64,000 bases of DNA from Neorhizobium galegae bv. orientalis str. HAMBI 540 (lineage in GTDB: Bacteria; Pseudomonadota; Alphaproteobacteria; Rhizobiales; Rhizobiaceae), in NCBI RefSeq assembly GCF_000731315.1, contig NZ_HG938353.1:1860001-1924000 (forward strand). Reading direction: 5' to 3'. How positions within the stretch are numbered: the stretch's first letter is position 1; every line of letters begins with the position of its first letter. The translations under genes were made by a program, and so were the position numbers. The notes under the pieces are model-generated. The model did no database searches. It saw nothing but the letters and a program-made list of their open reading frames with translations, and was not told the DNA's origin. This document shows, piece by piece, positions 1 through 64,000 of the stretch.

Positions 1-72
1 TCCTTGAAGCTCTTGCCCTAAAACATCCATCATCGGCTTTTGGGGATATGCGGAATGGGTCTGTCGGCGGTG

Positions 73-384
73 ATGAACATTGCGGTTTCGGGCATGCAGG
101 CCCAGGCCAGACGCCTCGCGAGCGCGGCGCACAACATCGCCAATGCCGATACGTCCGGTTATAGCCGCCTCGACACCCAGGTCTCTTCGCTCCCCAACCC
201 CGGCGGCGTCACCACCACCGTCACCCCCTCCACCTCGGTCACCTTCCCCGACAGCTCGAATGTCGATATGGCCAGCGAAATGCTCGACGCGCTGACCGCC
301 GCGCAGGGCTTTTCCGCCAACGCGGCCGCGTTCGAGACGGGGGCGGATATGTGGGATGTGTTGATGAGTATCAAGCGGGATTGA
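73..384 (+). CDS. Flagellar basal-body rod-like protein (FlgC-type, short)
   Basis: 103 residues from the ATG at 73; an upstream in-frame ATG at 40 would add 11 residues unlike the family. The N-terminus (MNIAVSGMQAQARRLA followed by HNIANADTSGYSR) is the conserved amphipathic flg_bb_rod segment of flagellar rod and hook proteins, and the C-terminus (DMASEMLDALTAAQGFSANA) matches the family's C-terminal helix. It is shorter than a usual FlgC (about 135-140 residues) and no other flagellar gene is adjacent, so it may be an orphan paralogue. Family assignment is firm; a role in the motor is not shown. Confidence 0.75.
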   Translation: MNIAVSGMQAQARRLASAAHNIANADTSGYSRLDTQVSSLPNPGGVTTTVTPSTSVTFPDSSNVDMASEMLDALTAAQGFSANAAAFETGADMWDVLMSIKRD

Positions 385-544
385 GGGAGCCGCCTGCCTC
401 ACGCAGACGGCGTTAGGCGAGAGTCTGGCACCGATGTGACTGCTGTCAGGCCCAAACCGGACATCTCGACGTGGATCGCGTCTCCCGCGCTCTATGCGCG
501 GGAGGTGATATTACCGAACGTTAAGAGCTAGCAGGCAATCCACG

Positions 545-1129
545 TCATGCCCTATCAGCGGATTTGTACTGCCGAGCGACGCTCGTAACCCGCGCCCCGT
601 AGAGACGCGCTGTTTCTAGATCGCCCACAGACATTTCATCCGGGGCCGCATCAGCGTCCGACTGGGCCATCGGGCCGATATATGATCCCATGCGGTTCAA
701 ATCGTCGCGATTAGAGGCCTTCACGTTCGATGGCTTTATGCCCAGGCTCACCCACAGGCCACTGTGCTGTCCTGAAAGAAGGACGAAGTATTGCAGCGTG
801 TTCAGCTTGTCGCCATTAAGGCTCGCACTGTTGGTGAAGCCGCCAAAGACCTTGTCCTGCCACTTCGCAGAAAACCACGGCTTTGAGGATGCATCCGCAA
901 ATTTCTTAAATTGCCAGCTCGGTCCGCCCATGTAAGTCGGCGAGCCGAAGATAATGGCATCGGCAGCATCCAAAGCCGCCCATCCGTCGTCTGAAAGGTT
1001 GCCTTCGGCGTCAATTGCAAGAAGCCTTGCGCCGGCACCTTCCGCGATGGCTTCCGCCATGCGTTGAGTGTGGCCGTAACCGGAATGGTAGACGACGACA
1101 GTGCTTGGGAACGAATTCGGTGTGATCAT
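545..1129 (-). CDS. Flavodoxin family protein / WrbA-like NAD(P)H:quinone oxidoreductase
   Basis: 194 residues. The N-terminus VVVYHSGYGHTQRMAEAIAE is a flavodoxin FMN phosphate-binding loop, followed by AIIFGSPTYMGGPSWQFKKF, the second conserved flavin-contact segment of the WrbA/flavodoxin-like fold, and later GFTNSASLNGD. The family reduces quinones or other electrophiles with FMN in the cytoplasm. It stands alone on the minus strand, with 101 bp between its start and the end of the upstream DoxX-like gene. The physiological substrate cannot be told from sequence. Confidence 0.85.
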   Translation of the reverse strand: MITPNSFPSTVVVYHSGYGHTQRMAEAIAEGAGARLLAIDAEGNLSDDGWAALDAADAIIFGSPTYMGGPSWQFKKFADASSKPWFSAKWQDKVFGGFTNSASLNGDKLNTLQYFVLLSGQHSGLWVSLGIKPSNVKASNRDDLNRMGSYIGPMAQSDADAAPDEMSVGDLETARLYGARVTSVARQYKSADRA

Positions 1130-1230
1130 GACTGGCTCCTTATGCCAAGGTAATGCGCCTCGCCGATAGGGTTCAGCGTGGTTCGGGTTTTCTGGCTGGG
1201 ATGATGGAAGCTGGAGGTTTCCGGTCGCAG

Positions 1231-1578
1231 CTACGATGAGAACTGGACAGACGCGGCGATCACCAACAGCAGGAACACCGCCGGCGGCGGGATGTGGCGG
1301 AAATCACGGGCCCGAACGATAGCGACGATCGCGGCGACCATAATACAGGCTCCGAGCACCGCGCCGATTGCGAAGGTCGGCCGCAGGATCAGTAAGAAGG
1401 CCGTAATGAATTCGAGTATCGCGGTGATCCAGCACCACCACGATGGAAATCCGTAGCGAACGAATTGCTCTCGGACAGCCTTACGGCCTGACGCATTGAT
1501 GATAGCGCCGAGAAGAAATGCTGCGGATGCTGTAAGCGTCGCAGCATTGTCTAGCGAGAACGATATCAGGTTCGACAT
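1231..1578 (-). CDS. DoxX-like small membrane protein
   Basis: 115 residues with about four hydrophobic segments (roughly residues 10-28, 45-65, 70-88 and 98-113) and the pattern FVRYGFPSWWCWITAILEF, typical of DoxX-like inner-membrane proteins. Function in this family is poorly defined. It is transcribed away from the TetR gene at 1713, and the 134-bp region between them holds repeated ATTGC/GCAAT motifs, so the regulator probably controls it, possibly together with the downstream flavodoxin-like gene. Confidence 0.7.
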   Translation of the reverse strand: MSNLISFSLDNAATLTASAAFLLGAIINASGRKAVREQFVRYGFPSWWCWITAILEFITAFLLILRPTFAIGAVLGACIMVAAIVAIVRARDFRHIPPPAVFLLLVIAASVQFSS

Positions 1579-1596
1579 TCAAAGACCCCAACGGTG

Positions 1597-1664
1597 CAAT
1601 CGTCGCAATGACGATAGCGTCGAACTTAAATCTAGCAATGCTATATTGTCAATCGTTGCAATGA
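1597..1664. promoter_or_regulatory. Duplicated operator-like sequence between DoxX-like and TetR genes
   Basis: The 15-mer CAATCGTCGCAATGA at 1597-1611 is repeated as CAATCGTTGCAATGA at 1650-1664 (one mismatch, starts 53 bp apart). Between them TAGCAATGCTA (1633-1643) is an inverted repeat with one central base. Such repeated dyads in a divergent promoter are expected for an autoregulating TetR protein. Binding is inferred. Confidence 0.5.
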
Positions 1665-1712
1665 ATGATTTTGAGCGCTAGTATTGCTCGATTGCGGACC
1701 GAAGGCGGAAGT

Positions 1713-2285
1713 ATGGGTATCAACGAGCGCAAAGAGCGGGAACGGGCTGAGCGGGAGCAGCGGATCGTCGCCGCGGCAAGAATGCTTGCCGAACGTGATG
1801 GCTGGGCTTCGGTCACCATCCGACGCCTTGCGCAGGAGATCGAATACAGTCAGCCCGTCCTGTACGCCCATTTCGAAAATCGCGACGCGATCGTCGGGGC
1901 GGTCGCGCTTGAGGGGTTCGGAAAACTTGGGCCGACGTTGCGGGCGTCGGTCCGCCGAGATGCCAGTCCGGCAGAGGCTATCGAAGACGTAGCCACGGCT
2001 TACCTTGAATTCGCATTCGAAAGGCCAGCTCTTTACGAAGCCATGTTTGTTCTGCCGAGCGGCCTTCGGTTCGCTAAGTCCGACACGCCTCAGGTGCTAC
2101 GTGACACGTTCGGAGCTATGATGGCGGTCGTTGAGCCGTTTTGCGCCGACCCTGAAATCACGACGGAAACTTTTTGGGCTGCTTTACACGGATTGGCAGA
2201 GCTTGAGCGCCATGGCCGGATCAGAGCGGCGTTCCGAGGCGAGCGGGTAAGGCGTGTCGTTGGGATGTTTGCGATTGCGAATTGA
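1713..2285 (+). CDS. TetR family transcriptional regulator
   Basis: 190 residues from the ATG at 1713, preceded by a GAAGGCGGAAG ribosome-binding sequence; the frame opens further upstream but that part does not look coding. An N-terminal helix-turn-helix of the TetR type (ERDGWASVTIRRLAQEIEYS followed by QPVLYAHFENRDAIVGAV, residues about 20-60) precedes a variable ligand-binding domain ending in an F-x-A-x-x-G-L-A-E-L-style motif. It is divergent from the DoxX-like gene and probably represses that promoter and its own. Confidence 0.85.
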   Translation: MGINERKERERAEREQRIVAAARMLAERDGWASVTIRRLAQEIEYSQPVLYAHFENRDAIVGAVALEGFGKLGPTLRASVRRDASPAEAIEDVATAYLEFAFERPALYEAMFVLPSGLRFAKSDTPQVLRDTFGAMMAVVEPFCADPEITTETFWAALHGLAELERHGRIRAAFRGERVRRVVGMFAIAN

Positions 2286-2700
2286 GCCAACTGCACGACG
2301 CCTACGCGAGAGATGTCAATTGCAATAGCATCACCAGCGTCAATGAATTTCAGGAAACTCGTGCCTCATGCTCTGCCCGCCTATGGCGCAAAGCAGCCAT
2401 GGTCTTATGCATTTGGCATTGGTTTTTTGCCTGGATTATAGTTTTGGGGGCGTTAGTAGCCCGTCCTCAACGGGGATGCTTCTGAACACGTCCTGCAACC
2501 TTTTCTGCAGCTTAACCCCAATCCATATCCTCTCTCATCCTCGCCTTCCCAACCCGTGCCTAAAATCCCCTCGTTCCGTCGCGGATACACCGGCAGGCGT
2601 GCCGGCGAGGCGGGACCGGCGCGGACGTCAAGGGCAAGACGCAAAACCTTGGGGTTCGGGTTCGCGGAAAATGGTCTCCCTCCGGCGACGCGGGACGGGT

Positions 2701-2735
2701 GAGAAGCTGTCGGACCGACTTCTCGTTTCGTTTTC
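2701..2735 (+). terminator. Hairpin followed by T-rich tail
   Basis: GAGAAG at 2701-2706 pairs with CTTCTC at 2719-2724, with GTCGG/CCGAC nested inside, and is followed by GTTTCGTTTTCC. This resembles an intrinsic terminator, but it lies more than 400 bp after the TetR stop, so its target transcript is unclear. Confidence 0.35.
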
Positions 2736-2980
2736 CGTCATGGTGCGTCGGGCGTGCCTGTGAGGCACACAGGGTGATGGGGTCGCGCCGCGCGGCGTCC
2801 GAGGGTTTTTCAGAAAACCCGGATTGTGCGGCGCAGGTGGAAGACGATGCCGGGCGGCAGTCATGGCCTGCGGCATCCTGGTCTGCGAGCGTGCATGACG
2901 CCCTCTTCGGAGGGGCACGCAACCGTTCCCACAACCCCCGTCATCGCAGAGGGACCGAAGTCGCGGATAATAACCGCCGA

Positions 2981-3040
2981 ACGGGGCGCTGAGAGGTGTC
3001 ACTTATTACTTATCTTACGAGGCAGCTTTCAGCGCCCCGT
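2981..3040. repeat. Long inverted repeat downstream of dusA
   Basis: ACGGGGCGCTGA (2981-2992) and TCAGCGCCCCGT (3029-3040) are perfect 12-bp inverted copies; the arms extend to about 18 bp with two mismatches around a 36-nt loop. It may be a rhizobial intergenic mosaic element or a transcript-end hairpin. Confidence 0.55.
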
Positions 3041-3043
3041 CCG

Positions 3044-3075
3044 ATCCTCGGGTCTCGCTTTGCTCGCCCGAGGAT
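3044..3075. repeat. Short palindrome, RIME-like intergenic element
   Basis: ATCCTCGGG (3044-3052) and CCCGAGGAT (3067-3075) form a perfect 9-bp stem with a 14-nt loop. It sits directly beside the larger inverted repeat and resembles the dispersed palindromes of rhizobial intergenic regions. It could also act as a dusA terminator. The identity is inference. Confidence 0.5.
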
Positions 3076-3141
3076 GACGAAAAGAAACCGAGGATCGCCA
3101 AGGGAGGAGTGTGTCCGATGGAAGCTCGAAAATCTCCGCCC

Positions 3142-4233
3142 TTATCCCGCCAGCCTCTTCTCCTCGGATTGAACCCGAGACCCGCCGTCGATATCCACCG
3201 CCGCAAAGGCCGCCGCGATGACCTCCGGTCCGGCACCCGGCCGGGTGGCGTCGGTGGAGAGGATCTGGCGAAACCGCCTTGCGCCGGCAAAACCCTGGAA
3301 CAGCCCGACCATGTGCCTTGTGACGTGATGCAGCCGCCCGCCCCGGCCGATCAGCTCTGCCGCATAGTCCGCCATCGTATCGCGCAGCGCCGGCCAGTCG
3401 ATCTCGGTGGAGGCCTCGCCCGCAATCCCGCCACCTGCCAAAAACGCATCCACGCCGGCGAGCATGCCGGTATTGTGATAGGCGGCGCGGCCGAGCATCA
3501 CCCCGTCCATATGGGCGAGATGGTTGGCCGCCTGTTCCAGATCGGCGATGCCGCCGTTGATGCCGATGAACACGTCCGGGTTTTCCCGCTTCATGGCATA
3601 GACCAGCTCGTAGTCGAGCGGCGGCACTTCGCGGTTTTCCTTCGGCGAAAGCCCCTGCAGCCAGGCCTTGCGGGCATGGATCCAGACCGCATCCGCCCCG
3701 GCGCCGATCACCCGCGCGAGAAAGTCCGGCAAAACGTCCGTCGGCTCCTGGTCATCGACGCCGATCCGGCATTTGACGGTGACCGGCACGCTCGACACCC
3801 GCTTCATCGCCGAAACGAGGTCCGCCACATGCCCCGGATCCCGCATCAGGCAGGCGCCAAAAGTGCCCGACTGCACCCGGTCCGAAGGGCAGCCGACATT
3901 GAGGTTGATCTCGTCATAACCGTAATCGGCAGCGATCCGCACCGCCTCGGCCAGCTTTGCCGGGTCCGAGCCGCCGAGCTGCAGCGCAACGGGATGTTCG
4001 GCCGGAGAAAAAGACAAGAGCCTGTCGCGCGGCCCATGAATGATCGCGTCGGCCACCACCATCTCGGTATAGAGCAGCGCATCCTTCGACAATTGCCGAT
4101 GCAGGAAACGGCAATGCCTATCCGTCCAATCGATCATCGGCGCAACGGCGAAAACGGGAGCCTTGAGATATTTACTTTTTTCTTTTTTTTCAGACTCTTG
4201 CGTCACTCTGTTCTCCGTTTGATTTACGCTCAT
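3142..4233 (-). CDS. dusA: tRNA-dihydrouridine synthase A, hosting the island attachment site
   Basis: 363 residues. FMN-dependent enzyme that reduces uridine to dihydrouridine in the tRNA D-loop. Visible are VAPMIDWTDRHCR at residues 30-42, NLNVGCPSDRVQSGTFGACL around residues 110-129 with the catalytic Cys115, and INGGIADLEQA with GVMLGRAAYHN for flavin binding. Residues 24-38 are encoded by the 43-bp sequence repeated at 49718-49760, so this copy was rebuilt by island integration and its first 23 codons and promoter are island-side DNA. The lysine/glutamate-rich residues 13-24 also look island-derived. The gene is intact and divergent from the integrase. Confidence 0.95.
   Translation of the reverse strand: MSVNQTENRVTQESEKKEKSKYLKAPVFAVAPMIDWTDRHCRFLHRQLSKDALLYTEMVVADAIIHGPRDRLLSFSPAEHPVALQLGGSDPAKLAEAVRIAADYGYDEINLNVGCPSDRVQSGTFGACLMRDPGHVADLVSAMKRVSSVPVTVKCRIGVDDQEPTDVLPDFLARVIGAGADAVWIHARKAWLQGLSPKENREVPPLDYELVYAMKRENPDVFIGINGGIADLEQAANHLAHMDGVMLGRAAYHNTGMLAGVDAFLAGGGIAGEASTEIDWPALRDTMADYAAELIGRGGRLHHVTRHMVGLFQGFAGARRFRQILSTDATRPGAGPEVIAAAFAAVDIDGGSRVQSEEKRLAG
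4121..4163. repeat. Island attachment site, integrase-proximal end
   Basis: 43-bp sequence within dusA beginning TCCGTCCAATCGATCATCGG and ending GGGAGCCT. It differs from the distal copy at 49718-49760 by one base (A to G). Homology between the two loci continues past the core to the dusA start codon but with many substitutions, so the near-identical part marks the likely crossover region. Confidence 0.85.
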
Positions 4234-4236
4234 TTT

Positions 4237-4305
4237 GGACCAAATCCGGCGATTTCGGCACTAGATTTGGTCCTCTGGACCAAATATAATACCCGTGGAC
4301 CAAAT
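4237..4305. promoter_or_regulatory. Four GGACCAAAT boxes between dusA and integrase
   Basis: GGACCAAAT occurs at 4237-4245, 4277-4285 and 4297-4305, and inverted (ATTTGGTCC) at 4265-4273. Boxes two and three form a perfect palindrome around TCT (4265-4285). They fill most of the 84 bp between the divergent dusA and integrase start codons. They could be operator sites for an island regulator or arm-type integrase/excisionase sites; the sequence alone does not decide. Any protein bound here would affect both dusA and int. Confidence 0.7.
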
Positions 4306-4317
4306 CAGGAGGCGGTC

Positions 4318-5388
4318 ATGGGCACTATCACCGCGCGCAAGCGCAAGAATGGCAGCGTTGGCTATAGAGCGCGCCTGCGGGTCATGCGGGATGGCGTGAC
4401 TTATCACGAGACGGAGACTTTTGACAGACGGCCGGCGGCCGCTGCGTGGATGAAGAAGCGCGAGCAGGAACTCGCGAAGCCGGGAGCTATCGCCGGCGCT
4501 ATTGCGGTTGACCCCACATTGGCGAAAGCCATCGATCGCTACACAGAGGAGTCCATCAAGGATATAGGCCGTACAAAGGCGCAAGTGTTGAAATCGATCA
4601 AAACCTACGACATCGCCAAGATGCCCTGCTCCACAATCAAGTCGAAAGACATCATCGAGTTTCTGCAGTCGCTAACCGGCAAACCGCAGACGGTTGGAAA
4701 CTATGCCAGCCACCTCGCTGCTGTCTTTGCAATCGCGCGACCGATGTGGGACTTCCGGCTCGATGAGCAGGAGATGAAGGACGCAATCAAGGTCGCTCGC
4801 CGCATGGGGATCATTTCCCGCTCCATCCAGCGGAGTCGAAGGCCCACGCTGGAGGAACTCGACCTACTGCTCGGCCATTTCATTGATCGCCGGAAGAAAA
4901 TTCCCCAAGCGGTGCCGATGCATAAAGTCATTGTCTTCGCTCTTTTCTCCGCGCGCCGCCAAGAAGAGATTACTCGCGTAGCGTGGAACGATTTTCAGAA
5001 GGAGCACAAACGTATCCTTGTCCGCGATATGAAGCACCCAGGAGAAAAGATCGGCAATGACATGTGGGTGGACCTCCCCGACGAGGCGGTTCGGATCATA
5101 GAAAGCATGCCCAGTAGCAAGCCCGAGATCTTCCCCTACTCCACCGATGCCATTACAGCCAACTTCACCCGCGCCTGCAAGTTACTGGATATCAAGGATT
5201 TACGCTTTCACGACCTGCGCCACGAGGGAGTTTCACGGTTGTTTGAGATGGGTTGGAATATTCCCCATGTTGCAGCGGTCAGCGGGCATCGATCGTGGGT
5301 CAGCCTTAAGCGATATACGCACATTCGCGAGACGGGCGATAAATATGCGGGCTGGCACGGCCTTCAGTTGGCCATCGACACCAAATAA
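4318..5388 (+). CDS. int: Tyrosine-type site-specific integrase (dusA-targeting)
   Basis: 356 residues from the ATG at 4318, which follows an AGGAGG ribosome-binding site; the open frame extends far upstream through dusA but is not coding there. The N-terminal domain (KNGSVGYRARLRVMRDG, then TFDRRPAAAAWMKKRE) resembles phage integrase arm-binding regions. The C-terminal catalytic domain shows the Arg in SARRQEEITRVAW, the HDLRH box, SGHRS and Tyr333 in KRYTHIR, completing the R-H-R-H-Y set. Its position beside the dusA 5' end fits integrases that recombine within dusA. Apparently intact. Confidence 0.93.
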   Translation: MGTITARKRKNGSVGYRARLRVMRDGVTYHETETFDRRPAAAAWMKKREQELAKPGAIAGAIAVDPTLAKAIDRYTEESIKDIGRTKAQVLKSIKTYDIAKMPCSTIKSKDIIEFLQSLTGKPQTVGNYASHLAAVFAIARPMWDFRLDEQEMKDAIKVARRMGIISRSIQRSRRPTLEELDLLLGHFIDRRKKIPQAVPMHKVIVFALFSARRQEEITRVAWNDFQKEHKRILVRDMKHPGEKIGNDMWVDLPDEAVRIIESMPSSKPEIFPYSTDAITANFTRACKLLDIKDLRFHDLRHEGVSRLFEMGWNIPHVAAVSGHRSWVSLKRYTHIRETGDKYAGWHGLQLAIDTK

Positions 5389-5453
5389 GTATTCGACCAG
5401 CCTACTGAACCACCGGTGCCATGCAGAACCGCGTAGCACGGAGAAGGGATTGG

Positions 5454-5518
5454 TTGCGGGGGCTCGCAACAAACCATTCCTGCGGCTGGTTGAAAAGCGT
5501 CTTCCAAAGCTAGCGGCC
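5454..5518 (+). repeat. Degenerate repeat, copy 1
   Basis: About 65 bp roughly 75% identical to 22515-22578. Both copies share one open frame (GARNKPFLRLVEKRLPKLAA here) ending in a stop soon after, so the unit looks like the decayed 3' end of a short gene. It lies just downstream of the integrase. Its identity is unknown. Confidence 0.55.
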
Positions 5519-5584
5519 TAGGCTCGCGACTTCGCCAGTTCAACTACCTGTTTACCCGCCCACCTATTCTATGTTGTGGCCCGC

Positions 5585-5794
5585 CTATTCTCCCCCATAT
5601 ACAACCGCGGTTGCACCGAAATTGGCTGGCATCCCAGCCACCGGCAAACCTGCCGTGCTTGGCCCCACGACTACCTCCATCCATTGATAGGTGCACATCG
5701 TACGCTGGACGGCCTTGTCTGCCGTTTCTTTCCAACATTGAAAAGGAAGATCTGAGCGGACGGGATGACGAGATACCCTTCGAAAAAGCTGCAC
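5585..5794 (-). pseudogene. Remnant of an amidase C-terminal region
   Basis: A 69-residue open frame contains TYQWMEVVVGPSTAGLPVAG, which resembles the conserved C-terminal stretch of amidase-signature enzymes (W-M-E/D-V-V-x-P-x-x-x-A-G-L-P-A-x-x-V-P). The catalytic Ser-Ser-Lys part is absent and the frame stops soon after. I read it as a fragment left by deletion. The rest of 5389-5888 holds only the degenerate repeat and no other gene. Recognition rests on one short motif. Confidence 0.4.
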
Positions 5795-5888
5795 TCATTC
5801 TTCGGAGAGCATCTTGTTGATGGACTGGCGCCCGCCCAGAAGGCCGGGGACTATTGATGACGTTTACGGGATCGGAAGCGAGGCAGAC

Positions 5889-6179
5889 CTACTTGATCCC
5901 GCCTATGATAAAGGACCGATAGTCCGCCCCGAGAAACCGATGTTTCACGGCAGCTTGGTATCCGGGACTGTCGTAAAAGGCGCGTGCCGCCTCCATAGTG
6001 GGAAAACTGACCATCACCACACCGTCGGGAGCTGCCCCCTCCAGAACGTCCTGAGGGCCGTGGGCGGCGAGTACGGTTCCTCCCGATTCCCCCAGCAATG
6101 GCCTCAACATTTCCGCATAAGTCTGCAGTTCAGCTGCATCGCGGCTACGTTCTTGAATGAAAATGGCATAAGCGGTCAT
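5889..6179 (-). CDS. DUF1330 domain protein
   Basis: 96 residues covering the whole DUF1330 ferredoxin-like fold: MTAYAIFIQE at the start, GPQDVLEGAAPDGVVMVSFP in the middle and EAARAFYDSPGYQAAVKHR near the end. Members are small cytoplasmic proteins of unknown biochemical role, often beside oxidoreductases. It lies 228 bp downstream of the OsmC gene in the same direction and may be the last gene of the TetR-controlled set. Confidence 0.85.
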   Translation of the reverse strand: MTAYAIFIQERSRDAAELQTYAEMLRPLLGESGGTVLAAHGPQDVLEGAAPDGVVMVSFPTMEAARAFYDSPGYQAAVKHRFLGADYRSFIIGGIK

Positions 6180-6407
6180 GTTAAATCTCCTTAAGAGTTC
6201 CGGACCCGGTCGGTTGCAATTGACGACCTTGCTTAAGACGGGTCGTTTGAAGGCTGCGCGGGCTTGTCGAGGTCGAAGACGATATCGATCGCAGGGCGGA
6301 TTTCGAGCTACGCTAGCCGTTGACGGGGGATATGCGGGAGCCGGATCTCCAGATCAGGGCGCGACGATCGTCGTCCTTTTCCGTCATATCCGCCTCCCGC
6401 ATCGACA

Positions 6408-6833
6408 TCAGTTCGTCGTAACGGTGATGGCCACGTCGATGTTGCCCCTTACCGCGTTCGAATAGGGGCACGTCGCATGCGCCGCCTGTACGATCTCCTC
6501 AGCCGCTGCCTGATCGAGACCGGTGATCGCGACGTCGAGCGCCACTGAAAGGACGAAACCACCGTTGCCATTTGGTTGCAAACCCACGTCGGCCACCACC
6601 ACGATGTCGGTATCCTTCACCCTGGTGGCCTTGTTGCGGGTGATGTGGATCACCGCATTTTCGAAGCAGGCTGCATAGCCGGCCGCGAACAGTTGCTCCG
6701 GATTGGTCGCACCTCCCTTACCGCCCATCGTCGTGGGCAGCGCCAGCGGAAGATCAAGAAGGCCGTCTTCGCTGCGGACGGTACCGCTGCGGCCACCGAT
6801 CGCTGTGACTTTGATGCTGTAGAGTGCGCTCAT
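6408..6833 (-). CDS. Ohr/OsmC family organic hydroperoxide resistance protein
   Basis: 141 residues from the ATG at 6833; the longer open frame overlaps the SDR stop region. Ohr enzymes reduce organic hydroperoxides through two conserved cysteines, visible here in YAACFENAV and HATCPYSNAVRGN. GGKGGATNPEQLFAAGYAAC is the family signature. It lies 13 bp after the SDR gene, in the same direction, so the two are probably co-transcribed. Lipoyl-dependent recycling is family knowledge, not seen here. Confidence 0.92.
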   Translation of the reverse strand: MSALYSIKVTAIGGRSGTVRSEDGLLDLPLALPTTMGGKGGATNPEQLFAAGYAACFENAVIHITRNKATRVKDTDIVVVADVGLQPNGNGGFVLSVALDVAITGLDQAAAEEIVQAAHATCPYSNAVRGNIDVAITVTTN

Positions 6834-6846
6834 CGTCGGGCTCCTG

Positions 6847-7725
6847 TCACAGCATCTCTGACATGCCAAACGAAGTCAGCATCTCGTTCTGAATCGGGCG
6901 TACGGCCTCGTTCAGTCGATGAACGCCGAAGTCCAGACCTTCGGGCATGACGACCGTGCGCAATGGACGCCGCTCCGTGGCCTCGACCAGCTCCGCGATG
7001 GCATCGGCCACGCGCTGGGGCCGCGGGGGATTGGCCTCATCTTGTCCGTCATTGGCGTGCGCCTTGATCTGGCCCGGGATTGCGGCGACCTCTCCGTAGG
7101 ATGCAAGCACCGTCTGGTCGGATGGCTCAGGGCTCGACGAAATGAGGTTGCTCGGGAATGGCCCCGGCTCGACGATGACGGAGTCGATTCCAAAGCCCTT
7201 CAGTTCGTAACGATACGCTTCGGCAAGCCCCTCGAGCGCAAACTTGCTCGCGGAGTAGGTGCCGAAGAACGGAAAAACCACCCGACCCATCAGGGATGTC
7301 ACGTGCACGAGGAGTCCGCTGCCGGCGGCACGCATATGCGGGAGAACGGCGCGGTCTGCCCGTACGGCGCCGAAGAAATTCACCGCAAACAGCCGTTCGA
7401 TGTCTGCCACCGTGTAGGCTTCGGTGACCCCGACGGGCATAAGTCCGGCGTTGTTGACCAGAACATCGATCTTTCCGTGCTGCTTGAAGATCTGGTCGAT
7501 CGTGGAATTGACCGAGGCCTCGTCGGCGACGTCCATTTCAAGGACTTGCAGCACATGTCCCTCGGCCTTCGCCGCGTCGATAAGGTCCTTTCGGACCTTG
7601 GCATTTCTTCCCTCGACGTCCCGCATGGTCGCAACCACCGTATGGCCCCGCCTTGCGAGTTCCAGCACCGTGAGGTTTCCGAAACCACTGCTTGCGCCTG
7701 TGACAACAACGACTTTTCCGCTCAT
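6847..7725 (-). CDS. Short-chain dehydrogenase/reductase (SDR) family oxidoreductase
   Basis: 292 residues from the ATG at 7725, preceded by GAGAGAGAAC. The Rossmann dinucleotide motif TGASSGFG lies at about residues 9-16, NNAG at about 90, and the catalytic Ser and Tyr-x-x-x-Lys in the SLMGRVV and YSASKFALEG segments; PGPFPSNL follows. The family reduces or oxidises carbonyl/alcohol substrates with NAD(P)H. It is the first gene of the unit divergent from a TetR regulator, so it may process a reactive aldehyde or ketone. Substrate unknown. Confidence 0.93.
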   Translation of the reverse strand: MSGKVVVVTGASSGFGNLTVLELARRGHTVVATMRDVEGRNAKVRKDLIDAAKAEGHVLQVLEMDVADEASVNSTIDQIFKQHGKIDVLVNNAGLMPVGVTEAYTVADIERLFAVNFFGAVRADRAVLPHMRAAGSGLLVHVTSLMGRVVFPFFGTYSASKFALEGLAEAYRYELKGFGIDSVIVEPGPFPSNLISSSPEPSDQTVLASYGEVAAIPGQIKAHANDGQDEANPPRPQRVADAIAELVEATERRPLRTVVMPEGLDFGVHRLNEAVRPIQNEMLTSFGMSEML

Positions 7726-7768
7726 CTTCAGTTCTCTCTCTTTGAAATCCTTTGGCCGCAAACCACCA

Positions 7769-7823
7769 ATAGACAGACCTGTATGTATTTGCAATCGCAA
7801 AATTTACAGAATAGTCTGTCTAT
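7769..7823. promoter_or_regulatory. Inverted repeat operator in the SDR/TetR divergent promoter
   Basis: ATAGACAGAC (7769-7778) and GTCTGTCTAT (7814-7823) are perfect inverted copies 35 bp apart, between the start codons of the SDR and TetR genes. Half-sites of the TAGAC/GTCTA type are common TetR-family targets. The right arm lies 29 bp before the regulator's ATG, consistent with autorepression. Confidence 0.6.
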
Positions 7824-7852
7824 ATGTCGGCCAAGGATCTGAGGTGACGGAA

Positions 7853-8476
7853 ATGCAGACGCGCAGCGTGCTTGAGTTTGTAGATGTGGATGGAAAATCG
7901 CTCGATGCCCTCGCCCCGCGAGAACGCATATTGAAGACTGCGTCTGACCTGTTTTACCGGCTTAGCATCAACTCTGTCGGGATAGACCGGATCATCGCCG
8001 AGAGCGGCGTGGCGAAGATGACTTTTTACAAGCACTTCCCCTCGAAGGCCACCCTCATCGCTACCTATCTGCGCCACAAGAGAGTCATCTGGTTCCAGAT
8101 GCTCGCGACCGCGACCGAAAAGCCTGGCCTATCGCCGCCTGAGCGGGTGCTCGCGATTTTCGACGCGATAGATGAACCTCTCAGGGCAAAAACTTTCCGC
8201 GGTTGTTCGTTTGCGAGAGGATTGGCAGAATTCGGACCCGAGGCAAACACTCCAGAGGTGCAGGCGACAATTGCCGAGTATTTCACGGAACTGCATGAAT
8301 TCGTTGCATCGCTGATTAAGCCGCTCGCTTTAGATAAGCCTGAGCAAGCCGTCATCCAAATCCTGTCACTCGTCCAGGGTTCGTTTGTTATGGCACAATC
8401 CATTCCTAACGGTGGAATTGTTGAAGCAAACCGCGATGCAGCCAGACTCCTGTTGGAGCATGGGTTGTCCGATTAA
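7853..8476 (+). CDS. TetR family transcriptional regulator
   Basis: 207 residues from the ATG at 7853 with a GAGGTGACGG ribosome-binding sequence. The DNA-binding domain is clear (PRERILKTASDLFYR, then SINSVGIDRIIAESGVAKMT and FYKHFPSKATLIATYL, residues about 18-70), and the C-terminal domain resembles the AcrR/NemR-like group. It is divergent from the SDR-OsmC-DUF1330 set and probably represses it until an electrophile or oxidant binds. Confidence 0.9.
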   Translation: MQTRSVLEFVDVDGKSLDALAPRERILKTASDLFYRLSINSVGIDRIIAESGVAKMTFYKHFPSKATLIATYLRHKRVIWFQMLATATEKPGLSPPERVLAIFDAIDEPLRAKTFRGCSFARGLAEFGPEANTPEVQATIAEYFTELHEFVASLIKPLALDKPEQAVIQILSLVQGSFVMAQSIPNGGIVEANRDAARLLLEHGLSD

Positions 8477-8589
8477 TTCCTTCGGGCAAGCGCCTGTTGG
8501 CGTCTCCCCTCTCTTCGAGCAGCAAACCTTCGAACAGCCTGCTAAAAATCAATGCGCGACGCCCGGGTCGCTGGGAGTGGTATTGCCGC

Positions 8590-8973
8590 TTACGCGGGAT
8601 CCTGCGACACCGCAGCACGTGCGTCACGTCGCATAAAAGCCCAGTCAATCAGTTCCGCCATGGATGGACCAAGGGCGATCCCCATCTCACTGAGCGCATA
8701 CTCTACCCTGGGCGGAACCTGAGGAAACACGGTTCGCGTGACGATACCGTCTTTCTCCAGTTCTTTGAGTTGCTGGATGAGCATTTTCTGGTTCACGCCC
8801 TCTACACGCTTCTCAAGTTCCGAAAATCTTAGCGGCCCTTTCGCACCAAACAGCTGGCAGATGATGACAATTTTCCACTTGCCCTCAAGGACCTGAAGAG
8901 CGTCCCTGGTCGCTGCTGCCCAGATCAACTGCTGCTTGGGATCGTCGCAGCGCCAGTCTCTCTCTATAGCCAT
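8590..8973 (-). CDS. HxlR family winged-helix transcriptional regulator
   Basis: 127 residues. LQVLEGKWKIVIICQLFGAK, FSELEKRVEGVNQKMLIQQL and KELEKDGIVTRTVFPQVPPR form the HxlR winged-helix domain almost end to end. Such regulators often sense electrophiles or redox state. It is divergent from the F420-reductase-like genes; a GTGGGT-T-ACCCAC palindrome lies 12 bp upstream of its start codon. Confidence 0.92.
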   Translation of the reverse strand: MAIERDWRCDDPKQQLIWAAATRDALQVLEGKWKIVIICQLFGAKGPLRFSELEKRVEGVNQKMLIQQLKELEKDGIVTRTVFPQVPPRVEYALSEMGIALGPSMAELIDWAFMRRDARAAVSQDPA

Positions 8974-8985
8974 ACTTACCTCCGG

Positions 8986-8998
8986 GTGGGTTACCCAC
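8986..8998. promoter_or_regulatory. Palindrome upstream of the HxlR gene
   Basis: GTGGGTTACCCAC is a perfect 6-bp palindrome around a single base in the 130-bp divergent region between the HxlR gene and the reductase-like gene. It is a candidate HxlR operator; no binding evidence. Confidence 0.45.
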
Positions 8999-9103
8999 TT
9001 TCAAGTCGGTTCTTGCCGTATCATCTAGCTATACCTATTCTTCGGAGTATGAAAAGTCACGTCTCCGTCGGAGTGCGTTGAGTTCAGTACTCTCAGCAAG
9101 GGA

Positions 9104-9844
9104 ATGACAATGAAGGTCGGAATCATTGGAGCAGGCAACATCGGTTCGACACTGGCACGCAAGCTCGCGGCGGCAGGGCACGAGATCAAGCTTGCCAATT
9201 CCAAGGGGCCGGAATCGATCCGCGACCTTGCTGCCGAAGTTGGTGCGACGGCAACGACCCGGGAAGATGCCGTAACAGGTGTGGATGCGGTGATCCTCTC
9301 CATCCCGTTCGCAGCGCATCGCGATCTCGCAGCGTTGTTTCAGACCGTTCCCGAGAACGTCGTCGTTATCGACACATCCAACTATTATCCGTACCGCGAC
9401 GGTGCGATCGCCGAGATCGATGACGGCAAGCCGGAGGCGGTCTGGGTCACCGAGCAGATCGAGCGACCCATCATCAAGGCGTGGAACGCGGTGCTTGCCG
9501 AGACCCTTGCCAAGAAAGGCGCAGACAAGACGCAACCCGGCCGCATCGCCCTTCCGGTCGCGGGCGACGATCCTGAAAAGAAATCGCGCGTGCTGGAACT
9601 GGTCGAGGCGACAGGCTTCGACGCCTTCGATGCCGGGGGCCTTGCGACCTCATGGCGACAGCAGCCGGGCACGCCTGCCTATTGCACGGAACTGACGGCT
9701 GACGAGCTGAAAACGGCTCTTGGAAAAGCAGACCCGAACCGCTCGGCGGACAACCGCGAGACTCTGATCAAGGGTTTCATGGAAGGGGGCGAGAGCCTGA
9801 CCCACGACGACATCGTCGCCCGCAACCGCGCCGTAACAGCGTGA
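9104..9844 (+). CDS. NAD(P)-binding, F420-dependent NADP reductase-like oxidoreductase
   Basis: 246 residues. KVGIIGAGNIGSTLARKL at the N-terminus is a Rossmann dinucleotide-binding loop, followed by LANSKGPES, where NADP contacts are expected, and VVVIDTSNYYPYRDG. The family includes F420H2:NADP oxidoreductases and many F420-independent relatives; F420 use is not established here. Two starts are possible (9104 or 9110). A frameshifted paralogue follows 17 bp downstream, indicating tandem duplication. Confidence 0.85.
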   Translation: MTMKVGIIGAGNIGSTLARKLAAAGHEIKLANSKGPESIRDLAAEVGATATTREDAVTGVDAVILSIPFAAHRDLAALFQTVPENVVVIDTSNYYPYRDGAIAEIDDGKPEAVWVTEQIERPIIKAWNAVLAETLAKKGADKTQPGRIALPVAGDDPEKKSRVLELVEATGFDAFDAGGLATSWRQQPGTPAYCTELTADELKTALGKADPNRSADNRETLIKGFMEGGESLTHDDIVARNRAVTA

Positions 9845-9861
9845 GCAGGACAGGAAACATC

Positions 9862-10607
9862 ATGAAAGTTGGTATTCTTGGCGCAGGCCACATCGGAAAA
9901 CGCTGGTCCGCGAACTCAGCAGAACCGGGTACGATGTCAAAGTGGCAAACTCACGTGGTCCTGAAACGATCGATGCATCAATATTTGCATCCGGTGGACG
10001 CGCAGTAACGATCGAGCAGGCAGTCGAGGACGTCGACATCCTGATCCTTTCCATACCGCTCAACCGCCTGCCCGAAATTGCGCCCAAAATTGCCGCTCTT
10101 CCAAAGGACGTCGTCGTTATCGACACGTCCAACTACTATCCGATGCGCGACACCGAGATCGCCGACATCGAGGCGGGCGAAGCCGAGAGCGTCTGGGTAT
10201 CCAGACAACTCGGCCGACCAGTCGCAAAGGCGTGGAATGCAATCGGTTCCGATTCTTTCGCCCGACTGGGAAAACCTGCGGGGCATCCGGATCGGATCGC
10301 CATACCGGTCGCTGCAGACAATGAACGCGACCGACTTGTCGCTATGGCGCTTGTGGGTGATACGGGCTTCGACGCGGTCGATGCCGGACCGCTTTCGGAG
10401 TCATGGCGCCAGCAGCCAGGATCTCCGGTTTACTGCACAGACCTCACGGCCATCGAGATTCCCGATGCACTCGCCGCCGCGGAAAGATCCCGGTTGCCAA
10501 AGCGGCGAGACCTTTCCGTCGCTGCGGTTCAGGAGAGGCTTGGCGATACGAAGAGCAATCCCGACGCGGGCTTTCTCGTGCGTTTGAACAGGGCCCTGTT
10601 CCTGTAG
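9862..10607 (+). pseudogene. Frameshifted paralogue of the F420-reductase-like gene
   Basis: The reading frame opens at 9862 (MKVGILGAGHIGK) and goes out of frame at the A-run at 9898-9900, meeting a stop at 10006-10008. The next frame from 9903 restores the homologous sequence (LVREL, GYDVKVANSRGPETID) and runs to 10607. One base missing from the AAAA run explains it exactly, since GGAAAAACG would read Gly-Lys-Thr. The downstream part is well conserved (VVVIDTSNYYPMRDTEIADI). Either a recent pseudogene or a sequencing error in a homopolymer. Confidence 0.85.
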
Positions 10608-10700
10608 ATCGCCACTTGGTAGCAACGGATATAGTCCCCGGTAAAAAACTGATGACCCGCGGCCCGTAAGCCGCGGGGGCGCCGGAACATGGGATCGATA

Positions 10701-12023
10701 ATGTCGCGTAAAATGATGATCGGAATGCATTTCGGAAACGGTTATGGCTCCCAGCCGGGAGCATGGCGCATGGCCGGGGTCGATCCCCGGAACTACACGA
10801 ACTTCGACAGCCAGGTGCGCTACGCCCAGGCAGCGGAACGGGGCAAGTTTCAGTTCCTGTTCATGCCGGACTTTCCGGTGTTGACCGGCAATGTCGAAAC
10901 CGAAGCGCCGATGATTAACATCGATCCGATGATGACGCTCGCGGCCGTCGCGCGCGGGACCGAACGGATCGGATTGGTCGCGACCGGTTCGACCACCTTC
11001 AACGAGCCCTATAATCTGGCGCGCCAATTCAAGGCCCTCGACCTGATGAGCCACGGCCGGGCGGGATGGAACGCGGTTCCGACCAGCGATCCCGCGATCG
11101 CGGCCAATTACGGTCGCGACTTGCCGTCCCGCAGCGAAAAGTATCAGCGGCTTCACGAGTCGATCCAGATCGTTCAGGCACTGTGGGGCAGCTGGGAAAA
11201 GGGAGCGTGGCTGCACGACGCCGCATCGGGGCGCTTCGCGGACCCTTTCAGGATCCAGCCCATCAATCTACGAGGAAATCATGTCGGTTCAAGCGGTCCG
11301 CTGCCCCTCCCGCCGTCAGAACAGGGGCAGCCCGTCATCTTCCAGGCAGGCGGGGGCGACCAGGGATTGGAGGTCGCGGCCCGTTATGCAAGCGGCGTGA
11401 TCGGGGCGGTCTACACCATCGAGGCCGCCCGTGCCCAGCGCATGGCGCTCCGCAACGCTGCGGAACGTGTTGGTCGCGATCCTGACGAGATAAAGTTTTT
11501 CCCCGGCCTCATGACGACGATCACGCCCGACAGACGAAGCGGGCTTGATCGCCGGATTGCGGTCAGCGGGGAAACCTTCCCGCAGCGCGTAGAATATCTC
11601 GGGCAGATGCTGGGATTGCAGCTGTACGCGGCACGGCTCGACGAGCCGCTGTCAACGGCTCAACTCGCGGCTGCTCGTCCGTCTCCGCGCGATCCCCGCT
11701 CAGCCCATGCCCTGAATATCGCAAGAGAGGGCTGGAGCCTGCGGGATATTCTGGCGCATGGCGTGATCGACTATCACCCGGTCATCGCCGGCCCCGCGGT
11801 CGAAGCTGCCGACCATATGCAGACCTGGTTCGAGGCGGGTGCGGCCGATGGCTTCTGGCTGTCGCCCGACGTCTACGAGGACGGCATCGATGCGCTCGTC
11901 GATGAGGTGGTCCCTCTCCTTCAGGATCGCGGACTATTTCATCGGGATTATGAGGGAACGACCCTGCGCGACCATCTCGGCGCACCGCCCCAGTACGGGC
12001 TTGATACGCGTATCATGCTGTGA
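10701..12023 (+). CDS. NtaA/SnaA/DszA-type FMN-dependent monooxygenase
   Basis: 440 residues from the ATG at 10701 (MSRKMMIGMHFGNGYGSQPG, the usual family start); an ATG at 10689 adds four residues. Flavin-dependent two-component monooxygenases of this bacterial luciferase-like group oxidise nitrilotriacetate, sulfonates or thioethers with FMNH2 from a partner reductase. Family features seen: WNAVPTSDPAIAANYGRD, VIFQAGGGDQGLEVAARYAS and DGFWLSPDVYEDGID. No FMN reductase lies next to it, though the F420-reductase-like gene just upstream might serve. Substrate unknown. Confidence 0.9.
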   Translation: MSRKMMIGMHFGNGYGSQPGAWRMAGVDPRNYTNFDSQVRYAQAAERGKFQFLFMPDFPVLTGNVETEAPMINIDPMMTLAAVARGTERIGLVATGSTTFNEPYNLARQFKALDLMSHGRAGWNAVPTSDPAIAANYGRDLPSRSEKYQRLHESIQIVQALWGSWEKGAWLHDAASGRFADPFRIQPINLRGNHVGSSGPLPLPPSEQGQPVIFQAGGGDQGLEVAARYASGVIGAVYTIEAARAQRMALRNAAERVGRDPDEIKFFPGLMTTITPDRRSGLDRRIAVSGETFPQRVEYLGQMLGLQLYAARLDEPLSTAQLAAARPSPRDPRSAHALNIAREGWSLRDILAHGVIDYHPVIAGPAVEAADHMQTWFEAGAADGFWLSPDVYEDGIDALVDEVVPLLQDRGLFHRDYEGTTLRDHLGAPPQYGLDTRIML

Positions 12024-12226
12024 ACCGAAAATAGGCGAGCGCCAGATCGCTTTGCGTATCAATTTGCTTGGTCGTCTGAATGCCGGGTTTCCCCGACTCC
12101 AGACGATGATGGTCGAGAGCGGCTTGTCCGACGTCACAGATCATGGCTTTGAATCCTTGGGAGAGCAGGAAACCCTTGAAGAGAAAGCGTCAGGAGCTTC
12201 ATGAACGCTCCTAACGTCCGATACCA

Positions 12227-13390
12227 CTATTCGGCGAGTTCGCGCATGACCTTGATCAGGTCGGATTTGCCTTCGAAGCCGATGCCCGGCAGTTCCGGCA
12301 TGGTGATGTGGCCGTCGATGACCTCGACGCCGTCCGGGAAGCCGCCATAGGGCTGGAAGAGATCTGGATAGCTCTCGTTGCCGCCCAGCCCAAGGCCGGC
12401 GGCGATATTGAGCGACATCTGGTGGCCGCCATGAGGGATACAACGCGACGGTGACCAACCGAACTGGCGCAGCACGTCTAGCGTACGCAGGTACTCGACG
12501 AGACCGTATGACAGGGCGCAGTCAAACTGCAGGAAGTCGCGGTCAGACCGCATGCCGCCGTAGCGCAGCAGGTTACGGGCATCCTGATGGGAGAAGAGGT
12601 TCTCTCCGGTCGCCATCGGGGCATCGTAGAATTCCGAGATGGCGGCCTGCAGCGCGTAGTCCAGCGGGTCGCCGATTTCTTCGTACCAAAAGAGCGGATA
12701 GTCTCGCAGCATCTTGGCGTAGGCGATGCCGGTCTCCAGATCGAAGCGGCCGTTCGCATCCACCGCAAGCTTCGCCTCGGATCCGATTTCCTCCAGCACG
12801 GATTCGATGCGGCCGCGGTCCTCGTCGATCGAGGCGCCGCCGATCTTCATCTTCACGACATTGTAGCCGCGGTCGAGATAGCCGCGCATCTCCTTGCGGA
12901 GCGCGCTGTTGTCCTTGCCCGGATAGTAGTAGCCGCCGGCGGCGTAGACGAAAACCTTCGGATTGGCTTCCCGGCCCTTCATGTCGGCGAGATGGCGGAA
13001 CAGCGGCTTGTCCTCGATCTTGGCGACCGCATCCCAGACCGCCATGTCGAGCGTTCCGACCGCAACCGAGCGCTCGCCGTGACCGCCAGGCTTTTCATTC
13101 ATCATCATAGTCGACCAGATCTTGTGCGGATCGAGGTTGGTGCCGGCGTCGTTGATCAGGCTGTTCGGGTCTGCCTGCAGGATGCGGTCCTTGAACCGTT
13201 CGCGGATCAGGCCGCCCTGGCCATAACGGCCGTTCGAGTTGAAGCCATAGCCGACGACGCGACGGCCGTCCTTGACAACATCGGTGACGACGGCGACGAG
13301 GCTGGCTGTCATCTTCGAGAAGTCGATATAGGCATTGCGGATGGGCGAAGCGATGGGCTTAGTGACTTCGCAGACGTCGACGATACGCAT
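12227..13390 (-). CDS. tarD: D-tartrate dehydratase (enolase superfamily)
   Basis: 387 residues. Dehydrates D-tartrate to oxaloacetate in the cytoplasm. The KMKIGGAS segment places the catalytic base at Lys182. Asp211, Glu237 and Glu263 are metal ligands, and His320 (CIPHGGHQ) is the acid. All five sit two residues before the positions I recall for the characterised Bradyrhizobium enzyme (Lys184, His322), so this is a close orthologue. It lies at the end of a minus-strand unit after tartrate dehydrogenase and the Tct transporter genes, separated from them by a 309-bp gap. Confidence 0.93.
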   Translation of the reverse strand: MRIVDVCEVTKPIASPIRNAYIDFSKMTASLVAVVTDVVKDGRRVVGYGFNSNGRYGQGGLIRERFKDRILQADPNSLINDAGTNLDPHKIWSTMMMNEKPGGHGERSVAVGTLDMAVWDAVAKIEDKPLFRHLADMKGREANPKVFVYAAGGYYYPGKDNSALRKEMRGYLDRGYNVVKMKIGGASIDEDRGRIESVLEEIGSEAKLAVDANGRFDLETGIAYAKMLRDYPLFWYEEIGDPLDYALQAAISEFYDAPMATGENLFSHQDARNLLRYGGMRSDRDFLQFDCALSYGLVEYLRTLDVLRQFGWSPSRCIPHGGHQMSLNIAAGLGLGGNESYPDLFQPYGGFPDGVEVIDGHITMPELPGIGFEGKSDLIKVMRELAE

Positions 13391-13699
13391 TTGAATCTCC
13401 GGTTCAGTTTTTAGGTAGGTAGCGAATGTTGTCTCTCTGCCGCACCTTCGCAGCGATCAGACGAGAGGACTAATGCCTTGGTAGCCGAGCGAGGCCGCGC
13501 ATTCCAATGCTCTGACGATTTGTATTGGTGCCGTTTCAGCATTGCCAGTTCTCGCAATTTGATGAAATAGAATGAGAACCTGGGCGGACGATAAGGGTAC
13601 TTGGCTGAATCGCTCTATCCGCCTCCATAGAATCGAATACCCGGCGATGCCAATTCGGCTTCATTGAGCGGCCGGCATATTCAGCGCCACGGCATGTCA
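13391..13699. other. Intergenic region upstream of tarD
   Basis: 309 bp without a supported gene between two co-directional tartrate genes. It contains a GTTCTC/GAGAAC dyad (13548-13553 and 13574-13579) that could be a regulator site or a processing hairpin. tarD may have its own promoter here. Confidence 0.4.
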
Positions 13700-14785
13700 T
13701 CAAAGGGTTTCCGCAACGGCCTTTCCGCAAGTGACGGTGTCCGCATCTCCGCCCAGGTCGCGTGTCCGCAGCCTTTGGTCCGCGAGAACGGTCTCGATGC
13801 CAGCCATCACGGCAGCGCTGGCTTCATACTCTCCGAGATGGTCCAGCATCATCGCTGCCGACCATATCTGTCCGATAGGGTTGGCAATGCCCTGTCCCGC
13901 AATGTCCGGCGCTGATCCGTGAACGGGTTCGAACAGGGAGGGAAATTTCCGCTCCGGATTGATATTTCCCGAAGGCGCGATGCCGATCGTTCCCGTGCAG
14001 GCAGGCCCAAGATCAGAGAGGATGTCACCGAACAGGTTGGACGCCACCACCACATCGAAGCGGTCAGGGTTCAGCACGAAATGGGCGCAGAGGATATCGA
14101 TATGGTATTTGTCCCAGGTGATATCCGGATAGGATTTGGCCATCTCCTCGACGCGCTCGTCCCAATAGGGCATCGAAATGGAGATGCCATTCGACTTGGT
14201 CGCAGAGGTGAGCCGTTTGCGCGGGCGGGTCTGGGCGAGGTCGAAGGCGAATTTCAGAATCCGATCGACGCCGATCCGCGTCATCACCGTTTCCTGGAGA
14301 ACCGTTTCCCGCTCGGTTCCCGGGAAGATGCGCCCGCCGACCGATGAATATTCGCCCTCGGTGTTCTCCCGCACGACGTAGAAATCGATATCACCAGGTC
14401 CTCGCCCGGCCAGGGGCGAGGTGACGCCGGGCATCAGCCGGACCGGCCGCAGGCTCACATACTGGTCGAACTCCCTCCGGAACTGGATCAGCGAGCCCCA
14501 GAGCGAAATATGATCGGGAACGATCTCCGGCCAGCCAACCGCACCGAAGAAGATCGCGTCATGGCTGCCGATCTGCGCCTTCCAGTCCTCCGGCATCATC
14601 TGTCCGTACTTCACGTAGTAGTCGCAGGAGGCAAAGTCGAAAGTGTCGATCTGGAGTTCGAAGCCGAACTTTTTGGATGCCGCTTCAAGAACGCGGAGGC
14701 CCTCTGGTACGACTTCCTTGCCGATGCCATCACCGGCGATGGAGGCGATCTTGTGTATGCGGTTGGTTCTGTTTTCCAAAGTCAT
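13700..14785 (-). CDS. ttuC: Tartrate dehydrogenase/decarboxylase (isopropylmalate dehydrogenase family)
   Basis: 361 residues. NAD- and metal-dependent enzyme acting on tartrates and D-malate, giving oxaloglycolate, glycerate or pyruvate depending on isomer. IAGDGIGKEVVPEGLRVLE at the N-terminus, the FRREFDQYVSLRPVR substrate segment, ENTEGEYSSVGG, TSATKSN and GTIGIAPSGNINPERKFPSL are all typical of the TtuC/TDH subgroup. It follows the tctA-like gene after 12 bp, so transport and catabolism are probably co-transcribed. Confidence 0.92.
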   Translation of the reverse strand: MTLENRTNRIHKIASIAGDGIGKEVVPEGLRVLEAASKKFGFELQIDTFDFASCDYYVKYGQMMPEDWKAQIGSHDAIFFGAVGWPEIVPDHISLWGSLIQFRREFDQYVSLRPVRLMPGVTSPLAGRGPGDIDFYVVRENTEGEYSSVGGRIFPGTERETVLQETVMTRIGVDRILKFAFDLAQTRPRKRLTSATKSNGISISMPYWDERVEEMAKSYPDITWDKYHIDILCAHFVLNPDRFDVVVASNLFGDILSDLGPACTGTIGIAPSGNINPERKFPSLFEPVHGSAPDIAGQGIANPIGQIWSAAMMLDHLGEYEASAAVMAGIETVLADQRLRTRDLGGDADTVTCGKAVAETL

Positions 14786-14797
14786 GCTCCAATTCTA

Positions 14798-16306
14798 TCA
14801 GTCTTCCTCGACGAAGACCTGTTTGCGACGTCTCGCGATGTTAGGAAGAAAGGCGACGATCAGCACGATGAGGGCAACCGTCAGAAGTCCTGCGCTGATG
14901 GGCCGGGTAAAGAAGACGGAAACGTCGCCGTGCGAAATCGTCATCGCCCTGCGCAAATGCTCTTCCAGCAGGGGGCCGAGGACAAAGCCCAGCAGCATCG
15001 GCGCCGGCTCAAAATCCAGCTTCGATAATACGTAACCGAACACACCGAACGCCGCCATCACATAGAGATCAAACGTGTTGGAGTTCACGCTGTAGACGCC
15101 GATGGAGGCGAAGGCGAGGATGGCCGGAAAGAGCACCGTGTAGGGAACCGTCAGAAGCTTCACCCACAGGCCGATCAACGGTAGGTTCAGGATCACCAGC
15201 AGCAGGTTGCCGATCCACATCGAGGCGATCAATCCCCAGAACAGGACGGGCTGTTCGGTCGCGACCTGCGGGCCGGGCACGATGCCCTGGATGATCATCG
15301 CGCCGATCATGAGTGCCATAACGGGATTGGCCGGCACGCCAAGGGTCAGCATCGGAATGAACGAGGTCTGCGCCCCGGCATTGTTGGCGGCCTCCGGTCC
15401 CGCCACACCCTCGATCGCGCCATTACCAAAGCGCTCTGGCGTCTTGGAGATCTTCTTCTCAAGCGCATAGGATGCGAAGGACGCCAGGATTGCACCGCCG
15501 CCCGGAAGAACCCCTAAGGCGGAACCCAGCAATGTGCCCCGGCAAGCCGGCCCGATCATAGCCTTGAAATCTGCGCGACTTGGCCAAAGACCTGCAACAC
15601 GGCTGATGACCGCGGTTCGCTCGATCGTCGTCTCCAGGTTTCGCAGGATTTCGGCGATTCCGAAGAGCCCGACGGCGACGGCCACAAAATTCAAACCATC
15701 CGCCAGTTCCGGTCGACCAAGCGTGAAGCGCATCGCTCCGGTATTGATGTCGGTTCCGACAAGTCCGAAGACGAGGCCCATCGACACCATGGCGATCGTT
15801 TTCAACACCGATCCGCGCGCAAGAACGATGGAAGCGGCAAGACCCAGCACCATCAGCCCGAAATATTCGGGCGAGCCGAATTTCAAAGCGATCGAGGTCA
15901 AGGGCGGTGCGAGGGCGGCCACGACCACCGTCGCGATGGTGCCGGCAAAGAAGGAACTCAACGCCGCGGCCGCAAGCGCCGGCCCGGCCCTCCCCTGCCG
16001 TGCCATCTGGTATCCATCCAGGGCCGTCACGGCCGACGAGGATTCGCCCGGCAGATTGATCAGAATTGCCGTCGTCGAGCCGCCGTACTGTGCGCCGTAG
16101 TAGATGCCGGCAAGCATGATCAGGGATGTTTCGGGCGAAAGCGACAGGGTGATCGGCAGGAGCATGGCGATCGTTGCCGTCGGGCCTATCCCCGGGAGAA
16201 CGCCGACCAGCGTTCCGAGCAGCGTGCCCACGAAGCAAAAGAGAATATTGTAGGGCGTCAGCGCGGCGCTCAGGCCGAGCCCGAGATTTCCGATGAGGTC
16301 CATCAT
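14798..16306 (-). CDS. tctA: Tripartite tricarboxylate transporter, large permease (TctA)
   Basis: 502 residues, strongly hydrophobic with about 11-12 membrane spans. GTLLGTLVGVLPGIGPTATI near residues 28-47 and GLVFGLVGTDINTGAMRFT are TctA signatures. It forms the channel of an ion-gradient-driven uptake system with TctB and the periplasmic TctC. Gene order tctC-tctB-tctA-tartrate dehydrogenase suggests tartrate as substrate; the transporter family itself also handles citrate and other carboxylates. The start follows the TctB stop by 3 bp. Confidence 0.92.
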   Translation of the reverse strand: MMDLIGNLGLGLSAALTPYNILFCFVGTLLGTLVGVLPGIGPTATIAMLLPITLSLSPETSLIMLAGIYYGAQYGGSTTAILINLPGESSSAVTALDGYQMARQGRAGPALAAAALSSFFAGTIATVVVAALAPPLTSIALKFGSPEYFGLMVLGLAASIVLARGSVLKTIAMVSMGLVFGLVGTDINTGAMRFTLGRPELADGLNFVAVAVGLFGIAEILRNLETTIERTAVISRVAGLWPSRADFKAMIGPACRGTLLGSALGVLPGGGAILASFASYALEKKISKTPERFGNGAIEGVAGPEAANNAGAQTSFIPMLTLGVPANPVMALMIGAMIIQGIVPGPQVATEQPVLFWGLIASMWIGNLLLVILNLPLIGLWVKLLTVPYTVLFPAILAFASIGVYSVNSNTFDLYVMAAFGVFGYVLSKLDFEPAPMLLGFVLGPLLEEHLRRAMTISHGDVSVFFTRPISAGLLTVALIVLIVAFLPNIARRRKQVFVEED

Positions 16307-16309
16307 AGC

Positions 16310-16762
16310 CTAAACTCCCAACCAGGGGCCGATAAGACGGACGGGCAGCCCGAGGCCATAATAGAAGACGCCCAGACAGAACACGGTAATGCCGAGCGTG
16401 ATGGCGAGAACGACGAGCGGCCTTTGCCCGGTCGCCGCTGTTGCCGCAGACAACGAGGTGAGCGCAACCGCTGGCACAAACCCCAGGCCACGGACGGTCA
16501 GGCCGAACAGGATCGGCGCGATGATGATGGCGGCCAGAGCCCGCAAGGGTGCGATCTGCGGGTGAAAGCCTTCAGTGTCCCTGAGGGCCTTTATGCCGAT
16601 GGCGATGCCGATCACCGTGATGACGATCGACAGGATCAGAGGGAAATAGCCCGGGCCCATTCTGAGTGCAGAGCCGACGTCCATTGTAAACACGGACGAA
16701 ATGCCGAACCCGATCCCGACAGCCAGCAGCGTGCCGGAAGCGGCAACATTCTTGATATCCAT
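16310..16762 (-). CDS. tctB: Tripartite tricarboxylate transporter, small permease (TctB)
   Basis: 150 residues with four predicted spans and the TctB signature ALRMGPGYFPLILSIVITVI around residues 32-51. It is the small membrane subunit working with TctA. It sits between tctC and tctA with gaps of 51 and 3 bp, as usual for this system. Confidence 0.9.
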   Translation of the reverse strand: MDIKNVAASGTLLAVGIGFGISSVFTMDVGSALRMGPGYFPLILSIVITVIGIAIGIKALRDTEGFHPQIAPLRALAAIIIAPILFGLTVRGLGFVPAVALTSLSAATAATGQRPLVVLAITLGITVFCLGVFYYGLGLPVRLIGPWLGV

Positions 16763-16813
16763 GGAAGTCCTCCGTTCGACTGCGGGCTTTACCCCGCAGT
16801 CGAACCATCACCG

Positions 16814-17779
16814 TTAATCTGCGAACTGACCGGCAGCCTTGATGATCGGATCCCACCGCTTGATTTCGGAATCGAGCTTCGTACGAAGCGCCTCCTGGGT
16901 CGCCTGCTCCTTCGTCGCAGGCATGGTGGCGATCTGCGCGAAGCGTTCTTTCAAGGTAGCGTCTTCCATTGCGGCCTGGAGTGCCGTCGTCAGCTTGTCC
17001 AGGACTTCTTTCGGAGTGCCCTTGGGCGCGTAGACGCCATGCCAGACCCCGACTTTGAATTCAGGCAATCCGGCCTCGGTGGTCGTCGGCACGTCGGGCA
17101 GCGTGGCAGCCCGTGCATCACTGGTGATCGCATATGCCTTCACCTGCTTCTGCGTGATCGGACCGACCGTGTTCGTCGCCTGGTCACAGGTCATATCGAT
17201 CTGGCCGCCGAGCAAATCCGTCATGATCGGGCCGTTTCCCTTGTACGGAACGGTCGTCATCTGGGTTCCGATCGTTGACATGAACAACGTGCCGCAGAGG
17301 TGGGACGCGGCTCCGATCCCGGCATGGGCATAGGTTACCTTGTTACCGTTCTGCTTGATGTAGGCGACGAGTTCCTGAAACGTCGAAGCCGGGAACTCAT
17401 TGCGCGCAATCACCGTCATCGCGGCGTCGCTGACGAGGCCGATCGGTTCGAAAGCTTCCGTCGGTTTGTAGGGTAGCTGTCTGTAGAGGGCTGGTGCGGT
17501 CGCCATTCCGATATGATGGACGAGGATGGTGTAACCGTCGGGGTCGGCGTCCGCCACGCGCCGGGCACCGATCGTTCCACCTGCGCCCGCAACGTTCTCC
17601 ACGACGATCTGCTTGCCGAGAGACTTCGACATGGCGTCTGCGGTCAGCCGGGCAATGGTATCGGTTGGCCCGCCCGCTGCGTAGGGAACCACCATGAATA
17701 TGTTGCGCTCTGGGTAATCGGCCGCAAAAACCGAGGTGACTGATAGCGTAAAGGCCGCTATGATCGGTAGTAACTTCAT
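16814..17779 (-). CDS. tctC: Tripartite tricarboxylate transporter, periplasmic binding protein (TctC)
   Basis: 321 residues from the ATG at 17779 (GGGAGGAAGAA ribosome-binding sequence); the longer open frame through the intergenic region is not coding. A signal peptide ends near residue 21 (MKLLPIIAAFTLSVTSVFA). VVPYAAGGPTDTIARL, IVVENVAGAGGTIGARRVA and VPYKGNGPIMTDLLGGQID are typical of the Bug/TctC solute-binding family. First gene of the tartrate unit, divergent from a LysR regulator. Confidence 0.93.
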   Translation of the reverse strand: MKLLPIIAAFTLSVTSVFAADYPERNIFMVVPYAAGGPTDTIARLTADAMSKSLGKQIVVENVAGAGGTIGARRVADADPDGYTILVHHIGMATAPALYRQLPYKPTEAFEPIGLVSDAAMTVIARNEFPASTFQELVAYIKQNGNKVTYAHAGIGAASHLCGTLFMSTIGTQMTTVPYKGNGPIMTDLLGGQIDMTCDQATNTVGPITQKQVKAYAITSDARAATLPDVPTTTEAGLPEFKVGVWHGVYAPKGTPKEVLDKLTTALQAAMEDATLKERFAQIATMPATKEQATQEALRTKLDSEIKRWDPIIKAAGQFAD

Positions 17780-17794
17780 TTCTTCCTCCCATTT

Positions 17795-17879
17795 GCCGTC
17801 GTCTCCAACAACGGCACTCCTCAACGCAACATTCGCGAACAAGCGATTGACGGTCCAATGCCGTTTCGGCTTCAATTGG
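17795..17879. promoter_or_regulatory. LysR-box region of the tartrate operon
   Basis: GCCGT (17795-17799), eleven bases, ACGGC (17811-17815) is a T-N11-A LysR-type box 15 bp upstream of tctC. A second dyad, CCAAT (17855-17859) with ATTGG (17875-17879) enclosing GCCG/CGGC, lies just upstream of the regulator start. One activation and one autoregulation site would fit. Confidence 0.6.
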
Positions 17880-17900
17880 TGCCGGAAGTGAGAGGATGAG

Positions 17901-18818
17901 ATGGATACTGCCTGGCTTTTGGACTTGCGAGCACTCGCCGACACCCTCAATTTCTCGAGGGCAGCGGAGCTGCGCAACATCACCCAGCCCGCTTTTGGTC
18001 GACGGATAAAGGCTTTTGAAGATTGGAGCGGATCGGTTCTGGTCGACCGTTCGACACACCGCATCAGGATTACGCCCGCCGGCGAAATCATGCTCGATGC
18101 CGCAAACGATATTCTTCAAAGGATCGAACGGGCCGTTCAGGACTTGAGCCAGGAACGGGCGGCGACCGCCACCCTAACGTTTGCGGCGACGCATGCATTG
18201 TCCTTCACCTTTTTCCCGGGTTGGGTCCAAAGTCTGGGCTCGTCGGTGGCGACCGTCCCGATCCGGCTCCTTTCGGATAATATGAACGAGTGCGAGAGGA
18301 TGATGGCAGAAGGCCGAGCCCAGTTTCTGCTCTGCCACTTCCATCCGAACAGCGAAATTCGTCTGCATGACGCAGATTTCAAGTACATGGAACTTGCCAG
18401 CGACGTCCTTCTCCCGGTTGCGCAGAAGAATGACAAGGGAGCGCCGATTTACAAGCTGCCAGGCACGCCATCGGATCCGGTCGCACATATCTCGTTCGAC
18501 GAGAAATCAGGAATGGGGCGAATCTTGGCCGCCAATCTGCCCCACGTGGGGAGCGAACTGCATCTCGCTCGTGTGTTCACATCCCATCTGGCAATGGTCT
18601 TGAAAGCGTTGGCATTGGAAGGGAAAGGCGTTGCCTGGATACCAAGCAGCCTTGCCAGTTCCGAGCTGGAGCCTGAAGGAAAGCTCGCAATCGCCGGCGA
18701 CGAGAAGTGGATGGTGCCGGTCAAGATCGTGCTGATCCGATCCCGATCGCGGATGACGGAGTTGGCCGAGAAGTTCTGGACGACCGTCGAAAGCGCATCC
18801 AAGCGAAAGCCGGCGTGA
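17901..18818 (+). CDS. LysR family regulator of the tartrate module
   Basis: 305 residues. The winged helix-turn-helix is at residues 1-62 (WLLDLRALADTLNFSRAAEL, RNITQPAFGRRIKAFEDWSG), followed by a periplasmic-binding-like effector domain containing ATHALSFTFFPGWVQSLG. That last motif recurs in the LysR at 41134 (ALHTLSFTFFPNWLNAL), so both belong to one HypT/YjiE-like subgroup. Divergent from tctC and separated by LysR boxes, it is probably an activator responding to tartrate. Confidence 0.9.
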   Translation: MDTAWLLDLRALADTLNFSRAAELRNITQPAFGRRIKAFEDWSGSVLVDRSTHRIRITPAGEIMLDAANDILQRIERAVQDLSQERAATATLTFAATHALSFTFFPGWVQSLGSSVATVPIRLLSDNMNECERMMAEGRAQFLLCHFHPNSEIRLHDADFKYMELASDVLLPVAQKNDKGAPIYKLPGTPSDPVAHISFDEKSGMGRILAANLPHVGSELHLARVFTSHLAMVLKALALEGKGVAWIPSSLASSELEPEGKLAIAGDEKWMVPVKIVLIRSRSRMTELAEKFWTTVESASKRKPA

Positions 18819-18914
18819 GCGTAACGTAGCCGCCGGACGTGCGGGCTCTTGATATGCAATGTACCAACCACCGTCTAAGGCGTGATCTAATCCCATCCGT
18901 AGGAGAAAATCGAA

Positions 18915-19958
18915 ATGAAGACGAAGCAGAAGATACTTCTTGGCACCTTGTTTTGGGGAGCAACCACAGTGGCCAGCAGTCTTGTTCAAGCTGACGATAA
19001 AACCTCGCTTCCGGGCTACGCAGAGGGTGCGCAGGTTGTCCGCGTCGAAAAAACACAAGGCCAGATCGATGAGATCAGCGGCGTGGTTTTTACGCAAATC
19101 AAGCAGGTTCGAGCCGTCACCCAGCTTGAAATGTCGCTGCTCGTGCCGCGGACCAAAGATCTGAAACCGGCGATTGTCTATTTTCCGGGCGGCGGCTTTA
19201 TCTCGGCGGATCATGAGAAGTTCATAGACCTACGCATGCCGCTCGCCAAGGCGGGCTTCGTGGTCGCGGCTGCGCAATACCGCACGGTTCCGAACAAGTA
19301 TCCAGCTCTCGTCGAGGACGGTAAGGCTGCGATCCGCTATCTGCGCAAACATGCGGACGAATACGGTATCGATCCTGCCCGCATCGGCGTGCTCGGGGAT
19401 TCCGCCGGCGGATATCTGTCGCAGATGATGGGCATGACGAATGGCGAGAAGAGCTTCGACAAGGGGCAGTTTCTTGACAAATCCTCCGACGTCCAGGCGG
19501 CCGTGACGATGTACGGGATCTCGAACCTTCTGGAAATTGGCGACGGCTTTCCGGATGATATCGCAAAGGTGCATCAATCACCGGCGGTGACCGAGGCGCT
19601 GCTGGTGAACGGCACGGCGTTTGGGGATTTCCCCGGTGCATCGATCGGTAGCGACCCCGAGAAGGCCTTACAGGCAAGTCCCATGGGCCATGTCGAAGGC
19701 AGCAAGCCGCCGTTCCTCATCATGCATGGAAGCGCCGACACGCTCGTTTCGCCCCTCCAGAGCGTGCAGCTCTTTGAGGCCCTGAAGAAGAAGGGCGACA
19801 AGGTTGAGTACGTTCTTGTCGAGGGCGCAGGTCATGGCGATCTCACCTGGTATCAGCCGCCGATCATCGACCGGGTGGTCGAGTGGTTCAAGGCCACATT
19901 GGGTGGTCCGATCAAGGGAAACAGCAGCACCGGGAATGCCAGCGGCGGAAATCTCTGA
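18915..19958 (+). CDS. Exported alpha/beta-hydrolase (esterase/lipase type)
   Basis: 347 residues with an N-terminal signal peptide (MKTKQKILLGTLFWGATTVA, cleavage near residue 26 after VQA). VYFPGGGFISADHEK is the oxyanion-hole region, GVLGDSAGGYLSQ holds the nucleophile serine, and MHGSADTLVSP and EGAGHGDL supply the acid and histidine. This is the BD-FAE/hormone-sensitive-lipase-like group, acting on carboxylic esters in the periplasm. It stands alone between the LysR gene and a 190-bp gap. Substrate unknown. Confidence 0.88.
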   Translation: MKTKQKILLGTLFWGATTVASSLVQADDKTSLPGYAEGAQVVRVEKTQGQIDEISGVVFTQIKQVRAVTQLEMSLLVPRTKDLKPAIVYFPGGGFISADHEKFIDLRMPLAKAGFVVAAAQYRTVPNKYPALVEDGKAAIRYLRKHADEYGIDPARIGVLGDSAGGYLSQMMGMTNGEKSFDKGQFLDKSSDVQAAVTMYGISNLLEIGDGFPDDIAKVHQSPAVTEALLVNGTAFGDFPGASIGSDPEKALQASPMGHVEGSKPPFLIMHGSADTLVSPLQSVQLFEALKKKGDKVEYVLVEGAGHGDLTWYQPPIIDRVVEWFKATLGGPIKGNSSTGNASGGNL

Positions 19959-20150
19959 ATCGAGCAAGATGGAGGCCTCAATTTAAGTAGAGACAGACGC
20001 CGATTTGAAGTGAACTGGTCCTCAATCCTTCTCAAGGTCATTGATCGCGACGCCGCCACTCGCCTCTCAGTGTAGGAAATCGCCTTGTAGACGCCCTTGC
20101 AGCAAGGGGCATCGATAACAGAGAGACAAACTTTTGAGCGACTTACCGAA

Positions 20151-21005
20151 CTATTCGGCTTGCTGACTTTTCCTTCTAAGCCTTCGCGGATCGGTAACTG
20201 TGCGGTCGAAGTATCGCGACGGCGTTGTTCCCAACGCCTTACGGAACATTGTTATAAAGGAGGTCGCCGACTCGTAGCCAAGGACTTCGGCGACTTGCTG
20301 TACTGGCACTCCGTCGGACAGCTTGGACAAGGCAACAAGCAAATGCAGCTGCTGCCGCCATCGACCGAACGTCATTCCCGTTTCCCTGAAGACCAAGCGG
20401 GCCAGGGTGCGCTCGCTGGTGGCGATCCGACCTGACCATTCGGCAAGCGTCGTGCGGTCGCCCGGATGCGCCATCAGCGCCTCCTGGATCGCCACCATCT
20501 TCGGATGGGACGAAACCGGAAGCCTCAAACCACCTGTCGGCATTCCCTCCAGTTCCTTCAACAGTACCTTCATCAGGCGGAGCTCGTGCTCGTCGGCGTC
20601 GCTCCCTACGGTCGTGCCAACGAGGCGCAGCACTATCTCCCTCACCAATGGGGTGATCTCGAGAGTGCAACAATGAGGGGGTAGGCAGGCGGCATCCTGT
20701 TTAACGAACAGGATGCCTATGCGCGAGTGCAGCGATGCCGGACTGCGGTGCCGAAGGCCGGCTGGAATCCACACGGCGCACCCGGTTGGAACGATCCATA
20801 TCGAGCCGGGAACATGGCACATTACCGCGCCGCTCAGCGCGATGATGAGTTGCCCGCTCGCGTGCTCGTGCAGCGGCAGCTCAACCCAGTTCTCGTCGTA
20901 CCCGACAAGTAACGCCATCGCGGGTGTCGCGAACTCGACGTCCCACGCGGCTGCCGTCGGGGCCCGAACGGGTGCGATTGGCAGATTTTCGATATCGATA
21001 GTCAT
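20151..21005 (-). CDS. AraC family transcriptional regulator
   Basis: 284 residues from the ATG at 21005; the frame continues upstream through the intergenic operator and is not coding there. An N-terminal cupin sensor domain (WVELPLHEHASGQLIIALSG, IWIVPTGCAVWIPAGLRHRS) is followed by two C-terminal helix-turn-helix motifs (TSERTLARLVFRETGMTFGR and VQQVAEVLGYESATSFITMF). It is divergent from the amidohydrolase gene, which it probably controls. The AraC at 48467 has the same architecture. Confidence 0.9.
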   Translation of the reverse strand: MTIDIENLPIAPVRAPTAAAWDVEFATPAMALLVGYDENWVELPLHEHASGQLIIALSGAVMCHVPGSIWIVPTGCAVWIPAGLRHRSPASLHSRIGILFVKQDAACLPPHCCTLEITPLVREIVLRLVGTTVGSDADEHELRLMKVLLKELEGMPTGGLRLPVSSHPKMVAIQEALMAHPGDRTTLAEWSGRIATSERTLARLVFRETGMTFGRWRQQLHLLVALSKLSDGVPVQQVAEVLGYESATSFITMFRKALGTTPSRYFDRTVTDPRRLRRKSQQAE

Positions 21006-21013
21006 TTCAAAGC

Positions 21014-21040
21014 GTATCACGCCATTAATGGACGCGATAC
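21014..21040. promoter_or_regulatory. Nested palindrome between AraC and amidohydrolase genes
   Basis: CCATTAATGG (21022-21031) is a perfect 10-bp palindrome, framed by GTATC (21014-21018) and GATAC (21036-21040) almost concentric with it. Its position just upstream of the AraC start codon suggests an operator. Confidence 0.5.
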
Positions 21041-21099
21041 TAACAATGATGGCGGCGTACTTTAGACTTTTCCCGCCGCCGAATGGAGAAAACGAGATC

Positions 21100-22101
21100 A
21101 TGCGTATCATTGCATTAGAGGAGCATGTCATGCTCCCTGAAATGACCCAAAGAATTCCGGGTTCGGTTGCCGTAGAAGCCGGCTGGGTGCCATCGAGCGG
21201 TCATTGGGGTCCGGGACCTCTCAACGAGGCGCTAGGCGATATACAGCAGGGGCGCATCGATGCGATGAACCAGGCTGAACTCACCCTGCAAGTGCTGTCG
21301 GTCATAGGTCCGGGCGCCGAATTGCTGGCTGGAGAAGAAGGCATCGGCTTTGCGCGTGATTATAATGATCGACTTGCTGTTGCGGTCGAAAGACATCCCG
21401 ATCGTTTCGCGGCATTCGCCCACTTGCCCATGAAAGAGCCTGCGGCGGCGGCAGACGAACTGGAGCGGTGCGTGAAAAAGCTCGGTTTTCGCGGGGCCTC
21501 CATCAATGGCACCACGGATGGACTGTTCCTGGACGACCCGCGGTTCGCTCCTATCCTGGCGCGTGCCGAGGCGCTCGGGTCCCCGCTTTATATTCATCCC
21601 GGACCGCCGCCACGTGCAGTGCGGGATGCTTATTATAGCGGACTGCCGGGCGAGATTTCATCGTATCTGCTGTCCAACGCCGGCTTCGGCTGGCATTCTG
21701 AAACGGCGATTCACATTCTTCGCCTCGTTCTGTCCGGCACGCTCGATCGGAACCCGGGCCTGAAGCTCATCATCGGTCACTTGGGTGAGTTGCTCCCAAT
21801 GCTGCTCAAACGCGTTGATGAGACCTTCGGGACGGGAGCAGAAGCGGGACGGCAGCGGACCGTATCGCAAACTATTCTGGATCAAGTTTGGATCACGACC
21901 AGTGGCTTCTTCGACACGTCCGCATTTCTCGCCGCGCTGACCGCGTTTGGCACAGATCGCATCCTGTTCTCGGTCGACTATCCTTACGCCACGAATAGCG
22001 CCGGCGTAGCGTTTCTCAAAAGCCTGCCTGTTTCCCCCGCGGACAGGGCGCGCATCGCCCACGGAAATGCCGACACGCTTCTTGGTCTATCAACAGCTTG
22101 A
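21100..22101 (+). CDS. Amidohydrolase-2 family protein (ACMSD / gamma-resorcylate decarboxylase type)
   Basis: 333 residues from the ATG at 21100 after GGAGAAAACGAG. MRIIALEEHVMLPEM at the N-terminus, SPLYIHPGPPPRAVRDAYYS in the middle, LIIGHLGELLPMLLKR and ILFSVDYPYATN near the end match metal-dependent non-oxidative decarboxylases and hydrolases of the amidohydrolase-2 group. Family members decarboxylate aromatic acids or aminocarboxymuconate semialdehyde. The first metal motif is E-x-H rather than H-x-H, as in resorcylate decarboxylases. Exact substrate unknown. Confidence 0.85.
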   Translation: MRIIALEEHVMLPEMTQRIPGSVAVEAGWVPSSGHWGPGPLNEALGDIQQGRIDAMNQAELTLQVLSVIGPGAELLAGEEGIGFARDYNDRLAVAVERHPDRFAAFAHLPMKEPAAAADELERCVKKLGFRGASINGTTDGLFLDDPRFAPILARAEALGSPLYIHPGPPPRAVRDAYYSGLPGEISSYLLSNAGFGWHSETAIHILRLVLSGTLDRNPGLKLIIGHLGELLPMLLKRVDETFGTGAEAGRQRTVSQTILDQVWITTSGFFDTSAFLAALTAFGTDRILFSVDYPYATNSAGVAFLKSLPVSPADRARIAHGNADTLLGLSTA

Positions 22102-22692
22102 TCAACTCCACCCGGTCCCAGAGCCATCGTCGTGACCGAAGTTCAGGGACGGCGACGGGCTGTCACCGACGCAAAATGTTCCATGCCCGAACACAGGTCT
22201 CGACGCGGAGGAGCACTAACAGCGCCTAATAAGTGGACTGGAGCGGGAACCGACGAGCGATTGAGGCTTCGGCGCAGCATCACAAGCTGGTGGCGTTCCG
22301 GGAGGCGCTGATGGCGCATCCCGCCGCATCACAATTCCGACTGACGTGATTCCAAGGGAGATTTCGCAGGGCGGAGCGCGTAACCCAAGTCATACGCGCC
22401 GGAGCAAGCTGATTACCTTACATTGGGCACAAGCAGATTTAAGTCCGGTGGGTATTTTTTGAAACGCATCGCACCGGATCGTAGCTTCGGCGTTTATGGA
22501 GTACCGCAGCGCAGTGCGGGGGCTCGCAATCAACGATTCCTGCTATTGGTCGAGCGGCAAATTCCAAAGCTGGCGGCGCGGAAATCATCCCTTCGCCTTG
22601 AAGGGATGTGATCGGGCGGCAGGCGGTTGTCTCCAACCGTGGAAAAACGGCCATAAACGCCATCAGCGCTCAATAACCAAGCGAGCAATTTC
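22102..22692. other. 590-bp decayed intergenic region
   Basis: No intact gene. Two coding relics are visible. Around 22280-22330 (plus strand) a frame reads HKLVAFREALMAHPAAS, resembling the MVAIQEALMAHPGD segment of the nearby AraC protein but in opposite orientation. The second is the degenerate repeat at 22515-22578. The region probably records past deletions. Confidence 0.45.
22515..22578 (+). repeat. Degenerate repeat, copy 2
   Basis: Related to 5454-5518 at roughly 75% identity, with the same open frame (GARNQRFLLLVERQIPKLAA). Conservation of the peptide over the DNA suggests a former coding sequence. Function unknown. Confidence 0.55.
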
Positions 22693-24147
22693 TCACTCTG
22701 ATATTGCGCTTTCTTCGCTCCAGCCCGAGACCGCTTTGGGTTCAAGGAATTCCTCGATGCCCCAGACGCCGCCTTCTCGCGCCCGGCCCGAAGCCTTTAC
22801 GCCTCCGAACGGTGCACCGGCGGCGCGCGACACGCCGTTCATCTCGACCATGCCCGACTTGAGCTTGCGCGCCACGCGGTTTCGCCGCTCACCGTCCTGT
22901 GTCTGTACGTAGTTGCTCAGGCCGTATGGCGTGTCGTTGGCTATCGTGATCGCCTCTTCTTCCGTATCGAAGGGAATGATCGACAGGACCGGCCCGAATA
23001 CCTCTTCGCGCGCGATCGTCATGTTGTTGTCGACGTCAGCGAAGATGGTGGGGCGCACGAAATAACCACGGTTCAGCCCGGAAGGACGGCCGGGGCCGCC
23101 GGCGACGAGACGTGCGCCCTCCTCGATCCCCTTTCCGATCAGGTCCTGAACTCTGGAATACTGGGTATCGGAGACCAGAGGGCCGATATGCGCCCCATGT
23201 TTGTCAGCCACATCGATGGCAAGGGCCTCCGCCACCGACTTCGCTGTTTCGACTGCGTCATCGTAGATGGAGCGCTGAACCAGCATGCGTGTCGGCGCAT
23301 TGCAGCTCTGGCCCGTATTGTTGAAGCAATGAGCGGCACCGCGCCGGACCGCATCACCATCGGCATCTTCGAAGATGATGTTGGCGCCCTTGCCGCCAAG
23401 CTCAAGTGCAACACGCTTCAATGTTTCCGCGGCGACCTTCGAGATCGCCTTGCCTGCCCGTGTGGAACCGGTGAAGCTTATCATCTCGATGTCGGGGTGT
23501 GCCGACAACCGCGTGCCGACGCCCGGACCGTCGCCGTTGACAAGATTGAAGACGCCGGCGGGTATGCCGGCCTCGTCGGCAAATTCCGCAAAGAGCATCG
23601 ACGACAGCGGCGCAACCTCCGACGGCTTGAGCACCAGGGTGCATCCGGCCAGCAAAGCGGGCGTCACCTTGAGAGTGACCTGGTTCATCGGCCAGTTCCA
23701 TGGGGTGATCAGGCCAACGACGCCGATCGGATCCATGACGATCCGGTTGTCCGGCGCATGGTCGCCTAACGGCCTGACGAACTTGAAATCCCGAAACGCG
23801 GTTATGAAATTCGTCATGTGCCAGGCGCCCGCCCCTACCTGGCTCCTGAGGGCCATGTCGATCGGCGCACCCATTTCCTGTGAAATGGTGCGGGCCATTT
23901 CCTCGGCCCGGCGTTTGTAGATTTCCAGCAGGCGCTCGACTTTCGCCAGGCGCTCGCCCGGCGCGGTGTTCGACCAGCCGTCGAAGGCGCGTTTGGCAGC
24001 GTCGACGGCCAAGTCCGTATCCTTGTCGGTGCCGAGCGAAATGATGGCAAATGCCTCCTCGGTGGAAGGATTGATCACTTCGAGGTTTTTCGCCTCAACC
24101 GGATCAGTCCATCGGGCATCGATATAGAACTTGCGTTTATCGAGCAT
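22693..24147 (-). CDS. Aldehyde dehydrogenase family protein
   Basis: 484 residues, the usual length for NAD(P)-dependent aldehyde dehydrogenases. GVVGLITPWNWPMNQVTLKV is the cofactor-binding stretch, FTGSTRAGKAI the G-x-x-x-x-G turn, LELGGKGANIIFEDAD contains the general-base Glu, and NNTGQSCNAPTRM the nucleophile Cys. It oxidises an aldehyde to the acid in the cytoplasm. It lies 47 bp after a peptide-type ABC ATPase in the same direction, and a DAO-type amine oxidase is encoded nearby, so it may remove the aldehyde that oxidase makes. Confidence 0.93.
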   Translation of the reverse strand: MLDKRKFYIDARWTDPVEAKNLEVINPSTEEAFAIISLGTDKDTDLAVDAAKRAFDGWSNTAPGERLAKVERLLEIYKRRAEEMARTISQEMGAPIDMALRSQVGAGAWHMTNFITAFRDFKFVRPLGDHAPDNRIVMDPIGVVGLITPWNWPMNQVTLKVTPALLAGCTLVLKPSEVAPLSSMLFAEFADEAGIPAGVFNLVNGDGPGVGTRLSAHPDIEMISFTGSTRAGKAISKVAAETLKRVALELGGKGANIIFEDADGDAVRRGAAHCFNNTGQSCNAPTRMLVQRSIYDDAVETAKSVAEALAIDVADKHGAHIGPLVSDTQYSRVQDLIGKGIEEGARLVAGGPGRPSGLNRGYFVRPTIFADVDNNMTIAREEVFGPVLSIIPFDTEEEAITIANDTPYGLSNYVQTQDGERRNRVARKLKSGMVEMNGVSRAAGAPFGGVKASGRAREGGVWGIEEFLEPKAVSGWSEESAISE

Positions 24148-24194
24148 GATTATCCCTGTCCTGTTGTAATGCCTGAGATTTCGGTTGGCCGCAT

Positions 24195-26072
24195 CTAGTC
24201 CGTGTCCAGTACCAGATGTCCGGGGGCCACCTCCCTGTAAACCGATGGCTGCACGACATGATCCTGGGGATGGATCGGCGAATGCAGCGGATGATAGCTC
24301 GCCGGGCCGCGCAGGGTCCTGCGGGTGGGATCGGCGACAGGCACGGCCGCAAGCAAGGCCTGCGTATAGGGATGCTGCGGCCTTTCGAAAATTGCCGCAC
24401 GGGGGCCGATCTCGACAATCCGCCCCAGATACATGACGGCAACCCGGTGGCTGATGCGTTCGACCACGGACATGTCGTGACTGATGAACAGGAACGAGAT
24501 CCCGAGATCCCTCTGAAGCTCCATCAGAAGGTTGAGAACCTGTGCCTGCACCGAAACGTCGAGCGCCGAAACCGCCTCATCGGCGACGATCAGCTTCGGA
24601 TTGAGCGCCAGTGCTCGCGCGATCGCGATACGCTGGCGCTGCCCACCGGAAAGTTCGTGCGCATAACGGTGGAGGAACGATGAGGGTAGCTGTACCCGTT
24701 CGAACAGCTCGATGACGCGCTGGTGCAGCGCGTTTCCGGACAGCAGCCGGTAGTTTCGCAGCGGTTCGGCCACCTGGTCGAACAGCCGCATCTGCGGATT
24801 GAGGCTCGCATAGGGATCCTGGAACACCATCTGCATCTGGCGTCGCGTCGCATGAAGGTCGTGGCTCGACTGCGCGAGGACATCGAGACCGTCAAGCCAC
24901 ACCTGGCCGGACGTGGGCTGGACGAGCCTGAGAATCGACCGGCCGCATGTCGATTTTCCGCAGCCGGATTCCCCGACGATGCTGAGCGTCTGGCCCCGAT
25001 GCAGCGAGAAACTCACATCCTCGACCGCATGGACATTGGCCGTGATCCTGCGCATCAGCCCCTTGCGGACGGCGAAACGAGTGGTCAGGTTCCTAACCTC
25101 GAGAAGAACGGCCGGATCTTCCGTGACACGCGGCGGCGGCGCGCGCTCCAGCGAAGGGCCGGCGGTGGCGCCGGTGGCGGCAAGCACCCGCATCGGCTCC
25201 GGTTCGGTGGTCCCACGCATTTCACCCAGCCTCGGAACGGCCGCAAGCAGCGCACGCGTATAGGGATGAGTGGCCGCGGTGAAGATCTCCTCGACGGCCC
25301 CTTCTTCCACCTTCTCGCCGCGATACATGACCACCACCCGGTCCGCCATCTGCGCAACGACCGACATGTCATGGGTGATAAACAGAACGGACGCGCCGGT
25401 TTCGCGCTTCAGGCGATCGATCAGTGTCAGGATCTCCGCCTGGATGGTCACGTCCAGCGCCGTCGTCGGCTCGTCGCAGATCAGCAGACGTGGCTCGCAT
25501 GCCATGGCCATTGCAATCACGATGCGCTGGCGCATGCCACCGGACAGCTCGTGCGGATATTGTTGTATGCGCCGTTCGGGTTCGCTGATCTGCATCTGGC
25601 GCAGCAGATCGAGTGCCTTGTTGCGGGCAGCGGAATAAGCGAGCGGCCGGTGGGCCATTATGACCTCGACCAGTTGCCGCCCGATCGTGAAGACCGGATT
25701 GAGAGCGGTCATCGGCTCCTGGAAAACCATGCCGATCTGGTTGCCGCGTATAGTTCGCATGGTCGCAGCATCGGCCTCAGCCAGGTTGATCCGCTGGCCG
25801 TTGGCCTGCTGGAACTGCAAGCGACCGGAAGCGATGCGGCCGCCACCGAATTCCACCAGCCTCATCAGCGAAAGAGCCGAGACGGATTTCCCCGAGCCGG
25901 ACTCGCCGACGACGCAGACACATTCGCCCGGCATGATATCGAAACTGACATCATGCACACCGACGATCCGGCCGCGATCGCTTTCGAACTCGACCCGCAG
26001 ATTTTCGACCGAGACAAGCGGTTCGGGTGTGCCTTGCACGGGCGATCTCAAGGCGTTGGACATTTCGGACAT
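24195..26072 (-). CDS. Fused double ATP-binding subunit of a peptide-type ABC transporter
   Basis: 625 residues from the ATG at 26072 (GGGAG six bases before). Two complete nucleotide-binding domains in tandem: the first with [21 protein letters not shown] and [10 protein letters not shown], the second with [21 protein letters not shown] and [10 protein letters not shown], each with an oligopeptide/dipeptide C-terminal extension ([24 protein letters not shown]). This is the GsiA/YejF-like DppD-DppF fusion. It should power the permeases encoded divergently from 26368. Confidence 0.93.
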
Positions 26073-26190
26073 CAAATCTCCCGGTCGCCGGTCGGGTCAT
26101 CCGATCACTCAGCCGCGCGCCCGTATCAAGCCGCAACCCAGCGTATCCGGACATCTTGTAAGACGGCGATCACCGACCCTCAAAAAGTAC

Positions 26191-26239
26191 CATTCTTTAC
26201 ATATTGACTATCAGAAGGCATTTTTGCAATCTATTTTAC
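26191..26239 (+). promoter_or_regulatory. Promoter/operator motif shared with the 31.2-kb SBP promoter
   Basis: ATTCTTTACATATTGACT at 26192-26209 and TTTTTGCAAT at 26221-26230 recur with small differences upstream of the binding-protein gene (31234-31290). TTGACT is a plausible -35 element. The shared extended motif suggests one regulator for permease and binding protein, most simply the RpiR protein encoded beside the second copy. Confidence 0.6.
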
Positions 26240-26367
26240 AAAAACGGGAACCAGAAGAAAGAGCAGAGACGTTGAAGCCGGTCACATCTCCATCCGCACT
26301 ATCAATGTCTACACACTGGCCCGGACGGCTTTCGCCCCTTCGGCTCGGCAAGACTGAGGCGCGATGA

Positions 26368-27375
26368 ATGTTCCACTATACAATCAGGCGGCTCGTCGTC
26401 GCCGTTCCGACACTGCTGCTGATCAGCCTGATCATTTTCCTCCTGCTCGGCCTCGCACCCGGCGACCCGATGGCGCAGCTGCCCCTGACCATCCCGCCCG
26501 AGGTGAAGGAGAAAATGCGGCTCTCGCTCGGGCTCGGCGATCCTCTGATGACGCGCTATGCCCTCTGGCTCAAACAGTTTTTCTGGATCGAGCCGCTGCA
26601 TGTCATCGACGCGCTGTTCGGGCTTGATCTGAGCGGCGACAGCCAGCGGATCGTTTCCTGGCAATCGCGCGCACCGGTCGCCGACATCATCGCACAGCGG
26701 CTGCCGCAGACGCTCTGGGTCGTCGGAGTCGCCTATATTGTCGGCATAGCCATCGCACTGCCGATCGGCATCATCTCTGCCTACCGGCAATACAGCTGGT
26801 TCGATCAGATCGGCACGCTTATCTCGATGATCGGATTTTCCGTGCCGACCTTCTTCACCGGCGTCGTGCTGATCGTGCTGTTTTCCGTCGCCCTTCCGTG
26901 GTTTCCATCCTTCTACGACACGACGCTGCAGGTCACAGACTGGCAGAGCTTCCTGGCTCAGCTGCGCCAGATGGTCCTGCCCATGATGGTGCTTGCGCTG
27001 TACAATGCGAGCCAGATCAGTCGTTTCATGCGGGCCTCCGTCCTCGACAACCTGCGCGAGGACTATGTCCGTACGGCGCGCGCGAAGGGCCTGACCGAGA
27101 AGGTTGTCGTGCTGATCCATGTGCTGCGCAACTCGATGATCCCGGTCGTCACCGTCATCGGCATGGGCGTGCCACAGATTTTCGGGGGCGCGATCATCAC
27201 CGAGCAGGTCTTCAAGGTGAACGGTATCGGCGAATTGCTGATCTCGTCGATCCAGGCGAACGACCTTCCCATGGTGCAGACGCTGACGTTCATTTTCGCG
27301 GTACTGATCGTTCTGTTCAATCTGATCACCGACATCCTCTATGGCATATTGGACCCGAGAATTCGCTATGACTGA
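26368..27375 (+). CDS. Peptide-type ABC transporter permease (DppB-like)
   Basis: 335 residues with six membrane spans. It has the DppB/OppB-type start (MFHYTIRRLVVAVPTLLLIS), a periplasmic loop, the binding-protein-dependent EAA motif (VRTARAKGLTEKVVVLIHVL) and the conserved end LITDILYGILDPRIRYD. It pairs with the next permease, whose start codon overlaps this gene's stop, and with the fused ATPase encoded on the other strand. Confidence 0.93.
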   Translation: MFHYTIRRLVVAVPTLLLISLIIFLLLGLAPGDPMAQLPLTIPPEVKEKMRLSLGLGDPLMTRYALWLKQFFWIEPLHVIDALFGLDLSGDSQRIVSWQSRAPVADIIAQRLPQTLWVVGVAYIVGIAIALPIGIISAYRQYSWFDQIGTLISMIGFSVPTFFTGVVLIVLFSVALPWFPSFYDTTLQVTDWQSFLAQLRQMVLPMMVLALYNASQISRFMRASVLDNLREDYVRTARAKGLTEKVVVLIHVLRNSMIPVVTVIGMGVPQIFGGAIITEQVFKVNGIGELLISSIQANDLPMVQTLTFIFAVLIVLFNLITDILYGILDPRIRYD

Positions 27376-28279
27376 CGTTACCACTCAAGTGACATTCACG
27401 AAGCGCTCCAGCCAGTCTCTCGATGTCTGGCGCCAGTTCCGCAGCCATCGCGGCGCAATGGCAGGCATGCTCATCCTGGGCCTCATCCTGGTTGCAGTCA
27501 TTGCAGGCCCCTGGCTGTGGCATGTGGACCCGACCGAAATCGTCATGCGGGCGCGAAACAGGGGGCCGTCGCTCGCACATCCGCTTGGTACGGACCAACT
27601 TGGCCGCGACATGCTGGCCCGGTTGATGGCCGGCGGGCGGGTCTCGCTGACGGTGGGAGTGGTGGCGATGCTCCTGTCATTGTCGCTCGGGACACTGGTC
27701 GGGGTCTGCGCCGGTTATTTCCGTGCCGTCGACGGTATATTGATGCGGCTCACGGATCTGTTTCTGGCCCTGCCCCTGCTGCCTATTCTTCTGGTTACGT
27801 CCATGTTGTTTCGGGAACCGCTGGCCCGACTGCTCGGAGCGGAAGCCGGCACGTTTCTACTGATCGTCTTCGTCATCGGGCTGACAAGCTGGATGCACGC
27901 CGCGCGCCTAGTGCGCGGAGAGGTGCTGACTTTGAAGGAGCGGGAATTCATCCTTGCCGCTCAGTCGATCGGCACCCGGCGCGCCAAGATGATCCAGCGC
28001 CATATCCTGCCGAATGTGCTCTCGCCGGTGCTTGTCTCCGCGACACTCGGTATTGCCAGCGCGATCATCACCGAAAGTTCGCTATCGTTCCTTGGCCTTG
28101 GCTTTCCGCCGGACTTCCCGACCTGGGGGCGCCTGCTCTACGACGCAATCGACCAGATACAGATCTACCCGATGCGCGTTGTCATGCCCGGCATCGCGAT
28201 CTCGCTGACCGTTCTTTCGGTGAACTATGTCGGCGATGGTTTGCGGGATGCGATGGATCCGAGGATCCGTGGCCGCTAG
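27368..28279 (+). CDS. Peptide-type ABC transporter permease (DppC-like)
   Basis: 303 residues from the ATG at 27368, overlapping the preceding stop by 8 bp. HPLGTDQLGRDMLARLMAGG is the DppC signature after the first span, and LAAQSIGTRRAKMIQRHILP is the cytoplasmic coupling (EAA) loop. Ends in LRDAMDPRIRGR. Second inner-membrane subunit of the same importer. Confidence 0.93.
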   Translation: MTDVTTQVTFTKRSSQSLDVWRQFRSHRGAMAGMLILGLILVAVIAGPWLWHVDPTEIVMRARNRGPSLAHPLGTDQLGRDMLARLMAGGRVSLTVGVVAMLLSLSLGTLVGVCAGYFRAVDGILMRLTDLFLALPLLPILLVTSMLFREPLARLLGAEAGTFLLIVFVIGLTSWMHAARLVRGEVLTLKEREFILAAQSIGTRRAKMIQRHILPNVLSPVLVSATLGIASAIITESSLSFLGLGFPPDFPTWGRLLYDAIDQIQIYPMRVVMPGIAISLTVLSVNYVGDGLRDAMDPRIRGR

Positions 28280-28343
28280 AGCGGCCGAACGCGAAGGGAA
28301 ACGGCGGACAAAGGGACCAAATCCCGGTTGTCCGCCTTTGCAA

Positions 28344-29612
28344 TCAGCTTTCCAGCTTGTCGCGCATCTGGTTGTATGGACCGCGGCACAACTGCACCAT
28401 GCTGCCGAGGAGCCCACGCGCGATCACCTGCGGCGGCGTCCGCTGCGGCCAATAGGAAAGCCCCTTCGCCGGATCTTCCAGCGTTCGCGCAAAGGCGCGC
28501 GATAATGCAGCCGAGGTCGGCACGCCCCGCCCTGACCAACCCGACAGGGCCCAGAGCCCGTCATCGAGCTTCTGGATCGACGGGGTCTGGTCAAGCGCCA
28601 TGCTGACCACACCCGTCCACATATGATCCCATTGAAGATCGGCGAGCACCGGCCAGATGGCGCCGAGCCGACGTGTCATGAAGGCAGCCGTATAGTCGAA
28701 ACGCGTACCACGTCCGGGTTCGCGCAGACCACCGGTGATGATCCGCCCCGATGCATCGATGCGGAAGAACATCGGGTCGTGATGGGTATCGCCAAAATTC
28801 ATTCCCGAGGGCATGACGGCACTGCGCTGATCGGCCGTCAACGGTCGGCTTGCAACCGCGTAGCTCGTCAACGGGAAAAATCCCTTCGTCAGCGAACCGG
28901 GTATCGATCCGTTTGAATAGGCGTCCGTCGTCAGTCCAACGACCTTGGCGTGGATTTCACCATCCGGCGTCCGGACCTGCCAGCCGCCGGGTTGGCGGGT
29001 CATGCCCACCATCGGACTTTTCGTGAAGATTTCGACGCCAAGCGAAAGAGCGACACGAGCCAGTTCGCGGACATAGGCCAACGGATTGACGTGACCGCCC
29101 TCCCGGTGCGCCCAGCCGCCCGAAAATTTGCGGGTGCCGGTCAGTGACGCGATTTCATCGGCATCGTAATAGCGGTCGGATTTGCCCAGACCGTTGTATT
29201 TCGCATGTGCGCTCCTCGTGGTCGCAAGGGTACGCTTGTTATAGGCCGCGGTCAGCGTTCCCTTCTGCACGGCCTCACACTGCATGTCGTACTGGCGGAT
29301 CCGGTCGAAGACCAGCGCTCCTGCATTGGCCAACAGTTCCGCACCCTTTGCGGGCAGCACCGCCGGATCGAGGTAGCGAAACACCGGAATGCACTGGCCA
29401 TGATTGCGCCCCGAACCGCCGGCACCGATGTCGGCCGCTTCCAGCACCACGACCTGGGCGCCGCGTTCGGCAAGGTCGATCGCGGTCAACAGGCCGCCAT
29501 AACCGCCACCGATCAGCAGGAAATCCACCGTGCGCGCGCCACTGAAAGCCTGCGTTATCGGCGCCGCGGGCGCCGTCAAGCCATAGGGTGGTTCGGATTG
29601 GAACGGTTTCAT
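28344..29612 (-). CDS. FAD-dependent oxidoreductase, DAO family
   Basis: 422 residues. FLLIGGGYGGLLTAIDLAER is the FAD-binding Rossmann loop, followed by GGSGRNHGQC and, near the end, DDGLWALSGWSGRGVPTSAA, typical of the DAO/PuuB-like group of amine or amino-acid oxidases. It would oxidise a secondary or primary amine in the cytoplasm. Its start codon overlaps the stop of the upstream amidohydrolase (ATGA), so the two are translationally coupled. Substrate unknown; an amine imported by the adjacent ABC system is a reasonable guess. Confidence 0.88.
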   Translation of the reverse strand: MKPFQSEPPYGLTAPAAPITQAFSGARTVDFLLIGGGYGGLLTAIDLAERGAQVVVLEAADIGAGGSGRNHGQCIPVFRYLDPAVLPAKGAELLANAGALVFDRIRQYDMQCEAVQKGTLTAAYNKRTLATTRSAHAKYNGLGKSDRYYDADEIASLTGTRKFSGGWAHREGGHVNPLAYVRELARVALSLGVEIFTKSPMVGMTRQPGGWQVRTPDGEIHAKVVGLTTDAYSNGSIPGSLTKGFFPLTSYAVASRPLTADQRSAVMPSGMNFGDTHHDPMFFRIDASGRIITGGLREPGRGTRFDYTAAFMTRRLGAIWPVLADLQWDHMWTGVVSMALDQTPSIQKLDDGLWALSGWSGRGVPTSAALSRAFARTLEDPAKGLSYWPQRTPPQVIARGLLGSMVQLCRGPYNQMRDKLES

Positions 29613-30355
29613 GCGGCCAGCCCTTCATCAATTGCTGCCAACAACACGCCGGACAGGAGATCTGCCCAGCGGTTGAAATCTGCCTCGGTCTGCAACAGGT
29701 CGTTCGTCACCTCGAAACCGCAGGCAGGCAGCCCGGAACCGTAGGTGTGCCGATCGACCGTGAAAGCCCCACCCAGGCCGGAATAGGGCTGGTTATCACC
29801 GATCACCAGACCATCCTCTCGCGAGAGATGGCTTACCAGATGGCGCGACAGTGTTTCGTCATCATGCCAGATGGTCCCGCCATCCCAGGGACGTCGGAAA
29901 CCATCGAAAACCCGTGTGCAACTGTGTAACGAGAAGAAGAAGGGCTTCGGATGCCTGGCCTTTTGTTCCATCCAGATTTCTCCGAGGCAACATTGATAGG
30001 GCCAGAACACAGCCTCCTGGCGCGCAATAAGGGCAGCATCGTCCATTTCGATATTTGCCGGAATGGATGTCCCCTCCACCTCCGGCACCACAGATCTCGG
30101 ATCTTCGAGCCAGCGGTTTACATCGATCACCAGCCGGCTTACGTCGCAAAGCACGATCGGTACGTCGATGCGCTCCGCCAGTGCATGAGCAAGTTCGGCC
30201 GCACCCAGATCACAGAAGTGATGGGTGTCCCGCCAATGTGCGCTCAGTCCCAGATCACCAAGCGCCTCGGGAATGGATCGACCGGCATGATCGACGGCAA
30301 TCACGCCCGGCAGGCGTCCCTGCCGGTTCAGGACGATCGGTGGATTGGCATTCAT
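29609..30355 (-). CDS. N-formylglutamate amidohydrolase family protein
   Basis: 248 residues. AVDHAGRSIPEALGDLG, DVNRWLEDP and FFFSLHSCTRVFDG are the conserved metal and substrate segments of the N-formylglutamate amidohydrolase (HutG-type) family, which cleaves an N-formyl or similar amide from an amino acid. The gene overlaps both neighbours by 4 bp (RpiR regulator upstream, oxidase downstream). No other histidine-degradation gene is nearby, so the substrate may be another N-acyl amino acid. Confidence 0.88.
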   Translation of the reverse strand: MNANPPIVLNRQGRLPGVIAVDHAGRSIPEALGDLGLSAHWRDTHHFCDLGAAELAHALAERIDVPIVLCDVSRLVIDVNRWLEDPRSVVPEVEGTSIPANIEMDDAALIARQEAVFWPYQCCLGEIWMEQKARHPKPFFFSLHSCTRVFDGFRRPWDGGTIWHDDETLSRHLVSHLSREDGLVIGDNQPYSGLGGAFTVDRHTYGSGLPACGFEVTNDLLQTEADFNRWADLLSGVLLAAIDEGLAA

Positions 30356-31230
30356 TCGGCTTCATCCTTACCCGATGACGGAGCGTCATCATCGAGCTTT
30401 CGCAACTCTTCGATGCGGGCCAGCCGCTCGCGACTGCGATCATGTGTACGCAGGCTGACCGCGGCAACGATTGCCTCGATCTGTGCCGTGGGGACCACGC
30501 GAGATCCGAAGGGAGATGTCGAGCTATCGGGCGATGTCAGGACCGCGTCGGAATATTCCGCTATCGGCGAGCGCCAGGTATCGGTGAACAGGCAGATCCT
30601 CGCGCCGCTACGTTTTGCACCCCGCGCAAAATTCAACAGCTCGGCCTGATAACGGCGGTAATCAAAGATCACGAAACAGTCTTGCGGCCCGGCATCCACA
30701 AGGGCGTCATAGGTGAAACCCAGCGTCAGCGGCGCAAAGAAGACGGAAGGACGCAACTGCCCGAGCTGCAATGCCAGTCTCTGCGCGAGATTCTGGCTGT
30801 AGCGACCACCCAGAAGCTTGATGGTTATCTTCGGATTGACCAGCAGATCGACGATCACGTCGAATTCTACCGGCATCGCCTGGGCCGCGGCGGTTTGCAG
30901 CGCTTCGGCCTGCAAGAGCAAGGTCTGCTGATAGATGTGGTCCGGCTTTTCTGCTTGCACCGCGGAACGGATATTGTTGAGCGGCGAGCCGAGCTGACGC
31001 TCCACATCGGCAATGGCAGCAGCCTGAAAGTCGGCAAAACGCGGATAGCCGATCTTGGCAACAAAACGCAGCACGGTTGGCGCGCTTACCGAAGCCTGCT
31101 TCGCCAGCGCTTCCACCGTTGAGAGCGCGCGTGTCGGATACCCCTCAAGAAGTACTGAGGCGACCTTCCGTTCAGCTGTCGAACGGGCTCCCTTGCGAAT
31201 TCTCTCGAAAAGTGGGGAAGTCGACATCAT
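30352..31230 (-). CDS. RpiR/MurR family transcriptional regulator
   Basis: 292 residues. The N-terminal helix-turn-helix (STAERKVASVLLEGYP, LAKQASVSAPTVLRFVAKIG) is followed by a SIS-type domain (residues about 125-265) that normally binds phosphosugars. First gene of a tightly overlapping unit with the amidohydrolase and oxidase. A motif upstream of its start recurs in front of the permease genes 5 kb away, so it probably governs the whole 24-33 kb module. Confidence 0.9.
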   Translation of the reverse strand: MMSTSPLFERIRKGARSTAERKVASVLLEGYPTRALSTVEALAKQASVSAPTVLRFVAKIGYPRFADFQAAAIADVERQLGSPLNNIRSAVQAEKPDHIYQQTLLLQAEALQTAAAQAMPVEFDVIVDLLVNPKITIKLLGGRYSQNLAQRLALQLGQLRPSVFFAPLTLGFTYDALVDAGPQDCFVIFDYRRYQAELLNFARGAKRSGARICLFTDTWRSPIAEYSDAVLTSPDSSTSPFGSRVVPTAQIEAIVAAVSLRTHDRSRERLARIEELRKLDDDAPSSGKDEAE

Positions 31231-31233
31231 TTG

Positions 31234-31290
31234 TATTCTTTATTACATATTGACTCTACGGGATGATTTTGCACAATACGGTACAAACGT
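31234..31290 (+). promoter_or_regulatory. Promoter/operator motif between RpiR and SBP genes, second copy
   Basis: ATTCTTTATTACATATTGACT (31235-31255), then TTTTGCACAAT (31267-31277) and TACAAA, matching the 26191-26239 sequence with small indels. TTGACT at 31250 with CACAAT after a 16-base spacer is a workable promoter for the binding-protein gene. Confidence 0.6.
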
Positions 31291-31354
31291 CAACCGCCCG
31301 TCTACGGCGTTCTGTCCCGCAACCAGCAGTGCCAAGCAACAGGAGACTCGTAAG

Positions 31355-33052
31355 ATGAATAAGGCCATATTCCTCGCTGCAGTCGCAGCCGCCGTGCTAC
31401 CGCTCCGCGCGCAAGCTGCACCTGGCACGGACGGAAACTTGAAGATTTTGTACTGGCAAGCAGCGTCCACCCTGAACCCGTACTTGTCGGGCATAGGTAA
31501 GGACGTCGATGCCGCAGCACTGGTCGTCGAGCCGCTCGCCCGTTTCGACCCCAAGGGCAATTTGATCCCGCTGCTTTCCGCCGAAATTCCCACAAAAGAG
31601 AATGGCGGCATCTCGTCGGACATGACGACAATCACCTGGAAATTGCGCCCGGGCGTCAAATGGTCCGACGGAAGCGACCTGACAGCGAAGGATGCGGTCT
31701 TCACCTGGAAATATTGCACGGCGCCCGGCGCAGGCTGCGCGGCATCGAATACTTTTGACGGCGTCAAGTCCGTCGTCGCCAAGGACGATCTGACGGTCGA
31801 GATCAACTTCGCGCAATCGACGCCTTACCCTTACATCACCTTTGTCAGCTCAACCACACCAATCCTGCAGGAAAAGCAGTTCAAGGATTGCGTGGGCGAG
31901 AAGATTGCGTCCTGCACGGCGCAGAACTTCGCCCCTATTGGCACCGGCCCCTATGTGGTCAAGGAGTTCAAGCCGAACGATGTCGCTGTCTTCGCCATGA
32001 ACCCGAAGTTCCGGGATACCGACAAGCCGCATTTTTCGAGCATTTCCATCAAGGGCGGCGGGGATGCGATGTCGGCCGCACGTGCCGTCTTCAATACAGG
32101 CGAAGCGGACTACGGATGGAATCTGCAGTTGTCGCCGGACGTCTTCGAGAACCTCGTCTCGTCCGGAAAAGCCCGTCCGGTGACCGCATTCGGCTCGATG
32201 GTGGAATATCTCTTCCTGAACCTGACCGACCCCAGCGCAGAGCTTGGTGACAAACGGTCGACGGTCGAAGGCGGCCCGAATAAATTCCTGAGCGATATTC
32301 GCGTCCGGAAAGCACTGTCGCTGGCAATCGACCGCGCCGAGATTTCCGAGGTCCTATATGCCGACCAGGGTGAGCCGAGCTGCAACGTGGTCCCGGCGCC
32401 GTCTCAATTTGTCTCGAAAGCGAATGACAGTTGCCTGACACCGAATGTCGAGCAGGCAAAAGCGCTGCTGGACGAGGCCGGCTGGAAGCCAGGCGCCGGC
32501 GGCATCCGCGAGAAGGGCGGACTGAAGCTCAAGCTGTCGTTCCTGACCTCGACCAGCGGTGTCCGTCAGGATACCCAGGCGATGTTGAAGCAGAGCTGGA
32601 AGGCGATCGGCGTGGACGTCGATCTGCGTAACGTCAGCGGTTCGGTCTTCTTCGGTGGTGACGCCGGCAATCCCGACACTCGTCAGAAATTCTACGCCGA
32701 TATCGAGATGTACACCGACAATTCGAAAGGGATCGACCAGGAATCCTATTTGAGCAAGTGGACGTGCGCCGCTGTTCCTTCGCCGAAGACGCAGTGGCAG
32801 GGCAGCAACATGCCGCGCTACTGCTCGCCGGATTATGATGCGCTCGCCAAGACCTTCCGCCAGACCGGTACGATCGAAGGACGCGGCGAGCTTGCGCGCA
32901 AGATGAACGACATGCTGGTTCAATCCTACACCGTCATTCCTCTCGTTCATCGCGGCAACGTGTCGGGTGCGGTGATGTCCCTGCAAGGCAATACAATGAA
33001 CCCATGGGATAGTGAGCTCTGGGATATCGCGAACTGGTCACGCGCCAAGTAA
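31355..33052 (+). CDS. Family 5 solute-binding protein of a peptide-type ABC transporter
   Basis: 565 residues from the ATG at 31355 after AGGAGACTCG. A signal peptide of about 22 residues (MNKAIFLAAVAAAVLPLRAQ, cleaved after AQA). The body follows the DppA/OppA fold: WKLRPGVKWSDGSDLTAKDA, AKDDLTVEINFAQSTPYPYI, DIRVRKALSLAIDRAEISEV. It captures the solute in the periplasm. No permease is adjacent, but the shared promoter motif links it to the permease/ATPase set at 24-28 kb. Confidence 0.92.
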   Translation: MNKAIFLAAVAAAVLPLRAQAAPGTDGNLKILYWQAASTLNPYLSGIGKDVDAAALVVEPLARFDPKGNLIPLLSAEIPTKENGGISSDMTTITWKLRPGVKWSDGSDLTAKDAVFTWKYCTAPGAGCAASNTFDGVKSVVAKDDLTVEINFAQSTPYPYITFVSSTTPILQEKQFKDCVGEKIASCTAQNFAPIGTGPYVVKEFKPNDVAVFAMNPKFRDTDKPHFSSISIKGGGDAMSAARAVFNTGEADYGWNLQLSPDVFENLVSSGKARPVTAFGSMVEYLFLNLTDPSAELGDKRSTVEGGPNKFLSDIRVRKALSLAIDRAEISEVLYADQGEPSCNVVPAPSQFVSKANDSCLTPNVEQAKALLDEAGWKPGAGGIREKGGLKLKLSFLTSTSGVRQDTQAMLKQSWKAIGVDVDLRNVSGSVFFGGDAGNPDTRQKFYADIEMYTDNSKGIDQESYLSKWTCAAVPSPKTQWQGSNMPRYCSPDYDALAKTFRQTGTIEGRGELARKMNDMLVQSYTVIPLVHRGNVSGAVMSLQGNTMNPWDSELWDIANWSRAK

Positions 33053-33083
33053 GACGTCGCTGGTCAAACAATTCACATCTATA

Positions 33084-33116
33084 CCCGCGACAGACGAATT
33101 GCTCGCCTGTCGCGGG
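33084..33116. terminator. GC-rich hairpin between convergent SBP and dipeptidase genes
   Basis: CCCGCGACAG (33084-33093) pairs perfectly with CTGTCGCGGG (33107-33116). It lies between the stop codons of two converging genes and so may end transcription from both sides, although no T-run follows. A second perfect palindrome, TGCATGCG-C-CGCATGCA, is at 33122-33138. Confidence 0.55.
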
Positions 33117-33178
33117 CGTCGTGCATGCGCCGCATGCATCTGGAGGGCCGTGGCGGGACTTGGACTTGGCGTGCGCGA

Positions 33179-34216
33179 TCAGGCCGCCCAGCTGCGTTGC
33201 AATACGGAGACCCAGTTCTCATGGGCGATCTTTTTTAGCTCCGCATCATTGAAACCGTGGCGGCGAAGTGCTTCGACGAGACGCGGCAGGCCAGCCGCAT
33301 CCTTCATCTCGGCCGGAATAGTCGTACCGTCGAAGTCCGAGCCGAGCGCCACATGCTCGATGCCGATGCGTTCGGCGATATAGGCGACGTGGCGGACGAT
33401 GAGGTCCAGGCTGGTATTCGGGTCCTTGATACCGTCATCGCGCAGGAAGAGGACGCCGAAATTAATGCCGGCCAGGCCGCCCGTGTCCCTGATGGCGTCG
33501 AGCTGGCGGTCGGTCAGGTTGCGGCTGTGCTGGCAGAGCGCGTGCACGTTCGAATGGGAAGCAACGAGCGGCGCCTTGGAGATTTTCGCGATCTCCCAGA
33601 AACCGGTTTCGTTCATGTGCGACAGGTCGACCATGATCTTCAGCTCGTTGCAAGCCCGGATGAGGTCGCGGCCCGCATCGCTGAGGCCCGCGCCGATATC
33701 CGGCGAAGACGGGTAGCGGAAGGGAACGCCGTAAGCGAATACGTTCGGGCGGCTCCATACCGGGCCGAGCGTACGAAGGCCGGCCTGGTGGAGAACATGC
33801 AGCGCATCGAGATTGGCTGCGACAGCTTCGGCTCCCTCGATATGAAGGACGGCTGCGAAACTACCGGATTCGATCGAGCGGCGGATATCGGCGGCGTTGC
33901 GACAGACTGTCACTGCGCCTTGCGAACGTGCTTCGATATCGAACAGCAGCCGCGCCATTGCGAGCGTTTCATTCAAGGCATCCGGCTGAGCCGGCGTCGG
34001 GAAATCGCCATTGGCATCCTTGGTCATGCTTGGCAACGGGACATAAATAGCGCAAAGACCGCCTGCGAGACCACCGGCCCTCGCGCGTGGCAGGTCGATA
34101 TGCCCCGCCTCTTCACCTTCGAGAAACCGCTTCACCGGATCTTCACCACCGGCGCGCCTGAGGCGCAGCAGAACATCGTTATGGCCATCGAAGACCGGGA
34201 GCAAATCGTTGAGCAT
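33179..34216 (-). CDS. Membrane dipeptidase (renal dipeptidase, peptidase M19)
   Basis: 345 residues. FDGHNDVLLR gives the H-x-D metal pair, HIEGAEA the bridging glutamate, VDLSHMNETGF and PLVASHSNVHALC the two later histidine motifs, and ALGSDFDGTT the acid of the binuclear zinc site. M19 enzymes cleave dipeptides and tolerate a D-residue at the C-terminal position. No signal peptide is seen, so it probably acts in the cytoplasm on imported peptides. Divergent from the SBP of the adjacent transporter. Confidence 0.93.
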   Translation of the reverse strand: MLNDLLPVFDGHNDVLLRLRRAGGEDPVKRFLEGEEAGHIDLPRARAGGLAGGLCAIYVPLPSMTKDANGDFPTPAQPDALNETLAMARLLFDIEARSQGAVTVCRNAADIRRSIESGSFAAVLHIEGAEAVAANLDALHVLHQAGLRTLGPVWSRPNVFAYGVPFRYPSSPDIGAGLSDAGRDLIRACNELKIMVDLSHMNETGFWEIAKISKAPLVASHSNVHALCQHSRNLTDRQLDAIRDTGGLAGINFGVLFLRDDGIKDPNTSLDLIVRHVAYIAERIGIEHVALGSDFDGTTIPAEMKDAAGLPRLVEALRRHGFNDAELKKIAHENWVSVLQRSWAA

Positions 34217-34427
34217 TTCCTGAAATATCCTGCCAAAGCATGGGACTTTTGATTATCCGTACGTAGCCGGCGCGGCGGCCGCAAATGCAAACCGCGCATA
34301 ACCCATTCGAAAAACGGAATTGGTCGCCTGAAATGGCGCCTGATATGAGGCTTGCATCATTTTTCGGCAAAATCTTAACCGGCCTCCGGCATTTCCGGAG
34401 GCCCGGCCATTCAAGGGGAATAGAATA

Positions 34428-36026
34428 ATGGTATCCAGACGTAACTTTCTGATCGGCGGCGCTGCCCTGCCCTTCCTGTCCTATCTCGAACTGGCAGACA
34501 CCGCATTCGCGGCCACGCCGAAGGATATCCTGGTCGTTGCCCAGCAACTCGACAACATGACCAGCCTCGACCCGCATGAGGGTTTTGAGGCCGTCGGTGG
34601 CGAAATGATCAGCAACATGTACCAGAAGCTGGTGCGCGCCAATAACGACAATCCGGATCAAGTCGTCCCCGTTGTCGCCGCTTCGTGGGAAGCAGATGCC
34701 GAGAGCAAGGTCTTCACCTTCAAGCTCTCCGACCAGAAGTTTTCGTCCGGCGCGGATGTTACGGCCGAGGACGTTGCGTTCTCGCTGCAGCGCGCCATCA
34801 AGATGAACAAGAGCCCGGCTTTCATCATCAACCAATTCGGCTTCACGGCCGATAACGTCGAGGCCCGTATCGTCGCCAAGGACGCCAAGACCGTCACGCT
34901 GACGACCGAAAAGCCGACCTCGATCTCCTTCCTGCTGTTCTGCCTCTCGGCGAATATCGGCGCGATCGTCGAGAAGAAGGTCGTCATGGCGAACGCCGTC
35001 AACAACGACCTCGGCAATGCCTGGCTGCAGAAGAACAGCGCCGGTTCCGGCCCATTCATGCTGCAGGCCTGGAAGGCGTCAGAAAGCATCTCCCTGCAGC
35101 TTAACCCGCATGGCCCTTACAAGGGCAACCTGAAACGCGTCATCGTCCGGCATGTGGTCGATCCGTCTTCCCAGCTTCTCATGCTGCAGAAGGGCGATGT
35201 CGATATCGCCCGCGACCTGACGTCCGAACAGTTGAAGGCAGCGCAGAACGACAAGGACATCACCCTCATCCGGAAGCAGATCGCTTCGCTGGTGCTGATC
35301 TCGCTTAACCAGTCCAACCCGAACCTCGCGAAGCCGCAGGTCTGGAAGGCCGTGAAATGGGCGCTCGATTACGAAGGTATCCAGAAGAACATCATTCCGC
35401 TCAGCCACGTCGTGCACCAGAGCATGGAGCCTTTGGGCTTCCCCGGTACGGTGAAGGATCTGCCCTATAAGCGGGATGTCGAAAAGGCCAAGGCGCTGAT
35501 GGCGGAAGCCGGCCTGAAGGACGGTTTTGAAATCACCCTCGATCATTATGCCGCCCAACCCTACCCGGATCTCGCCCAGGCGATCCAGGCAAACCTCGGC
35601 GAAATCGGCATCCGGGTGAAGCTGCAATCGGCAGAGAACCGTCAGGTCCTGACCAAGATGCGCGGCCGCCAGCATGAGATGGCGCTGTCCGCCTGGGGCA
35701 CGGACTATTTCGACCCGAATTCGAACGCCGAAGTCTTCTGCATCAACAAGGACAATTCGGAAAACGCCAAGAACAAGCCTTTCGCATGGCGCTCCTCGTT
35801 CAAGGACGACGCTCTCGCCGCCAAGGCGGAAGCCGCCCGCGACGAGAAGGACCCGGCCAAGCGCATCGCGCTTTACGAGGCCCTGCAGCGCGACTTCATG
35901 GAAAACAGCCCGTTCGCCGTCATGTTCCAGACCACCAGGACCGCGGCTTGCCGGGTTGGCGTGGAAGGGTTCCGTCTGGGCGTCTTGTCCGAAGGCAATA
36001 ACTACCTGGAGACCAAAAAGGCTTGA
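34428..36026 (+). CDS. Family 5 solute-binding protein (peptide importer of the D-peptide module)
   Basis: 532 residues. The start MVSRRNFLIGGAALPFL is a twin-arginine-type signal, cleaved near residue 28 (AFA). The mature part has SBP family 5 features: NMTSLDPHEGFEAVGGEMIS, FKLSDQKFSSGADVTAEDVA and AYPDLAQAIQANL-like helices. It heads a run of five transporter genes with single-base or 4-bp overlaps. The substrate is inferred from the peptidase neighbours to be peptides, possibly with D-residues. Confidence 0.92.
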   Translation: MVSRRNFLIGGAALPFLSYLELADTAFAATPKDILVVAQQLDNMTSLDPHEGFEAVGGEMISNMYQKLVRANNDNPDQVVPVVAASWEADAESKVFTFKLSDQKFSSGADVTAEDVAFSLQRAIKMNKSPAFIINQFGFTADNVEARIVAKDAKTVTLTTEKPTSISFLLFCLSANIGAIVEKKVVMANAVNNDLGNAWLQKNSAGSGPFMLQAWKASESISLQLNPHGPYKGNLKRVIVRHVVDPSSQLLMLQKGDVDIARDLTSEQLKAAQNDKDITLIRKQIASLVLISLNQSNPNLAKPQVWKAVKWALDYEGIQKNIIPLSHVVHQSMEPLGFPGTVKDLPYKRDVEKAKALMAEAGLKDGFEITLDHYAAQPYPDLAQAIQANLGEIGIRVKLQSAENRQVLTKMRGRQHEMALSAWGTDYFDPNSNAEVFCINKDNSENAKNKPFAWRSSFKDDALAAKAEAARDEKDPAKRIALYEALQRDFMENSPFAVMFQTTRTAACRVGVEGFRLGVLSEGNNYLETKKA

Positions 36027-37036
36027 AGAACCGGCTTAAGTCCTTTTCCGCAATGCTGAGCAGCGTCATCCTGACGCTGTTCGGCCTCACGGTCCTCACC
36101 TTCCTCATCGGCCGCGTCATGCCGGTCGATCCGGTTATCGCCGCCGTCGGCGACAATGCGCCTGAGGATGTCATCCAGCGTGTACGAGCCGAAATGGGGC
36201 TCGATCAGCCCATTCCGGTGCAGTTCCTGCATTATCTGAGCCAGCTTCTGCACGGCGATTTCGGCATGTCGGTTCTCACCAAGAACCCGGTGGCGACCGA
36301 TATCGCGCGCTTCTTCCCGGCCACGTTCGAACTGGCCACCGCAGCCCTGCTGCTGGCCACCCTTGTCGGCATTCCGCTCGGTGTCTGGGCCGCCGTCCGC
36401 CAAGGTTCGTTCACCGACCAGGCGATCCGCGTGCTCTGCCTCGCCGGCCATTCCGTGCCGGTCTTCATGTTGTCGATGATCTCGCTCCTGATCTTCTATT
36501 CGGCGCTCGGCATCGCGCCTGGGCCGGGCCGTCAGGACATCATCTATGACGGCATGATCCCGACGGTCACCGGCCTCATGTCGGTCGATACGCTGCTTGC
36601 GGGCGATCTCGACGCCTTCCGGGATGCGCTGGCGCATATGGCCCAGCCGGTTATCATCCTCGCCTATTTTTCCATGGCCTATATCGCCCGCATGACACGC
36701 GCCTTCATGATCGATGCACTGAAGGGCGAATATGTCATCACTGCCCGCGCCAAGGGGCTTTCCGGCCTCAAGGTCGTCTGGAGCCATGCCTTCCCGACCG
36801 TCGCCGTACAGCTCATCACGGTTCTGGCGCTGACCTATGCCGGTCTGCTCGAAGGCGCGGTCGTCACCGAGACCGTCTTCTCCTGGCCGGGCATCGGCCA
36901 GTATCTGACGACCTCGCTGATGAACGCCGACATGAACCCGGTCATCGGTTCGACGCTTCTCGTCGGCCTGATCTATGTCGGGCTCAACCTACTCGCGGAC
37001 ATTCTGTACCGTCTGCTCGATCCGAGGGTGCAATAA
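36023..37036 (+). CDS. Peptide-type ABC transporter permease (DppB-like)
   Basis: 337 residues if the TTG at 36023 is used; it overlaps the SBP stop by 4 bp with GGAG upstream. The first ATG is at 36053 and would remove ten residues. Six spans, a DppB-like first periplasmic loop, VITARAKGLSGLKVVWSHAF as coupling loop, ETVFSWPGIGQYLTTSLMNA and the end LADILYRLLDPRVQ are typical. Works with the next gene as the membrane channel. Confidence 0.92.
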   Translation: MKNRLKSFSAMLSSVILTLFGLTVLTFLIGRVMPVDPVIAAVGDNAPEDVIQRVRAEMGLDQPIPVQFLHYLSQLLHGDFGMSVLTKNPVATDIARFFPATFELATAALLLATLVGIPLGVWAAVRQGSFTDQAIRVLCLAGHSVPVFMLSMISLLIFYSALGIAPGPGRQDIIYDGMIPTVTGLMSVDTLLAGDLDAFRDALAHMAQPVIILAYFSMAYIARMTRAFMIDALKGEYVITARAKGLSGLKVVWSHAFPTVAVQLITVLALTYAGLLEGAVVTETVFSWPGIGQYLTTSLMNADMNPVIGSTLLVGLIYVGLNLLADILYRLLDPRVQ

Positions 37037-37935
37037 TGACTTCCGCTTTCCGTAACTGGGCGCTCAGCGAAACGCCCTCCTCGCGCCGTCAGGCCGCATG
37101 GGGCAACCGTTACCGCGCCTGGCTGAACTTCAAGGGCAACCCGCTCGGCATGATCGGGCTGACGATCATCGCGATCTTCGTGCTGATGGCGATCCTCGCG
37201 CCGCTGCTCGCCACCCACAATCCTGCAACGCAAGAACTGGGCAACCGGCTGGCAGCACCAAGCGCCGCGCATTGGCTGGGCACCGACGAGCTGGGCCGCG
37301 ATGTCTATACCCGCATCCTCTACGGCGCCCGCGTCACGCTCGGTATGGTCATCGCCGTTGTCGTCCTCGTCGCACCGATAGGGCTCGCCATTGGCTGCAT
37401 CGCCGGCTATTTCGGCGGTATCGTCGATACGATCCTGATGCGCATCACCGATATCTTTCTGGCCTTCCCCCGCCTCGTTCTGGCACTCGCCTTCGTCGCG
37501 GCGCTGAAGCCGGGCGTCGAAAGCGCGGTTCTCGCCATCGCGCTCACCGCATGGCCGCCTTATGCCCGCATGGCGCGCGCCGAAACGCTGACCGTGCGAG
37601 GCAGCGATTTCATCGCCGCATATCGGCTGACAGGCGCTTCGTCCTGGCGGATCATCTTCCGCCATATCGCGCCGCTCTGCACGCCGAGCCTGATCGTCCG
37701 CGTCACGCTCGACATGAGCTCGATCATCATTACCGCCGCCTCGCTCGGCTTTCTCGGCATGGGCGCGCAGCCGCCATCGCCGGAATGGGGTGCGATGATC
37801 GCTACCGCCAAGCGCTTCATCTTCGAACAATGGTGGGTGCCGATGATCCCGGCCATCGCTATCCTGCTCGTCTCGCTTGCCTTCAACTTCCTCGGCGACG
37901 CACTGCGCGACGTCCTCGATCCGAAGGGGAACTGA
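37036..37935 (+). CDS. Peptide-type ABC transporter permease (DppC-like)
   Basis: 299 residues; the start shares one base with the preceding stop (TAATG). HWLGTDELGRDVYTRILYGA follows the first span, and IAAYRLTGASSWRIIFRHIA is the coupling loop. Ends FLGDALRDVLDPKGN. A standard DppC without insertions, unlike the permease at 55380. Confidence 0.93.
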   Translation: MTSAFRNWALSETPSSRRQAAWGNRYRAWLNFKGNPLGMIGLTIIAIFVLMAILAPLLATHNPATQELGNRLAAPSAAHWLGTDELGRDVYTRILYGARVTLGMVIAVVVLVAPIGLAIGCIAGYFGGIVDTILMRITDIFLAFPRLVLALAFVAALKPGVESAVLAIALTAWPPYARMARAETLTVRGSDFIAAYRLTGASSWRIIFRHIAPLCTPSLIVRVTLDMSSIIITAASLGFLGMGAQPPSPEWGAMIATAKRFIFEQWWVPMIPAIAILLVSLAFNFLGDALRDVLDPKGN

Positions 37936-37939
37936 GCCG

Positions 37940-38767
37940 ATGCTGGTCGAAATCCAAAATCTCCATATCGGCTTCCAGAGCCGCACCGGCTTCGCGACCG
38001 CCGTCAAGGGCGTGTCGCTGAAGCTCGGTACCGAAAAGCTTGGCATCGTCGGCGAAAGCGGCTCAGGCAAGAGCCTCACCGCCCGCGCGCTGATGAAACT
38101 TCTGCCCAAGCAGACGCGCATCGAAGCCGACAGATTGGCCTTCGACGGCATCGACATCATGTCCGCCAGCGAAAGAGAGATGCGCCAGATCCGCGGTAAG
38201 CGGGCGGGCTTCATCCTGCAGGACCCGAAATATTCGCTGAACCCGGTGAAGACCATCGGCAGCCAGGTGGCGGAAGCCTGGCGCACCCACAAGGGCGGCA
38301 GCAAGCGACAGGCTTTGGAAGCAGCGATTACGCTTCTCGAACAGGTGAAGATCCGAGATCCGAAAAAGGTCGCAGGCTCCTATCCGCACGAAGTTTCCGG
38401 CGGCATGGGACAGCGCGTCATGATCGCCATGATGCTGGCGCCGGACCCGGAATTGCTGATCGCGGACGAACCCACCAGTGCGCTCGATGCGACCGTTCAG
38501 GCCGAGATCCTGCGGCTGATCGAGGAACTGGTGTCGGAGCGCGGCATGGGCCTGCTGCTCATCAGCCACGATCTGCCGCTCGTCTCGCATTTCTGCGATC
38601 GCGTCGCCGTCATGTATGCCGGGCGCGTGATGGAAGAGCTGAAGGCGTCCGAGCTCCTTTCCGCACAGCATCCCTATACGCGCGGGCTGTTGAACTGCAT
38701 GCCTTCGCTGATCCATCCCAAGGAGCGCCTGCCCGTGCTGACCCGTGATCCGGAGTGGCTGAAATGA
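37940..38767 (+). CDS. Peptide-type ABC transporter ATP-binding protein (DppD-like)
   Basis: 275 residues from the ATG at 37940. Walker [13 protein letters not shown] near residue 37, Q-loop FILQDPKYSLNPV, signature EVSGGMGQRVMIA, Walker B LLIADEPTSALDA and switch SHDLPL are all present, with the oligopeptide-transporter tail HPYTRGLLNCMP. First of two ATPases powering the permeases upstream. It overlaps the next gene by 4 bp. Confidence 0.92.
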   Translation: MLVEIQNLHIGFQSRTGFATAVKGVSLKLGTEKLGIVGESGSGKSLTARALMKLLPKQTRIEADRLAFDGIDIMSASEREMRQIRGKRAGFILQDPKYSLNPVKTIGSQVAEAWRTHKGGSKRQALEAAITLLEQVKIRDPKKVAGSYPHEVSGGMGQRVMIAMMLAPDPELLIADEPTSALDATVQAEILRLIEELVSERGMGLLLISHDLPLVSHFCDRVAVMYAGRVMEELKASELLSAQHPYTRGLLNCMPSLIHPKERLPVLTRDPEWLK

Positions 38768-39507
38768 CCATCGAGACCGACAATCTGCGCATCAGCTTCG
38801 GTGACAAGGAAGTCGTCAAGGGCGTCTCTTTCAAGGTGGCCCATGGCGCGAGCTTCGGCATCGTCGGCGAAAGCGGCTCGGGCAAATCCACCGTACTGCG
38901 CGCCATGGCCGGCCTCAACAACGACTGGTCCGGCCGCATCGCCTTTTCCGGTGAGGACGCGCCGCTGAAGCGCCCGCCGGCCTTCTTCCGCAAGGTTCAG
39001 ATGGTGTTCCAGGACCCCTACGGTTCGCTGCATCCGCGCCAGACCATCGACCGTATCCTGTCGGAACTTCCGCTCGTGCATGGCATGAACGATATCGACG
39101 CCCGCATCGCCAGGGTGCTGTCGGCGGTGGCGCTGCCGCAATCGGCGCGCTTCCGCTTTCCGCATCAGCTCTCCGGCGGGCAGCGCCAGCGCGTGGCGAT
39201 CGCCCGCGCCTTGATCGCCGAGCCGCAGGTGCTGCTGCTGGACGAGCCGACCAGCGCGCTCGACGTTTCCGTGCAGGCGGAGATCCTCAATCTTCTGGCC
39301 GATCTCAGGGTCGAGCAGAACCTTACCTATGTGATGGTCAGCCACAATCTCAGCGTCATATCGCATCTCTGCTCGCGTGTCGGCGTGATGATCGACGGCC
39401 ACATGGTGGAGCAGGTGACGGTCGAAGATCTGCGGCTCGGAAATGTGCAGCACCCGCACACGCGCGAACTGCGCAACCTGAGCGTCGAACTCGAAGAACC
39501 GGTCTGA
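38764..39507 (+). CDS. Peptide-type ABC transporter ATP-binding protein (DppF-like)
   Basis: 247 residues from the ATG at 38764, overlapping the previous stop (ATGA). [57 protein letters not shown] and [20 protein letters not shown] are complete. Shorter at the C-terminus than DppF. Last gene of the SBP-BCDF transporter; the D-aminopeptidase gene follows after 55 bp. Confidence 0.92.
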   Translation: MTIETDNLRISFGDKEVVKGVSFKVAHGASFGIVGESGSGKSTVLRAMAGLNNDWSGRIAFSGEDAPLKRPPAFFRKVQMVFQDPYGSLHPRQTIDRILSELPLVHGMNDIDARIARVLSAVALPQSARFRFPHQLSGGQRQRVAIARALIAEPQVLLLDEPTSALDVSVQAEILNLLADLRVEQNLTYVMVSHNLSVISHLCSRVGVMIDGHMVEQVTVEDLRLGNVQHPHTRELRNLSVELEEPV

Positions 39508-39562
39508 CCTTCTAGGTTCTGGCGGACCAGGGTCCGGTTTTCGGGGGTTATTGGAGAACTAC

Positions 39563-41071
39563 ATGTCGATCACGGCCAATTGGGAAGCGGCGCGGGCAGC
39601 CGCCGGGAAGTTCGCTGCCAGCTGGGACGCCGACCAGCCCGGTGGTGCGGTGATCGGGTTCGACGAAAACGGCATCCGTTTCGCCGAGGTCGGCGGCGTC
39701 GAAAACCTTTCGACCATGGCCCCCTTCACCGCCGATACGGTCGTGCGTTACGCCTCCGTCACCAAACATGCCTTCTGCACCATGGTCCTGTCGCATCCGG
39801 ACGCGATCTCGCTCGACGATAGGCTCGGCCTGCATCTGCCGGAGCTTCAGGAACCGCTCGCGAGCGTCATCGTTGGCCGGGCGCTCGACATGAGCGGCGG
39901 CCTGCCCGATACGCGCGAATGCCTCTCGCTGCTCGGCCTGTCGGTCTACACCGAAACGAAGGCCGGGCCGCTGATGGAGTTCCTGGCCCGTCAGACGCGG
40001 CTGAACTACGAAGCCGGTACCGAAATCTCCTATTCCAACACCGGTTATCGGCTGGTCGAAACAGCGCTCGAGCGCAAGGGCCTGTTCTTCAGCGATTTCA
40101 TCCGCTCCGCCGGCGCGAAAACCGATGCCGTGCTGGACGCGCCGGATCTCTGGAACGATGCCGTTGCCGGCCTTGTGCCGGGTTACTGGCATGACGGCGA
40201 AAAATGGCAGCTCTCCGCCGCCGGCCTCCATATCTCCGCCTCGGGCAGCATGACCGGAAGTGCGACGAGCCTTGCCAACTGGCTGCGCGCCCTGCTCGCC
40301 GGTGAAGGCTCGCTCGCCGGCGTACTCGACCAACTGGCCGCGCCGCGTGCCCTCTCCGACGGCCGCGAAAGCGGCTACGGTCTCGGCCTGCGCCGCACAC
40401 TCCTCGGCGGTCACGGGTTTACCGGCCATGGCGGTTCTCATCCCGGCTACAAGAGCTATTTCCTGCTCGATCGTCAAAGCAAAAGCGGTTTCGTCATCGC
40501 CTCCAACCGCGAAGACACCAATGGCAACAAGATTGCCCAGGAGGCCATGGCTGCTCTGCTCGGCCTTGCCCCGCCCGTCCCCTCGGCGGCGCTGACGGAC
40601 GGTCTCTATGTGACCGAGACCGGTCCCTTCTGGATCGAGGTCAAAGGTTCCACCGTCACCTGGCTCGATGCCGATGAGACCGTTTACGAGGACGACGGCG
40701 AATTCGTTTCGTCCTTTTCCGCCTCCTCGCCGATGCGCCTGAAGATGGATGGCCCAGCGGTCGTCGGCGAGATCGGTCATCCCGCGCGCCGCCTGCTGCC
40801 GGCCGTCGATACCGGCATACCGGCGTCGCTTGCCGGTCGCTGGCTCTCTGACGAAGGCGCTTGTTTCGAGATCGCTGGCGATGCCGTGGTGATGGGCGTC
40901 GGCCCGGTTCGTCATCGCATGCCGCTCAAGGCTCTCGGCAATGGCCGTTTCCTGTTCACCCTGAAGGACGGCCCCTGGACGAAGCGCGTCTGCCTCCGTC
41001 TCCTATCCGAAAACCGGCTCGAACTCGTCCTTTCACGGGCGAGAATGATCGAGTATAGCCGCGCAGGCTGA
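39563..41071 (+). CDS. dap: D-aminopeptidase (serine peptidase family S12)
   Basis: 502 residues from the ATG at 39563 (GGAGA five bases before). Releases N-terminal D-amino acids from peptides. Catalytic motifs are Ser65-x-x-Lys68 (ASVTKHAF), Tyr157-Ser-Asn (YSNTGY) and His289-Gly-Gly (HGGSHPG). The spacing closely follows the characterised Ochrobactrum anthropi enzyme (Ser62, Lys65, Tyr153, His287), and the length (about 520 there) with two C-terminal beta-barrel-like domains also fits. No signal peptide, so it should act on imported peptides. It follows the ABC genes in the same direction. Confidence 0.9.
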   Translation: MSITANWEAARAAAGKFAASWDADQPGGAVIGFDENGIRFAEVGGVENLSTMAPFTADTVVRYASVTKHAFCTMVLSHPDAISLDDRLGLHLPELQEPLASVIVGRALDMSGGLPDTRECLSLLGLSVYTETKAGPLMEFLARQTRLNYEAGTEISYSNTGYRLVETALERKGLFFSDFIRSAGAKTDAVLDAPDLWNDAVAGLVPGYWHDGEKWQLSAAGLHISASGSMTGSATSLANWLRALLAGEGSLAGVLDQLAAPRALSDGRESGYGLGLRRTLLGGHGFTGHGGSHPGYKSYFLLDRQSKSGFVIASNREDTNGNKIAQEAMAALLGLAPPVPSAALTDGLYVTETGPFWIEVKGSTVTWLDADETVYEDDGEFVSSFSASSPMRLKMDGPAVVGEIGHPARRLLPAVDTGIPASLAGRWLSDEGACFEIAGDAVVMGVGPVRHRMPLKALGNGRFLFTLKDGPWTKRVCLRLLSENRLELVLSRARMIEYSRAG

Positions 41072-41133
41072 TTGCGTTTTTCCACCAATCAGACCAAGGG
41101 AGAAGCGCGGTCGGTTTTCCATTGGAGCTCGTG

Positions 41134-42018
41134 GTGGAAGTCAAATGGCTTGAAGATTTCCTGGCACTGGCCCAGACGCTGAATTTTTCCAAGGCGGCGG
41201 AAGAACGGCATGTCACCCAATCGGCCTTCAGCCGCCGGATCCGGCAGCTGGAAACCTGGGTCGGCGCCAGCCTGATCGATCGCGCCACATATCCGTCGCG
41301 ACTGACCGATGCCGGCCAACGCTTCGTGCCGATTGCAGAGCAGACCCTGCAGAGCCTCTACCAGGCTCGCCGCAATCTTCAGCACGAGGAAGGCAATGAC
41401 GCCCGCACGGTTACCGTAACGGCGCTGCACACGCTGTCCTTCACATTTTTCCCCAACTGGCTGAACGCGCTGAATGCGAAGCTCGGACCGATCGTTTCGC
41501 ATATGCGGCCGGACTCCGGCAGTATGGAGGAAAACCTCAACTCATTGGTCGATGGGGACTCCGATTTCCTGCTGACCTACCAGAACGAGCACGTGCCGAT
41601 GCTGCTCGATCCGCAATTCGAACATCATCGGCTTGGCGCAGAAATCATCATTCCGGTTACCGCGCCGGACGCCAACGGGCAGCCGCGGCATCGCATCGAG
41701 CCGGGTTTCGCGCATGTCAGCTATCAAAAGATTTCGTTCTTCGGCCAGCTTGTCGCCGGCGCCATGGCCGATCGCCTGCCGCCGGACAATCGTGTCCATG
41801 TCGGAAGCATGTCGGTTGGCCTCAAGGGCATGGTGATGGCAGGCTGGGGCATTGCCTGGATACCGGAGAGCCTGGTAGCCGCGGAACTCTCCGATGGCCG
41901 GTTGGTACGGGCTGCGGAGCCGCAATGGGAAATCGGTGTCGAGATCCGGCTCTATCGCTCCAAGGAAAACCGGCGGCCCATTGTTAAGCGCATCTGGGAC
42001 GTTCTGGCCGCCGGCTGA
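41134..42018 (+). CDS. LysR family regulator of the D-peptide module
   Basis: 294 residues if the GTG at 41134 is used (GGAG six bases upstream); TTG at 41122 is the other option. Helix-turn-helix WLEDFLALAQTLNFSKAAEE / RHVTQSAFSRRIRQLETWVG, then an effector domain with ALHTLSFTFFPNWLNAL, the same subgroup as the tartrate LysR. It sits between the transporter/D-aminopeptidase genes and the convergent transaminase/DmpA genes and probably regulates them. Confidence 0.87.
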   Translation: MEVKWLEDFLALAQTLNFSKAAEERHVTQSAFSRRIRQLETWVGASLIDRATYPSRLTDAGQRFVPIAEQTLQSLYQARRNLQHEEGNDARTVTVTALHTLSFTFFPNWLNALNAKLGPIVSHMRPDSGSMEENLNSLVDGDSDFLLTYQNEHVPMLLDPQFEHHRLGAEIIIPVTAPDANGQPRHRIEPGFAHVSYQKISFFGQLVAGAMADRLPPDNRVHVGSMSVGLKGMVMAGWGIAWIPESLVAAELSDGRLVRAAEPQWEIGVEIRLYRSKENRRPIVKRIWDVLAAG

Positions 42019-42025
42019 GTTTTCG

Positions 42026-42892
42026 TCAGACCGCAGTACGGCGGGCATTATCCATGTAGAGCGTCCGCAGGCGCTTGAACATCGGGCCGGCCTTGCCGTC
42101 GCCGACCGGCTTGCCGTCGATCGAGGTGATCGGCACGATGAAGTTCGACGCGCTGGTCAGGCAGGCTTCCCGCGCCGCCATGGCTTCCTCGACCGAGAAT
42201 GGACGCTCCTCGATCGTCAACCCCTGTTCGCGGGCAAGATCGAGCACCGCCAGGCGCGTGCAGCCCGGCAGCGTGGCATTGCCGTTGGCCCGGGTTACGA
42301 TCTTGTCGTCATGGGTAATGATGTAGGCCGTGGACGAGGCACCTTCGGTGACAAAACCTTCCTCGACCATCCAGGCTTCGTCGCAGCCTTCCGCCTTGGC
42401 AATGCGCTTGGCGAGAACCTGTGGCAACAGACAGACGGTCTTGATATCGCGCCGCTCCCAGCGCTGGTCGGGCACGACCTTGACCTTCAGGCCCCTTTCC
42501 ACTGCGGCCACATGTTCCAGCGTCTTTGCTTGGGTAAACAGCAGCAGGGTTGGCTGGAGGTTATCCGAATAGAGGAAATTGCGATCTTCGGCGCCACGCG
42601 TGTATTGCAGGTAGATGACGCCCTCGGTCAGCTTGTTCTCGGCGACCAAACGCTTCTCGATCGCAACGATCTCCTCGGTCGGGATTGGCAATGTGCCGCC
42701 GATTTCCCGTACGCTGCGCTCAAGGCGCGCCATGTGAAGCGGGCTGTCGATCAACTTGCCGTCGAGAACGGCGGTCACCTCGTAAATCCCGTCACCGAAG
42801 AGAAAGCCACGATCGAAGATCGAAATATGGGCTTCGTTTTCAGGCAGGAAGGCACCGTTGAGGTAGACGGTGCGGGGTTCGGCGGCAGTCAT
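42026..42892 (-). CDS. dat: D-amino-acid transaminase (PLP fold type IV)
   Basis: 288 residues from the ATG at 42892 (TGGAG five bases upstream; a GTG two codons earlier is less likely). FDRGFLFGDGIYEVTAVLDG is the class-IV aminotransferase start. RWERRDIKTVCLLPQVLAK holds the PLP lysine (Lys151), and EGFVTEGASSTAYII and TLPGCTRLAVLDLA are the later signature. The R-x-D-I-K-x-x-x-L-L context matches D-alanine/D-amino-acid transaminases better than branched-chain enzymes. It lies 19 bp after the DmpA gene and would convert the D-amino acids released by the peptidases to keto acids. Confidence 0.88.
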   Translation of the reverse strand: MTAAEPRTVYLNGAFLPENEAHISIFDRGFLFGDGIYEVTAVLDGKLIDSPLHMARLERSVREIGGTLPIPTEEIVAIEKRLVAENKLTEGVIYLQYTRGAEDRNFLYSDNLQPTLLLFTQAKTLEHVAAVERGLKVKVVPDQRWERRDIKTVCLLPQVLAKRIAKAEGCDEAWMVEEGFVTEGASSTAYIITHDDKIVTRANGNATLPGCTRLAVLDLAREQGLTIEERPFSVEEAMAAREACLTSASNFIVPITSIDGKPVGDGKAGPMFKRLRTLYMDNARRTAV

Positions 42893-42911
42893 TGGCACTC
42901 CAGTCTAAAAA

Positions 42912-43958
42912 TCAGCGACGTTTGAGGGCGTCGAGCGAAATCGCGTGAATGGTCGAAGGCTTGCCGGTCCCGGCATTGTAGCCATGTGTGGTCGTCGCCA
43001 TCGTCATCGAATTGAAAATCGCCTCCTCGCTCGCCTCGATAACGGCTTCGAAGAGCGGTGAGACGACATCGTTTGAGAGAACGGGATAGTTGGCGATCGC
43101 CTTGCGGCGCTCGGGAGTACGACGCACGTCTTCCGCCGTCGAGAAGGCAAGCGCATAATCGCCGGACCCGTTGCTGAGAGCCGCACCGGTGCGCGCCAGG
43201 CCGCCAAAACAGCGTTCCGCAAGACGTCCGAGATTTCGTGAGCAGAGCGGCGCATCTGTCGCGACGATCATGACGATCGAACCATCCTTGTCATGACCTT
43301 CCGCTTCGTAAGGCCAGCCGGCGACGCTCAGCTTTCCACCGTAATTCGACTGCACGAGAACACCGACCGTACACGACGTACCCGCGACAGGAACGACGCG
43401 CGAACTGGTGCCGATACCGCCCTTCAGGCCGAAGGCCACCGTGCCGGTGCCCGCACCGATCGCACCTTCTTCGACCGTACCGCCTTTCGCGGCGGCAAGC
43501 GCTTCCAGCATTTCATCGACGCTCGGGCGCGCCGCGCGGATATCGTTGAGCCGGGCGTCGTTGGTCTCACCGACGACGGCGTTCAGCGACACGACGCGCT
43601 CGTTTCCGGCCTGTGCCAGTGTATGGCGGTTGATGGCTTCGATCGCGCGACCGACGCCCAAAGTATTGGTGAGCAGTATCGGCGTCTCGACCTCGCCGAG
43701 CTCGGCGATCTGCGTCGAGCCCGCGAACTTGCCGAAGCCGTTGAAGACCGCGAGCGCCGCCGGCACCTTGTCCTGAAACAGATTGCCGGCATGCGGCAGG
43801 ATGGCGGTTGCCCCCGTGCGTGTCCGATCGCCTTCGATGCAAGTGACATGGCCGACCGAAACACCCGCGACGTCGGTGATCGCGTTCAGCATACCCACAG
43901 GGTAGTGGCCAACGGATATGCCAAGCGAACGCAAACGGGCACGACTTTCATAAGTCAT
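42912..43958 (-). CDS. dmpA: DmpA-type aminopeptidase (peptidase family S58/P1)
   Basis: 348 residues from the ATG at 43958; a start at 44018 would add 20. LGISVGHYPVGMLNAITDVA, VLLTNTLGVG-type segments, GAIGAGTGTVAFGLKGGIGT and VQSNYGGKLSVAGWPYE are DmpA features, and DGSIVMIVATDAPL carries the self-cleavage pair Gly226-Ser227 that creates the nucleophile. DmpA of Ochrobactrum anthropi is an L-aminopeptidase/D-Ala-esterase-amidase. Here it is clustered with a D-aminopeptidase and a D-transaminase, supporting a role in mixed-chirality peptide breakdown. Confidence 0.9.
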   Translation of the reverse strand: MTYESRARLRSLGISVGHYPVGMLNAITDVAGVSVGHVTCIEGDRTRTGATAILPHAGNLFQDKVPAALAVFNGFGKFAGSTQIAELGEVETPILLTNTLGVGRAIEAINRHTLAQAGNERVVSLNAVVGETNDARLNDIRAARPSVDEMLEALAAAKGGTVEEGAIGAGTGTVAFGLKGGIGTSSRVVPVAGTSCTVGVLVQSNYGGKLSVAGWPYEAEGHDKDGSIVMIVATDAPLCSRNLGRLAERCFGGLARTGAALSNGSGDYALAFSTAEDVRRTPERRKAIANYPVLSNDVVSPLFEAVIEASEEAIFNSMTMATTTHGYNAGTGKPSTIHAISLDALKRR

Positions 43959-44157
43959 TGAATGAGCTCTGAGATCCAAGTTACCGATAGGGTACTTCAG
44001 ACGAGGAGCCACGGACATGATAAAAACGGAATAGTTTCATGCCGGCTTTGCAATCCACGCTGCCTTCCAGTCGTCAGGGCAGAGAAGCCTCATGAATCCG
44101 GTTGGTATTCACGTTTTTCTGCGGTCGCCCAACTTGCGTTTGCTGCCCGGCCGAGGA

Positions 44158-45201
44158 CTACTTTTGTATTCCATGGGGGATCTCGCCGGCTTGCGGCCCG
44201 TGCGGATATTCCGGACTGTGCGAATGCGTCGTCTTCTCTGTGATCGCAGGGCCGGCATATCCCTCCGGACCGTAGAAGGCGGAATGCAATCCCCAATACG
44301 CCGAGCCATAGAGCACGAAGGCCGCAGCTATTCCAGCAGGTATGTGACGGATCTTTTTCTTGAACTCCGGGAGGAAGTGGGTCTCGCGGCTGTGGTCCGC
44401 GGCAACGGCGAGCAGGATCGCCATGATCAGCCCGTGGCCGATCAGATCGACGCGGCCGAAGGGCCAGACGGCGGCCGTGAAGATGACCAGCAATGCGATC
44501 GCCGAAAGCCGGCGGATAAGCGGTATCCAGACGAGGCTGAGTCCCAGCGTGAATTCGGTGACTCCCGCCATCGGGATGAAGACGTCGCGCGGCATGCCGA
44601 ATGTCAGAAAGGGTTTCTCGACGACAAGCGGGTAGAACCAGCTCGGAAAGGCGAATTTCTCAAGGCTGGACCACATCAGCGCGATCGCCAACCCCCAGCG
44701 GAGGGCTTCAAGGCGATGGACCCGCCAGTTCTCGTGCTTTGATGGTTCGAGGATCAGATAGGCGGCAACGCCGAGGCCGAGCGCGAGATAGTCGAAGAGA
44801 TGGAAAAGGTCATAGTCCCGCAGCGCCAGCACCCACAAGGCAATGATGCCAAGCCCGGCAATCGGCATGGTCCGGCGTGAAAAGATCATGCCGGCGATGA
44901 CCAGTTGGAGCCAGGAGGCCCATTCCGCCGGCGTCTTGAGATCGGGGGTCAGATATACGCCACCGATGGCGAAGATCGCGACGAAGAACGCACCGATAAT
45001 GGCTCTGATGTAATCGTCCAGCCGCTGCCACAGGGGTCCGGTGATCCTGTCGAGCATGTCCAGCGCCATGCCGCCATACGCACTGCGCTCGACAGCGCGC
45101 GTCAGGCCGAAAAACACGAAGACCAGTACGATCCCGACCGAGAACCACGTATTGACGAGGGTCGACGTGACCGGCTCCGGCGGCGCTCCAACGATATAGT
45201 G
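44158..45201 (-). pseudogene. DoxX-like/multi-span membrane protein truncated by an IS21-type element
   Basis: About 347 codons of a hydrophobic protein with seven or eight spans (TLVNTWFSVGIVLVFVFFGL first, LPEFKKKIRHIPAGIAAAF last). The C-terminus is intact with a His-rich tail (TTHSHSPEYPHGPQAGEIPH). On the 5' side the frame runs straight into the IS end at 45202, so the native start is lost; the residues beyond are IS-encoded and not natural. The tail might bind metal. Function unknown. Confidence 0.7.
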
Positions 45202-46787
45202 TGTTCCGGCGTGCAAATTTGACCCCGTTGGCGGGGTAATCGGCGTCCAATTTTGCCCCCCCTCAGATTTCATCTGACCATCCGGCTTTTGACGGCGGAT
45301 GGAGCGGGAGTTGAAGCGAGTGGATACGATTGCGCGTGTTCGACGGGCCTTCCATGTGCAGGGCTGGTCGGTGAAGAAGATTGTCCGGGAACTCCACGTG
45401 TCGCGCAACACGGTTCGCAAGATTCTGCGTTCCGACGAGACCGATTTTGCCTATGAACGCGAGCGACAACCGCTGCCGAGGGTCGGAGCCTGGAAGGCCG
45501 AGATCGAGCGGTTTCTGGTTGCCAATGAGGGCAAGCCGTCGCGTGAACGGCTAACGCTGATCCGGATTTACGAGGAGGTTCGGGCACTCGGCTACGATGG
45601 CAGTTATGACGCGATCCGGCGATACGCCAAGACCTGGGCGAAGAACCGGGGAGCCGTGACGGCGGAAACCTATGTGCCCCTCTATTACGCGCCAGGAGAA
45701 GCCTACCAGTTCGACTGGAGCCACGAGATCATTCTGGTCAACGGGGTGACAACGACCGTGAAGGTCGCGCACGTCCGGCTCTGCCACAGCCGGATGATGT
45801 TCGCCCGAGCCTATATGCGTGAGAGCCAGGAGATGGTGTTCGATGCCCATGACAAGGCCTTCGCCTTCTTCCGTGGCACCTGCACGCGCGGCATCTACGA
45901 TAACATGAAGACTGCGGTCGAGGCGGTGTTCGTCGGCAAGGAGCGACAATACAATCGCCGCTTCCTGCAGATGTGCAGCCACTATCTAGTCCATCCCGTT
46001 GCCTGCACGCCCGCATCCGGATGGGAGAAGGGACAGGCCGAGAACCAGGTCGGTCTCGTGCGCGAGCGCTTCTTCACGCCACGCCTACGGGTCAAAAGCC
46101 TGGAGGAGCTGAACGTCTGGCTGCTCGACAAATGCGTCGCCTACGCCAAGGCACACCGCCATCCCGAGCAGACCGAGCGGATAATCTGGCAGATTTTCGA
46201 GGAGGAGCGCGGCAGCCTGGTGCACTACGTTGGACCGTTCGATGGCTTCCACTGCGTTCCCGCCTCGGTGTCGAAGACCTGCACGGTCCGCTTCGACAAC
46301 AACAAATACTCGGTCCTATCGACGGCGGTCGGCCGCCCTGTTGAGGTTCACGCCTATGCCGAGAAGATCGTCATCAGGCAGGACGGCGTGAACGTCGGTG
46401 AGCATCCTCGTTGCTTTGGCCGTGGCGAGGCGATCTACGATCCCTGGCATTACGTCCCTGTTCTGGCTCGTAAACCCGGTGCTTTGCGCAATGGTGCGCC
46501 GTTCCGGGAATGGGTCTTACCCGCAGCGATGGAGAAAGTGCGCCGGTGGCTGAAGAGCGTCCATGATGGTGATCGGCAGATGGTCACCATCCTCGGCTGT
46601 GTTCCCACCGACGGTCTGGCGGCTGTCGATGCTGCCTGCCAGGAGGCTTTGGATCACGGCGTCTGCTCAGCCTCGGTGATCATCAACATTCTGGCCCGCA
46701 GCCGTGATCCGGCTCCGGCCGCAACCCTGCAAACCCCGGATGCGCTGCGCCTGACCCATGAACCGGTCGCCGATTGCGCACGCTAAC
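45202..46787 (+). mobile_element. IS21-family element remnant (left end plus istA, istB missing)
   Basis: The left end starts at about 45202 (TGTTCCGGCGTGC) and carries two transposase-binding-like repeats, CGGCGTGCAAATTTGACCCC (45207-45226) and CGGCGTCCAATTTTGCCCCC (45241-45260), 17 of 20 matching, as expected for IS21 multiple terminal repeats. istA follows. The istB helper gene and the right end are absent; sequence after the istA stop belongs to another gene. A deletion probably removed them. Confidence 0.8.
45299..46786 (+). CDS. istA: IS21-family transposase IstA
   Basis: 495 residues. HTH near the N-terminus (GWSVKKIVRELHVSRNTVRK), then a DDE integrase core with YQFDWSHEI (first Asp), GIYDNMKTAVEA (second Asp) and GWEKGQAENQVGLVRERF (Glu). 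The C-terminus ends at ADCAR, slightly short of typical IstA tails, because the element is cut at this point. IstA needs the IstB ATPase for efficient transposition, so this copy is probably inactive on its own. Confidence 0.92.
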   Translation: MERELKRVDTIARVRRAFHVQGWSVKKIVRELHVSRNTVRKILRSDETDFAYERERQPLPRVGAWKAEIERFLVANEGKPSRERLTLIRIYEEVRALGYDGSYDAIRRYAKTWAKNRGAVTAETYVPLYYAPGEAYQFDWSHEIILVNGVTTTVKVAHVRLCHSRMMFARAYMRESQEMVFDAHDKAFAFFRGTCTRGIYDNMKTAVEAVFVGKERQYNRRFLQMCSHYLVHPVACTPASGWEKGQAENQVGLVRERFFTPRLRVKSLEELNVWLLDKCVAYAKAHRHPEQTERIIWQIFEEERGSLVHYVGPFDGFHCVPASVSKTCTVRFDNNKYSVLSTAVGRPVEVHAYAEKIVIRQDGVNVGEHPRCFGRGEAIYDPWHYVPVLARKPGALRNGAPFREWVLPAAMEKVRRWLKSVHDGDRQMVTILGCVPTDGLAAVDAACQEALDHGVCSASVIINILARSRDPAPAATLQTPDALRLTHEPVADCAR

Positions 46788-46872
46788 CCGGGCGCGCCGC
46801 TGCGTTTCGCGATCGAACGATAGGAAATTGTGAGACATCGAGGATTTCGAAGGTGGTTTTATCGATCGACAT
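46788..46872 (-). pseudogene. N-terminal remnant of a small gene downstream of the MFS exporter
   Basis: From the ATG at 46872, preceded by AAGGGAG, 29 codons (MSIDKTTFEILDVSQFPIVR, then SRNAAARPG) run until a stop created exactly where istA sequence begins. The good ribosome-binding site and position 24 bp after the MFS stop suggest a genuine second gene of that operon, cut by the IS event. Family not recognised. Confidence 0.55.
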
Positions 46873-46896
46873 GGCGACGCTCCCTTGCGCTGGTGA

Positions 46897-48330
46897 TCAG
46901 GTGTGATCGTGCCAGAGCAGCAGCAGCGAGGCGAGCGCCGAGACCGCGCTGATCGCTCCAGTCGCAATGAACGCCGCGTGGTAGCCGGCGAGCTGACCGA
47001 AGGTCTCAGAGCCTGTGCCGCTCTCTGCGACCGACACCGAATGCGCGAGCGTCACCAGGGCGGCGATGCCCACGGCTCCGCCGAGCTGCCGGGCGGTGTT
47101 TTGCAGACCGGCGGCGAGACCGGATTGCGCATGGGGAATACCGGCAAGAACCGCGTGCGTCGCCGTCATGATCATCAGGCCGAGGCCGCCGCCGACAAGC
47201 AGTGACGGCCACAGGATATCGGCGACATAGACGGGCGCGGCAGGAACCCAAGCCAGCCAGACCAATCCTGCCGCAGCCATCAACCCGCCGAAGAACGGCA
47301 GGCGGTCGAAGCCGGCATCGCGAAGATAACGCGACGAGATGGAGGTGATGGCCAGGAGCAGCGCCATCGGCAGGATGGCAAGGCCAGTGTCCATCGGGCT
47401 GTAACCGGCGATCTGCTGGAGGACGAGCGAGATGAAGAACATGGACGCGGTCAAAGATGCGCCAAGGCCCATGACCATGACGATACCGACCGGGATGTTG
47501 CGATGCCGGAAGACGCTCAAACGGATCAGGGGCTGCTCGGTGCGGCTTTCGATGCCGACGAACAGCGCAAGAAGGCCAGCCGCGATGCCGAGGGCGCCAA
47601 GCACGACGGGCGATCCCCAGCCCAATGCGACCGATTGGGTGATACCGTAGATGAAGCTGCCGATCGCGAGCGTGATCGAGATCGCGCCCGGCATGTCGAG
47701 CTTCAGGCGATCTTCACCATGAGGCTGCGGCGCCAGGCAGGTCGCAACGACCAAGCTCAGAAGCGCACCGATCGGCGCGTTGACGAACATGACCCAGCGC
47801 CAGCTCAGAACGCTGACCAGCACACCACCGATGATGACGCCGAAGGCGGCGGCGATCGCCCCCGATGCGGCCCAGAAGGAGATCGCCCGTTCGCGCCCGG
47901 CTCCCTTGGGATAGACGGAGATGATGACGGCCAGCGTCGAGGTTGCGAGCGCCGAAGCACCAAAACCCTGAACCGCCCGTGCCGCCAGAAGCATGGGGCC
48001 GCTGGTCGCGAAGCCGCCTACCAAGCTCGCCAGAGTGAAGGTGATGAGACCCGCCTGAAGGATGGCTCGGCGACCGTAGATATCGCTCGCACGTGCCGCG
48101 AGCAGCATGAAGCCGCCGAGCGACAGCAGATAGGCATCGACAACCCATTGCTGACCAATGGTGGTCAGGCCGAGATCGGCGCGGATCGCCGGCAGCGCCA
48201 CATTCACGATGGCTCCGTCCATGACGACCATGAACGAGCACAGGCAGGCAACCACTGCGGCAATCCACGCCGGAACACTGCTACGCAAAAGGGAAGATGG
48301 AACCACCGGGGCGGCGGAAACAGAAGACAT
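46897..48330 (-). CDS. MFS transporter, DHA2/EmrB-QacA type (14 spans)
   Basis: 477 residues from the ATG at 48330. Proton-driven drug/solute exporter. Motif A appears as LAARASDIYGRRAILQAG after span 2, the DHA2 motif D1-like FMVVMDGAIVNVALPAIRAD in span 1, and motif C-like ALGVIIGG segments in span 5. About 14 hydrophobic segments follow. It is divergent from an AraC regulator, a common arrangement for inducible efflux, and was followed by a gene now truncated by the IS remnant. Confidence 0.92.
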   Translation of the reverse strand: MSSVSAAPVVPSSLLRSSVPAWIAAVVACLCSFMVVMDGAIVNVALPAIRADLGLTTIGQQWVVDAYLLSLGGFMLLAARASDIYGRRAILQAGLITFTLASLVGGFATSGPMLLAARAVQGFGASALATSTLAVIISVYPKGAGRERAISFWAASGAIAAAFGVIIGGVLVSVLSWRWVMFVNAPIGALLSLVVATCLAPQPHGEDRLKLDMPGAISITLAIGSFIYGITQSVALGWGSPVVLGALGIAAGLLALFVGIESRTEQPLIRLSVFRHRNIPVGIVMVMGLGASLTASMFFISLVLQQIAGYSPMDTGLAILPMALLLAITSISSRYLRDAGFDRLPFFGGLMAAAGLVWLAWVPAAPVYVADILWPSLLVGGGLGLMIMTATHAVLAGIPHAQSGLAAGLQNTARQLGGAVGIAALVTLAHSVSVAESGTGSETFGQLAGYHAAFIATGAISAVSALASLLLLWHDHT

Positions 48331-48466
48331 CGAATGCACCTCGTCGGGTTGGATCACGGCGCATCCGTCTGGAAGACCGTTTGCGTCGCCTTCCAGGATC
48401 GACTGAGATGGGTTATGAGCGGTATCGATATATGGACATAAAATACTGAGAGATGGCCAAAACGGT

Positions 48467-49270
48467 ATGACAACAGCCTCGTCGATGCCCGTCGATCTCA
48501 GCGACCGGCTCGATGGCCCGTCGCTGATTGCCGTGTGGGGCAATGATGACCCCGGCACGGAGTATCGGCTGGGAACGCGGGAATATGACTGGCACACGCA
48601 CCGGCGCGGACAGGTGCTGTGCGTCGAAAGCGGCCTCATTCATGTTCGAACGGCGCATGGTTCCTGGCTGCTGCCGCCGCACCGCGCCGGCTGGATTCCA
48701 CCGGGGGTCGCTCATGCGGTCAGCGTCAGCGGTGCACTGAGTGGGTGGAGCGTCTTCATTGCCCCCGACGCCGGACGCCATCTGCCCGACGCTCCCCGTG
48801 TGATCGGCATCGGGGAACTGATGCACGCGCTGGTTCGGAAAGCCGTCACTTGGAACACCATGGACAGGCTGCAACCGGATCAGGATCGCGTCGTCGCCGT
48901 TCTACTCGACGAGATCGCACAGGCGCCGCAAGAGCGTCTGCATTTGCCGATGCCATCCGATCCGCGGCTGGTGCGCATCGCCAATGCGATCCTCGCCCGG
49001 CCCGAGAACGAGCGAACGCTCGACGAATGGGCGACATGGGCGGCGATTTCGTCGCGCACGCTGCGGCGTCTCATTCTGGCCGAGACGGGGTTGAGCTTTG
49101 CCCAATGGCGACAGCAGGCGCGTTTGACCCACGCCCTCGAAATGCTGGCCCGAGGCGATCCCGTCGGCATGGTCTCGGACGCTCTCGGATATGCCGCGCC
49201 CAGCAACTTCATCACGATGTTTCGCCGCGCCTTTGGCGACTCCCCGGGCCATTATTTTGCAAGCCGATAG
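48467..49270 (+). CDS. AraC family transcriptional regulator
   Basis: 267 residues. N-terminal cupin-like sensor (REYDWHTHRRGQVLCVESGL, LLPPHRAGWIPPGVAHAVSV) and C-terminal double HTH (ISSRTLRRLILAETGLSFAQ, SDALGYAAPSNFITMFRRAF, GDSPGHYF). Close in layout to the AraC at 20151. Divergent from the MFS exporter gene across 136 bp, so probably its regulator. Confidence 0.9.
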   Translation: MTTASSMPVDLSDRLDGPSLIAVWGNDDPGTEYRLGTREYDWHTHRRGQVLCVESGLIHVRTAHGSWLLPPHRAGWIPPGVAHAVSVSGALSGWSVFIAPDAGRHLPDAPRVIGIGELMHALVRKAVTWNTMDRLQPDQDRVVAVLLDEIAQAPQERLHLPMPSDPRLVRIANAILARPENERTLDEWATWAAISSRTLRRLILAETGLSFAQWRQQARLTHALEMLARGDPVGMVSDALGYAAPSNFITMFRRAFGDSPGHYFASR

Positions 49271-49717
49271 CCCTTAGACGACGTCTCGGTGCCTGACGTC
49301 GGCGGCAATATCCAATTTGAAAAATTCAAGGATCGAAAGTTTCAACCCATGGGGTCGCAGTACTGGGAGACTCTCAGTCGGGTGCGCACTACTGGCGCGG
49401 ACCCATCGATCTGAACGCACATGAGTTTAGTTTGGCGCAAGGGCCTCTACCGCGCTTTCCGCTGTTGGACAGGGTCACCTGATAAGGTCTAGGCTCGCCT
49501 TGATGTTTCGCAGTTCCCTCGTGCGCGCGGCCACGATTTGGCGCGAGCGCTTCTTGGCGGAGCGACCGGTCTTCGGCATTGCTGACTTGATAGCTGCCAG
49601 CCCGGCCCCAAAAGCGGCAATCGCGTTTCCATAATACGCCGTTCAATCAAAAAAGTTGGTACTTGGTACAATTAAGTTCGCGTATTGGATTGTTATATAT
49701 AAAGAAACTCGCGCTGA
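49271..49717. other. Distal island end: gene-free region with a coding relic
   Basis: No intact gene. On the minus strand an open frame ending at 49475 reads AYYGNAIAAFGAGLAAIKSA and then MPKTGRSAKKRSRQIVAART before RELRNIKASLDLIR and stop; its composition looks coding, so it may be a small basic protein (34 residues from the internal Met) or the end of a lost gene. AT-rich DNA (49650-49710) leads into the attachment repeat. Confidence 0.35.
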
Positions 49718-49760
49718 TCCGTCCAGTCGATCATCGGCGCAACGGCGAAAACGGGAGCCT
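49718..49760. repeat. Island attachment site, distal end
   Basis: 43-bp copy of the dusA segment at 4121-4163 with one substitution. It is followed by further, weaker dusA 5' homology up to a start codon at 49829 and then by integrase homology. Confidence 0.85.
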
Positions 49761-49829
49761 GGAAATATATATTTTCTTCTTGTTTTACAGACCTTGCGTC
49801 ACTCTGTTCTCCGTCTTGTTCAAGCTCAT
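49718..49829 (-). pseudogene. dusA: Displaced 5' fragment of dusA
   Basis: From the ATG at 49829 it reads MSLNKTENRVTQGL and then stops; compare MSVNQTENRVTQES in the intact gene. Past the stop, another frame encodes APVFAVAPMIDWTD, the dusA core. The fragment ends at 49718 where homology stops. It is the promoter-proximal piece left at the far end of island 1, since decayed. Confidence 0.8.
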
Positions 49830-49856
49830 CTTGTACCAAATCCGTCCGTTTCGAGC

Positions 49857-50171
49857 ATGGGCGCTATCACCCCGCGCGCGCGAAAAGATGGCAGCGTCAG
49901 CTACATGGCACGCGTGCGAGTTATGCGGGATGGCGTGACTTATCACGAGACGGAGACTTTTAACAGACGGCCGGCGGCCGCTGCGTGGATGAAGAAGCGC
50001 GAGCGGGACTTGCAAAGCCGCGCCGCCGCGTTGCGGCGGCTCGGGGATGCTGTCGGCATTGGCAATCTCGCCTCTTCGTCGAGCTATACGATCCGCCTTA
50101 AGTCCGCGCACTTGCCCTTGGATAGAAGCACCGGACTGCTCTTCAGCCCGGCGCGGTGTTGTTGCTTATGA
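49857..50171 (+). pseudogene. Truncated second integrase
   Basis: From the ATG at 49857 the first ~50 residues (MGAITPRARKDGSVSYMARV, then RRPAAAAWMKKRERDLQ) are a clear homologue of the intact integrase, sharing VMRDGVTYHETETF exactly. Homology stops near 50010 and the frame ends at 50171 with unrelated sequence; the catalytic domain is gone. Only one degenerate box (GTACCAAAT, 49833-49841) remains upstream where the intact copy has four. It marks the start of a second, older dusA island. Confidence 0.85.
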
Positions 50172-50311
50172 CAGACACCGGCGGACTCGTGTTAATCGAG
50201 CCAATCGGCATGACAGCCCGTCGCCGCTAGCGTACCGTTTCCGGCTAGACATCGTGTATGCGGAGACTGGGGCGCTGATACCAGTTGAGGCGGACCGGAT
50301 CATCGGCCGCC

Positions 50312-51196
50312 CTATTCCATCACCGCATCTCTCAACCAGGTGCGAAAGAACCGGAAACTCTCGGACCGAAGCTTCGGATCGGCGAACATGAATAAATAAT
50401 GCTCATGCACCATTTCGTTCTCAAACAGAGTAACGAGCTGACCGTCCGCTAGCTCCTGCTTGACCAGCTTCTGGCGGACAATGGCAATGCCGAGTCCTTC
50501 GACGGCGGCCGTCAGTTCGAGGCCAGAGCTTTCGAGATCAATGAAGCGGGTATTTGAGAATATTCTTGGCGCACGCGGTCCGAGCCAGCGCTCCCAGTTG
50601 CGGGTGAATTCCGCCGATCGCAACAAGGTATGATTTTCCAGATCGTCGGGCGTCTTGAGAGGGGGTGCGCGGCGCAAATAGGCCGGGCTGCAGACCGGAG
50701 TGAGATCCGCGTCGCCCAATATCTCGCATACGAATCCTTTTTTCCCGACCGTCTCGCCCACATGGATCATGCCGTCCAGCCCTTCCACATCATGCCCGCC
50801 GGTGACGAATTTCACGACGATGTCGGGACGGCGCGCGTAAAGCGTTCCGAGCACCGGCATGATGCATTTCTGCAGAAAGACGCGCGGACTTCCGATCACC
50901 AGCGGCCGGCGATCGACGCTGACCGAGAGATCGCTTGTCACGGCGCGGATATCGCCAAGAGACGCGTGGATTCTCGCCCAATAGACCTCTCCGGCGGGCG
51001 TCAAGGCTATTCTTCGGTGCGTTCGTTCGAAGAGGTCGCAGCCCAAGAATGCTTCCAGATTCTGGATCTGCCGGCTGACCGCGCCGGGCGTCAGGAAGAG
51101 CTCGTCCGCCGCCTTGGCGATGCTCATGTGCCGCCCCGCCGATTCAAAAACAGGTAGCGAGGTCATCGGCGGCAGGTCCCTGCGCCTTCTTTGCAT
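50312..51196 (-). CDS. LysR family regulator, GcvA-like
   Basis: 294 residues from the ATG at 51196 with AGGGAGGA upstream. HTH at residues about 12-50 (LPVFESAGRHMSIAKAADEL, TPGAVSRQIQNLEAFLGCDL). The effector domain has GFVCEILGDADLTPVCSPAY and GLELTAAVEGLGIAIVRQKL, typical of the GcvA-like group. Divergent from the SBP gene at 51323, with two LysR-type dyads between them, so it should control the transporter-lyase operon. Confidence 0.92.
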   Translation of the reverse strand: MQRRRRDLPPMTSLPVFESAGRHMSIAKAADELFLTPGAVSRQIQNLEAFLGCDLFERTHRRIALTPAGEVYWARIHASLGDIRAVTSDLSVSVDRRPLVIGSPRVFLQKCIMPVLGTLYARRPDIVVKFVTGGHDVEGLDGMIHVGETVGKKGFVCEILGDADLTPVCSPAYLRRAPPLKTPDDLENHTLLRSAEFTRNWERWLGPRAPRIFSNTRFIDLESSGLELTAAVEGLGIAIVRQKLVKQELADGQLVTLFENEMVHEHYLFMFADPKLRSESFRFFRTWLRDAVME

Positions 51197-51229
51197 GATG
51201 TTTTCCTCCCTCCGCTTCTCTAGCGTTCA

Positions 51230-51267
51230 ATTGAGAAAAACTCAATCGAATTCAGAAAATTTCGATT
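51230..51267. promoter_or_regulatory. Paired LysR-type dyads upstream of the SBP-lyase operon
   Basis: ATTGAG-N5-CTCAAT (51230-51246) and AATCGAA-N10-TTCGATT (51244-51267) are both perfect and overlap by three bases, in the divergent promoter between the LysR gene and the binding-protein gene. Confidence 0.6.
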
Positions 51268-51322
51268 TTTCCGCCGGCGATCCGCCGATACTGTCCCCGC
51301 GGAATGAATGGGAGGGAGGACC

Positions 51323-52930
51323 ATGAAGAACTTATCACTGGCATCTTTCGGCTTGGCGATCGCGGCTGCGACGTCACTTGCCCCTGTCGCGGCTTCGGCC
51401 GAACAATTGCGCGTGGGTCTTGCCGCGCTCGCCACGTCGGTTGATCCGCATTTCCACCGTGCCGGCTACAATTTCGATCTCCGCGAAAACATCTCGGACG
51501 CGCTCGTTTACGCCAACGGCGTCAACGGCGGCGTCGAGCCGCGCCTTGCGAAATCATGGGAGATCCAGGGCGATACCAAATGGGTCATCACCCTCGAATC
51601 GAAGGCGAAGTTCGACGACGGCAGCCCGCTCGGCGCCGACGACGTGATCTACTCGATGTGCCGGGTGCGCAATGTGCCAAACAGCCCCGGCCTGTTCAGC
51701 AGCTTCATTTCCACCATCAGCGCCATCAAGGATGCCGGCGACGGCAAGATCGAGATCGACACCAAGAAGCCCGACCCGAACCTGCTGCGCAGCTTGAGCA
51801 ATATCGGCATCGTCGAGAACCCGACCGGCCGCACCCTGACCTATGACGACAAGACCTGCGGCAACGACAACTGGCTGGAAACGGCCGGTTTCAACAACGG
51901 CAAGGTTCCCCCCGGTATCGGCCACTACCGCGTCAGGAAATTCACGCCCGACGTCCAGATCGAACTCGAGCGCAACGCACAGTATTACGGCACCCCGGCC
52001 GCCTACGATTCCGTGCTGGTCAAATCCCTGCCGGACAACAGCGCCCGCATCGCAGCCCTGCTTGGGGGCGCGGTGGATGTCATCAATGCCGTACCGATCA
52101 ATGCCATCGACAGCATCCAGTCGTCGGGCAAGCACCACCTGTCGTCCATGCCCTCGACGTTGCTGATCTTCCTGCTGCCCGATCAGGGCCAGGAAAAGAC
52201 ACCGAAGGTTTCCGGTACCAACGGAAAGAACCCCTTCCTTGACGCGCGTGTCCGCAAGGCGCTCAATCTCGCCATCAACCGCGAGCAGATCGCCGAGACC
52301 GTGATGGGGGGCATGGCGGGGCCGGCAAGTCAGATCATCGTTGACGGCGTCTTCGGTCACAATCCCGACCTGCAGCCCTCTCCCTTCGATCCGCAGGAGG
52401 CCAAGCGCCTGCTGGCCGAGGCGGGGTATCCGAACGGTTTTTCCCTGACGCTAAACGCGCCGAGCGACCGCTATGTTAACGGTGCCCAGGTCGCTCAGGC
52501 GGTGACCGCCATGCTCTCGCAGATCGGGCTCAACGTGACGCTGGAGACTTTCCCGTTTAGCATCTACTTCACCAAGGCCAGCGCCTACGAGTTCAGCCTC
52601 TATCTCGCCGGTGCCGCAGCCGATACCGGCGAGGGCCTGAGCCAGATGATCAACCTCGCCGGCACCCGCAATCCCGACCGCGGCTGGGGCGGTGCAAACC
52701 GCGGACGCTATTCCAGCAAGGTCACCGACAAGGCGCTCGAAGACGCGCAATCGACGCTCGACGACGCCAAGCGGGAAGAGCTGATCCGCTCCGCCGTGGC
52801 CCAGGTCTACAAGGACGACGGCTACGTGCCGCTCTACCACGAGTTCGGCGTCTGGGGGGTGCGCAACGGCGTTCACTACGACGCCAACGCCAACCTGACC
52901 AATATCTTCTACACCGCACGTCCCGAATGA
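51323..52930 (+). CDS. Family 5 solute-binding protein of the lyase-linked ABC transporter
   Basis: 535 residues from the ATG at 51323 with GGAGGGAGGA upstream. Signal peptide of about 29 residues (MKNLSLASFGLAIAAATSLA, cleaved after ASA). SBP family 5 features include LRVGLAALATSVDPHFHRAG, WVITLESKAKFDDGSPLGAD and DARVRKALNLAINREQIAET. First gene of an operon of six with short or overlapping junctions; the neighbouring lyase suggests its ligand is an amino-acid conjugate. Confidence 0.93.
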   Translation: MKNLSLASFGLAIAAATSLAPVAASAEQLRVGLAALATSVDPHFHRAGYNFDLRENISDALVYANGVNGGVEPRLAKSWEIQGDTKWVITLESKAKFDDGSPLGADDVIYSMCRVRNVPNSPGLFSSFISTISAIKDAGDGKIEIDTKKPDPNLLRSLSNIGIVENPTGRTLTYDDKTCGNDNWLETAGFNNGKVPPGIGHYRVRKFTPDVQIELERNAQYYGTPAAYDSVLVKSLPDNSARIAALLGGAVDVINAVPINAIDSIQSSGKHHLSSMPSTLLIFLLPDQGQEKTPKVSGTNGKNPFLDARVRKALNLAINREQIAETVMGGMAGPASQIIVDGVFGHNPDLQPSPFDPQEAKRLLAEAGYPNGFSLTLNAPSDRYVNGAQVAQAVTAMLSQIGLNVTLETFPFSIYFTKASAYEFSLYLAGAAADTGEGLSQMINLAGTRNPDRGWGGANRGRYSSKVTDKALEDAQSTLDDAKREELIRSAVAQVYKDDGYVPLYHEFGVWGVRNGVHYDANANLTNIFYTARPE

Positions 52931-52978
52931 CGCACGGCCGGTGGAGCCGGCATTTCACGCCGGCCCTGCCCTATTTTT

Positions 52979-54400
52979 ATGAGAGTGCAAAGCCAGATGG
53001 GTACAGAATTCAACGACGCCCTCACGTCACAATACGACTACCGGGGACTGAGGGAGGCATTCGCACCGCCGGCCATGTACCAGGCCTTCCTGGACGTCGA
53101 AAAGGCCGTGGCGCTGGCCCAGGGAGAGCTCGGCATGATCCCGGTCGCTTCAGCAGAGGCGATCGCCGGACATTGTCGTTACGATCTCCTGGACATGGAA
53201 CGCTTGGATGCCTCCTATCGGACAACCCGCCATCCGCTGATGCCGCTCATCAATGAACTCGTCCGGCTCTGCGGCTCCGAGCACGGCGGTTATGTCCACT
53301 GGGGCATCACCACTCAAAACATCATCCAGACGGGACTGCTGTTGCTCGCCAAGCGCGCCCAGGCGGTGCTGGACGGCTTTCTCGCCAACATCCTTCAACA
53401 TCTCGGCCACCATGCCCGCACCCATGCCAACACCGTTATGGCCGGACGCACGCATTATCGCCACGCGGTGCCGATCACCTTCGGTTTCAAGGTGGCTGTC
53501 TGGATCGAGGAATTCCTCCAGGCCGCGGACCGGCTCAAGGAGGCCGAGAAGCGAGCCTTCGTGGTGATGAGCGGCGGCGCGGTCGGCTGCTTCTCGGCCC
53601 TCGGTAGGGAGGGGCCGGCCTTCCAGTCGCGCGTGGCGGCTCTTCTCGGCATGGGCGAGATGGCCATTCCCTCCCGGGCGATCCGCACCCACATGTGCGA
53701 ATATGTCAATGCGCTGAGCCTGATAGCCTCCATCTGCCACAAGATCGCCGAGGAGATCTACCAGAGCTCCTCCGAAGAATACGGAGAGCTGCACGAAGGT
53801 CGCATCGAGGGCACCATCGGCTCCTCTACCATGCCGCAGAAGATCAACCCGATCCTCTGCTACGGCATCATCGCCAACAGCAACAAGCTCTATTCCTGCG
53901 CCGGAATGCTGATGGCGGCCGCATACCGCCCGTTCGAATCGGACGGCAGCGCCAACCAGATGTTCGAGGACGGGCTGGCCGAGGTCATCGCCGCCATTTC
54001 CGAAATCCTCGTGCGGACCGAACTACTGGTGCGCGACCTGCATGTCGATACGGAGCGGATGCGGGCCAATCTGGACCTGTCGCATGGAGCGATCTTCGGG
54101 GAGTTCGCCATGATGCGGCTCGGCCAGACGCTCGGCAAACACAGGGGCCATGAACTGGTCCACGACGCTGCCATGGCCGCGGCCGGCGGCAAGGCCCCCT
54201 TCCTGGAGGAGTTGGCGCTGCTGCCGGGCGGCGAGGCAATCCGGGTCGAGATCGAGAAGCGGCTTGAAACCAGCAGTACCAGCGGCATATGCGCCGAATA
54301 TGCGTTGCATTTCGGTTCGCTGGTCCAGGATATTGTGGCGGGGTCTATGCCGACCGCCGAGCAACGCAATATCAACGCCTACCTAAAGGCCGACCGCTGA
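52979..54400 (+). CDS. Fumarase/aspartase superfamily lyase
   Basis: 473 residues from 52979 (an ATG at 52997 is also possible). GSSTMPQKINPILCYGIIAN is the superfamily signature loop carrying the catalytic serine; GGYVHWGITTQNIIQTGL and MAGRTHYRHAVPITFGFKVA are the other two conserved regions. The superfamily eliminates fumarate from C-N bonded substrates (adenylosuccinate, argininosuccinate, aspartate) or cyclises muconates. Being embedded between an SBP and its permeases argues against purine or arginine synthesis and for catabolism of an imported N-succinyl-type compound. The stop overlaps the permease start by one base. Confidence 0.88.
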   Translation: MRVQSQMGTEFNDALTSQYDYRGLREAFAPPAMYQAFLDVEKAVALAQGELGMIPVASAEAIAGHCRYDLLDMERLDASYRTTRHPLMPLINELVRLCGSEHGGYVHWGITTQNIIQTGLLLLAKRAQAVLDGFLANILQHLGHHARTHANTVMAGRTHYRHAVPITFGFKVAVWIEEFLQAADRLKEAEKRAFVVMSGGAVGCFSALGREGPAFQSRVAALLGMGEMAIPSRAIRTHMCEYVNALSLIASICHKIAEEIYQSSSEEYGELHEGRIEGTIGSSTMPQKINPILCYGIIANSNKLYSCAGMLMAAAYRPFESDGSANQMFEDGLAEVIAAISEILVRTELLVRDLHVDTERMRANLDLSHGAIFGEFAMMRLGQTLGKHRGHELVHDAAMAAAGGKAPFLEELALLPGGEAIRVEIEKRLETSSTSGICAEYALHFGSLVQDIVAGSMPTAEQRNINAYLKADR

Positions 54401-55383
54401 TGTTCTCCTTCGTGCTGCAGCGCCTGTTGCAAAGCGTGGTCGTGGTGCTTGTGCTGTCGATCGTCCTGTTCGTCGGCGTCTGGCTGATCGGCAACCCGGC
54501 AGACATCCTGATCTCGTCTGAAGCATCGGAGGCCGACCGGCTGGCGGCCATCACCGCGCTCGGCCTCGACAAGCCGCTCTGGCAACAGTACTTGACCTTC
54601 CTCGGCAATGCCGCGCAGGGGGATTGGGGATATTCCTTCGTCTACAAGGAGCCGGTCGTCAGCATTCTGCTGCAGCGTTTGCCCGCCAGCCTGGAACTCG
54701 GCATCGTGGCCTTTTTTATCGCCATCGCCGTCTCCGTGCCGGCAGGCCTCTATTCGGGCCTCAGGCCGGGTTCGCCGCTCGGCCGGGGCCTGATGGCCTT
54801 CTCGCTGATCGGCGTCAGCATACCGACCTTCTGGCAGGGCATGCTGCTGATCGTCGCCTTCGGTATCGCCCTGCCGATCCTGCCGGTCGGCGACCGGGGC
54901 CAGGTGGCGACCCATCTCGGCATCACCACCAGCCTCTGGACGCTCGATGGCTGGTCGCACATCGTCATGCCTGCCTTCAGCCTGGCATTGTTGAAAATGT
55001 CGCTGCTGATGCGCGTGACGCGCGCCGCGACGATGGAAATCGTGCGCCTCGACTTCGTCAAGTTCGCCTATGCCAAGGGCGTGCGCAGCCGCAAGGTCGT
55101 CGTCGGCCATATCCTGCGCAACGCGCTGGTTCCGCTCGTCACCGTCACCGGCATCGAACTCGGCAACCTGCTTGCCTACGGGGTGATCACCGAGACGGTC
55201 TTCTCCTGGCCAGGATTGGGCAAGCTCCTGATCAACTCGATCAAGGTCTTGGATCGGCCGCTGATCGTAGCGCAGCTCACCTATACCGCGCTGCTGTTCA
55301 TCGGCATCAATTTCATCGTCGATATCCTTCACATGGCGATCGATCCCCGCATCAAATCCGTGATGGGACGGCGCACAGCATGA
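54400..55383 (+). CDS. Peptide-type ABC transporter permease (DppB-like)
   Basis: 327 residues from the ATG at 54400. MFSFVLQRLLQSVVVVLVLS is a DppB-like first span, KFAYAKGVRSRKVVVGHILR the coupling loop, TETVFSWPGLGKLLINSIKV and VDILHMAIDPRIKSVM the conserved end. Overlaps the lyase stop by one base and the next permease by 4 bp. Confidence 0.93.
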   Translation: MFSFVLQRLLQSVVVVLVLSIVLFVGVWLIGNPADILISSEASEADRLAAITALGLDKPLWQQYLTFLGNAAQGDWGYSFVYKEPVVSILLQRLPASLELGIVAFFIAIAVSVPAGLYSGLRPGSPLGRGLMAFSLIGVSIPTFWQGMLLIVAFGIALPILPVGDRGQVATHLGITTSLWTLDGWSHIVMPAFSLALLKMSLLMRVTRAATMEIVRLDFVKFAYAKGVRSRKVVVGHILRNALVPLVTVTGIELGNLLAYGVITETVFSWPGLGKLLINSIKVLDRPLIVAQLTYTALLFIGINFIVDILHMAIDPRIKSVMGRRTA

Positions 55384-56591
55384 GCACGGCCGGATTCAAG
55401 GATTACGCGCAGCACTTTGCCGAAAGCCGCGCCGCCGTCGTCAGTCTTGCGGTCAGCCTGGCCTTCGTCGCCTGTGCCATCTTCGCACCGCTGCTGTCGC
55501 CGACGGACCCATACGACCTGACGCAGCTTCAGCTCTCCGATGCGTTGAAGCCGACTGGTTCCACGCGCATGCTGCCGGGAGAAGAAGTCAGGGCCAATAT
55601 CCGCATCGACGGCAGCGCGACGTCTGTCCAGCCGGCCACAGCAGCCAAAACCCACGTGACGCTCGTGGCCGAGCCCTGCGGGCTGAACTGTCTCGGCGTC
55701 GGCGTTCAGCCGGAGGGAACCAGGCTCGCAAACTTGCAGATCCGCAACCTTCCGGCCGGCGCAACCGTCGAGGGTGCCAGGAAGCATCCCGTCCAGCCTT
55801 GGTGGACCGTAGATAATCCGGAGGGCGGCAAGGTTAGAATCGCGTCCAACGGCCCGCTGCCAGCGACCTTCACCTTTCTCGCCATCGCCAGGTCCATGGA
55901 TCAGGAAACGGATTTTGTCTTTCGCCTGGGCACCGACAGCTTTGGGCGCGACATGTTCTCGGCAATTCTCTACGGCGTCAGGATCAGCGTCTTCGTCGGG
56001 CTTGTGGCGGCCGGCGCCGCGATGGTGATCGGCACCGGGCTCGGGCTCCTTTCGGCCTGGCGCGGCGGCATTACGGACGCGATCATCATGCGCGCCGTCG
56101 ACTTCATGCTCGGTCTTCCGGCCTTGCTCGTCGGGCTTGCAATCCTCGCCATTCTCGGCAACGGCGTCAGTAAGGTCGTGCTCGCTATCGTCATCGTGCA
56201 ATGGTCCTATTATGCCCGCACGGCCCGCTCCTTTGCGATGAGCGAACTTGGTAAGGAATATGTCGAGGCGGCACGGTGCCTGAGGCTTTCGCCCGCGCGC
56301 ATCATGCTGCGGCATGTACTGCCCAACTGCATGCCGCAGATCATCGTGCTCTTCACGCTCAACATCGCCTCGGCGATCTCGCTCGAATCGTCGCTGAGCT
56401 TCCTCGGAGTCGGCCTACCGCTTACAAGGCCGTCGCTCGGCATGCTGATCGCCAGCGGCTACGAATTCATCTTCTCGCACAAATACTGGATTAGCATCTA
56501 TCCCGGCATCGTGCTGCTGGTGATGATCGTCGCCATGAACCTGCTCGGCGACCGGCTGCGTGATCTCAACAATCCGCGGCTCGACCGCTAA
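55380..56591 (+). CDS. DppC-like ABC permease with a large periplasmic insert
   Basis: 403 residues against about 300 for usual DppC. After the first span (VSLAVSLAFVACAIFAPLLS, residues about 21-40) comes an insert of roughly 115 residues (about 60-175, bases 55550-55910), predicted periplasmic, rich in Gly, Pro and short beta-type stretches, with a Cys pair (PCGLNC). The normal DppC core then resumes at FRLGTDSFGRDMFSAILYGV, with YVEAARCLRLSPARIMLRHV as coupling loop. The insert might contact the binding protein or solute. It is in frame, with good coding character, so not an artefact. Confidence 0.9.
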   Translation: MSTAGFKDYAQHFAESRAAVVSLAVSLAFVACAIFAPLLSPTDPYDLTQLQLSDALKPTGSTRMLPGEEVRANIRIDGSATSVQPATAAKTHVTLVAEPCGLNCLGVGVQPEGTRLANLQIRNLPAGATVEGARKHPVQPWWTVDNPEGGKVRIASNGPLPATFTFLAIARSMDQETDFVFRLGTDSFGRDMFSAILYGVRISVFVGLVAAGAAMVIGTGLGLLSAWRGGITDAIIMRAVDFMLGLPALLVGLAILAILGNGVSKVVLAIVIVQWSYYARTARSFAMSELGKEYVEAARCLRLSPARIMLRHVLPNCMPQIIVLFTLNIASAISLESSLSFLGVGLPLTRPSLGMLIASGYEFIFSHKYWISIYPGIVLLVMIVAMNLLGDRLRDLNNPRLDR

Positions 56592-56602
56592 AGGAACCGC
56601 CC

Positions 56603-57571
56603 ATGACGGACCCCTTCTTCCGCGTCGATAACCTCAACACCTGGTTTTTCACGCGCCAGGGCGTGATCAAATCCGTGCGAGACATTTCCTTCGAACTTTC
56701 CCGCGGCGAGGTGCTGGGCATCGTCGGCGAATCCGGCTCGGGCAAATCGGTGACGGGCATGTCGATCATGGGCCAGATCGACGAACCCGGCCACATCGTC
56801 TCCGGCTCCATAGCTCTCGATGGAGAAGAGTTGACGACGCTCAGCTTCGAGGAGATGCGCCACTATCGCGGCAAGCGGATCGCCATGGTGTTCCAGAACC
56901 CGCTGATGACGCTGAACCCGCTGATGCGCGTGCGCGATCAGATGTACGAGGCGATCGGCGAGCACGAGAACATCTCCCGCAAGGACATGCACGACCGCTG
57001 CATCGAGGCGCTGAAGGCCGTGGGCATCCCTTCGCCGGACGAGCGGCTGAATGCCTATCCGCATGAAATGTCGGGCGGCATGCGCCAGCGCGTCGTCATT
57101 GCCATCGCGCTGCTGCTCGGACCGGACATGATCATCGCCGACGAACCGACGACGGCCCTCGACGTCACGATCCAGGCCCAGATCATCTATCATATCCGAC
57201 GCCTAATCGACGAGCACGGGCTCGGCATGATCTGGATCACGCACGACCTCTCGACGCTCTCCGAACTCGCCGACCGGATCATGGTCATGTATGCGGGAGC
57301 GACGATGGAAATCGGCACGACCGAGGAAATCATTGGCGGCGCACGCCACCCTTATACCCGCAAGCTCCTCGATTCCGTCCCCTCGCGCAACGTGCCGGGA
57401 CAGAAGCTGAATCAGATTCCCGGCAACATGCCGTCGCTGCTTGCGCTTGGAGAGGGTTGTCCTTTCGCCAGCCGCTGCGACCGGGCAGCGGATATCTGCA
57501 GCGAGCCGGTGCCAGCCATCCAGCTATCCGCCACGCACCACATCTGGTGCTACCATCCATTCGAGGACTGA
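56603..57571 (+). CDS. Peptide-type ABC transporter ATP-binding protein (DppD-like)
   Basis: 322 residues. Walker [14 protein letters not shown]-loop [13 protein letters not shown], signature [20 protein letters not shown], Walker [13 protein letters not shown], and a C-terminal Cys-bearing oligopeptide domain ([15 protein letters not shown]), which in some members binds an iron-sulfur cluster. 11 bp after the permease stop. Confidence 0.93.
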
Positions 57572-57574
57572 CGC

Positions 57575-58567
57575 GTGAACGAGACGATCTTCGAGGCAAA
57601 GGACCTGTCACGCAGCTTCAGCGTCGGAAGCAGCCCGCTTCGCGATTTTGCGGACCATTTTTTGCGTGACCGCCCGCCAAAAGTGCTGCGCGCCGTCGAC
57701 AATGTTTCGCTCTCTCTGCGCGAGGGGGAAACGCTTGGCATCGTCGGCGAGTCCGGATGCGGGAAATCGACACTGGCGCGGATGATCGCCGGCATCCTGC
57801 CGGCCTCTTCGGGCGAGCGGCGTTTCCGCGATGAGCCCTACGAAAGCTTCCTTGCGCGCAACCGCGACGCGCTGAAGGTCCAGATGGTCTTCCAGGATCC
57901 GCTCTCCTCCCTCAACCCGCGCCTGCGCGTCGGCGATATAATCGGCGAGGCTGCGGTGTTGCACGGGCTGGTGCGGCGTCCACAGATCAAGGACTATGTC
58001 GTCGACATCCTCTCCCAGGTCGGCCTGCCTGCCGACAGCATGGGTCGCTATCCTCACCAGTTTTCCGGCGGCCAGCGCCAGCGCATCGGCATCGCCAGAG
58101 CGCTGGCAGTCAAGCCCGACATGCTCATCTGCGACGAAGCCGTGGCCGCGCTCGATGTTTCGGTACAGGCGCAAATCATCAACCTTTTGATGGATATCAA
58201 GCAAGATAGCGGCCTTGCGATGATCTTCATAAGCCACGATCTCGGCGTCATTCGGCACCTGTGCGACCGGGTGGCAGTGATGTATCTCGGCCGCGTCGTG
58301 GAACTTACCGAGACGGAACAGCTTTTCGCATCCCCCTTGCATCCTTACACGCGCATGCTGCTGGAGGGCATGCCGAAGATCTCGCTCCAGCGACGCCGGT
58401 TCATGCCGATCCAGGGAGAAATCCCCTCTCCTCTCAGCCCACCCTCCGGTTGCCACTTCCATCCGCGTTGTCCGATGGCGACCGAACATTGCGGCCGGAT
58501 ACGCCCCGAACTACGCGAAGCCTCGTCGGGCCATGTTCATGCCTGCTTGAATATCGAGCCTTGTTGA
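57575..58567 (+). CDS. Peptide-type ABC transporter ATP-binding protein (DppF-like)
   Basis: 330 residues starting at a GTG (57575), three bases after the previous stop codon. [60 protein letters not shown] and [20 protein letters not shown] are complete, with tail HPYTRMLLEGMP and a CHFHPRCPMATEHC motif. Last ATPase of the lyase-linked transporter. Confidence 0.93.
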   Translation: MNETIFEAKDLSRSFSVGSSPLRDFADHFLRDRPPKVLRAVDNVSLSLREGETLGIVGESGCGKSTLARMIAGILPASSGERRFRDEPYESFLARNRDALKVQMVFQDPLSSLNPRLRVGDIIGEAAVLHGLVRRPQIKDYVVDILSQVGLPADSMGRYPHQFSGGQRQRIGIARALAVKPDMLICDEAVAALDVSVQAQIINLLMDIKQDSGLAMIFISHDLGVIRHLCDRVAVMYLGRVVELTETEQLFASPLHPYTRMLLEGMPKISLQRRRFMPIQGEIPSPLSPPSGCHFHPRCPMATEHCGRIRPELREASSGHVHACLNIEPC

Positions 58568-58570
58568 GGT

Positions 58571-58852
58571 GTGTTCGGGATCGGCAAAATGGGGGATGAT
58601 ATGGTCCAGGGGCGTTTTGCAATCCGGTGCTGGATCACGCCACGATCCGCGGAACCTCCAGACGCTGAAGCTTACTTCGACGATATGCCGGAGCTGGAGC
58701 ATTCAGCTCTTCGTCTCCTGCGTGGAGGGAAGTACAAGTTGATCGCGGCCTACGAGTGGGACCCGGATACGCGGAAACAAACGGAACTCGGCACTTACAC
58801 CTTGGACAACATTGGCAGGCTTTCTTGCATGGGAAGGAAGGCCGGACCCTAG
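58571..58852 (+). CDS. Small hypothetical protein
   Basis: Up to 93 residues if the GTG at 58571 is used; ATGs at 58589 and 58601 are alternatives. The C-terminal half (YFDDMPELEHSALRLLRGGK, then YEWDPDTRKQTELGTYTL) has a natural amino-acid mix and looks coding. No domain recognised, no signal or membrane segment. It trails the ABC operon by 3 bp. Confidence 0.45.
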   Translation: MFGIGKMGDDMVQGRFAIRCWITPRSAEPPDAEAYFDDMPELEHSALRLLRGGKYKLIAAYEWDPDTRKQTELGTYTLDNIGRLSCMGRKAGP

Positions 58853-59167
58853 ACTGCCCATACATCTACACAGTGTTGGCTCACGTCACGTCCAATTTCT
58901 GGCTCACTTTATCGTTTTCAGCCTCCTTCCGATAAACCCGCCGCGGTGAGACGACGGGTTTGGGGGGAGACACACCATTCTGACGAAGCCTGTTGAATGG
59001 TGCCAAGGGGATATGGCTTCCACGTCCCTCCGGGTATAGCGCTCCCGGTGCTTAGGTGCCGCCGCATGGTGCGGTGGATTATCGCCTCCTAGCCGCCATA
59101 TGGACAAGTTGACATTATTGTGGCCCGCGGGCCCAATGCCTCTTCATCTCGAGGAGAGGATAAGCAC
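58853..59167. other. 315-bp intergenic region with stacked dyads, candidate structured RNA
   Basis: Perfect dyads in order: AAACCCG/CGGGTTT (58934-58940, 58955-58961), CACCATTC/GAATGGTG (58973-58980, 58995-59002), an ATATGGC/GCCATAT pair spanning about 59011-59100 that would enclose inner GC-rich hairpins, and the palindrome GGCCCGCGGGCC (59122-59133). CCTCT and AGAGG then bracket the ribosome-binding site of the DUF4242 gene. The density suggests a structured transcript (leader, sRNA or mobile-element end). I cannot name the family. Confidence 0.45.
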
Positions 59168-59443
59168 ATGCCTACTTTCATCATCGAACGAGATATCCCC
59201 GGAGCGAGTAATCTTTCAAAAGCCGATCTCTGCGCCATATCGGCCAAGTCCAACGAGGTCGTTGAGAATCTGGGCGTGCCCTACACTTGGATCACAAGCT
59301 ATGTCGCCGGCGACAAGATCTACTGCGTTCACGAGGCCCCGAGTGCCGATGCCATTCGTGAACATGCGGATAAGGGCGGCTTCCCAGCGAACAAAATTAC
59401 CGAAGTTACATCCGTGATTGGACCTGAGACCGCTAACGCTTGA
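59168..59443 (+). CDS. DUF4242 family protein (nickel-binding SCO4226-like fold)
   Basis: 91 residues from the ATG at 59168, preceded by GAGGAGAGG. MPTFIIERDIPGASNLSKAD at the start and YVAGDKIYCVHEAPSADAIR with EHADKGGFPANKITEVTSVI later are typical of DUF4242, a small ferredoxin-like fold; one Streptomyces relative binds nickel. The residues H in VHEAP and H in REHADKGG could serve as ligands. Stands alone; function unknown. Confidence 0.85.
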   Translation: MPTFIIERDIPGASNLSKADLCAISAKSNEVVENLGVPYTWITSYVAGDKIYCVHEAPSADAIREHADKGGFPANKITEVTSVIGPETANA

Positions 59444-59770
59444 CCGCATTTCAAATTGGTGTCGTTTTGCAGTTAATCGTGAGACTCTGCCTGCAACCAT
59501 TTCAAGGAGATAGCAGGGCAAAACATTTGAGGTTGAGCAGTTAATTTGAGATTCAAGCTCGTGTTTTGGCACCTAAATTGATATTTGCCACAAGAACAGG
59601 ATCTGTCCATCCTAGCAGGCAGCGTTCAAAAACGAGAATATTCCCAATAACTTACAGATTGATCAGTGCGGAACCCGGGCGGCCCGTCTCAAATTAACTG
59701 CCAAGAGCTGCTCCAACGAACGCATCTCACGATGAGCCGCCAAGCGACACAAAGATTCAAACAGAAACGA
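59444..59770. other. Gene-free region between DUF4242 and sulfatase genes
   Basis: 327 bp of comparatively AT-rich DNA between two converging genes. No convincing open frame, hairpin or repeat noticed. Confidence 0.5.
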
Positions 59771-61558
59771 TCATGACAAAGCTCCAGCGCTCGACCATTC
59801 GGCAGGGATGGCATCAAAAATTCGGAGCATGTCTGAAGTGACGTTCGGCATCACGAACGAAAGCTGCCATGGGGTCAGATGACCGAAACGATCAAGCACT
59901 GCTGATGACAAATCCAATCCGAAAATGGTCTTGAATTCCGCAGAGAGCCGGACGTCTTTAACAACCTCATTTAGCGCCAGTCTAACGCAACCATCGTAGC
60001 TTCCATGATCGTCGCCTCGCTGTGACAGCCGCTCGCCATTCTTGAGCTGCGCCCATTGCCGGTCGATCAGCAGATGCTCGGGACCGACGGCACCCACGAG
60101 GGGCAGGCCAAGTCGTTCGAACTGCGAGGCCGGCGCGTGATTGGCGCGCATGGCTGCGACGAGGAGGTCCGCCATGCGCGTTTCGACCTCTTCATCGCGA
60201 AGAGGTGTCTGTTGTTCGGGATCCGTTTGGAGATCGAAGAGCAGCGTTCCAAATATATACGGATTGCCAAGCGCCTTGGCCGGAAGCCGCATTACCGGGA
60301 CCTGCTTGGTGAACGGAAAGGGGTCTGCCAGCGACAGTTCTTTCAGTTCTCCCGGTGCGAAACGGTGGTCCATATGTGTCGGCATCAGCGTATATTGCTC
60401 GAGCGGCTGGTTTTCGGGGGTCACGCAGGCCCGCATATAGACGTAACGCCCGTCGGTAATGCAGACATGCCCGCCATGACTGCCGAACAGGCCGGCTTCA
60501 CGGACCTGCTCGTCGGTAGAAATGACGCCGGACAGCGGCCTGCCCTGCATATCCTCCGTCGGGGTTACCCCGAAGAAATCGAGAAGCGTCGGACCGAAAT
60601 CGATCGTCTGGACCAGGCTCGAGCGCCGCTCGTCCTTCACACGCAGGCGCGGATCCCAGACGAACAGCGGCGTGTGGATGTTTTCCTCATACCAGGGCTG
60701 CACGTTCTTGCCCCACCAGCCGCGCTCGCCGAGCAGCAGTCCGTGGTCGGTGCAGACGATCAGCATCGTATCGTCCCACAGTCCATATTCGTCCATCGCA
60801 TCCAGCACGCGGCCGAGGCTGTCGTCGCACATGCTGAGCAGCGCTGCATATTCCATCCGCGCATGTTCGACTTCCTCCGGCTTCTCGGTCACGGCCCGGT
60901 AGTCCGGCCAGTCGAAATGCGGGCCGTCGTAGTCGTGCGGATACCGTTCCTTGTGGCGGTCGTAGCTGAAGAAAGGTTCGTGCGGGTCGAAACATTCGAC
61001 CTGCAGGAACCAGCGATCCTCGGCGTGATTAGTTTTGATGAACTCGACGCCGGCATCGAAGGTCTTCGTTTGCGGATGATCGGCGATGTCGGTCATGTAC
61101 TGGCGGTTTACCCAGTCCTGCCGCCAGAGACTGCCGGACCGCCAGCTTGCGGTCTCAGGGATCGGCGGGTCGCCGACATGGCCTTTCCAACGATCGCCTT
61201 CCTGGCCCCTGCAGAATTCGTAGCTGCTGTAGCGATTGTGATAGGTGGCGCCGCCATCCTCCCAATAGTGCTGATGATCGGTGACGAGATGGGTATAGAC
61301 CCCGCTGGTCCGCAGCATTTCCGGCATCGAATCGTCGAAGGGCTCCAGCGGCCCCCAGGAGCGGTGCAGGAAATTGTAGCGGCCGGTATGGAGTTCGCGG
61401 CGGGCCGGTATGCAGGGCATGCTGCCGCCATAACAATTGTCGAAGGTGACGGTTCGCTCCTGCAGGCGGCGGAAATTGGGAAGGTCATTCCAGTCGGCAC
61501 CATAGGCAGGCAGGAACCTGCGATTGAGGGTGTCGAACATGATCATGATCGCTTTCAA
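59771..61558 (-). CDS. Sulfatase (Cys-type, formylglycine-dependent)
   Basis: 595 residues. Hydrolyses sulfate esters using a formylglycine made from Cys49 in the C-x-P-x-R motif (SMPCIPARRELHTGRYN). Asp9 (MIMFDTLNRR) and the TDHGLLLGERG segment supply metal ligands; GLFGSHGGHVCITDGRYVYM lies in the C-terminal domain. No signal peptide, so it is probably cytoplasmic and acts on imported sulfate esters. It follows the maturase gene by 24 bp, and an ABC transporter lies upstream in the same direction. Substrate unknown. Confidence 0.93.
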   Translation of the reverse strand: MKAIMIMFDTLNRRFLPAYGADWNDLPNFRRLQERTVTFDNCYGGSMPCIPARRELHTGRYNFLHRSWGPLEPFDDSMPEMLRTSGVYTHLVTDHQHYWEDGGATYHNRYSSYEFCRGQEGDRWKGHVGDPPIPETASWRSGSLWRQDWVNRQYMTDIADHPQTKTFDAGVEFIKTNHAEDRWFLQVECFDPHEPFFSYDRHKERYPHDYDGPHFDWPDYRAVTEKPEEVEHARMEYAALLSMCDDSLGRVLDAMDEYGLWDDTMLIVCTDHGLLLGERGWWGKNVQPWYEENIHTPLFVWDPRLRVKDERRSSLVQTIDFGPTLLDFFGVTPTEDMQGRPLSGVISTDEQVREAGLFGSHGGHVCITDGRYVYMRACVTPENQPLEQYTLMPTHMDHRFAPGELKELSLADPFPFTKQVPVMRLPAKALGNPYIFGTLLFDLQTDPEQQTPLRDEEVETRMADLLVAAMRANHAPASQFERLGLPLVGAVGPEHLLIDRQWAQLKNGERLSQRGDDHGSYDGCVRLALNEVVKDVRLSAEFKTIFGLDLSSAVLDRFGHLTPWQLSFVMPNVTSDMLRIFDAIPAEWSSAGALS

Positions 61559-61582
61559 ATCGATACGTCCTGTCCTTATGCG

Positions 61583-62548
61583 CTATGAAAATCGGCGGGA
61601 AACGGTTCGAAAGCCGAGATTGCAGCTTGAGGAGCCCGGCGTATTGGAACTGCGCGCCGCCACCCGGTAACGGTGGCAGTAAGAGGCGTGGCAGAGATAG
61701 GAGCCGCCGCGGATGACGCGCCGCTCTCCGTTTGCCGGGCCTTCCGGATCGCCGGATGGCGAGTGGGCATAATAATCCCGCTCGAACCAGTCCGCGCACC
61801 ATTCCCAGACATTGCCGGCCATCTGGTAGAGACCGAAACCGTTCAGTGCGTAGCTTTCCACCGGCGCGGTCGCCAGCCAGCCGTCGGCGGCGGTGTTGTG
61901 GGTCGGAAAGGTGCCTTGCCAGAGATTGGCATGATGCCGGCCGTCTACCTCCAACTCGTCGCCCCCGGGGAACCGTTTGCCCGCGAGACCACCTCTGGCG
62001 GCATATTCCCACTCCGCTTCGGTCGGCAGACGACGCCCGGCCCATTCGCAATAGGCAAGCGCATCGGCATGGCTGACATGCACGACCGGGTGTTCCATCA
62101 GGTCTTCGATACCCGACAGCGGCCCGACCGGATGGCGCCAGTCCGCACCCCGCACGGTGAGCCACCAGGGCGCGCCGTGATATCCGAGAATATCCGGACG
62201 GTCGGCTGCGACGGCTCGCCGGAAAACGCTCGAATCGCCGTAGCGCTCCGCCTCCGTCCGATATCCCGTCGCCCTTGCGAAGGCCGAAAACTGCTCGACC
62301 GTCACGCATGTCGTGTCCATCGCGAACGGGCCGAGCGGCACCTCGTGGACAAGCTCCTCGCCATCCGGCGCATAACCTTCACCGAAAGGATCGCCCATCA
62401 GGAAAGTACCGCCAGGTAGCTCCGCTTCCCGGTGGATCGGGCGCGCGCCGGACGTCTGCGGCTTTATCCCGACCGGCACGACCTCGCCTTCCCGCTCGCG
62501 TGAAGCGGCGCAGCAGCAGGTGTTTCCGGCGAGAGCGGCATCGGTCAT
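61583..62548 (-). CDS. Formylglycine-generating enzyme (sulfatase maturase, SUMF1 family)
   Basis: 321 residues from the ATG at 62548; the longer frame overlaps the TetR gene. Oxidises the sulfatase Cys to formylglycine using oxygen and a copper-bound Cys pair. The pair is visible as Cys286 and Cys291 in GGSYLCHASYCHRYRVAARS, and ELPGGTFLMGDPFGEGYAPD, LPTEAEWEYAARGGLAGKRF and GNVWEWCADWF complete the fold. The N-terminus has an odd Cys-Cys-Cys (NTCCCAAS). It overlaps the TetR stop by 4 bp and precedes its presumed client sulfatase. Confidence 0.94.
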   Translation of the reverse strand: MTDAALAGNTCCCAASREREGEVVPVGIKPQTSGARPIHREAELPGGTFLMGDPFGEGYAPDGEELVHEVPLGPFAMDTTCVTVEQFSAFARATGYRTEAERYGDSSVFRRAVAADRPDILGYHGAPWWLTVRGADWRHPVGPLSGIEDLMEHPVVHVSHADALAYCEWAGRRLPTEAEWEYAARGGLAGKRFPGGDELEVDGRHHANLWQGTFPTHNTAADGWLATAPVESYALNGFGLYQMAGNVWEWCADWFERDYYAHSPSGDPEGPANGERRVIRGGSYLCHASYCHRYRVAARSSNTPGSSSCNLGFRTVSRRFS

Positions 62549-63207
62549 CGGCGTTTTTCCTGGCTCGGCTCGTCCAGCGAAATGTGCATATCCGGGTCTC
62601 GCATATAGGGGCGGAGGATGGTGAAGAACTGGATCATTGACGTTTCGCGGCTGACAGCCGTCGGATCCAGAAGCCACTGGAGCCGCACGCCGTCGGCTAC
62701 CGCGATAATCCAGCGGGCGAATGCTTCGAGGGTCATTCCGGCTGGAAGCTTACTCTGATCGAAAACCGCCGCTAACTCACTGGTCATGGAAGCCGCCACC
62801 TCTCGATACCGCTCGACAAACCAGTCGTGGGCCGGATGATCCTGAACGATGCTTTCGGCGGATAGAATCGCAAAAAGCTGTACAAGAATTGGTGTTCGTT
62901 CGTTGGTATGAAGCGTCCGTAGAAATGTGCTTAAATAGTCGAAACCCCGCTCTAAACTTTCCGATTTGGCCTTCTGGTTTCGCTCCTCGCGTTCTTGAAG
63001 CACTGCCAGAAGCAATGCGGCCTTCGACGGAAAATGATGCAGCATGCCGGCCTGCGTCATGCCGACGTCGGCGGCAATATCGGCAATGCTGGCGGAGTTG
63101 AAGCCTCGCTCGGAGAAAAGCCGCAGCGCCGAATCCAGGATCGCCCGCCGCCTGCTGTCTCCCCTTGGGCTTTTGCGCGTCGCTTTCTTGTCCATGCTCG
63201 ACCTCAT
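62545..63207 (-). CDS. TetR family transcriptional regulator
   Basis: 220 residues from the ATG at 63207, which overlaps the stop of the upstream ABC ATPase (ATGA); an ATG at 63195 is a second option. HTH: SRRRAILDSALRLFSERGFN, SASIADIAADVGMTQAGMLH, HFPSKAALLLAVLQ. The C-terminal domain is of the kind with AFARWIIAVADGVRLQWLLD, common in BetI/AcrR-like regulators. It is embedded in the operon it probably controls, between transporter and sulfatase maturase. Confidence 0.9.
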   Translation of the reverse strand: MRSSMDKKATRKSPRGDSRRRAILDSALRLFSERGFNSASIADIAADVGMTQAGMLHHFPSKAALLLAVLQEREERNQKAKSESLERGFDYLSTFLRTLHTNERTPILVQLFAILSAESIVQDHPAHDWFVERYREVAASMTSELAAVFDQSKLPAGMTLEAFARWIIAVADGVRLQWLLDPTAVSRETSMIQFFTILRPYMRDPDMHISLDEPSQEKRR

Positions 63208-64000
63208 CTCCCCGTCCGGATCTGCAAAGGCGTGCCCGCAAAATGACAGGCAGCCTTCTGTCCGGTACCAGTTTCCTTGAGGCTTGGCGAACTGGTGGAA
63301 CAGATTTCCCGCTCCGGAAAATACGCCGGCCCGATCGGACAGCGGGTGCGGAAACGGCAGCCGCTCGGCGGATTGGCCGGGCTCGGCATATCGCCGGCGA
63401 GTACGATCTTCTCCTGTGGCGCATCGAGCACCGGTTCCGGCGTCGAGGAAATCAGCGCCGCCGTATAGGGATGCTGCGGAGAACCGTAGACCTGTTCGGC
63501 CGTGCCGATCTCGACGATCCTGCCGAGATACATCACCGCGACATTATCGCTGATATGGCGCACCACCGAAAGGTCATGGGCGATGAACAGGTAACCGAGC
63601 CCAAGGTTGTCGCGCAGTTCCTCCAGGAGATTGATGATCTGCGCCTGGATCGAGACGTCGAGCGCCGAGACCGGCTCGTCGCAGATCAGAAGCTTCGGTT
63701 CGGTGGCAAGCGCTCGCGCAATGCCGACGCGCTGACGCTGGCCGCCGGAAAGCTCGTAGGGATAACGTTCGAGGAAATCCTCGTTCAGTCCGACCCGCTG
63801 CAGCAATTCGACCGAGCGCTGCCGCGCTTTCTCGCCGTGGATGCCGGCGACCCGGAGTGCTTCGCTGAGCGACTGGGCGATGCTGCGGCGCGGATTGAGC
63901 GAGGCGAACGGGTCCTGGAACACATATTGGATGGTGCGGGTGATCGTGTCGCGATCCTCCTGATCCATCGCACTGACATCGCGGCCGGCGACAGTGATCC
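63204..64000 (-). CDS. Peptide-type ABC transporter ATP-binding protein (DppF/OppF-like), 5' part outside window
   Basis: The frame is open to the window edge (ITVAGRDVSAMDQEDRDTI at the cut), so the N-terminus with Walker A is missing here. Visible: [70 protein letters not shown] and the tail HPYTAALISSTP with CRFRTRCP. It is the last transporter gene before TetR and the sulfatase pair, suggesting uptake of a sulfated solute. Confidence 0.92.
   Translation of the reverse strand, partial: ITVAGRDVSAMDQEDRDTITRTIQYVFQDPFASLNPRRSIAQSLSEALRVAGIHGEKARQRSVELLQRVGLNEDFLERYPYELSGGQRQRVGIARALATEPKLLICDEPVSALDVSIQAQIINLLEELRDNLGLGYLFIAHDLSVVRHISDNVAVMYLGRIVEIGTAEQVYGSPQHPYTAALISSTPEPVLDAPQEKIVLAGDMPSPANPPSGCRFRTRCPIGPAYFPEREICSTSSPSLKETGTGQKAACHFAGTPLQIRTGR

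Follow-up and report, generated by a model that had tools for sequence, protein, structure and literature searches.

The window analysed here, a stretch of 64,000 nucleotides from a soil bacterium, carries near its left end dusA (3142-4233, minus strand), the gene encoding tRNA-dihydrouridine synthase A, whose product matches Pfam Dus at E=5e-77. Adjoining its 5' end is the full-length, dusA-associated integrase gene of an island that we call A (4318-5388, plus strand), which encodes a tyrosine recombinase of 356 aa (PF00589, E=7e-15). The residues R, HxxR, GH and Y, assigned by eye, occur in order in ARRQ 212, HDLR 298, GHRS 323 and RYTH 332, as expected for the RHRH/Y catalytic set of the recombinases of DAI (dusA-associated integrase) islands. 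Four GGACCAAAT/ATTTGGTCC iterons lie between the two genes (4237-4305, plus strand, at 4237, 4265, 4277 and 4297) and one further exact copy is found in the 64-kb window, at 28314. A sigma-70 scan of 4100-4600 gave zero promoter-like sites, and Rfam gave no matches in the window. Compared with 45 related integrase loci, integrase A shows 78-85% identity to 30; four plasmid records matched it, none of them covering 80%.

A 44-bp core repeat is present in two direct copies 45,597 bp apart with a single mismatch. The proximal copy (4120-4163, plus strand) sits in the conserved 5' part of dusA and is the left att site of A, while the distal one (49717-49760, plus strand) is both the right att of A and the left att of a second island, B. 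This is the repeat that the initial annotation had described as a 43-bp dusA segment starting at 4121 and recurring 45.6 kb away. The likeness runs past the core (4164-4257 versus 49761-49853) and then into the start of an integrase (ATG 4318 and ATG 49857). With the 391-bp left end as query, BLAST on the complete genome (6.46 Mb) gave 37 rows: the three that fall at these two sites have E <= 2e-39 and the other 34 have E >= 0.63. Given this gap, we do not consider the left-end repeat a chance match. The suggestion to look for a third core beyond 64 kb led to none, either in the whole genome by this BLAST or by a mismatch scan that covered the window and ran on to 124 kb, in which the next-best sites matched at 26/44 positions.

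The right end of A is marked by a tandem TTGGTAC-TTGGTAC (49656-49669, plus strand), 61 bp ahead of the distal core and in single copy between position 1 of the window and 124 kb (two mismatches allowed on the plus strand and one on the minus strand). G364 and G023, whose cores are 123 kb and 20.6 kb apart, respectively, carry the same tandem, exact or with one mismatch, 60-61 bp ahead of their distal cores. Being common to the right ends of A and of two other islands, it indicates that A is a precise unit. The cargo of A (5455-49655) was scanned with Pfam on 30 hand-picked ORFs, a subset of all its ORFs, and 27 matched Pfam families, mainly of enzymes, transport or regulation. The enzymes comprise MR/MLE, IPMDH-type, ALDH, DAO, FGase, M19 dipeptidase, S58 peptidase and class IV aminotransferase proteins; transport and control are represented by a TctABC transporter, oligopeptide-type ABC systems, MFS proteins and regulators. 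There is also one transposase (45299-46786, plus strand; HTH_23, rve, Mu-transpos_C_2), which we take to be IS21-type. None of the 30 ORFs matched a phage structural protein, so that on these ORFs A does not qualify as a prophage, and the earlier description of the cargo as metabolic and not phage-like agrees with the scan. Likewise, neither relaxase nor type IV secretion proteins were matched, and no transfer, mobilization or conjugation gene was recognised among the 30. No tRNA was found near the copy of A's module in G371. A general Pfam scan also gave no prtN homologue among the matches of these ORFs, and the accessible text of Farrugia et al. (2015; PMC4482086) reports one in 60 of 94 DAI islands, hence not universally.

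On the other side of the distal core the arrangement starts again. A displaced dusA 5' end (49761-49856, minus strand) is followed by the integrase stub of island B (49857-50027, plus strand), which extends from codon 1 to about codon 53-57 and is the same stub found beside dusA in the congener G363. Its homology to integrase A ends at codon ~52-57, with 75-81% of the residues matching. In agreement with the initial annotation, the distal copy thus repeats the order dusA 5' end and integrase start, with the integrase cut to about 53-57 codons versus 356 in A. The body of B (50028-58579) includes LysR, SBP_bac_5, Lyase_1 and ABC ATPase proteins among the ORFs scanned. B is 98.35% identical to its counterpart in G363 over 49717-58579 (98-99% in the body), and the common part stops at about 58.6 kb. 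It is followed by a stretch specific to this genome relative to G363 (58580-64000, continuing to about 68.96 kb) that within the window contains SCO4226-like, sulfatase and TetR genes and then oligopeptide-type ABC genes. No further integrase piece was detected beyond the stub to 124 kb at E 1e-3. With respect to the DAI features, B has a stub of ~55 codons in place of a complete integrase and a left end alone. Since a right end, whether a TTGGTAC-type motif or a third core, was not found to 124 kb, B is recognised as a bounded island from its left end and by comparison.

The relatives give an order to these events. In G363, the closest congener compared, dusA is joined straight to B, with the same stub and without A, while G355 and G002 have neither A nor B at dusA. 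The other congeners also lack both in the stretches compared, save for short or 66-73% similar pieces. Specifically, the cargo of A was compared with 3.9-80 kb at dusA in each of 35 congeners, and only G001, G023 and G025 showed short or 66-72% similar pieces; the cargo is therefore not conserved at this place in relatives (these 35 congeners; also G363, G355 and G002). Because G363 has B without A and others lack both, it is simplest to suppose that A entered ahead of a B already in place. The relatives with single-island and unoccupied loci that had been proposed as a check were thus found, and the claim of an intact island inserted beside an older one is supported. The word immobilised, applied to the older island, is too strong: B is more alike between this genome and G363 (98-99%) than the flanking pieces are (90-96%), and for this reason it probably moved between species after its integrase was lost.

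We are highly confident that this site holds a stack of two dusA-specific integrative islands, with A probably placed ahead of a decayed B by the integrase of A. The comparison shows that B gave dusA a 5' end and retained only the first ~55 integrase codons, and that A lies between dusA and B with a core copy on each side, having supplied a new 5' end and displaced that of B. A less simple alternative, in which the common ancestor of this genome and G363 already had A and the G363 lineage lost it by precise excision, is compatible with an integrase in A that looks intact and with its matched att cores, but it would make the open dusA 5' segment of B in G363 a coincidence after relaxed selection, and we consider it improbable. 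That A and B form one island, with the distal copy produced when the left end of A was duplicated locally, is extremely improbable and, in our view, ruled out by G363, where B stands alone at dusA with its own following genes; integrase codons 22-50 have 84/87 bases in common between A and B versus 48/63 in codons 1-21, a pattern that gene conversion or duplication could produce, but the left ends are only 76% alike over 4176-4257 and 75-81% of the stub residues match integrase A.

The same comparison places the former neighbour of dusA beyond the window, near 72.0 or 87.0 kb. In G002, dusA reaches this genome's coordinate 71,999 over about 270 bp, and in G355 it is followed by a match to integrase codons 1-79, 11 kb unmatched to this genome and then coordinate 71,951. 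In 20/35 congeners the equivalent of ~87,030-87,120 comes after dusA, either immediately or at a distance of up to 15.6 kb, and the neighbour of dusA in G009, G028 and G030 corresponds to ~87,750. G002 and G022 have the 72-87 kb block. The remaining 10/35 show no such neighbour in the stretch compared, and all of them have an integrase or integrase stub beside dusA. This block, common to G002, G022, G355 and G363, may be an oldest layer; neither a core nor a dusA 5' remnant was seen at its ends.

Island A is the source of the first ~24 codons of dusA (4164-4233). Across the genus set of 57 genomes, this one included, the island-type N-terminus (...KAPVFAVAPMIDWTDRHCR) differs from the native type of congeners (MYADALK.G.KIFAVAP...), a replacement of the dusA 5' end characteristic of DAI islands. 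The 5' segment of B is open and used in G363 and out of frame here. The APVF/DPVF type of N-terminus is found in 20/57 genomes, only four of which have a full integrase beside that dusA. Altogether a full integrase adjoins dusA in seven of the 57 genomes and a short stub in eight, besides a 199-codon piece in G023 and a weak stub in G025. A second island left end is present in six (G000, G018, G023, G364, G017 and G363); it includes a second dusA 5' copy in the first five, on a separate contig in G017, and in G363 the second layer is a second integrase stub without such a copy. In another genus, G279 carries a full integrase and an integrase stub 45.3 kb apart, the stub adjoining a weak dusA match (E 0.005). 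Judging from these loci, stacking at dusA is supported and recurrent, and the site in relatives appears to have been struck, decayed and struck again, each time with a new dusA start. This bears out dusA as an accretion point, with stacking in 6/57 genomes of the genus, an idea already in print, since the accretion of further elements at dusA was proposed by Farrugia et al. (2015; PMC4482086).

In the accessible text of that report, DAI islands have a tyrosine recombinase adjoining the dusA 5' end and direct-repeat att sites in dusA, supply a new dusA 5' end, are typically 30-60 kb long and carry diverse cargo including metabolic genes (PMC4482086). A resembles them in the integrase beside dusA, the att repeats in dusA, the replaced 5' end and the metabolic cargo. 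However, the islands are described there as one per dusA, and the stubs and the layers ordered by relatives are features found here and not described in that text (PMC4482086). Tandem elements at dusA, IEVpaBan1a/1b, are known in Vibrio, and lacZ fusions of a Vibrio element in E. coli showed an island-supplied dusA promoter and N-terminus (PMC8409611). The Vibrio elements are like A and B in both respects; unlike A, without a recognised mobilization gene among the 30 scanned ORFs, they are SGI1-related and IncC-mobilizable (PMC8409611). Also, Mesorhizobium ICEs share the dusA insertion site in rhizobia but are conjugative (PMC8627217), whereas A showed no conjugation genes among the scanned ORFs. 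The locus is thus a well-resolved example of an already known kind, combining dusA-associated integrase islands, tandem dusA islands as in Vibrio and an island-supplied dusA promoter and N-terminus, with island cargo that is metabolic and varies between genomes. The short integrase stubs kept beside dusA in eight congeners and the apparent movement of B after stubbing look less ordinary. Stubs or iterons at dusA islands were not found among literature titles and abstract openings, a set with subscription literature mostly outside.

To insert A, its own integrase would have recombined the dusA core with an attP that carries the GGACCAAAT iterons on its left arm and TTGGTAC on its right arm. Each island would supply the dusA start codon and upstream DNA, and because of this, deletions in a dead island may be tolerated only up to the captured dusA DNA, so that a short integrase stub would survive in fossil form. 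A later island would enter ahead of the stub, and layers would pile up. In this sense, the published suggestion that islands accrete at dusA and take over its start gains an order in time and intermediate states (native, captured, reduced by decay to a stub, re-invaded), in which stubs and replaced N-termini are fossils of earlier insertions.

What sets the cut point of the dead integrases is a matter of more tentative reading. A 39-bp stretch of the gene, codons 24-37 (4389-4427, plus strand, in A), outlasts the rest in dead islands of congeners: codons 24-38 are kept better than both flanks in 8/9 dusA-adjacent stubs, perhaps since dusA now needs that DNA. The Wilcoxon p of 0.0039 for this retention is optimistic, as the nine stubs are partly interdependent, the choice of codons 24-38 was made with the alignment in view, and L096, one of the nine full-length reference integrases, has an in-frame stop. 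In another explanation, to which we give about an even chance, the stub is under no selection and appears to finish around codon 50 simply because the N-terminus is either the part that can be detected or the most conserved one. One integrase survey did use an N-terminal query, and displaced stubs likewise keep codons 24-38 best in 4/5 cases. Five loci with an island-type N-terminus and no integrase stub (G002, G356, G368, G369 and G371) score 18-19/39 for the element, at the background of 17-21/39 in 30 windows of one congener, so that retention of stub DNA is not universal; G031 and G025 score 22/39 and 27/39, and G022, with another N-terminus type, 19/39. Longer pieces (G160, codons 2-152; G318, codons 3-232) and C-terminal ones (G235, codons 253-350; G156, codons 288-349) also occur in the family, at dusA or elsewhere. 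Against this explanation, 5/6 partial integrases in a set anchored on dusA and not on the integrase (G001, G008, G011, G012, G035 and G023, with G025 as a weak seventh) stop short of codon 80. Moreover, leave-one-out agreement among nine full-length integrases is flat over codons 1-80 (0.93-0.99), yet 8/9 dusA-adjacent stubs peak at codons 24-38, and G012 and G035 have lost most of the flanks but keep 36 and 37 of the 39 bases.

We regard as possible, though rather unlikely, that the DNA required by dusA extends into the integrase gene (codons ~24-38, in antisense orientation; in A this is ~155-195 bp upstream of where dusA starts), with host selection on dusA preserving the stretch and setting the cut point, and stubbed islands like B still mobile, either by means of the integrase of another island or through homologous recombination at dusA. 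The 39-bp stretch would then be dusA control DNA antisense to the integrase, a possible role suggested by the alignments; if so, a host gene would be domesticating part of a mobile element's integrase gene. Synonymous-site suppression gave no support for an embedded DNA element: in 27 integrases (A and 26/45 loci, with L096, L113 and L129 skipped for stops or frame and distant or partial ones left out), windows within codons 26-40 reached O/E 1.54-1.64, below codons 1-10 (1.82) and 91-105 (1.81-1.94), and this unremarkable conservation at codons 24-38 of near integrases fits the absence of selection.

The initial annotation had proposed two stacked islands at dusA, and this reading proved right in substance. 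The dusA repeat is confirmed: beside the 44-bp core (4120-4163 and 49717-49760, one mismatch), both left ends consist of a dusA 5' end followed by an integrase start, and in the closest congener compared (G363) dusA is joined to the distal island B, with no proximal island A between. The stack is an example of an already known kind of island. The genome (6.46 Mb) comprises two contigs of 4,647,962 and 1,807,065 bases, the window being G000:C1:1860001-1924000; the published description of Neorhizobium galegae HAMBI 540 gives a chromosome of 4.65 Mb and a chromid of 1.81 Mb (PMC4085339).

Island A is a precise unit with a full-length integrase (int), and one genome scan placed 30 of 45 loci in the clade of this integrase at 78-85% identity, spanning Rhizobium, Devosia, Rhodobacteraceae and others. 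A DusA match lies on 28 of these 30 loci, being limited to the DusA 5' part in L097 and L115, and none was found on L102 and L108 at the thresholds used. In the family, 52 of 297 genomes have hits to the integrase with E <=1e-10; many of these hits represent other integrases (~30% identity). The right end of A carries TTGGTACTTGGTAC (49656), which precedes the distal core by 61 bp. The motif recurs, identical or with one mismatch, 60-61 bp before the distal cores of G364 and G023; it was not found in the dusA-region stretches examined of G363, G355, G001, G002 and G018. The cores are 20.6 kb apart in G023 and 123 kb apart in G364, a span that possibly holds more than a single island.

Between dusA and int of A we found four GGACCAAAT/ATTTGGTCC iterons at 4237, 4265, 4277 and 4297 (span 4237-4305), and B has a single iteron-like site of the GTACCAA type at 49833, in a shorter dusA-int interval than that of A. 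At least three iterons, with two mismatches allowed, occur within 110 bp before int in 26 of the 28 clade members surveyed (L115 and L116, being partial, were left out). A strict pattern, picked after the sequences had been seen, yields at least three copies in 19/28 members versus a maximum of one in 50 shuffles of each. All 23 members with at least two strict iterons use one variant throughout, GGACC or GTACC, and this uniformity makes the iterons look like binding sites co-evolving with their binder; they may be integrase arm sites or an operator. The left end of A carries the GGACC variant and its right end (49656-49669) the GTACC variant, a combination also present in G364; in G023 both ends are of the GTACC type.

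The order of the layers was obtained by BLAST of the extended locus (15 kb to the left and 60 kb to the right) against congeners. In G363, whose pieces outside B are 90-96% identical to ours, dusA adjoins our positions 49717-58579 (98.35% over 8,865 bp), and BLAST found no cargo of A at its dusA, ABC-type similarity apart. Past B, G363 has a second int stub (codons 7-38), then our 68,962-71,774, and next the block that begins at 72 kb; this stub is probably a further layer, which was not found in our genome. The second stub (L203 12721-12816, G363:C139:19720-19815) is more decayed than that of B, and our genome has at its position 10.4 kb that are specific relative to G363 (58580-68962; sulfatase, TetR and ABC genes). 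The displaced dusA 5' segment of B is open and in use in G363 and out of frame with dusA in our genome, as expected once A took over the dusA start.

In G355, an int match (codons 1-79) is followed by 11 kb without match to our genome and then by our 71,951 onward, and in G002 only ~270 bp separate dusA from our 71,999. Relative to G002, ~68 kb are inserted: A (45.6 kb), B (to ~58.6 kb), the specific 58.6-69.0 kb and a 69-72 kb remnant common with G363. Our ~87,030-87,120 follows dusA, directly or after at most 15.6 kb, in 20 of the 35 congeners, and ~87,750 does so in G009, G028 and G030; two (G002 and G022) carry the block of 72-87 kb, and in the remaining 10, all with int or a stub beside dusA, neither neighbour appeared within the stretch examined. 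The 15-kb block (71,950-87,040; L012, L013), with an AI-2E-type permease, DUF4142 and phosphate transporters, occurs in whole or part in G002, G022, G355 and G363; the other congeners in which the 87-kb neighbour was located lack the block ahead of it. This block is possibly the oldest layer, with eroded ends.

B itself seems to have moved. In 500-bp windows, our genome and G363 share 97.6-99.4% identity in 17/17 windows of 50,261-58,579 and 95.1% in the first window of B (49,761-50,260), compared with 89.3-95.6% in dusA and 91.0-97.9% at 69-92 kb, save a short last window (78.7%); beyond 58,579 the two genomes differ from each other, which hides how far to the right the highly similar stretch extends. 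Slower evolution of B would also give it the higher identity, but is the less likely reading. The int stub is common to both genomes, with a nearly identical breakpoint, and these alignments suggest that B was likely transferred when already stubbed, via another island's integrase or homologous recombination.

Recurrence at dusA was followed in 57 genomes of the genus, ours among them, by reading all dusA N-termini by eye (36 including ours, then G198, G355, G363 and G364, and 17 more viewed only to ~1.5 kb upstream of dusA). The APVF/DPVF type is present in 20 (G000, G001, G002, G008, G011, G012, G017, G018, G023, G025, G031, G035, G198, G355, G356, G363, G364, G368, G369 and G371), and is island-supplied where int or a stub follows. 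In G002, the same origin is indicated by DNA similarity (72% over 143 bp) that extends to the beginning of int, and in G031, G356, G368, G369 and G371 the N-terminus itself suggests it. A full-length int adjoins dusA in seven genomes (G000, G007, G010, G017, G018, G364, G365); the N-termini in G007, G010 and G365 are of other types, so further island-supplied types exist. Stubs occur in eight (G001, frameshifted, G008, G011, G012, G035, G198, G355, G363), a weak one in G025, and the int piece of G023 ends at codon 199. A second left end persists as a dusA 5' copy in G000, G018, G023 and G364, in G017 on a small separate contig, and in G363 as an int stub whose core is not kept. The G017 contig (L087, G017:C36; 6 kb) bears both the dusA 5' remnant and an integrase match of codons 18-356, in addition to the full int that this genome carries at its dusA. 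In G279, which belongs to a different genus of the family, 45.3 kb separate a full int from an int stub, and the stub is accompanied by a weak match to dusA (E 0.005). Also, a 22-residue match to the DusA core part (residues 26-47) lies away from dusA in G367 (C13:76894-76959), possibly another displaced copy.

Why stubs are kept was also considered. Matches of short stubs end at codons 36-87, varying with the search, and longer N-terminal pieces reach codon 152 in G160, 232 in G318 and 199 in G023; G235 and G156 have C-terminal pieces. Codons 24-38 are better kept than both flanks in 8/9 dusA-adjacent stubs, a difference absent from full-length ints (n=9), and are missing at five scar-only dusA loci, which have the island-type N-terminus without a stub. 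They are also best kept in 4/5 displaced stubs; unless these were displaced recently, this makes a connection with present dusA use less convincing. In a Vibrio element, the dusA promoter is described as supplied by the island (PMC8409611). That stub DNA is captured dusA control DNA is a tentative and rather doubtful idea.

Regarding cargo, 27 of the 30 A ORFs scanned have Pfam matches, mostly to enzymes, transport and regulation, with one IS21-type transposase; the B ORFs scanned gave LysR, SBP_bac_5, Lyase_1 and an ABC ATPase. Near-full-length copies of B 51308-55383 occur at 80-86% in G010, G361, G019 and G369, and a 14.2-kb module of A (5455-19652) has a 96% copy elsewhere in G371 (C3:24888-39011), where no match to the int N-terminus was found; cargo modules therefore occur away from dusA too. 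A contains a 63-bp direct repeat (5455-5517 and 22515-22577, 78%), and since the module starts exactly at this repeat and recurs in G371, the cargo of A looks composite. A 194-bp piece from the right edge of our specific stretch (68783-68976) has a further copy in G371, at a distance of 1.9 kb from the A module there.
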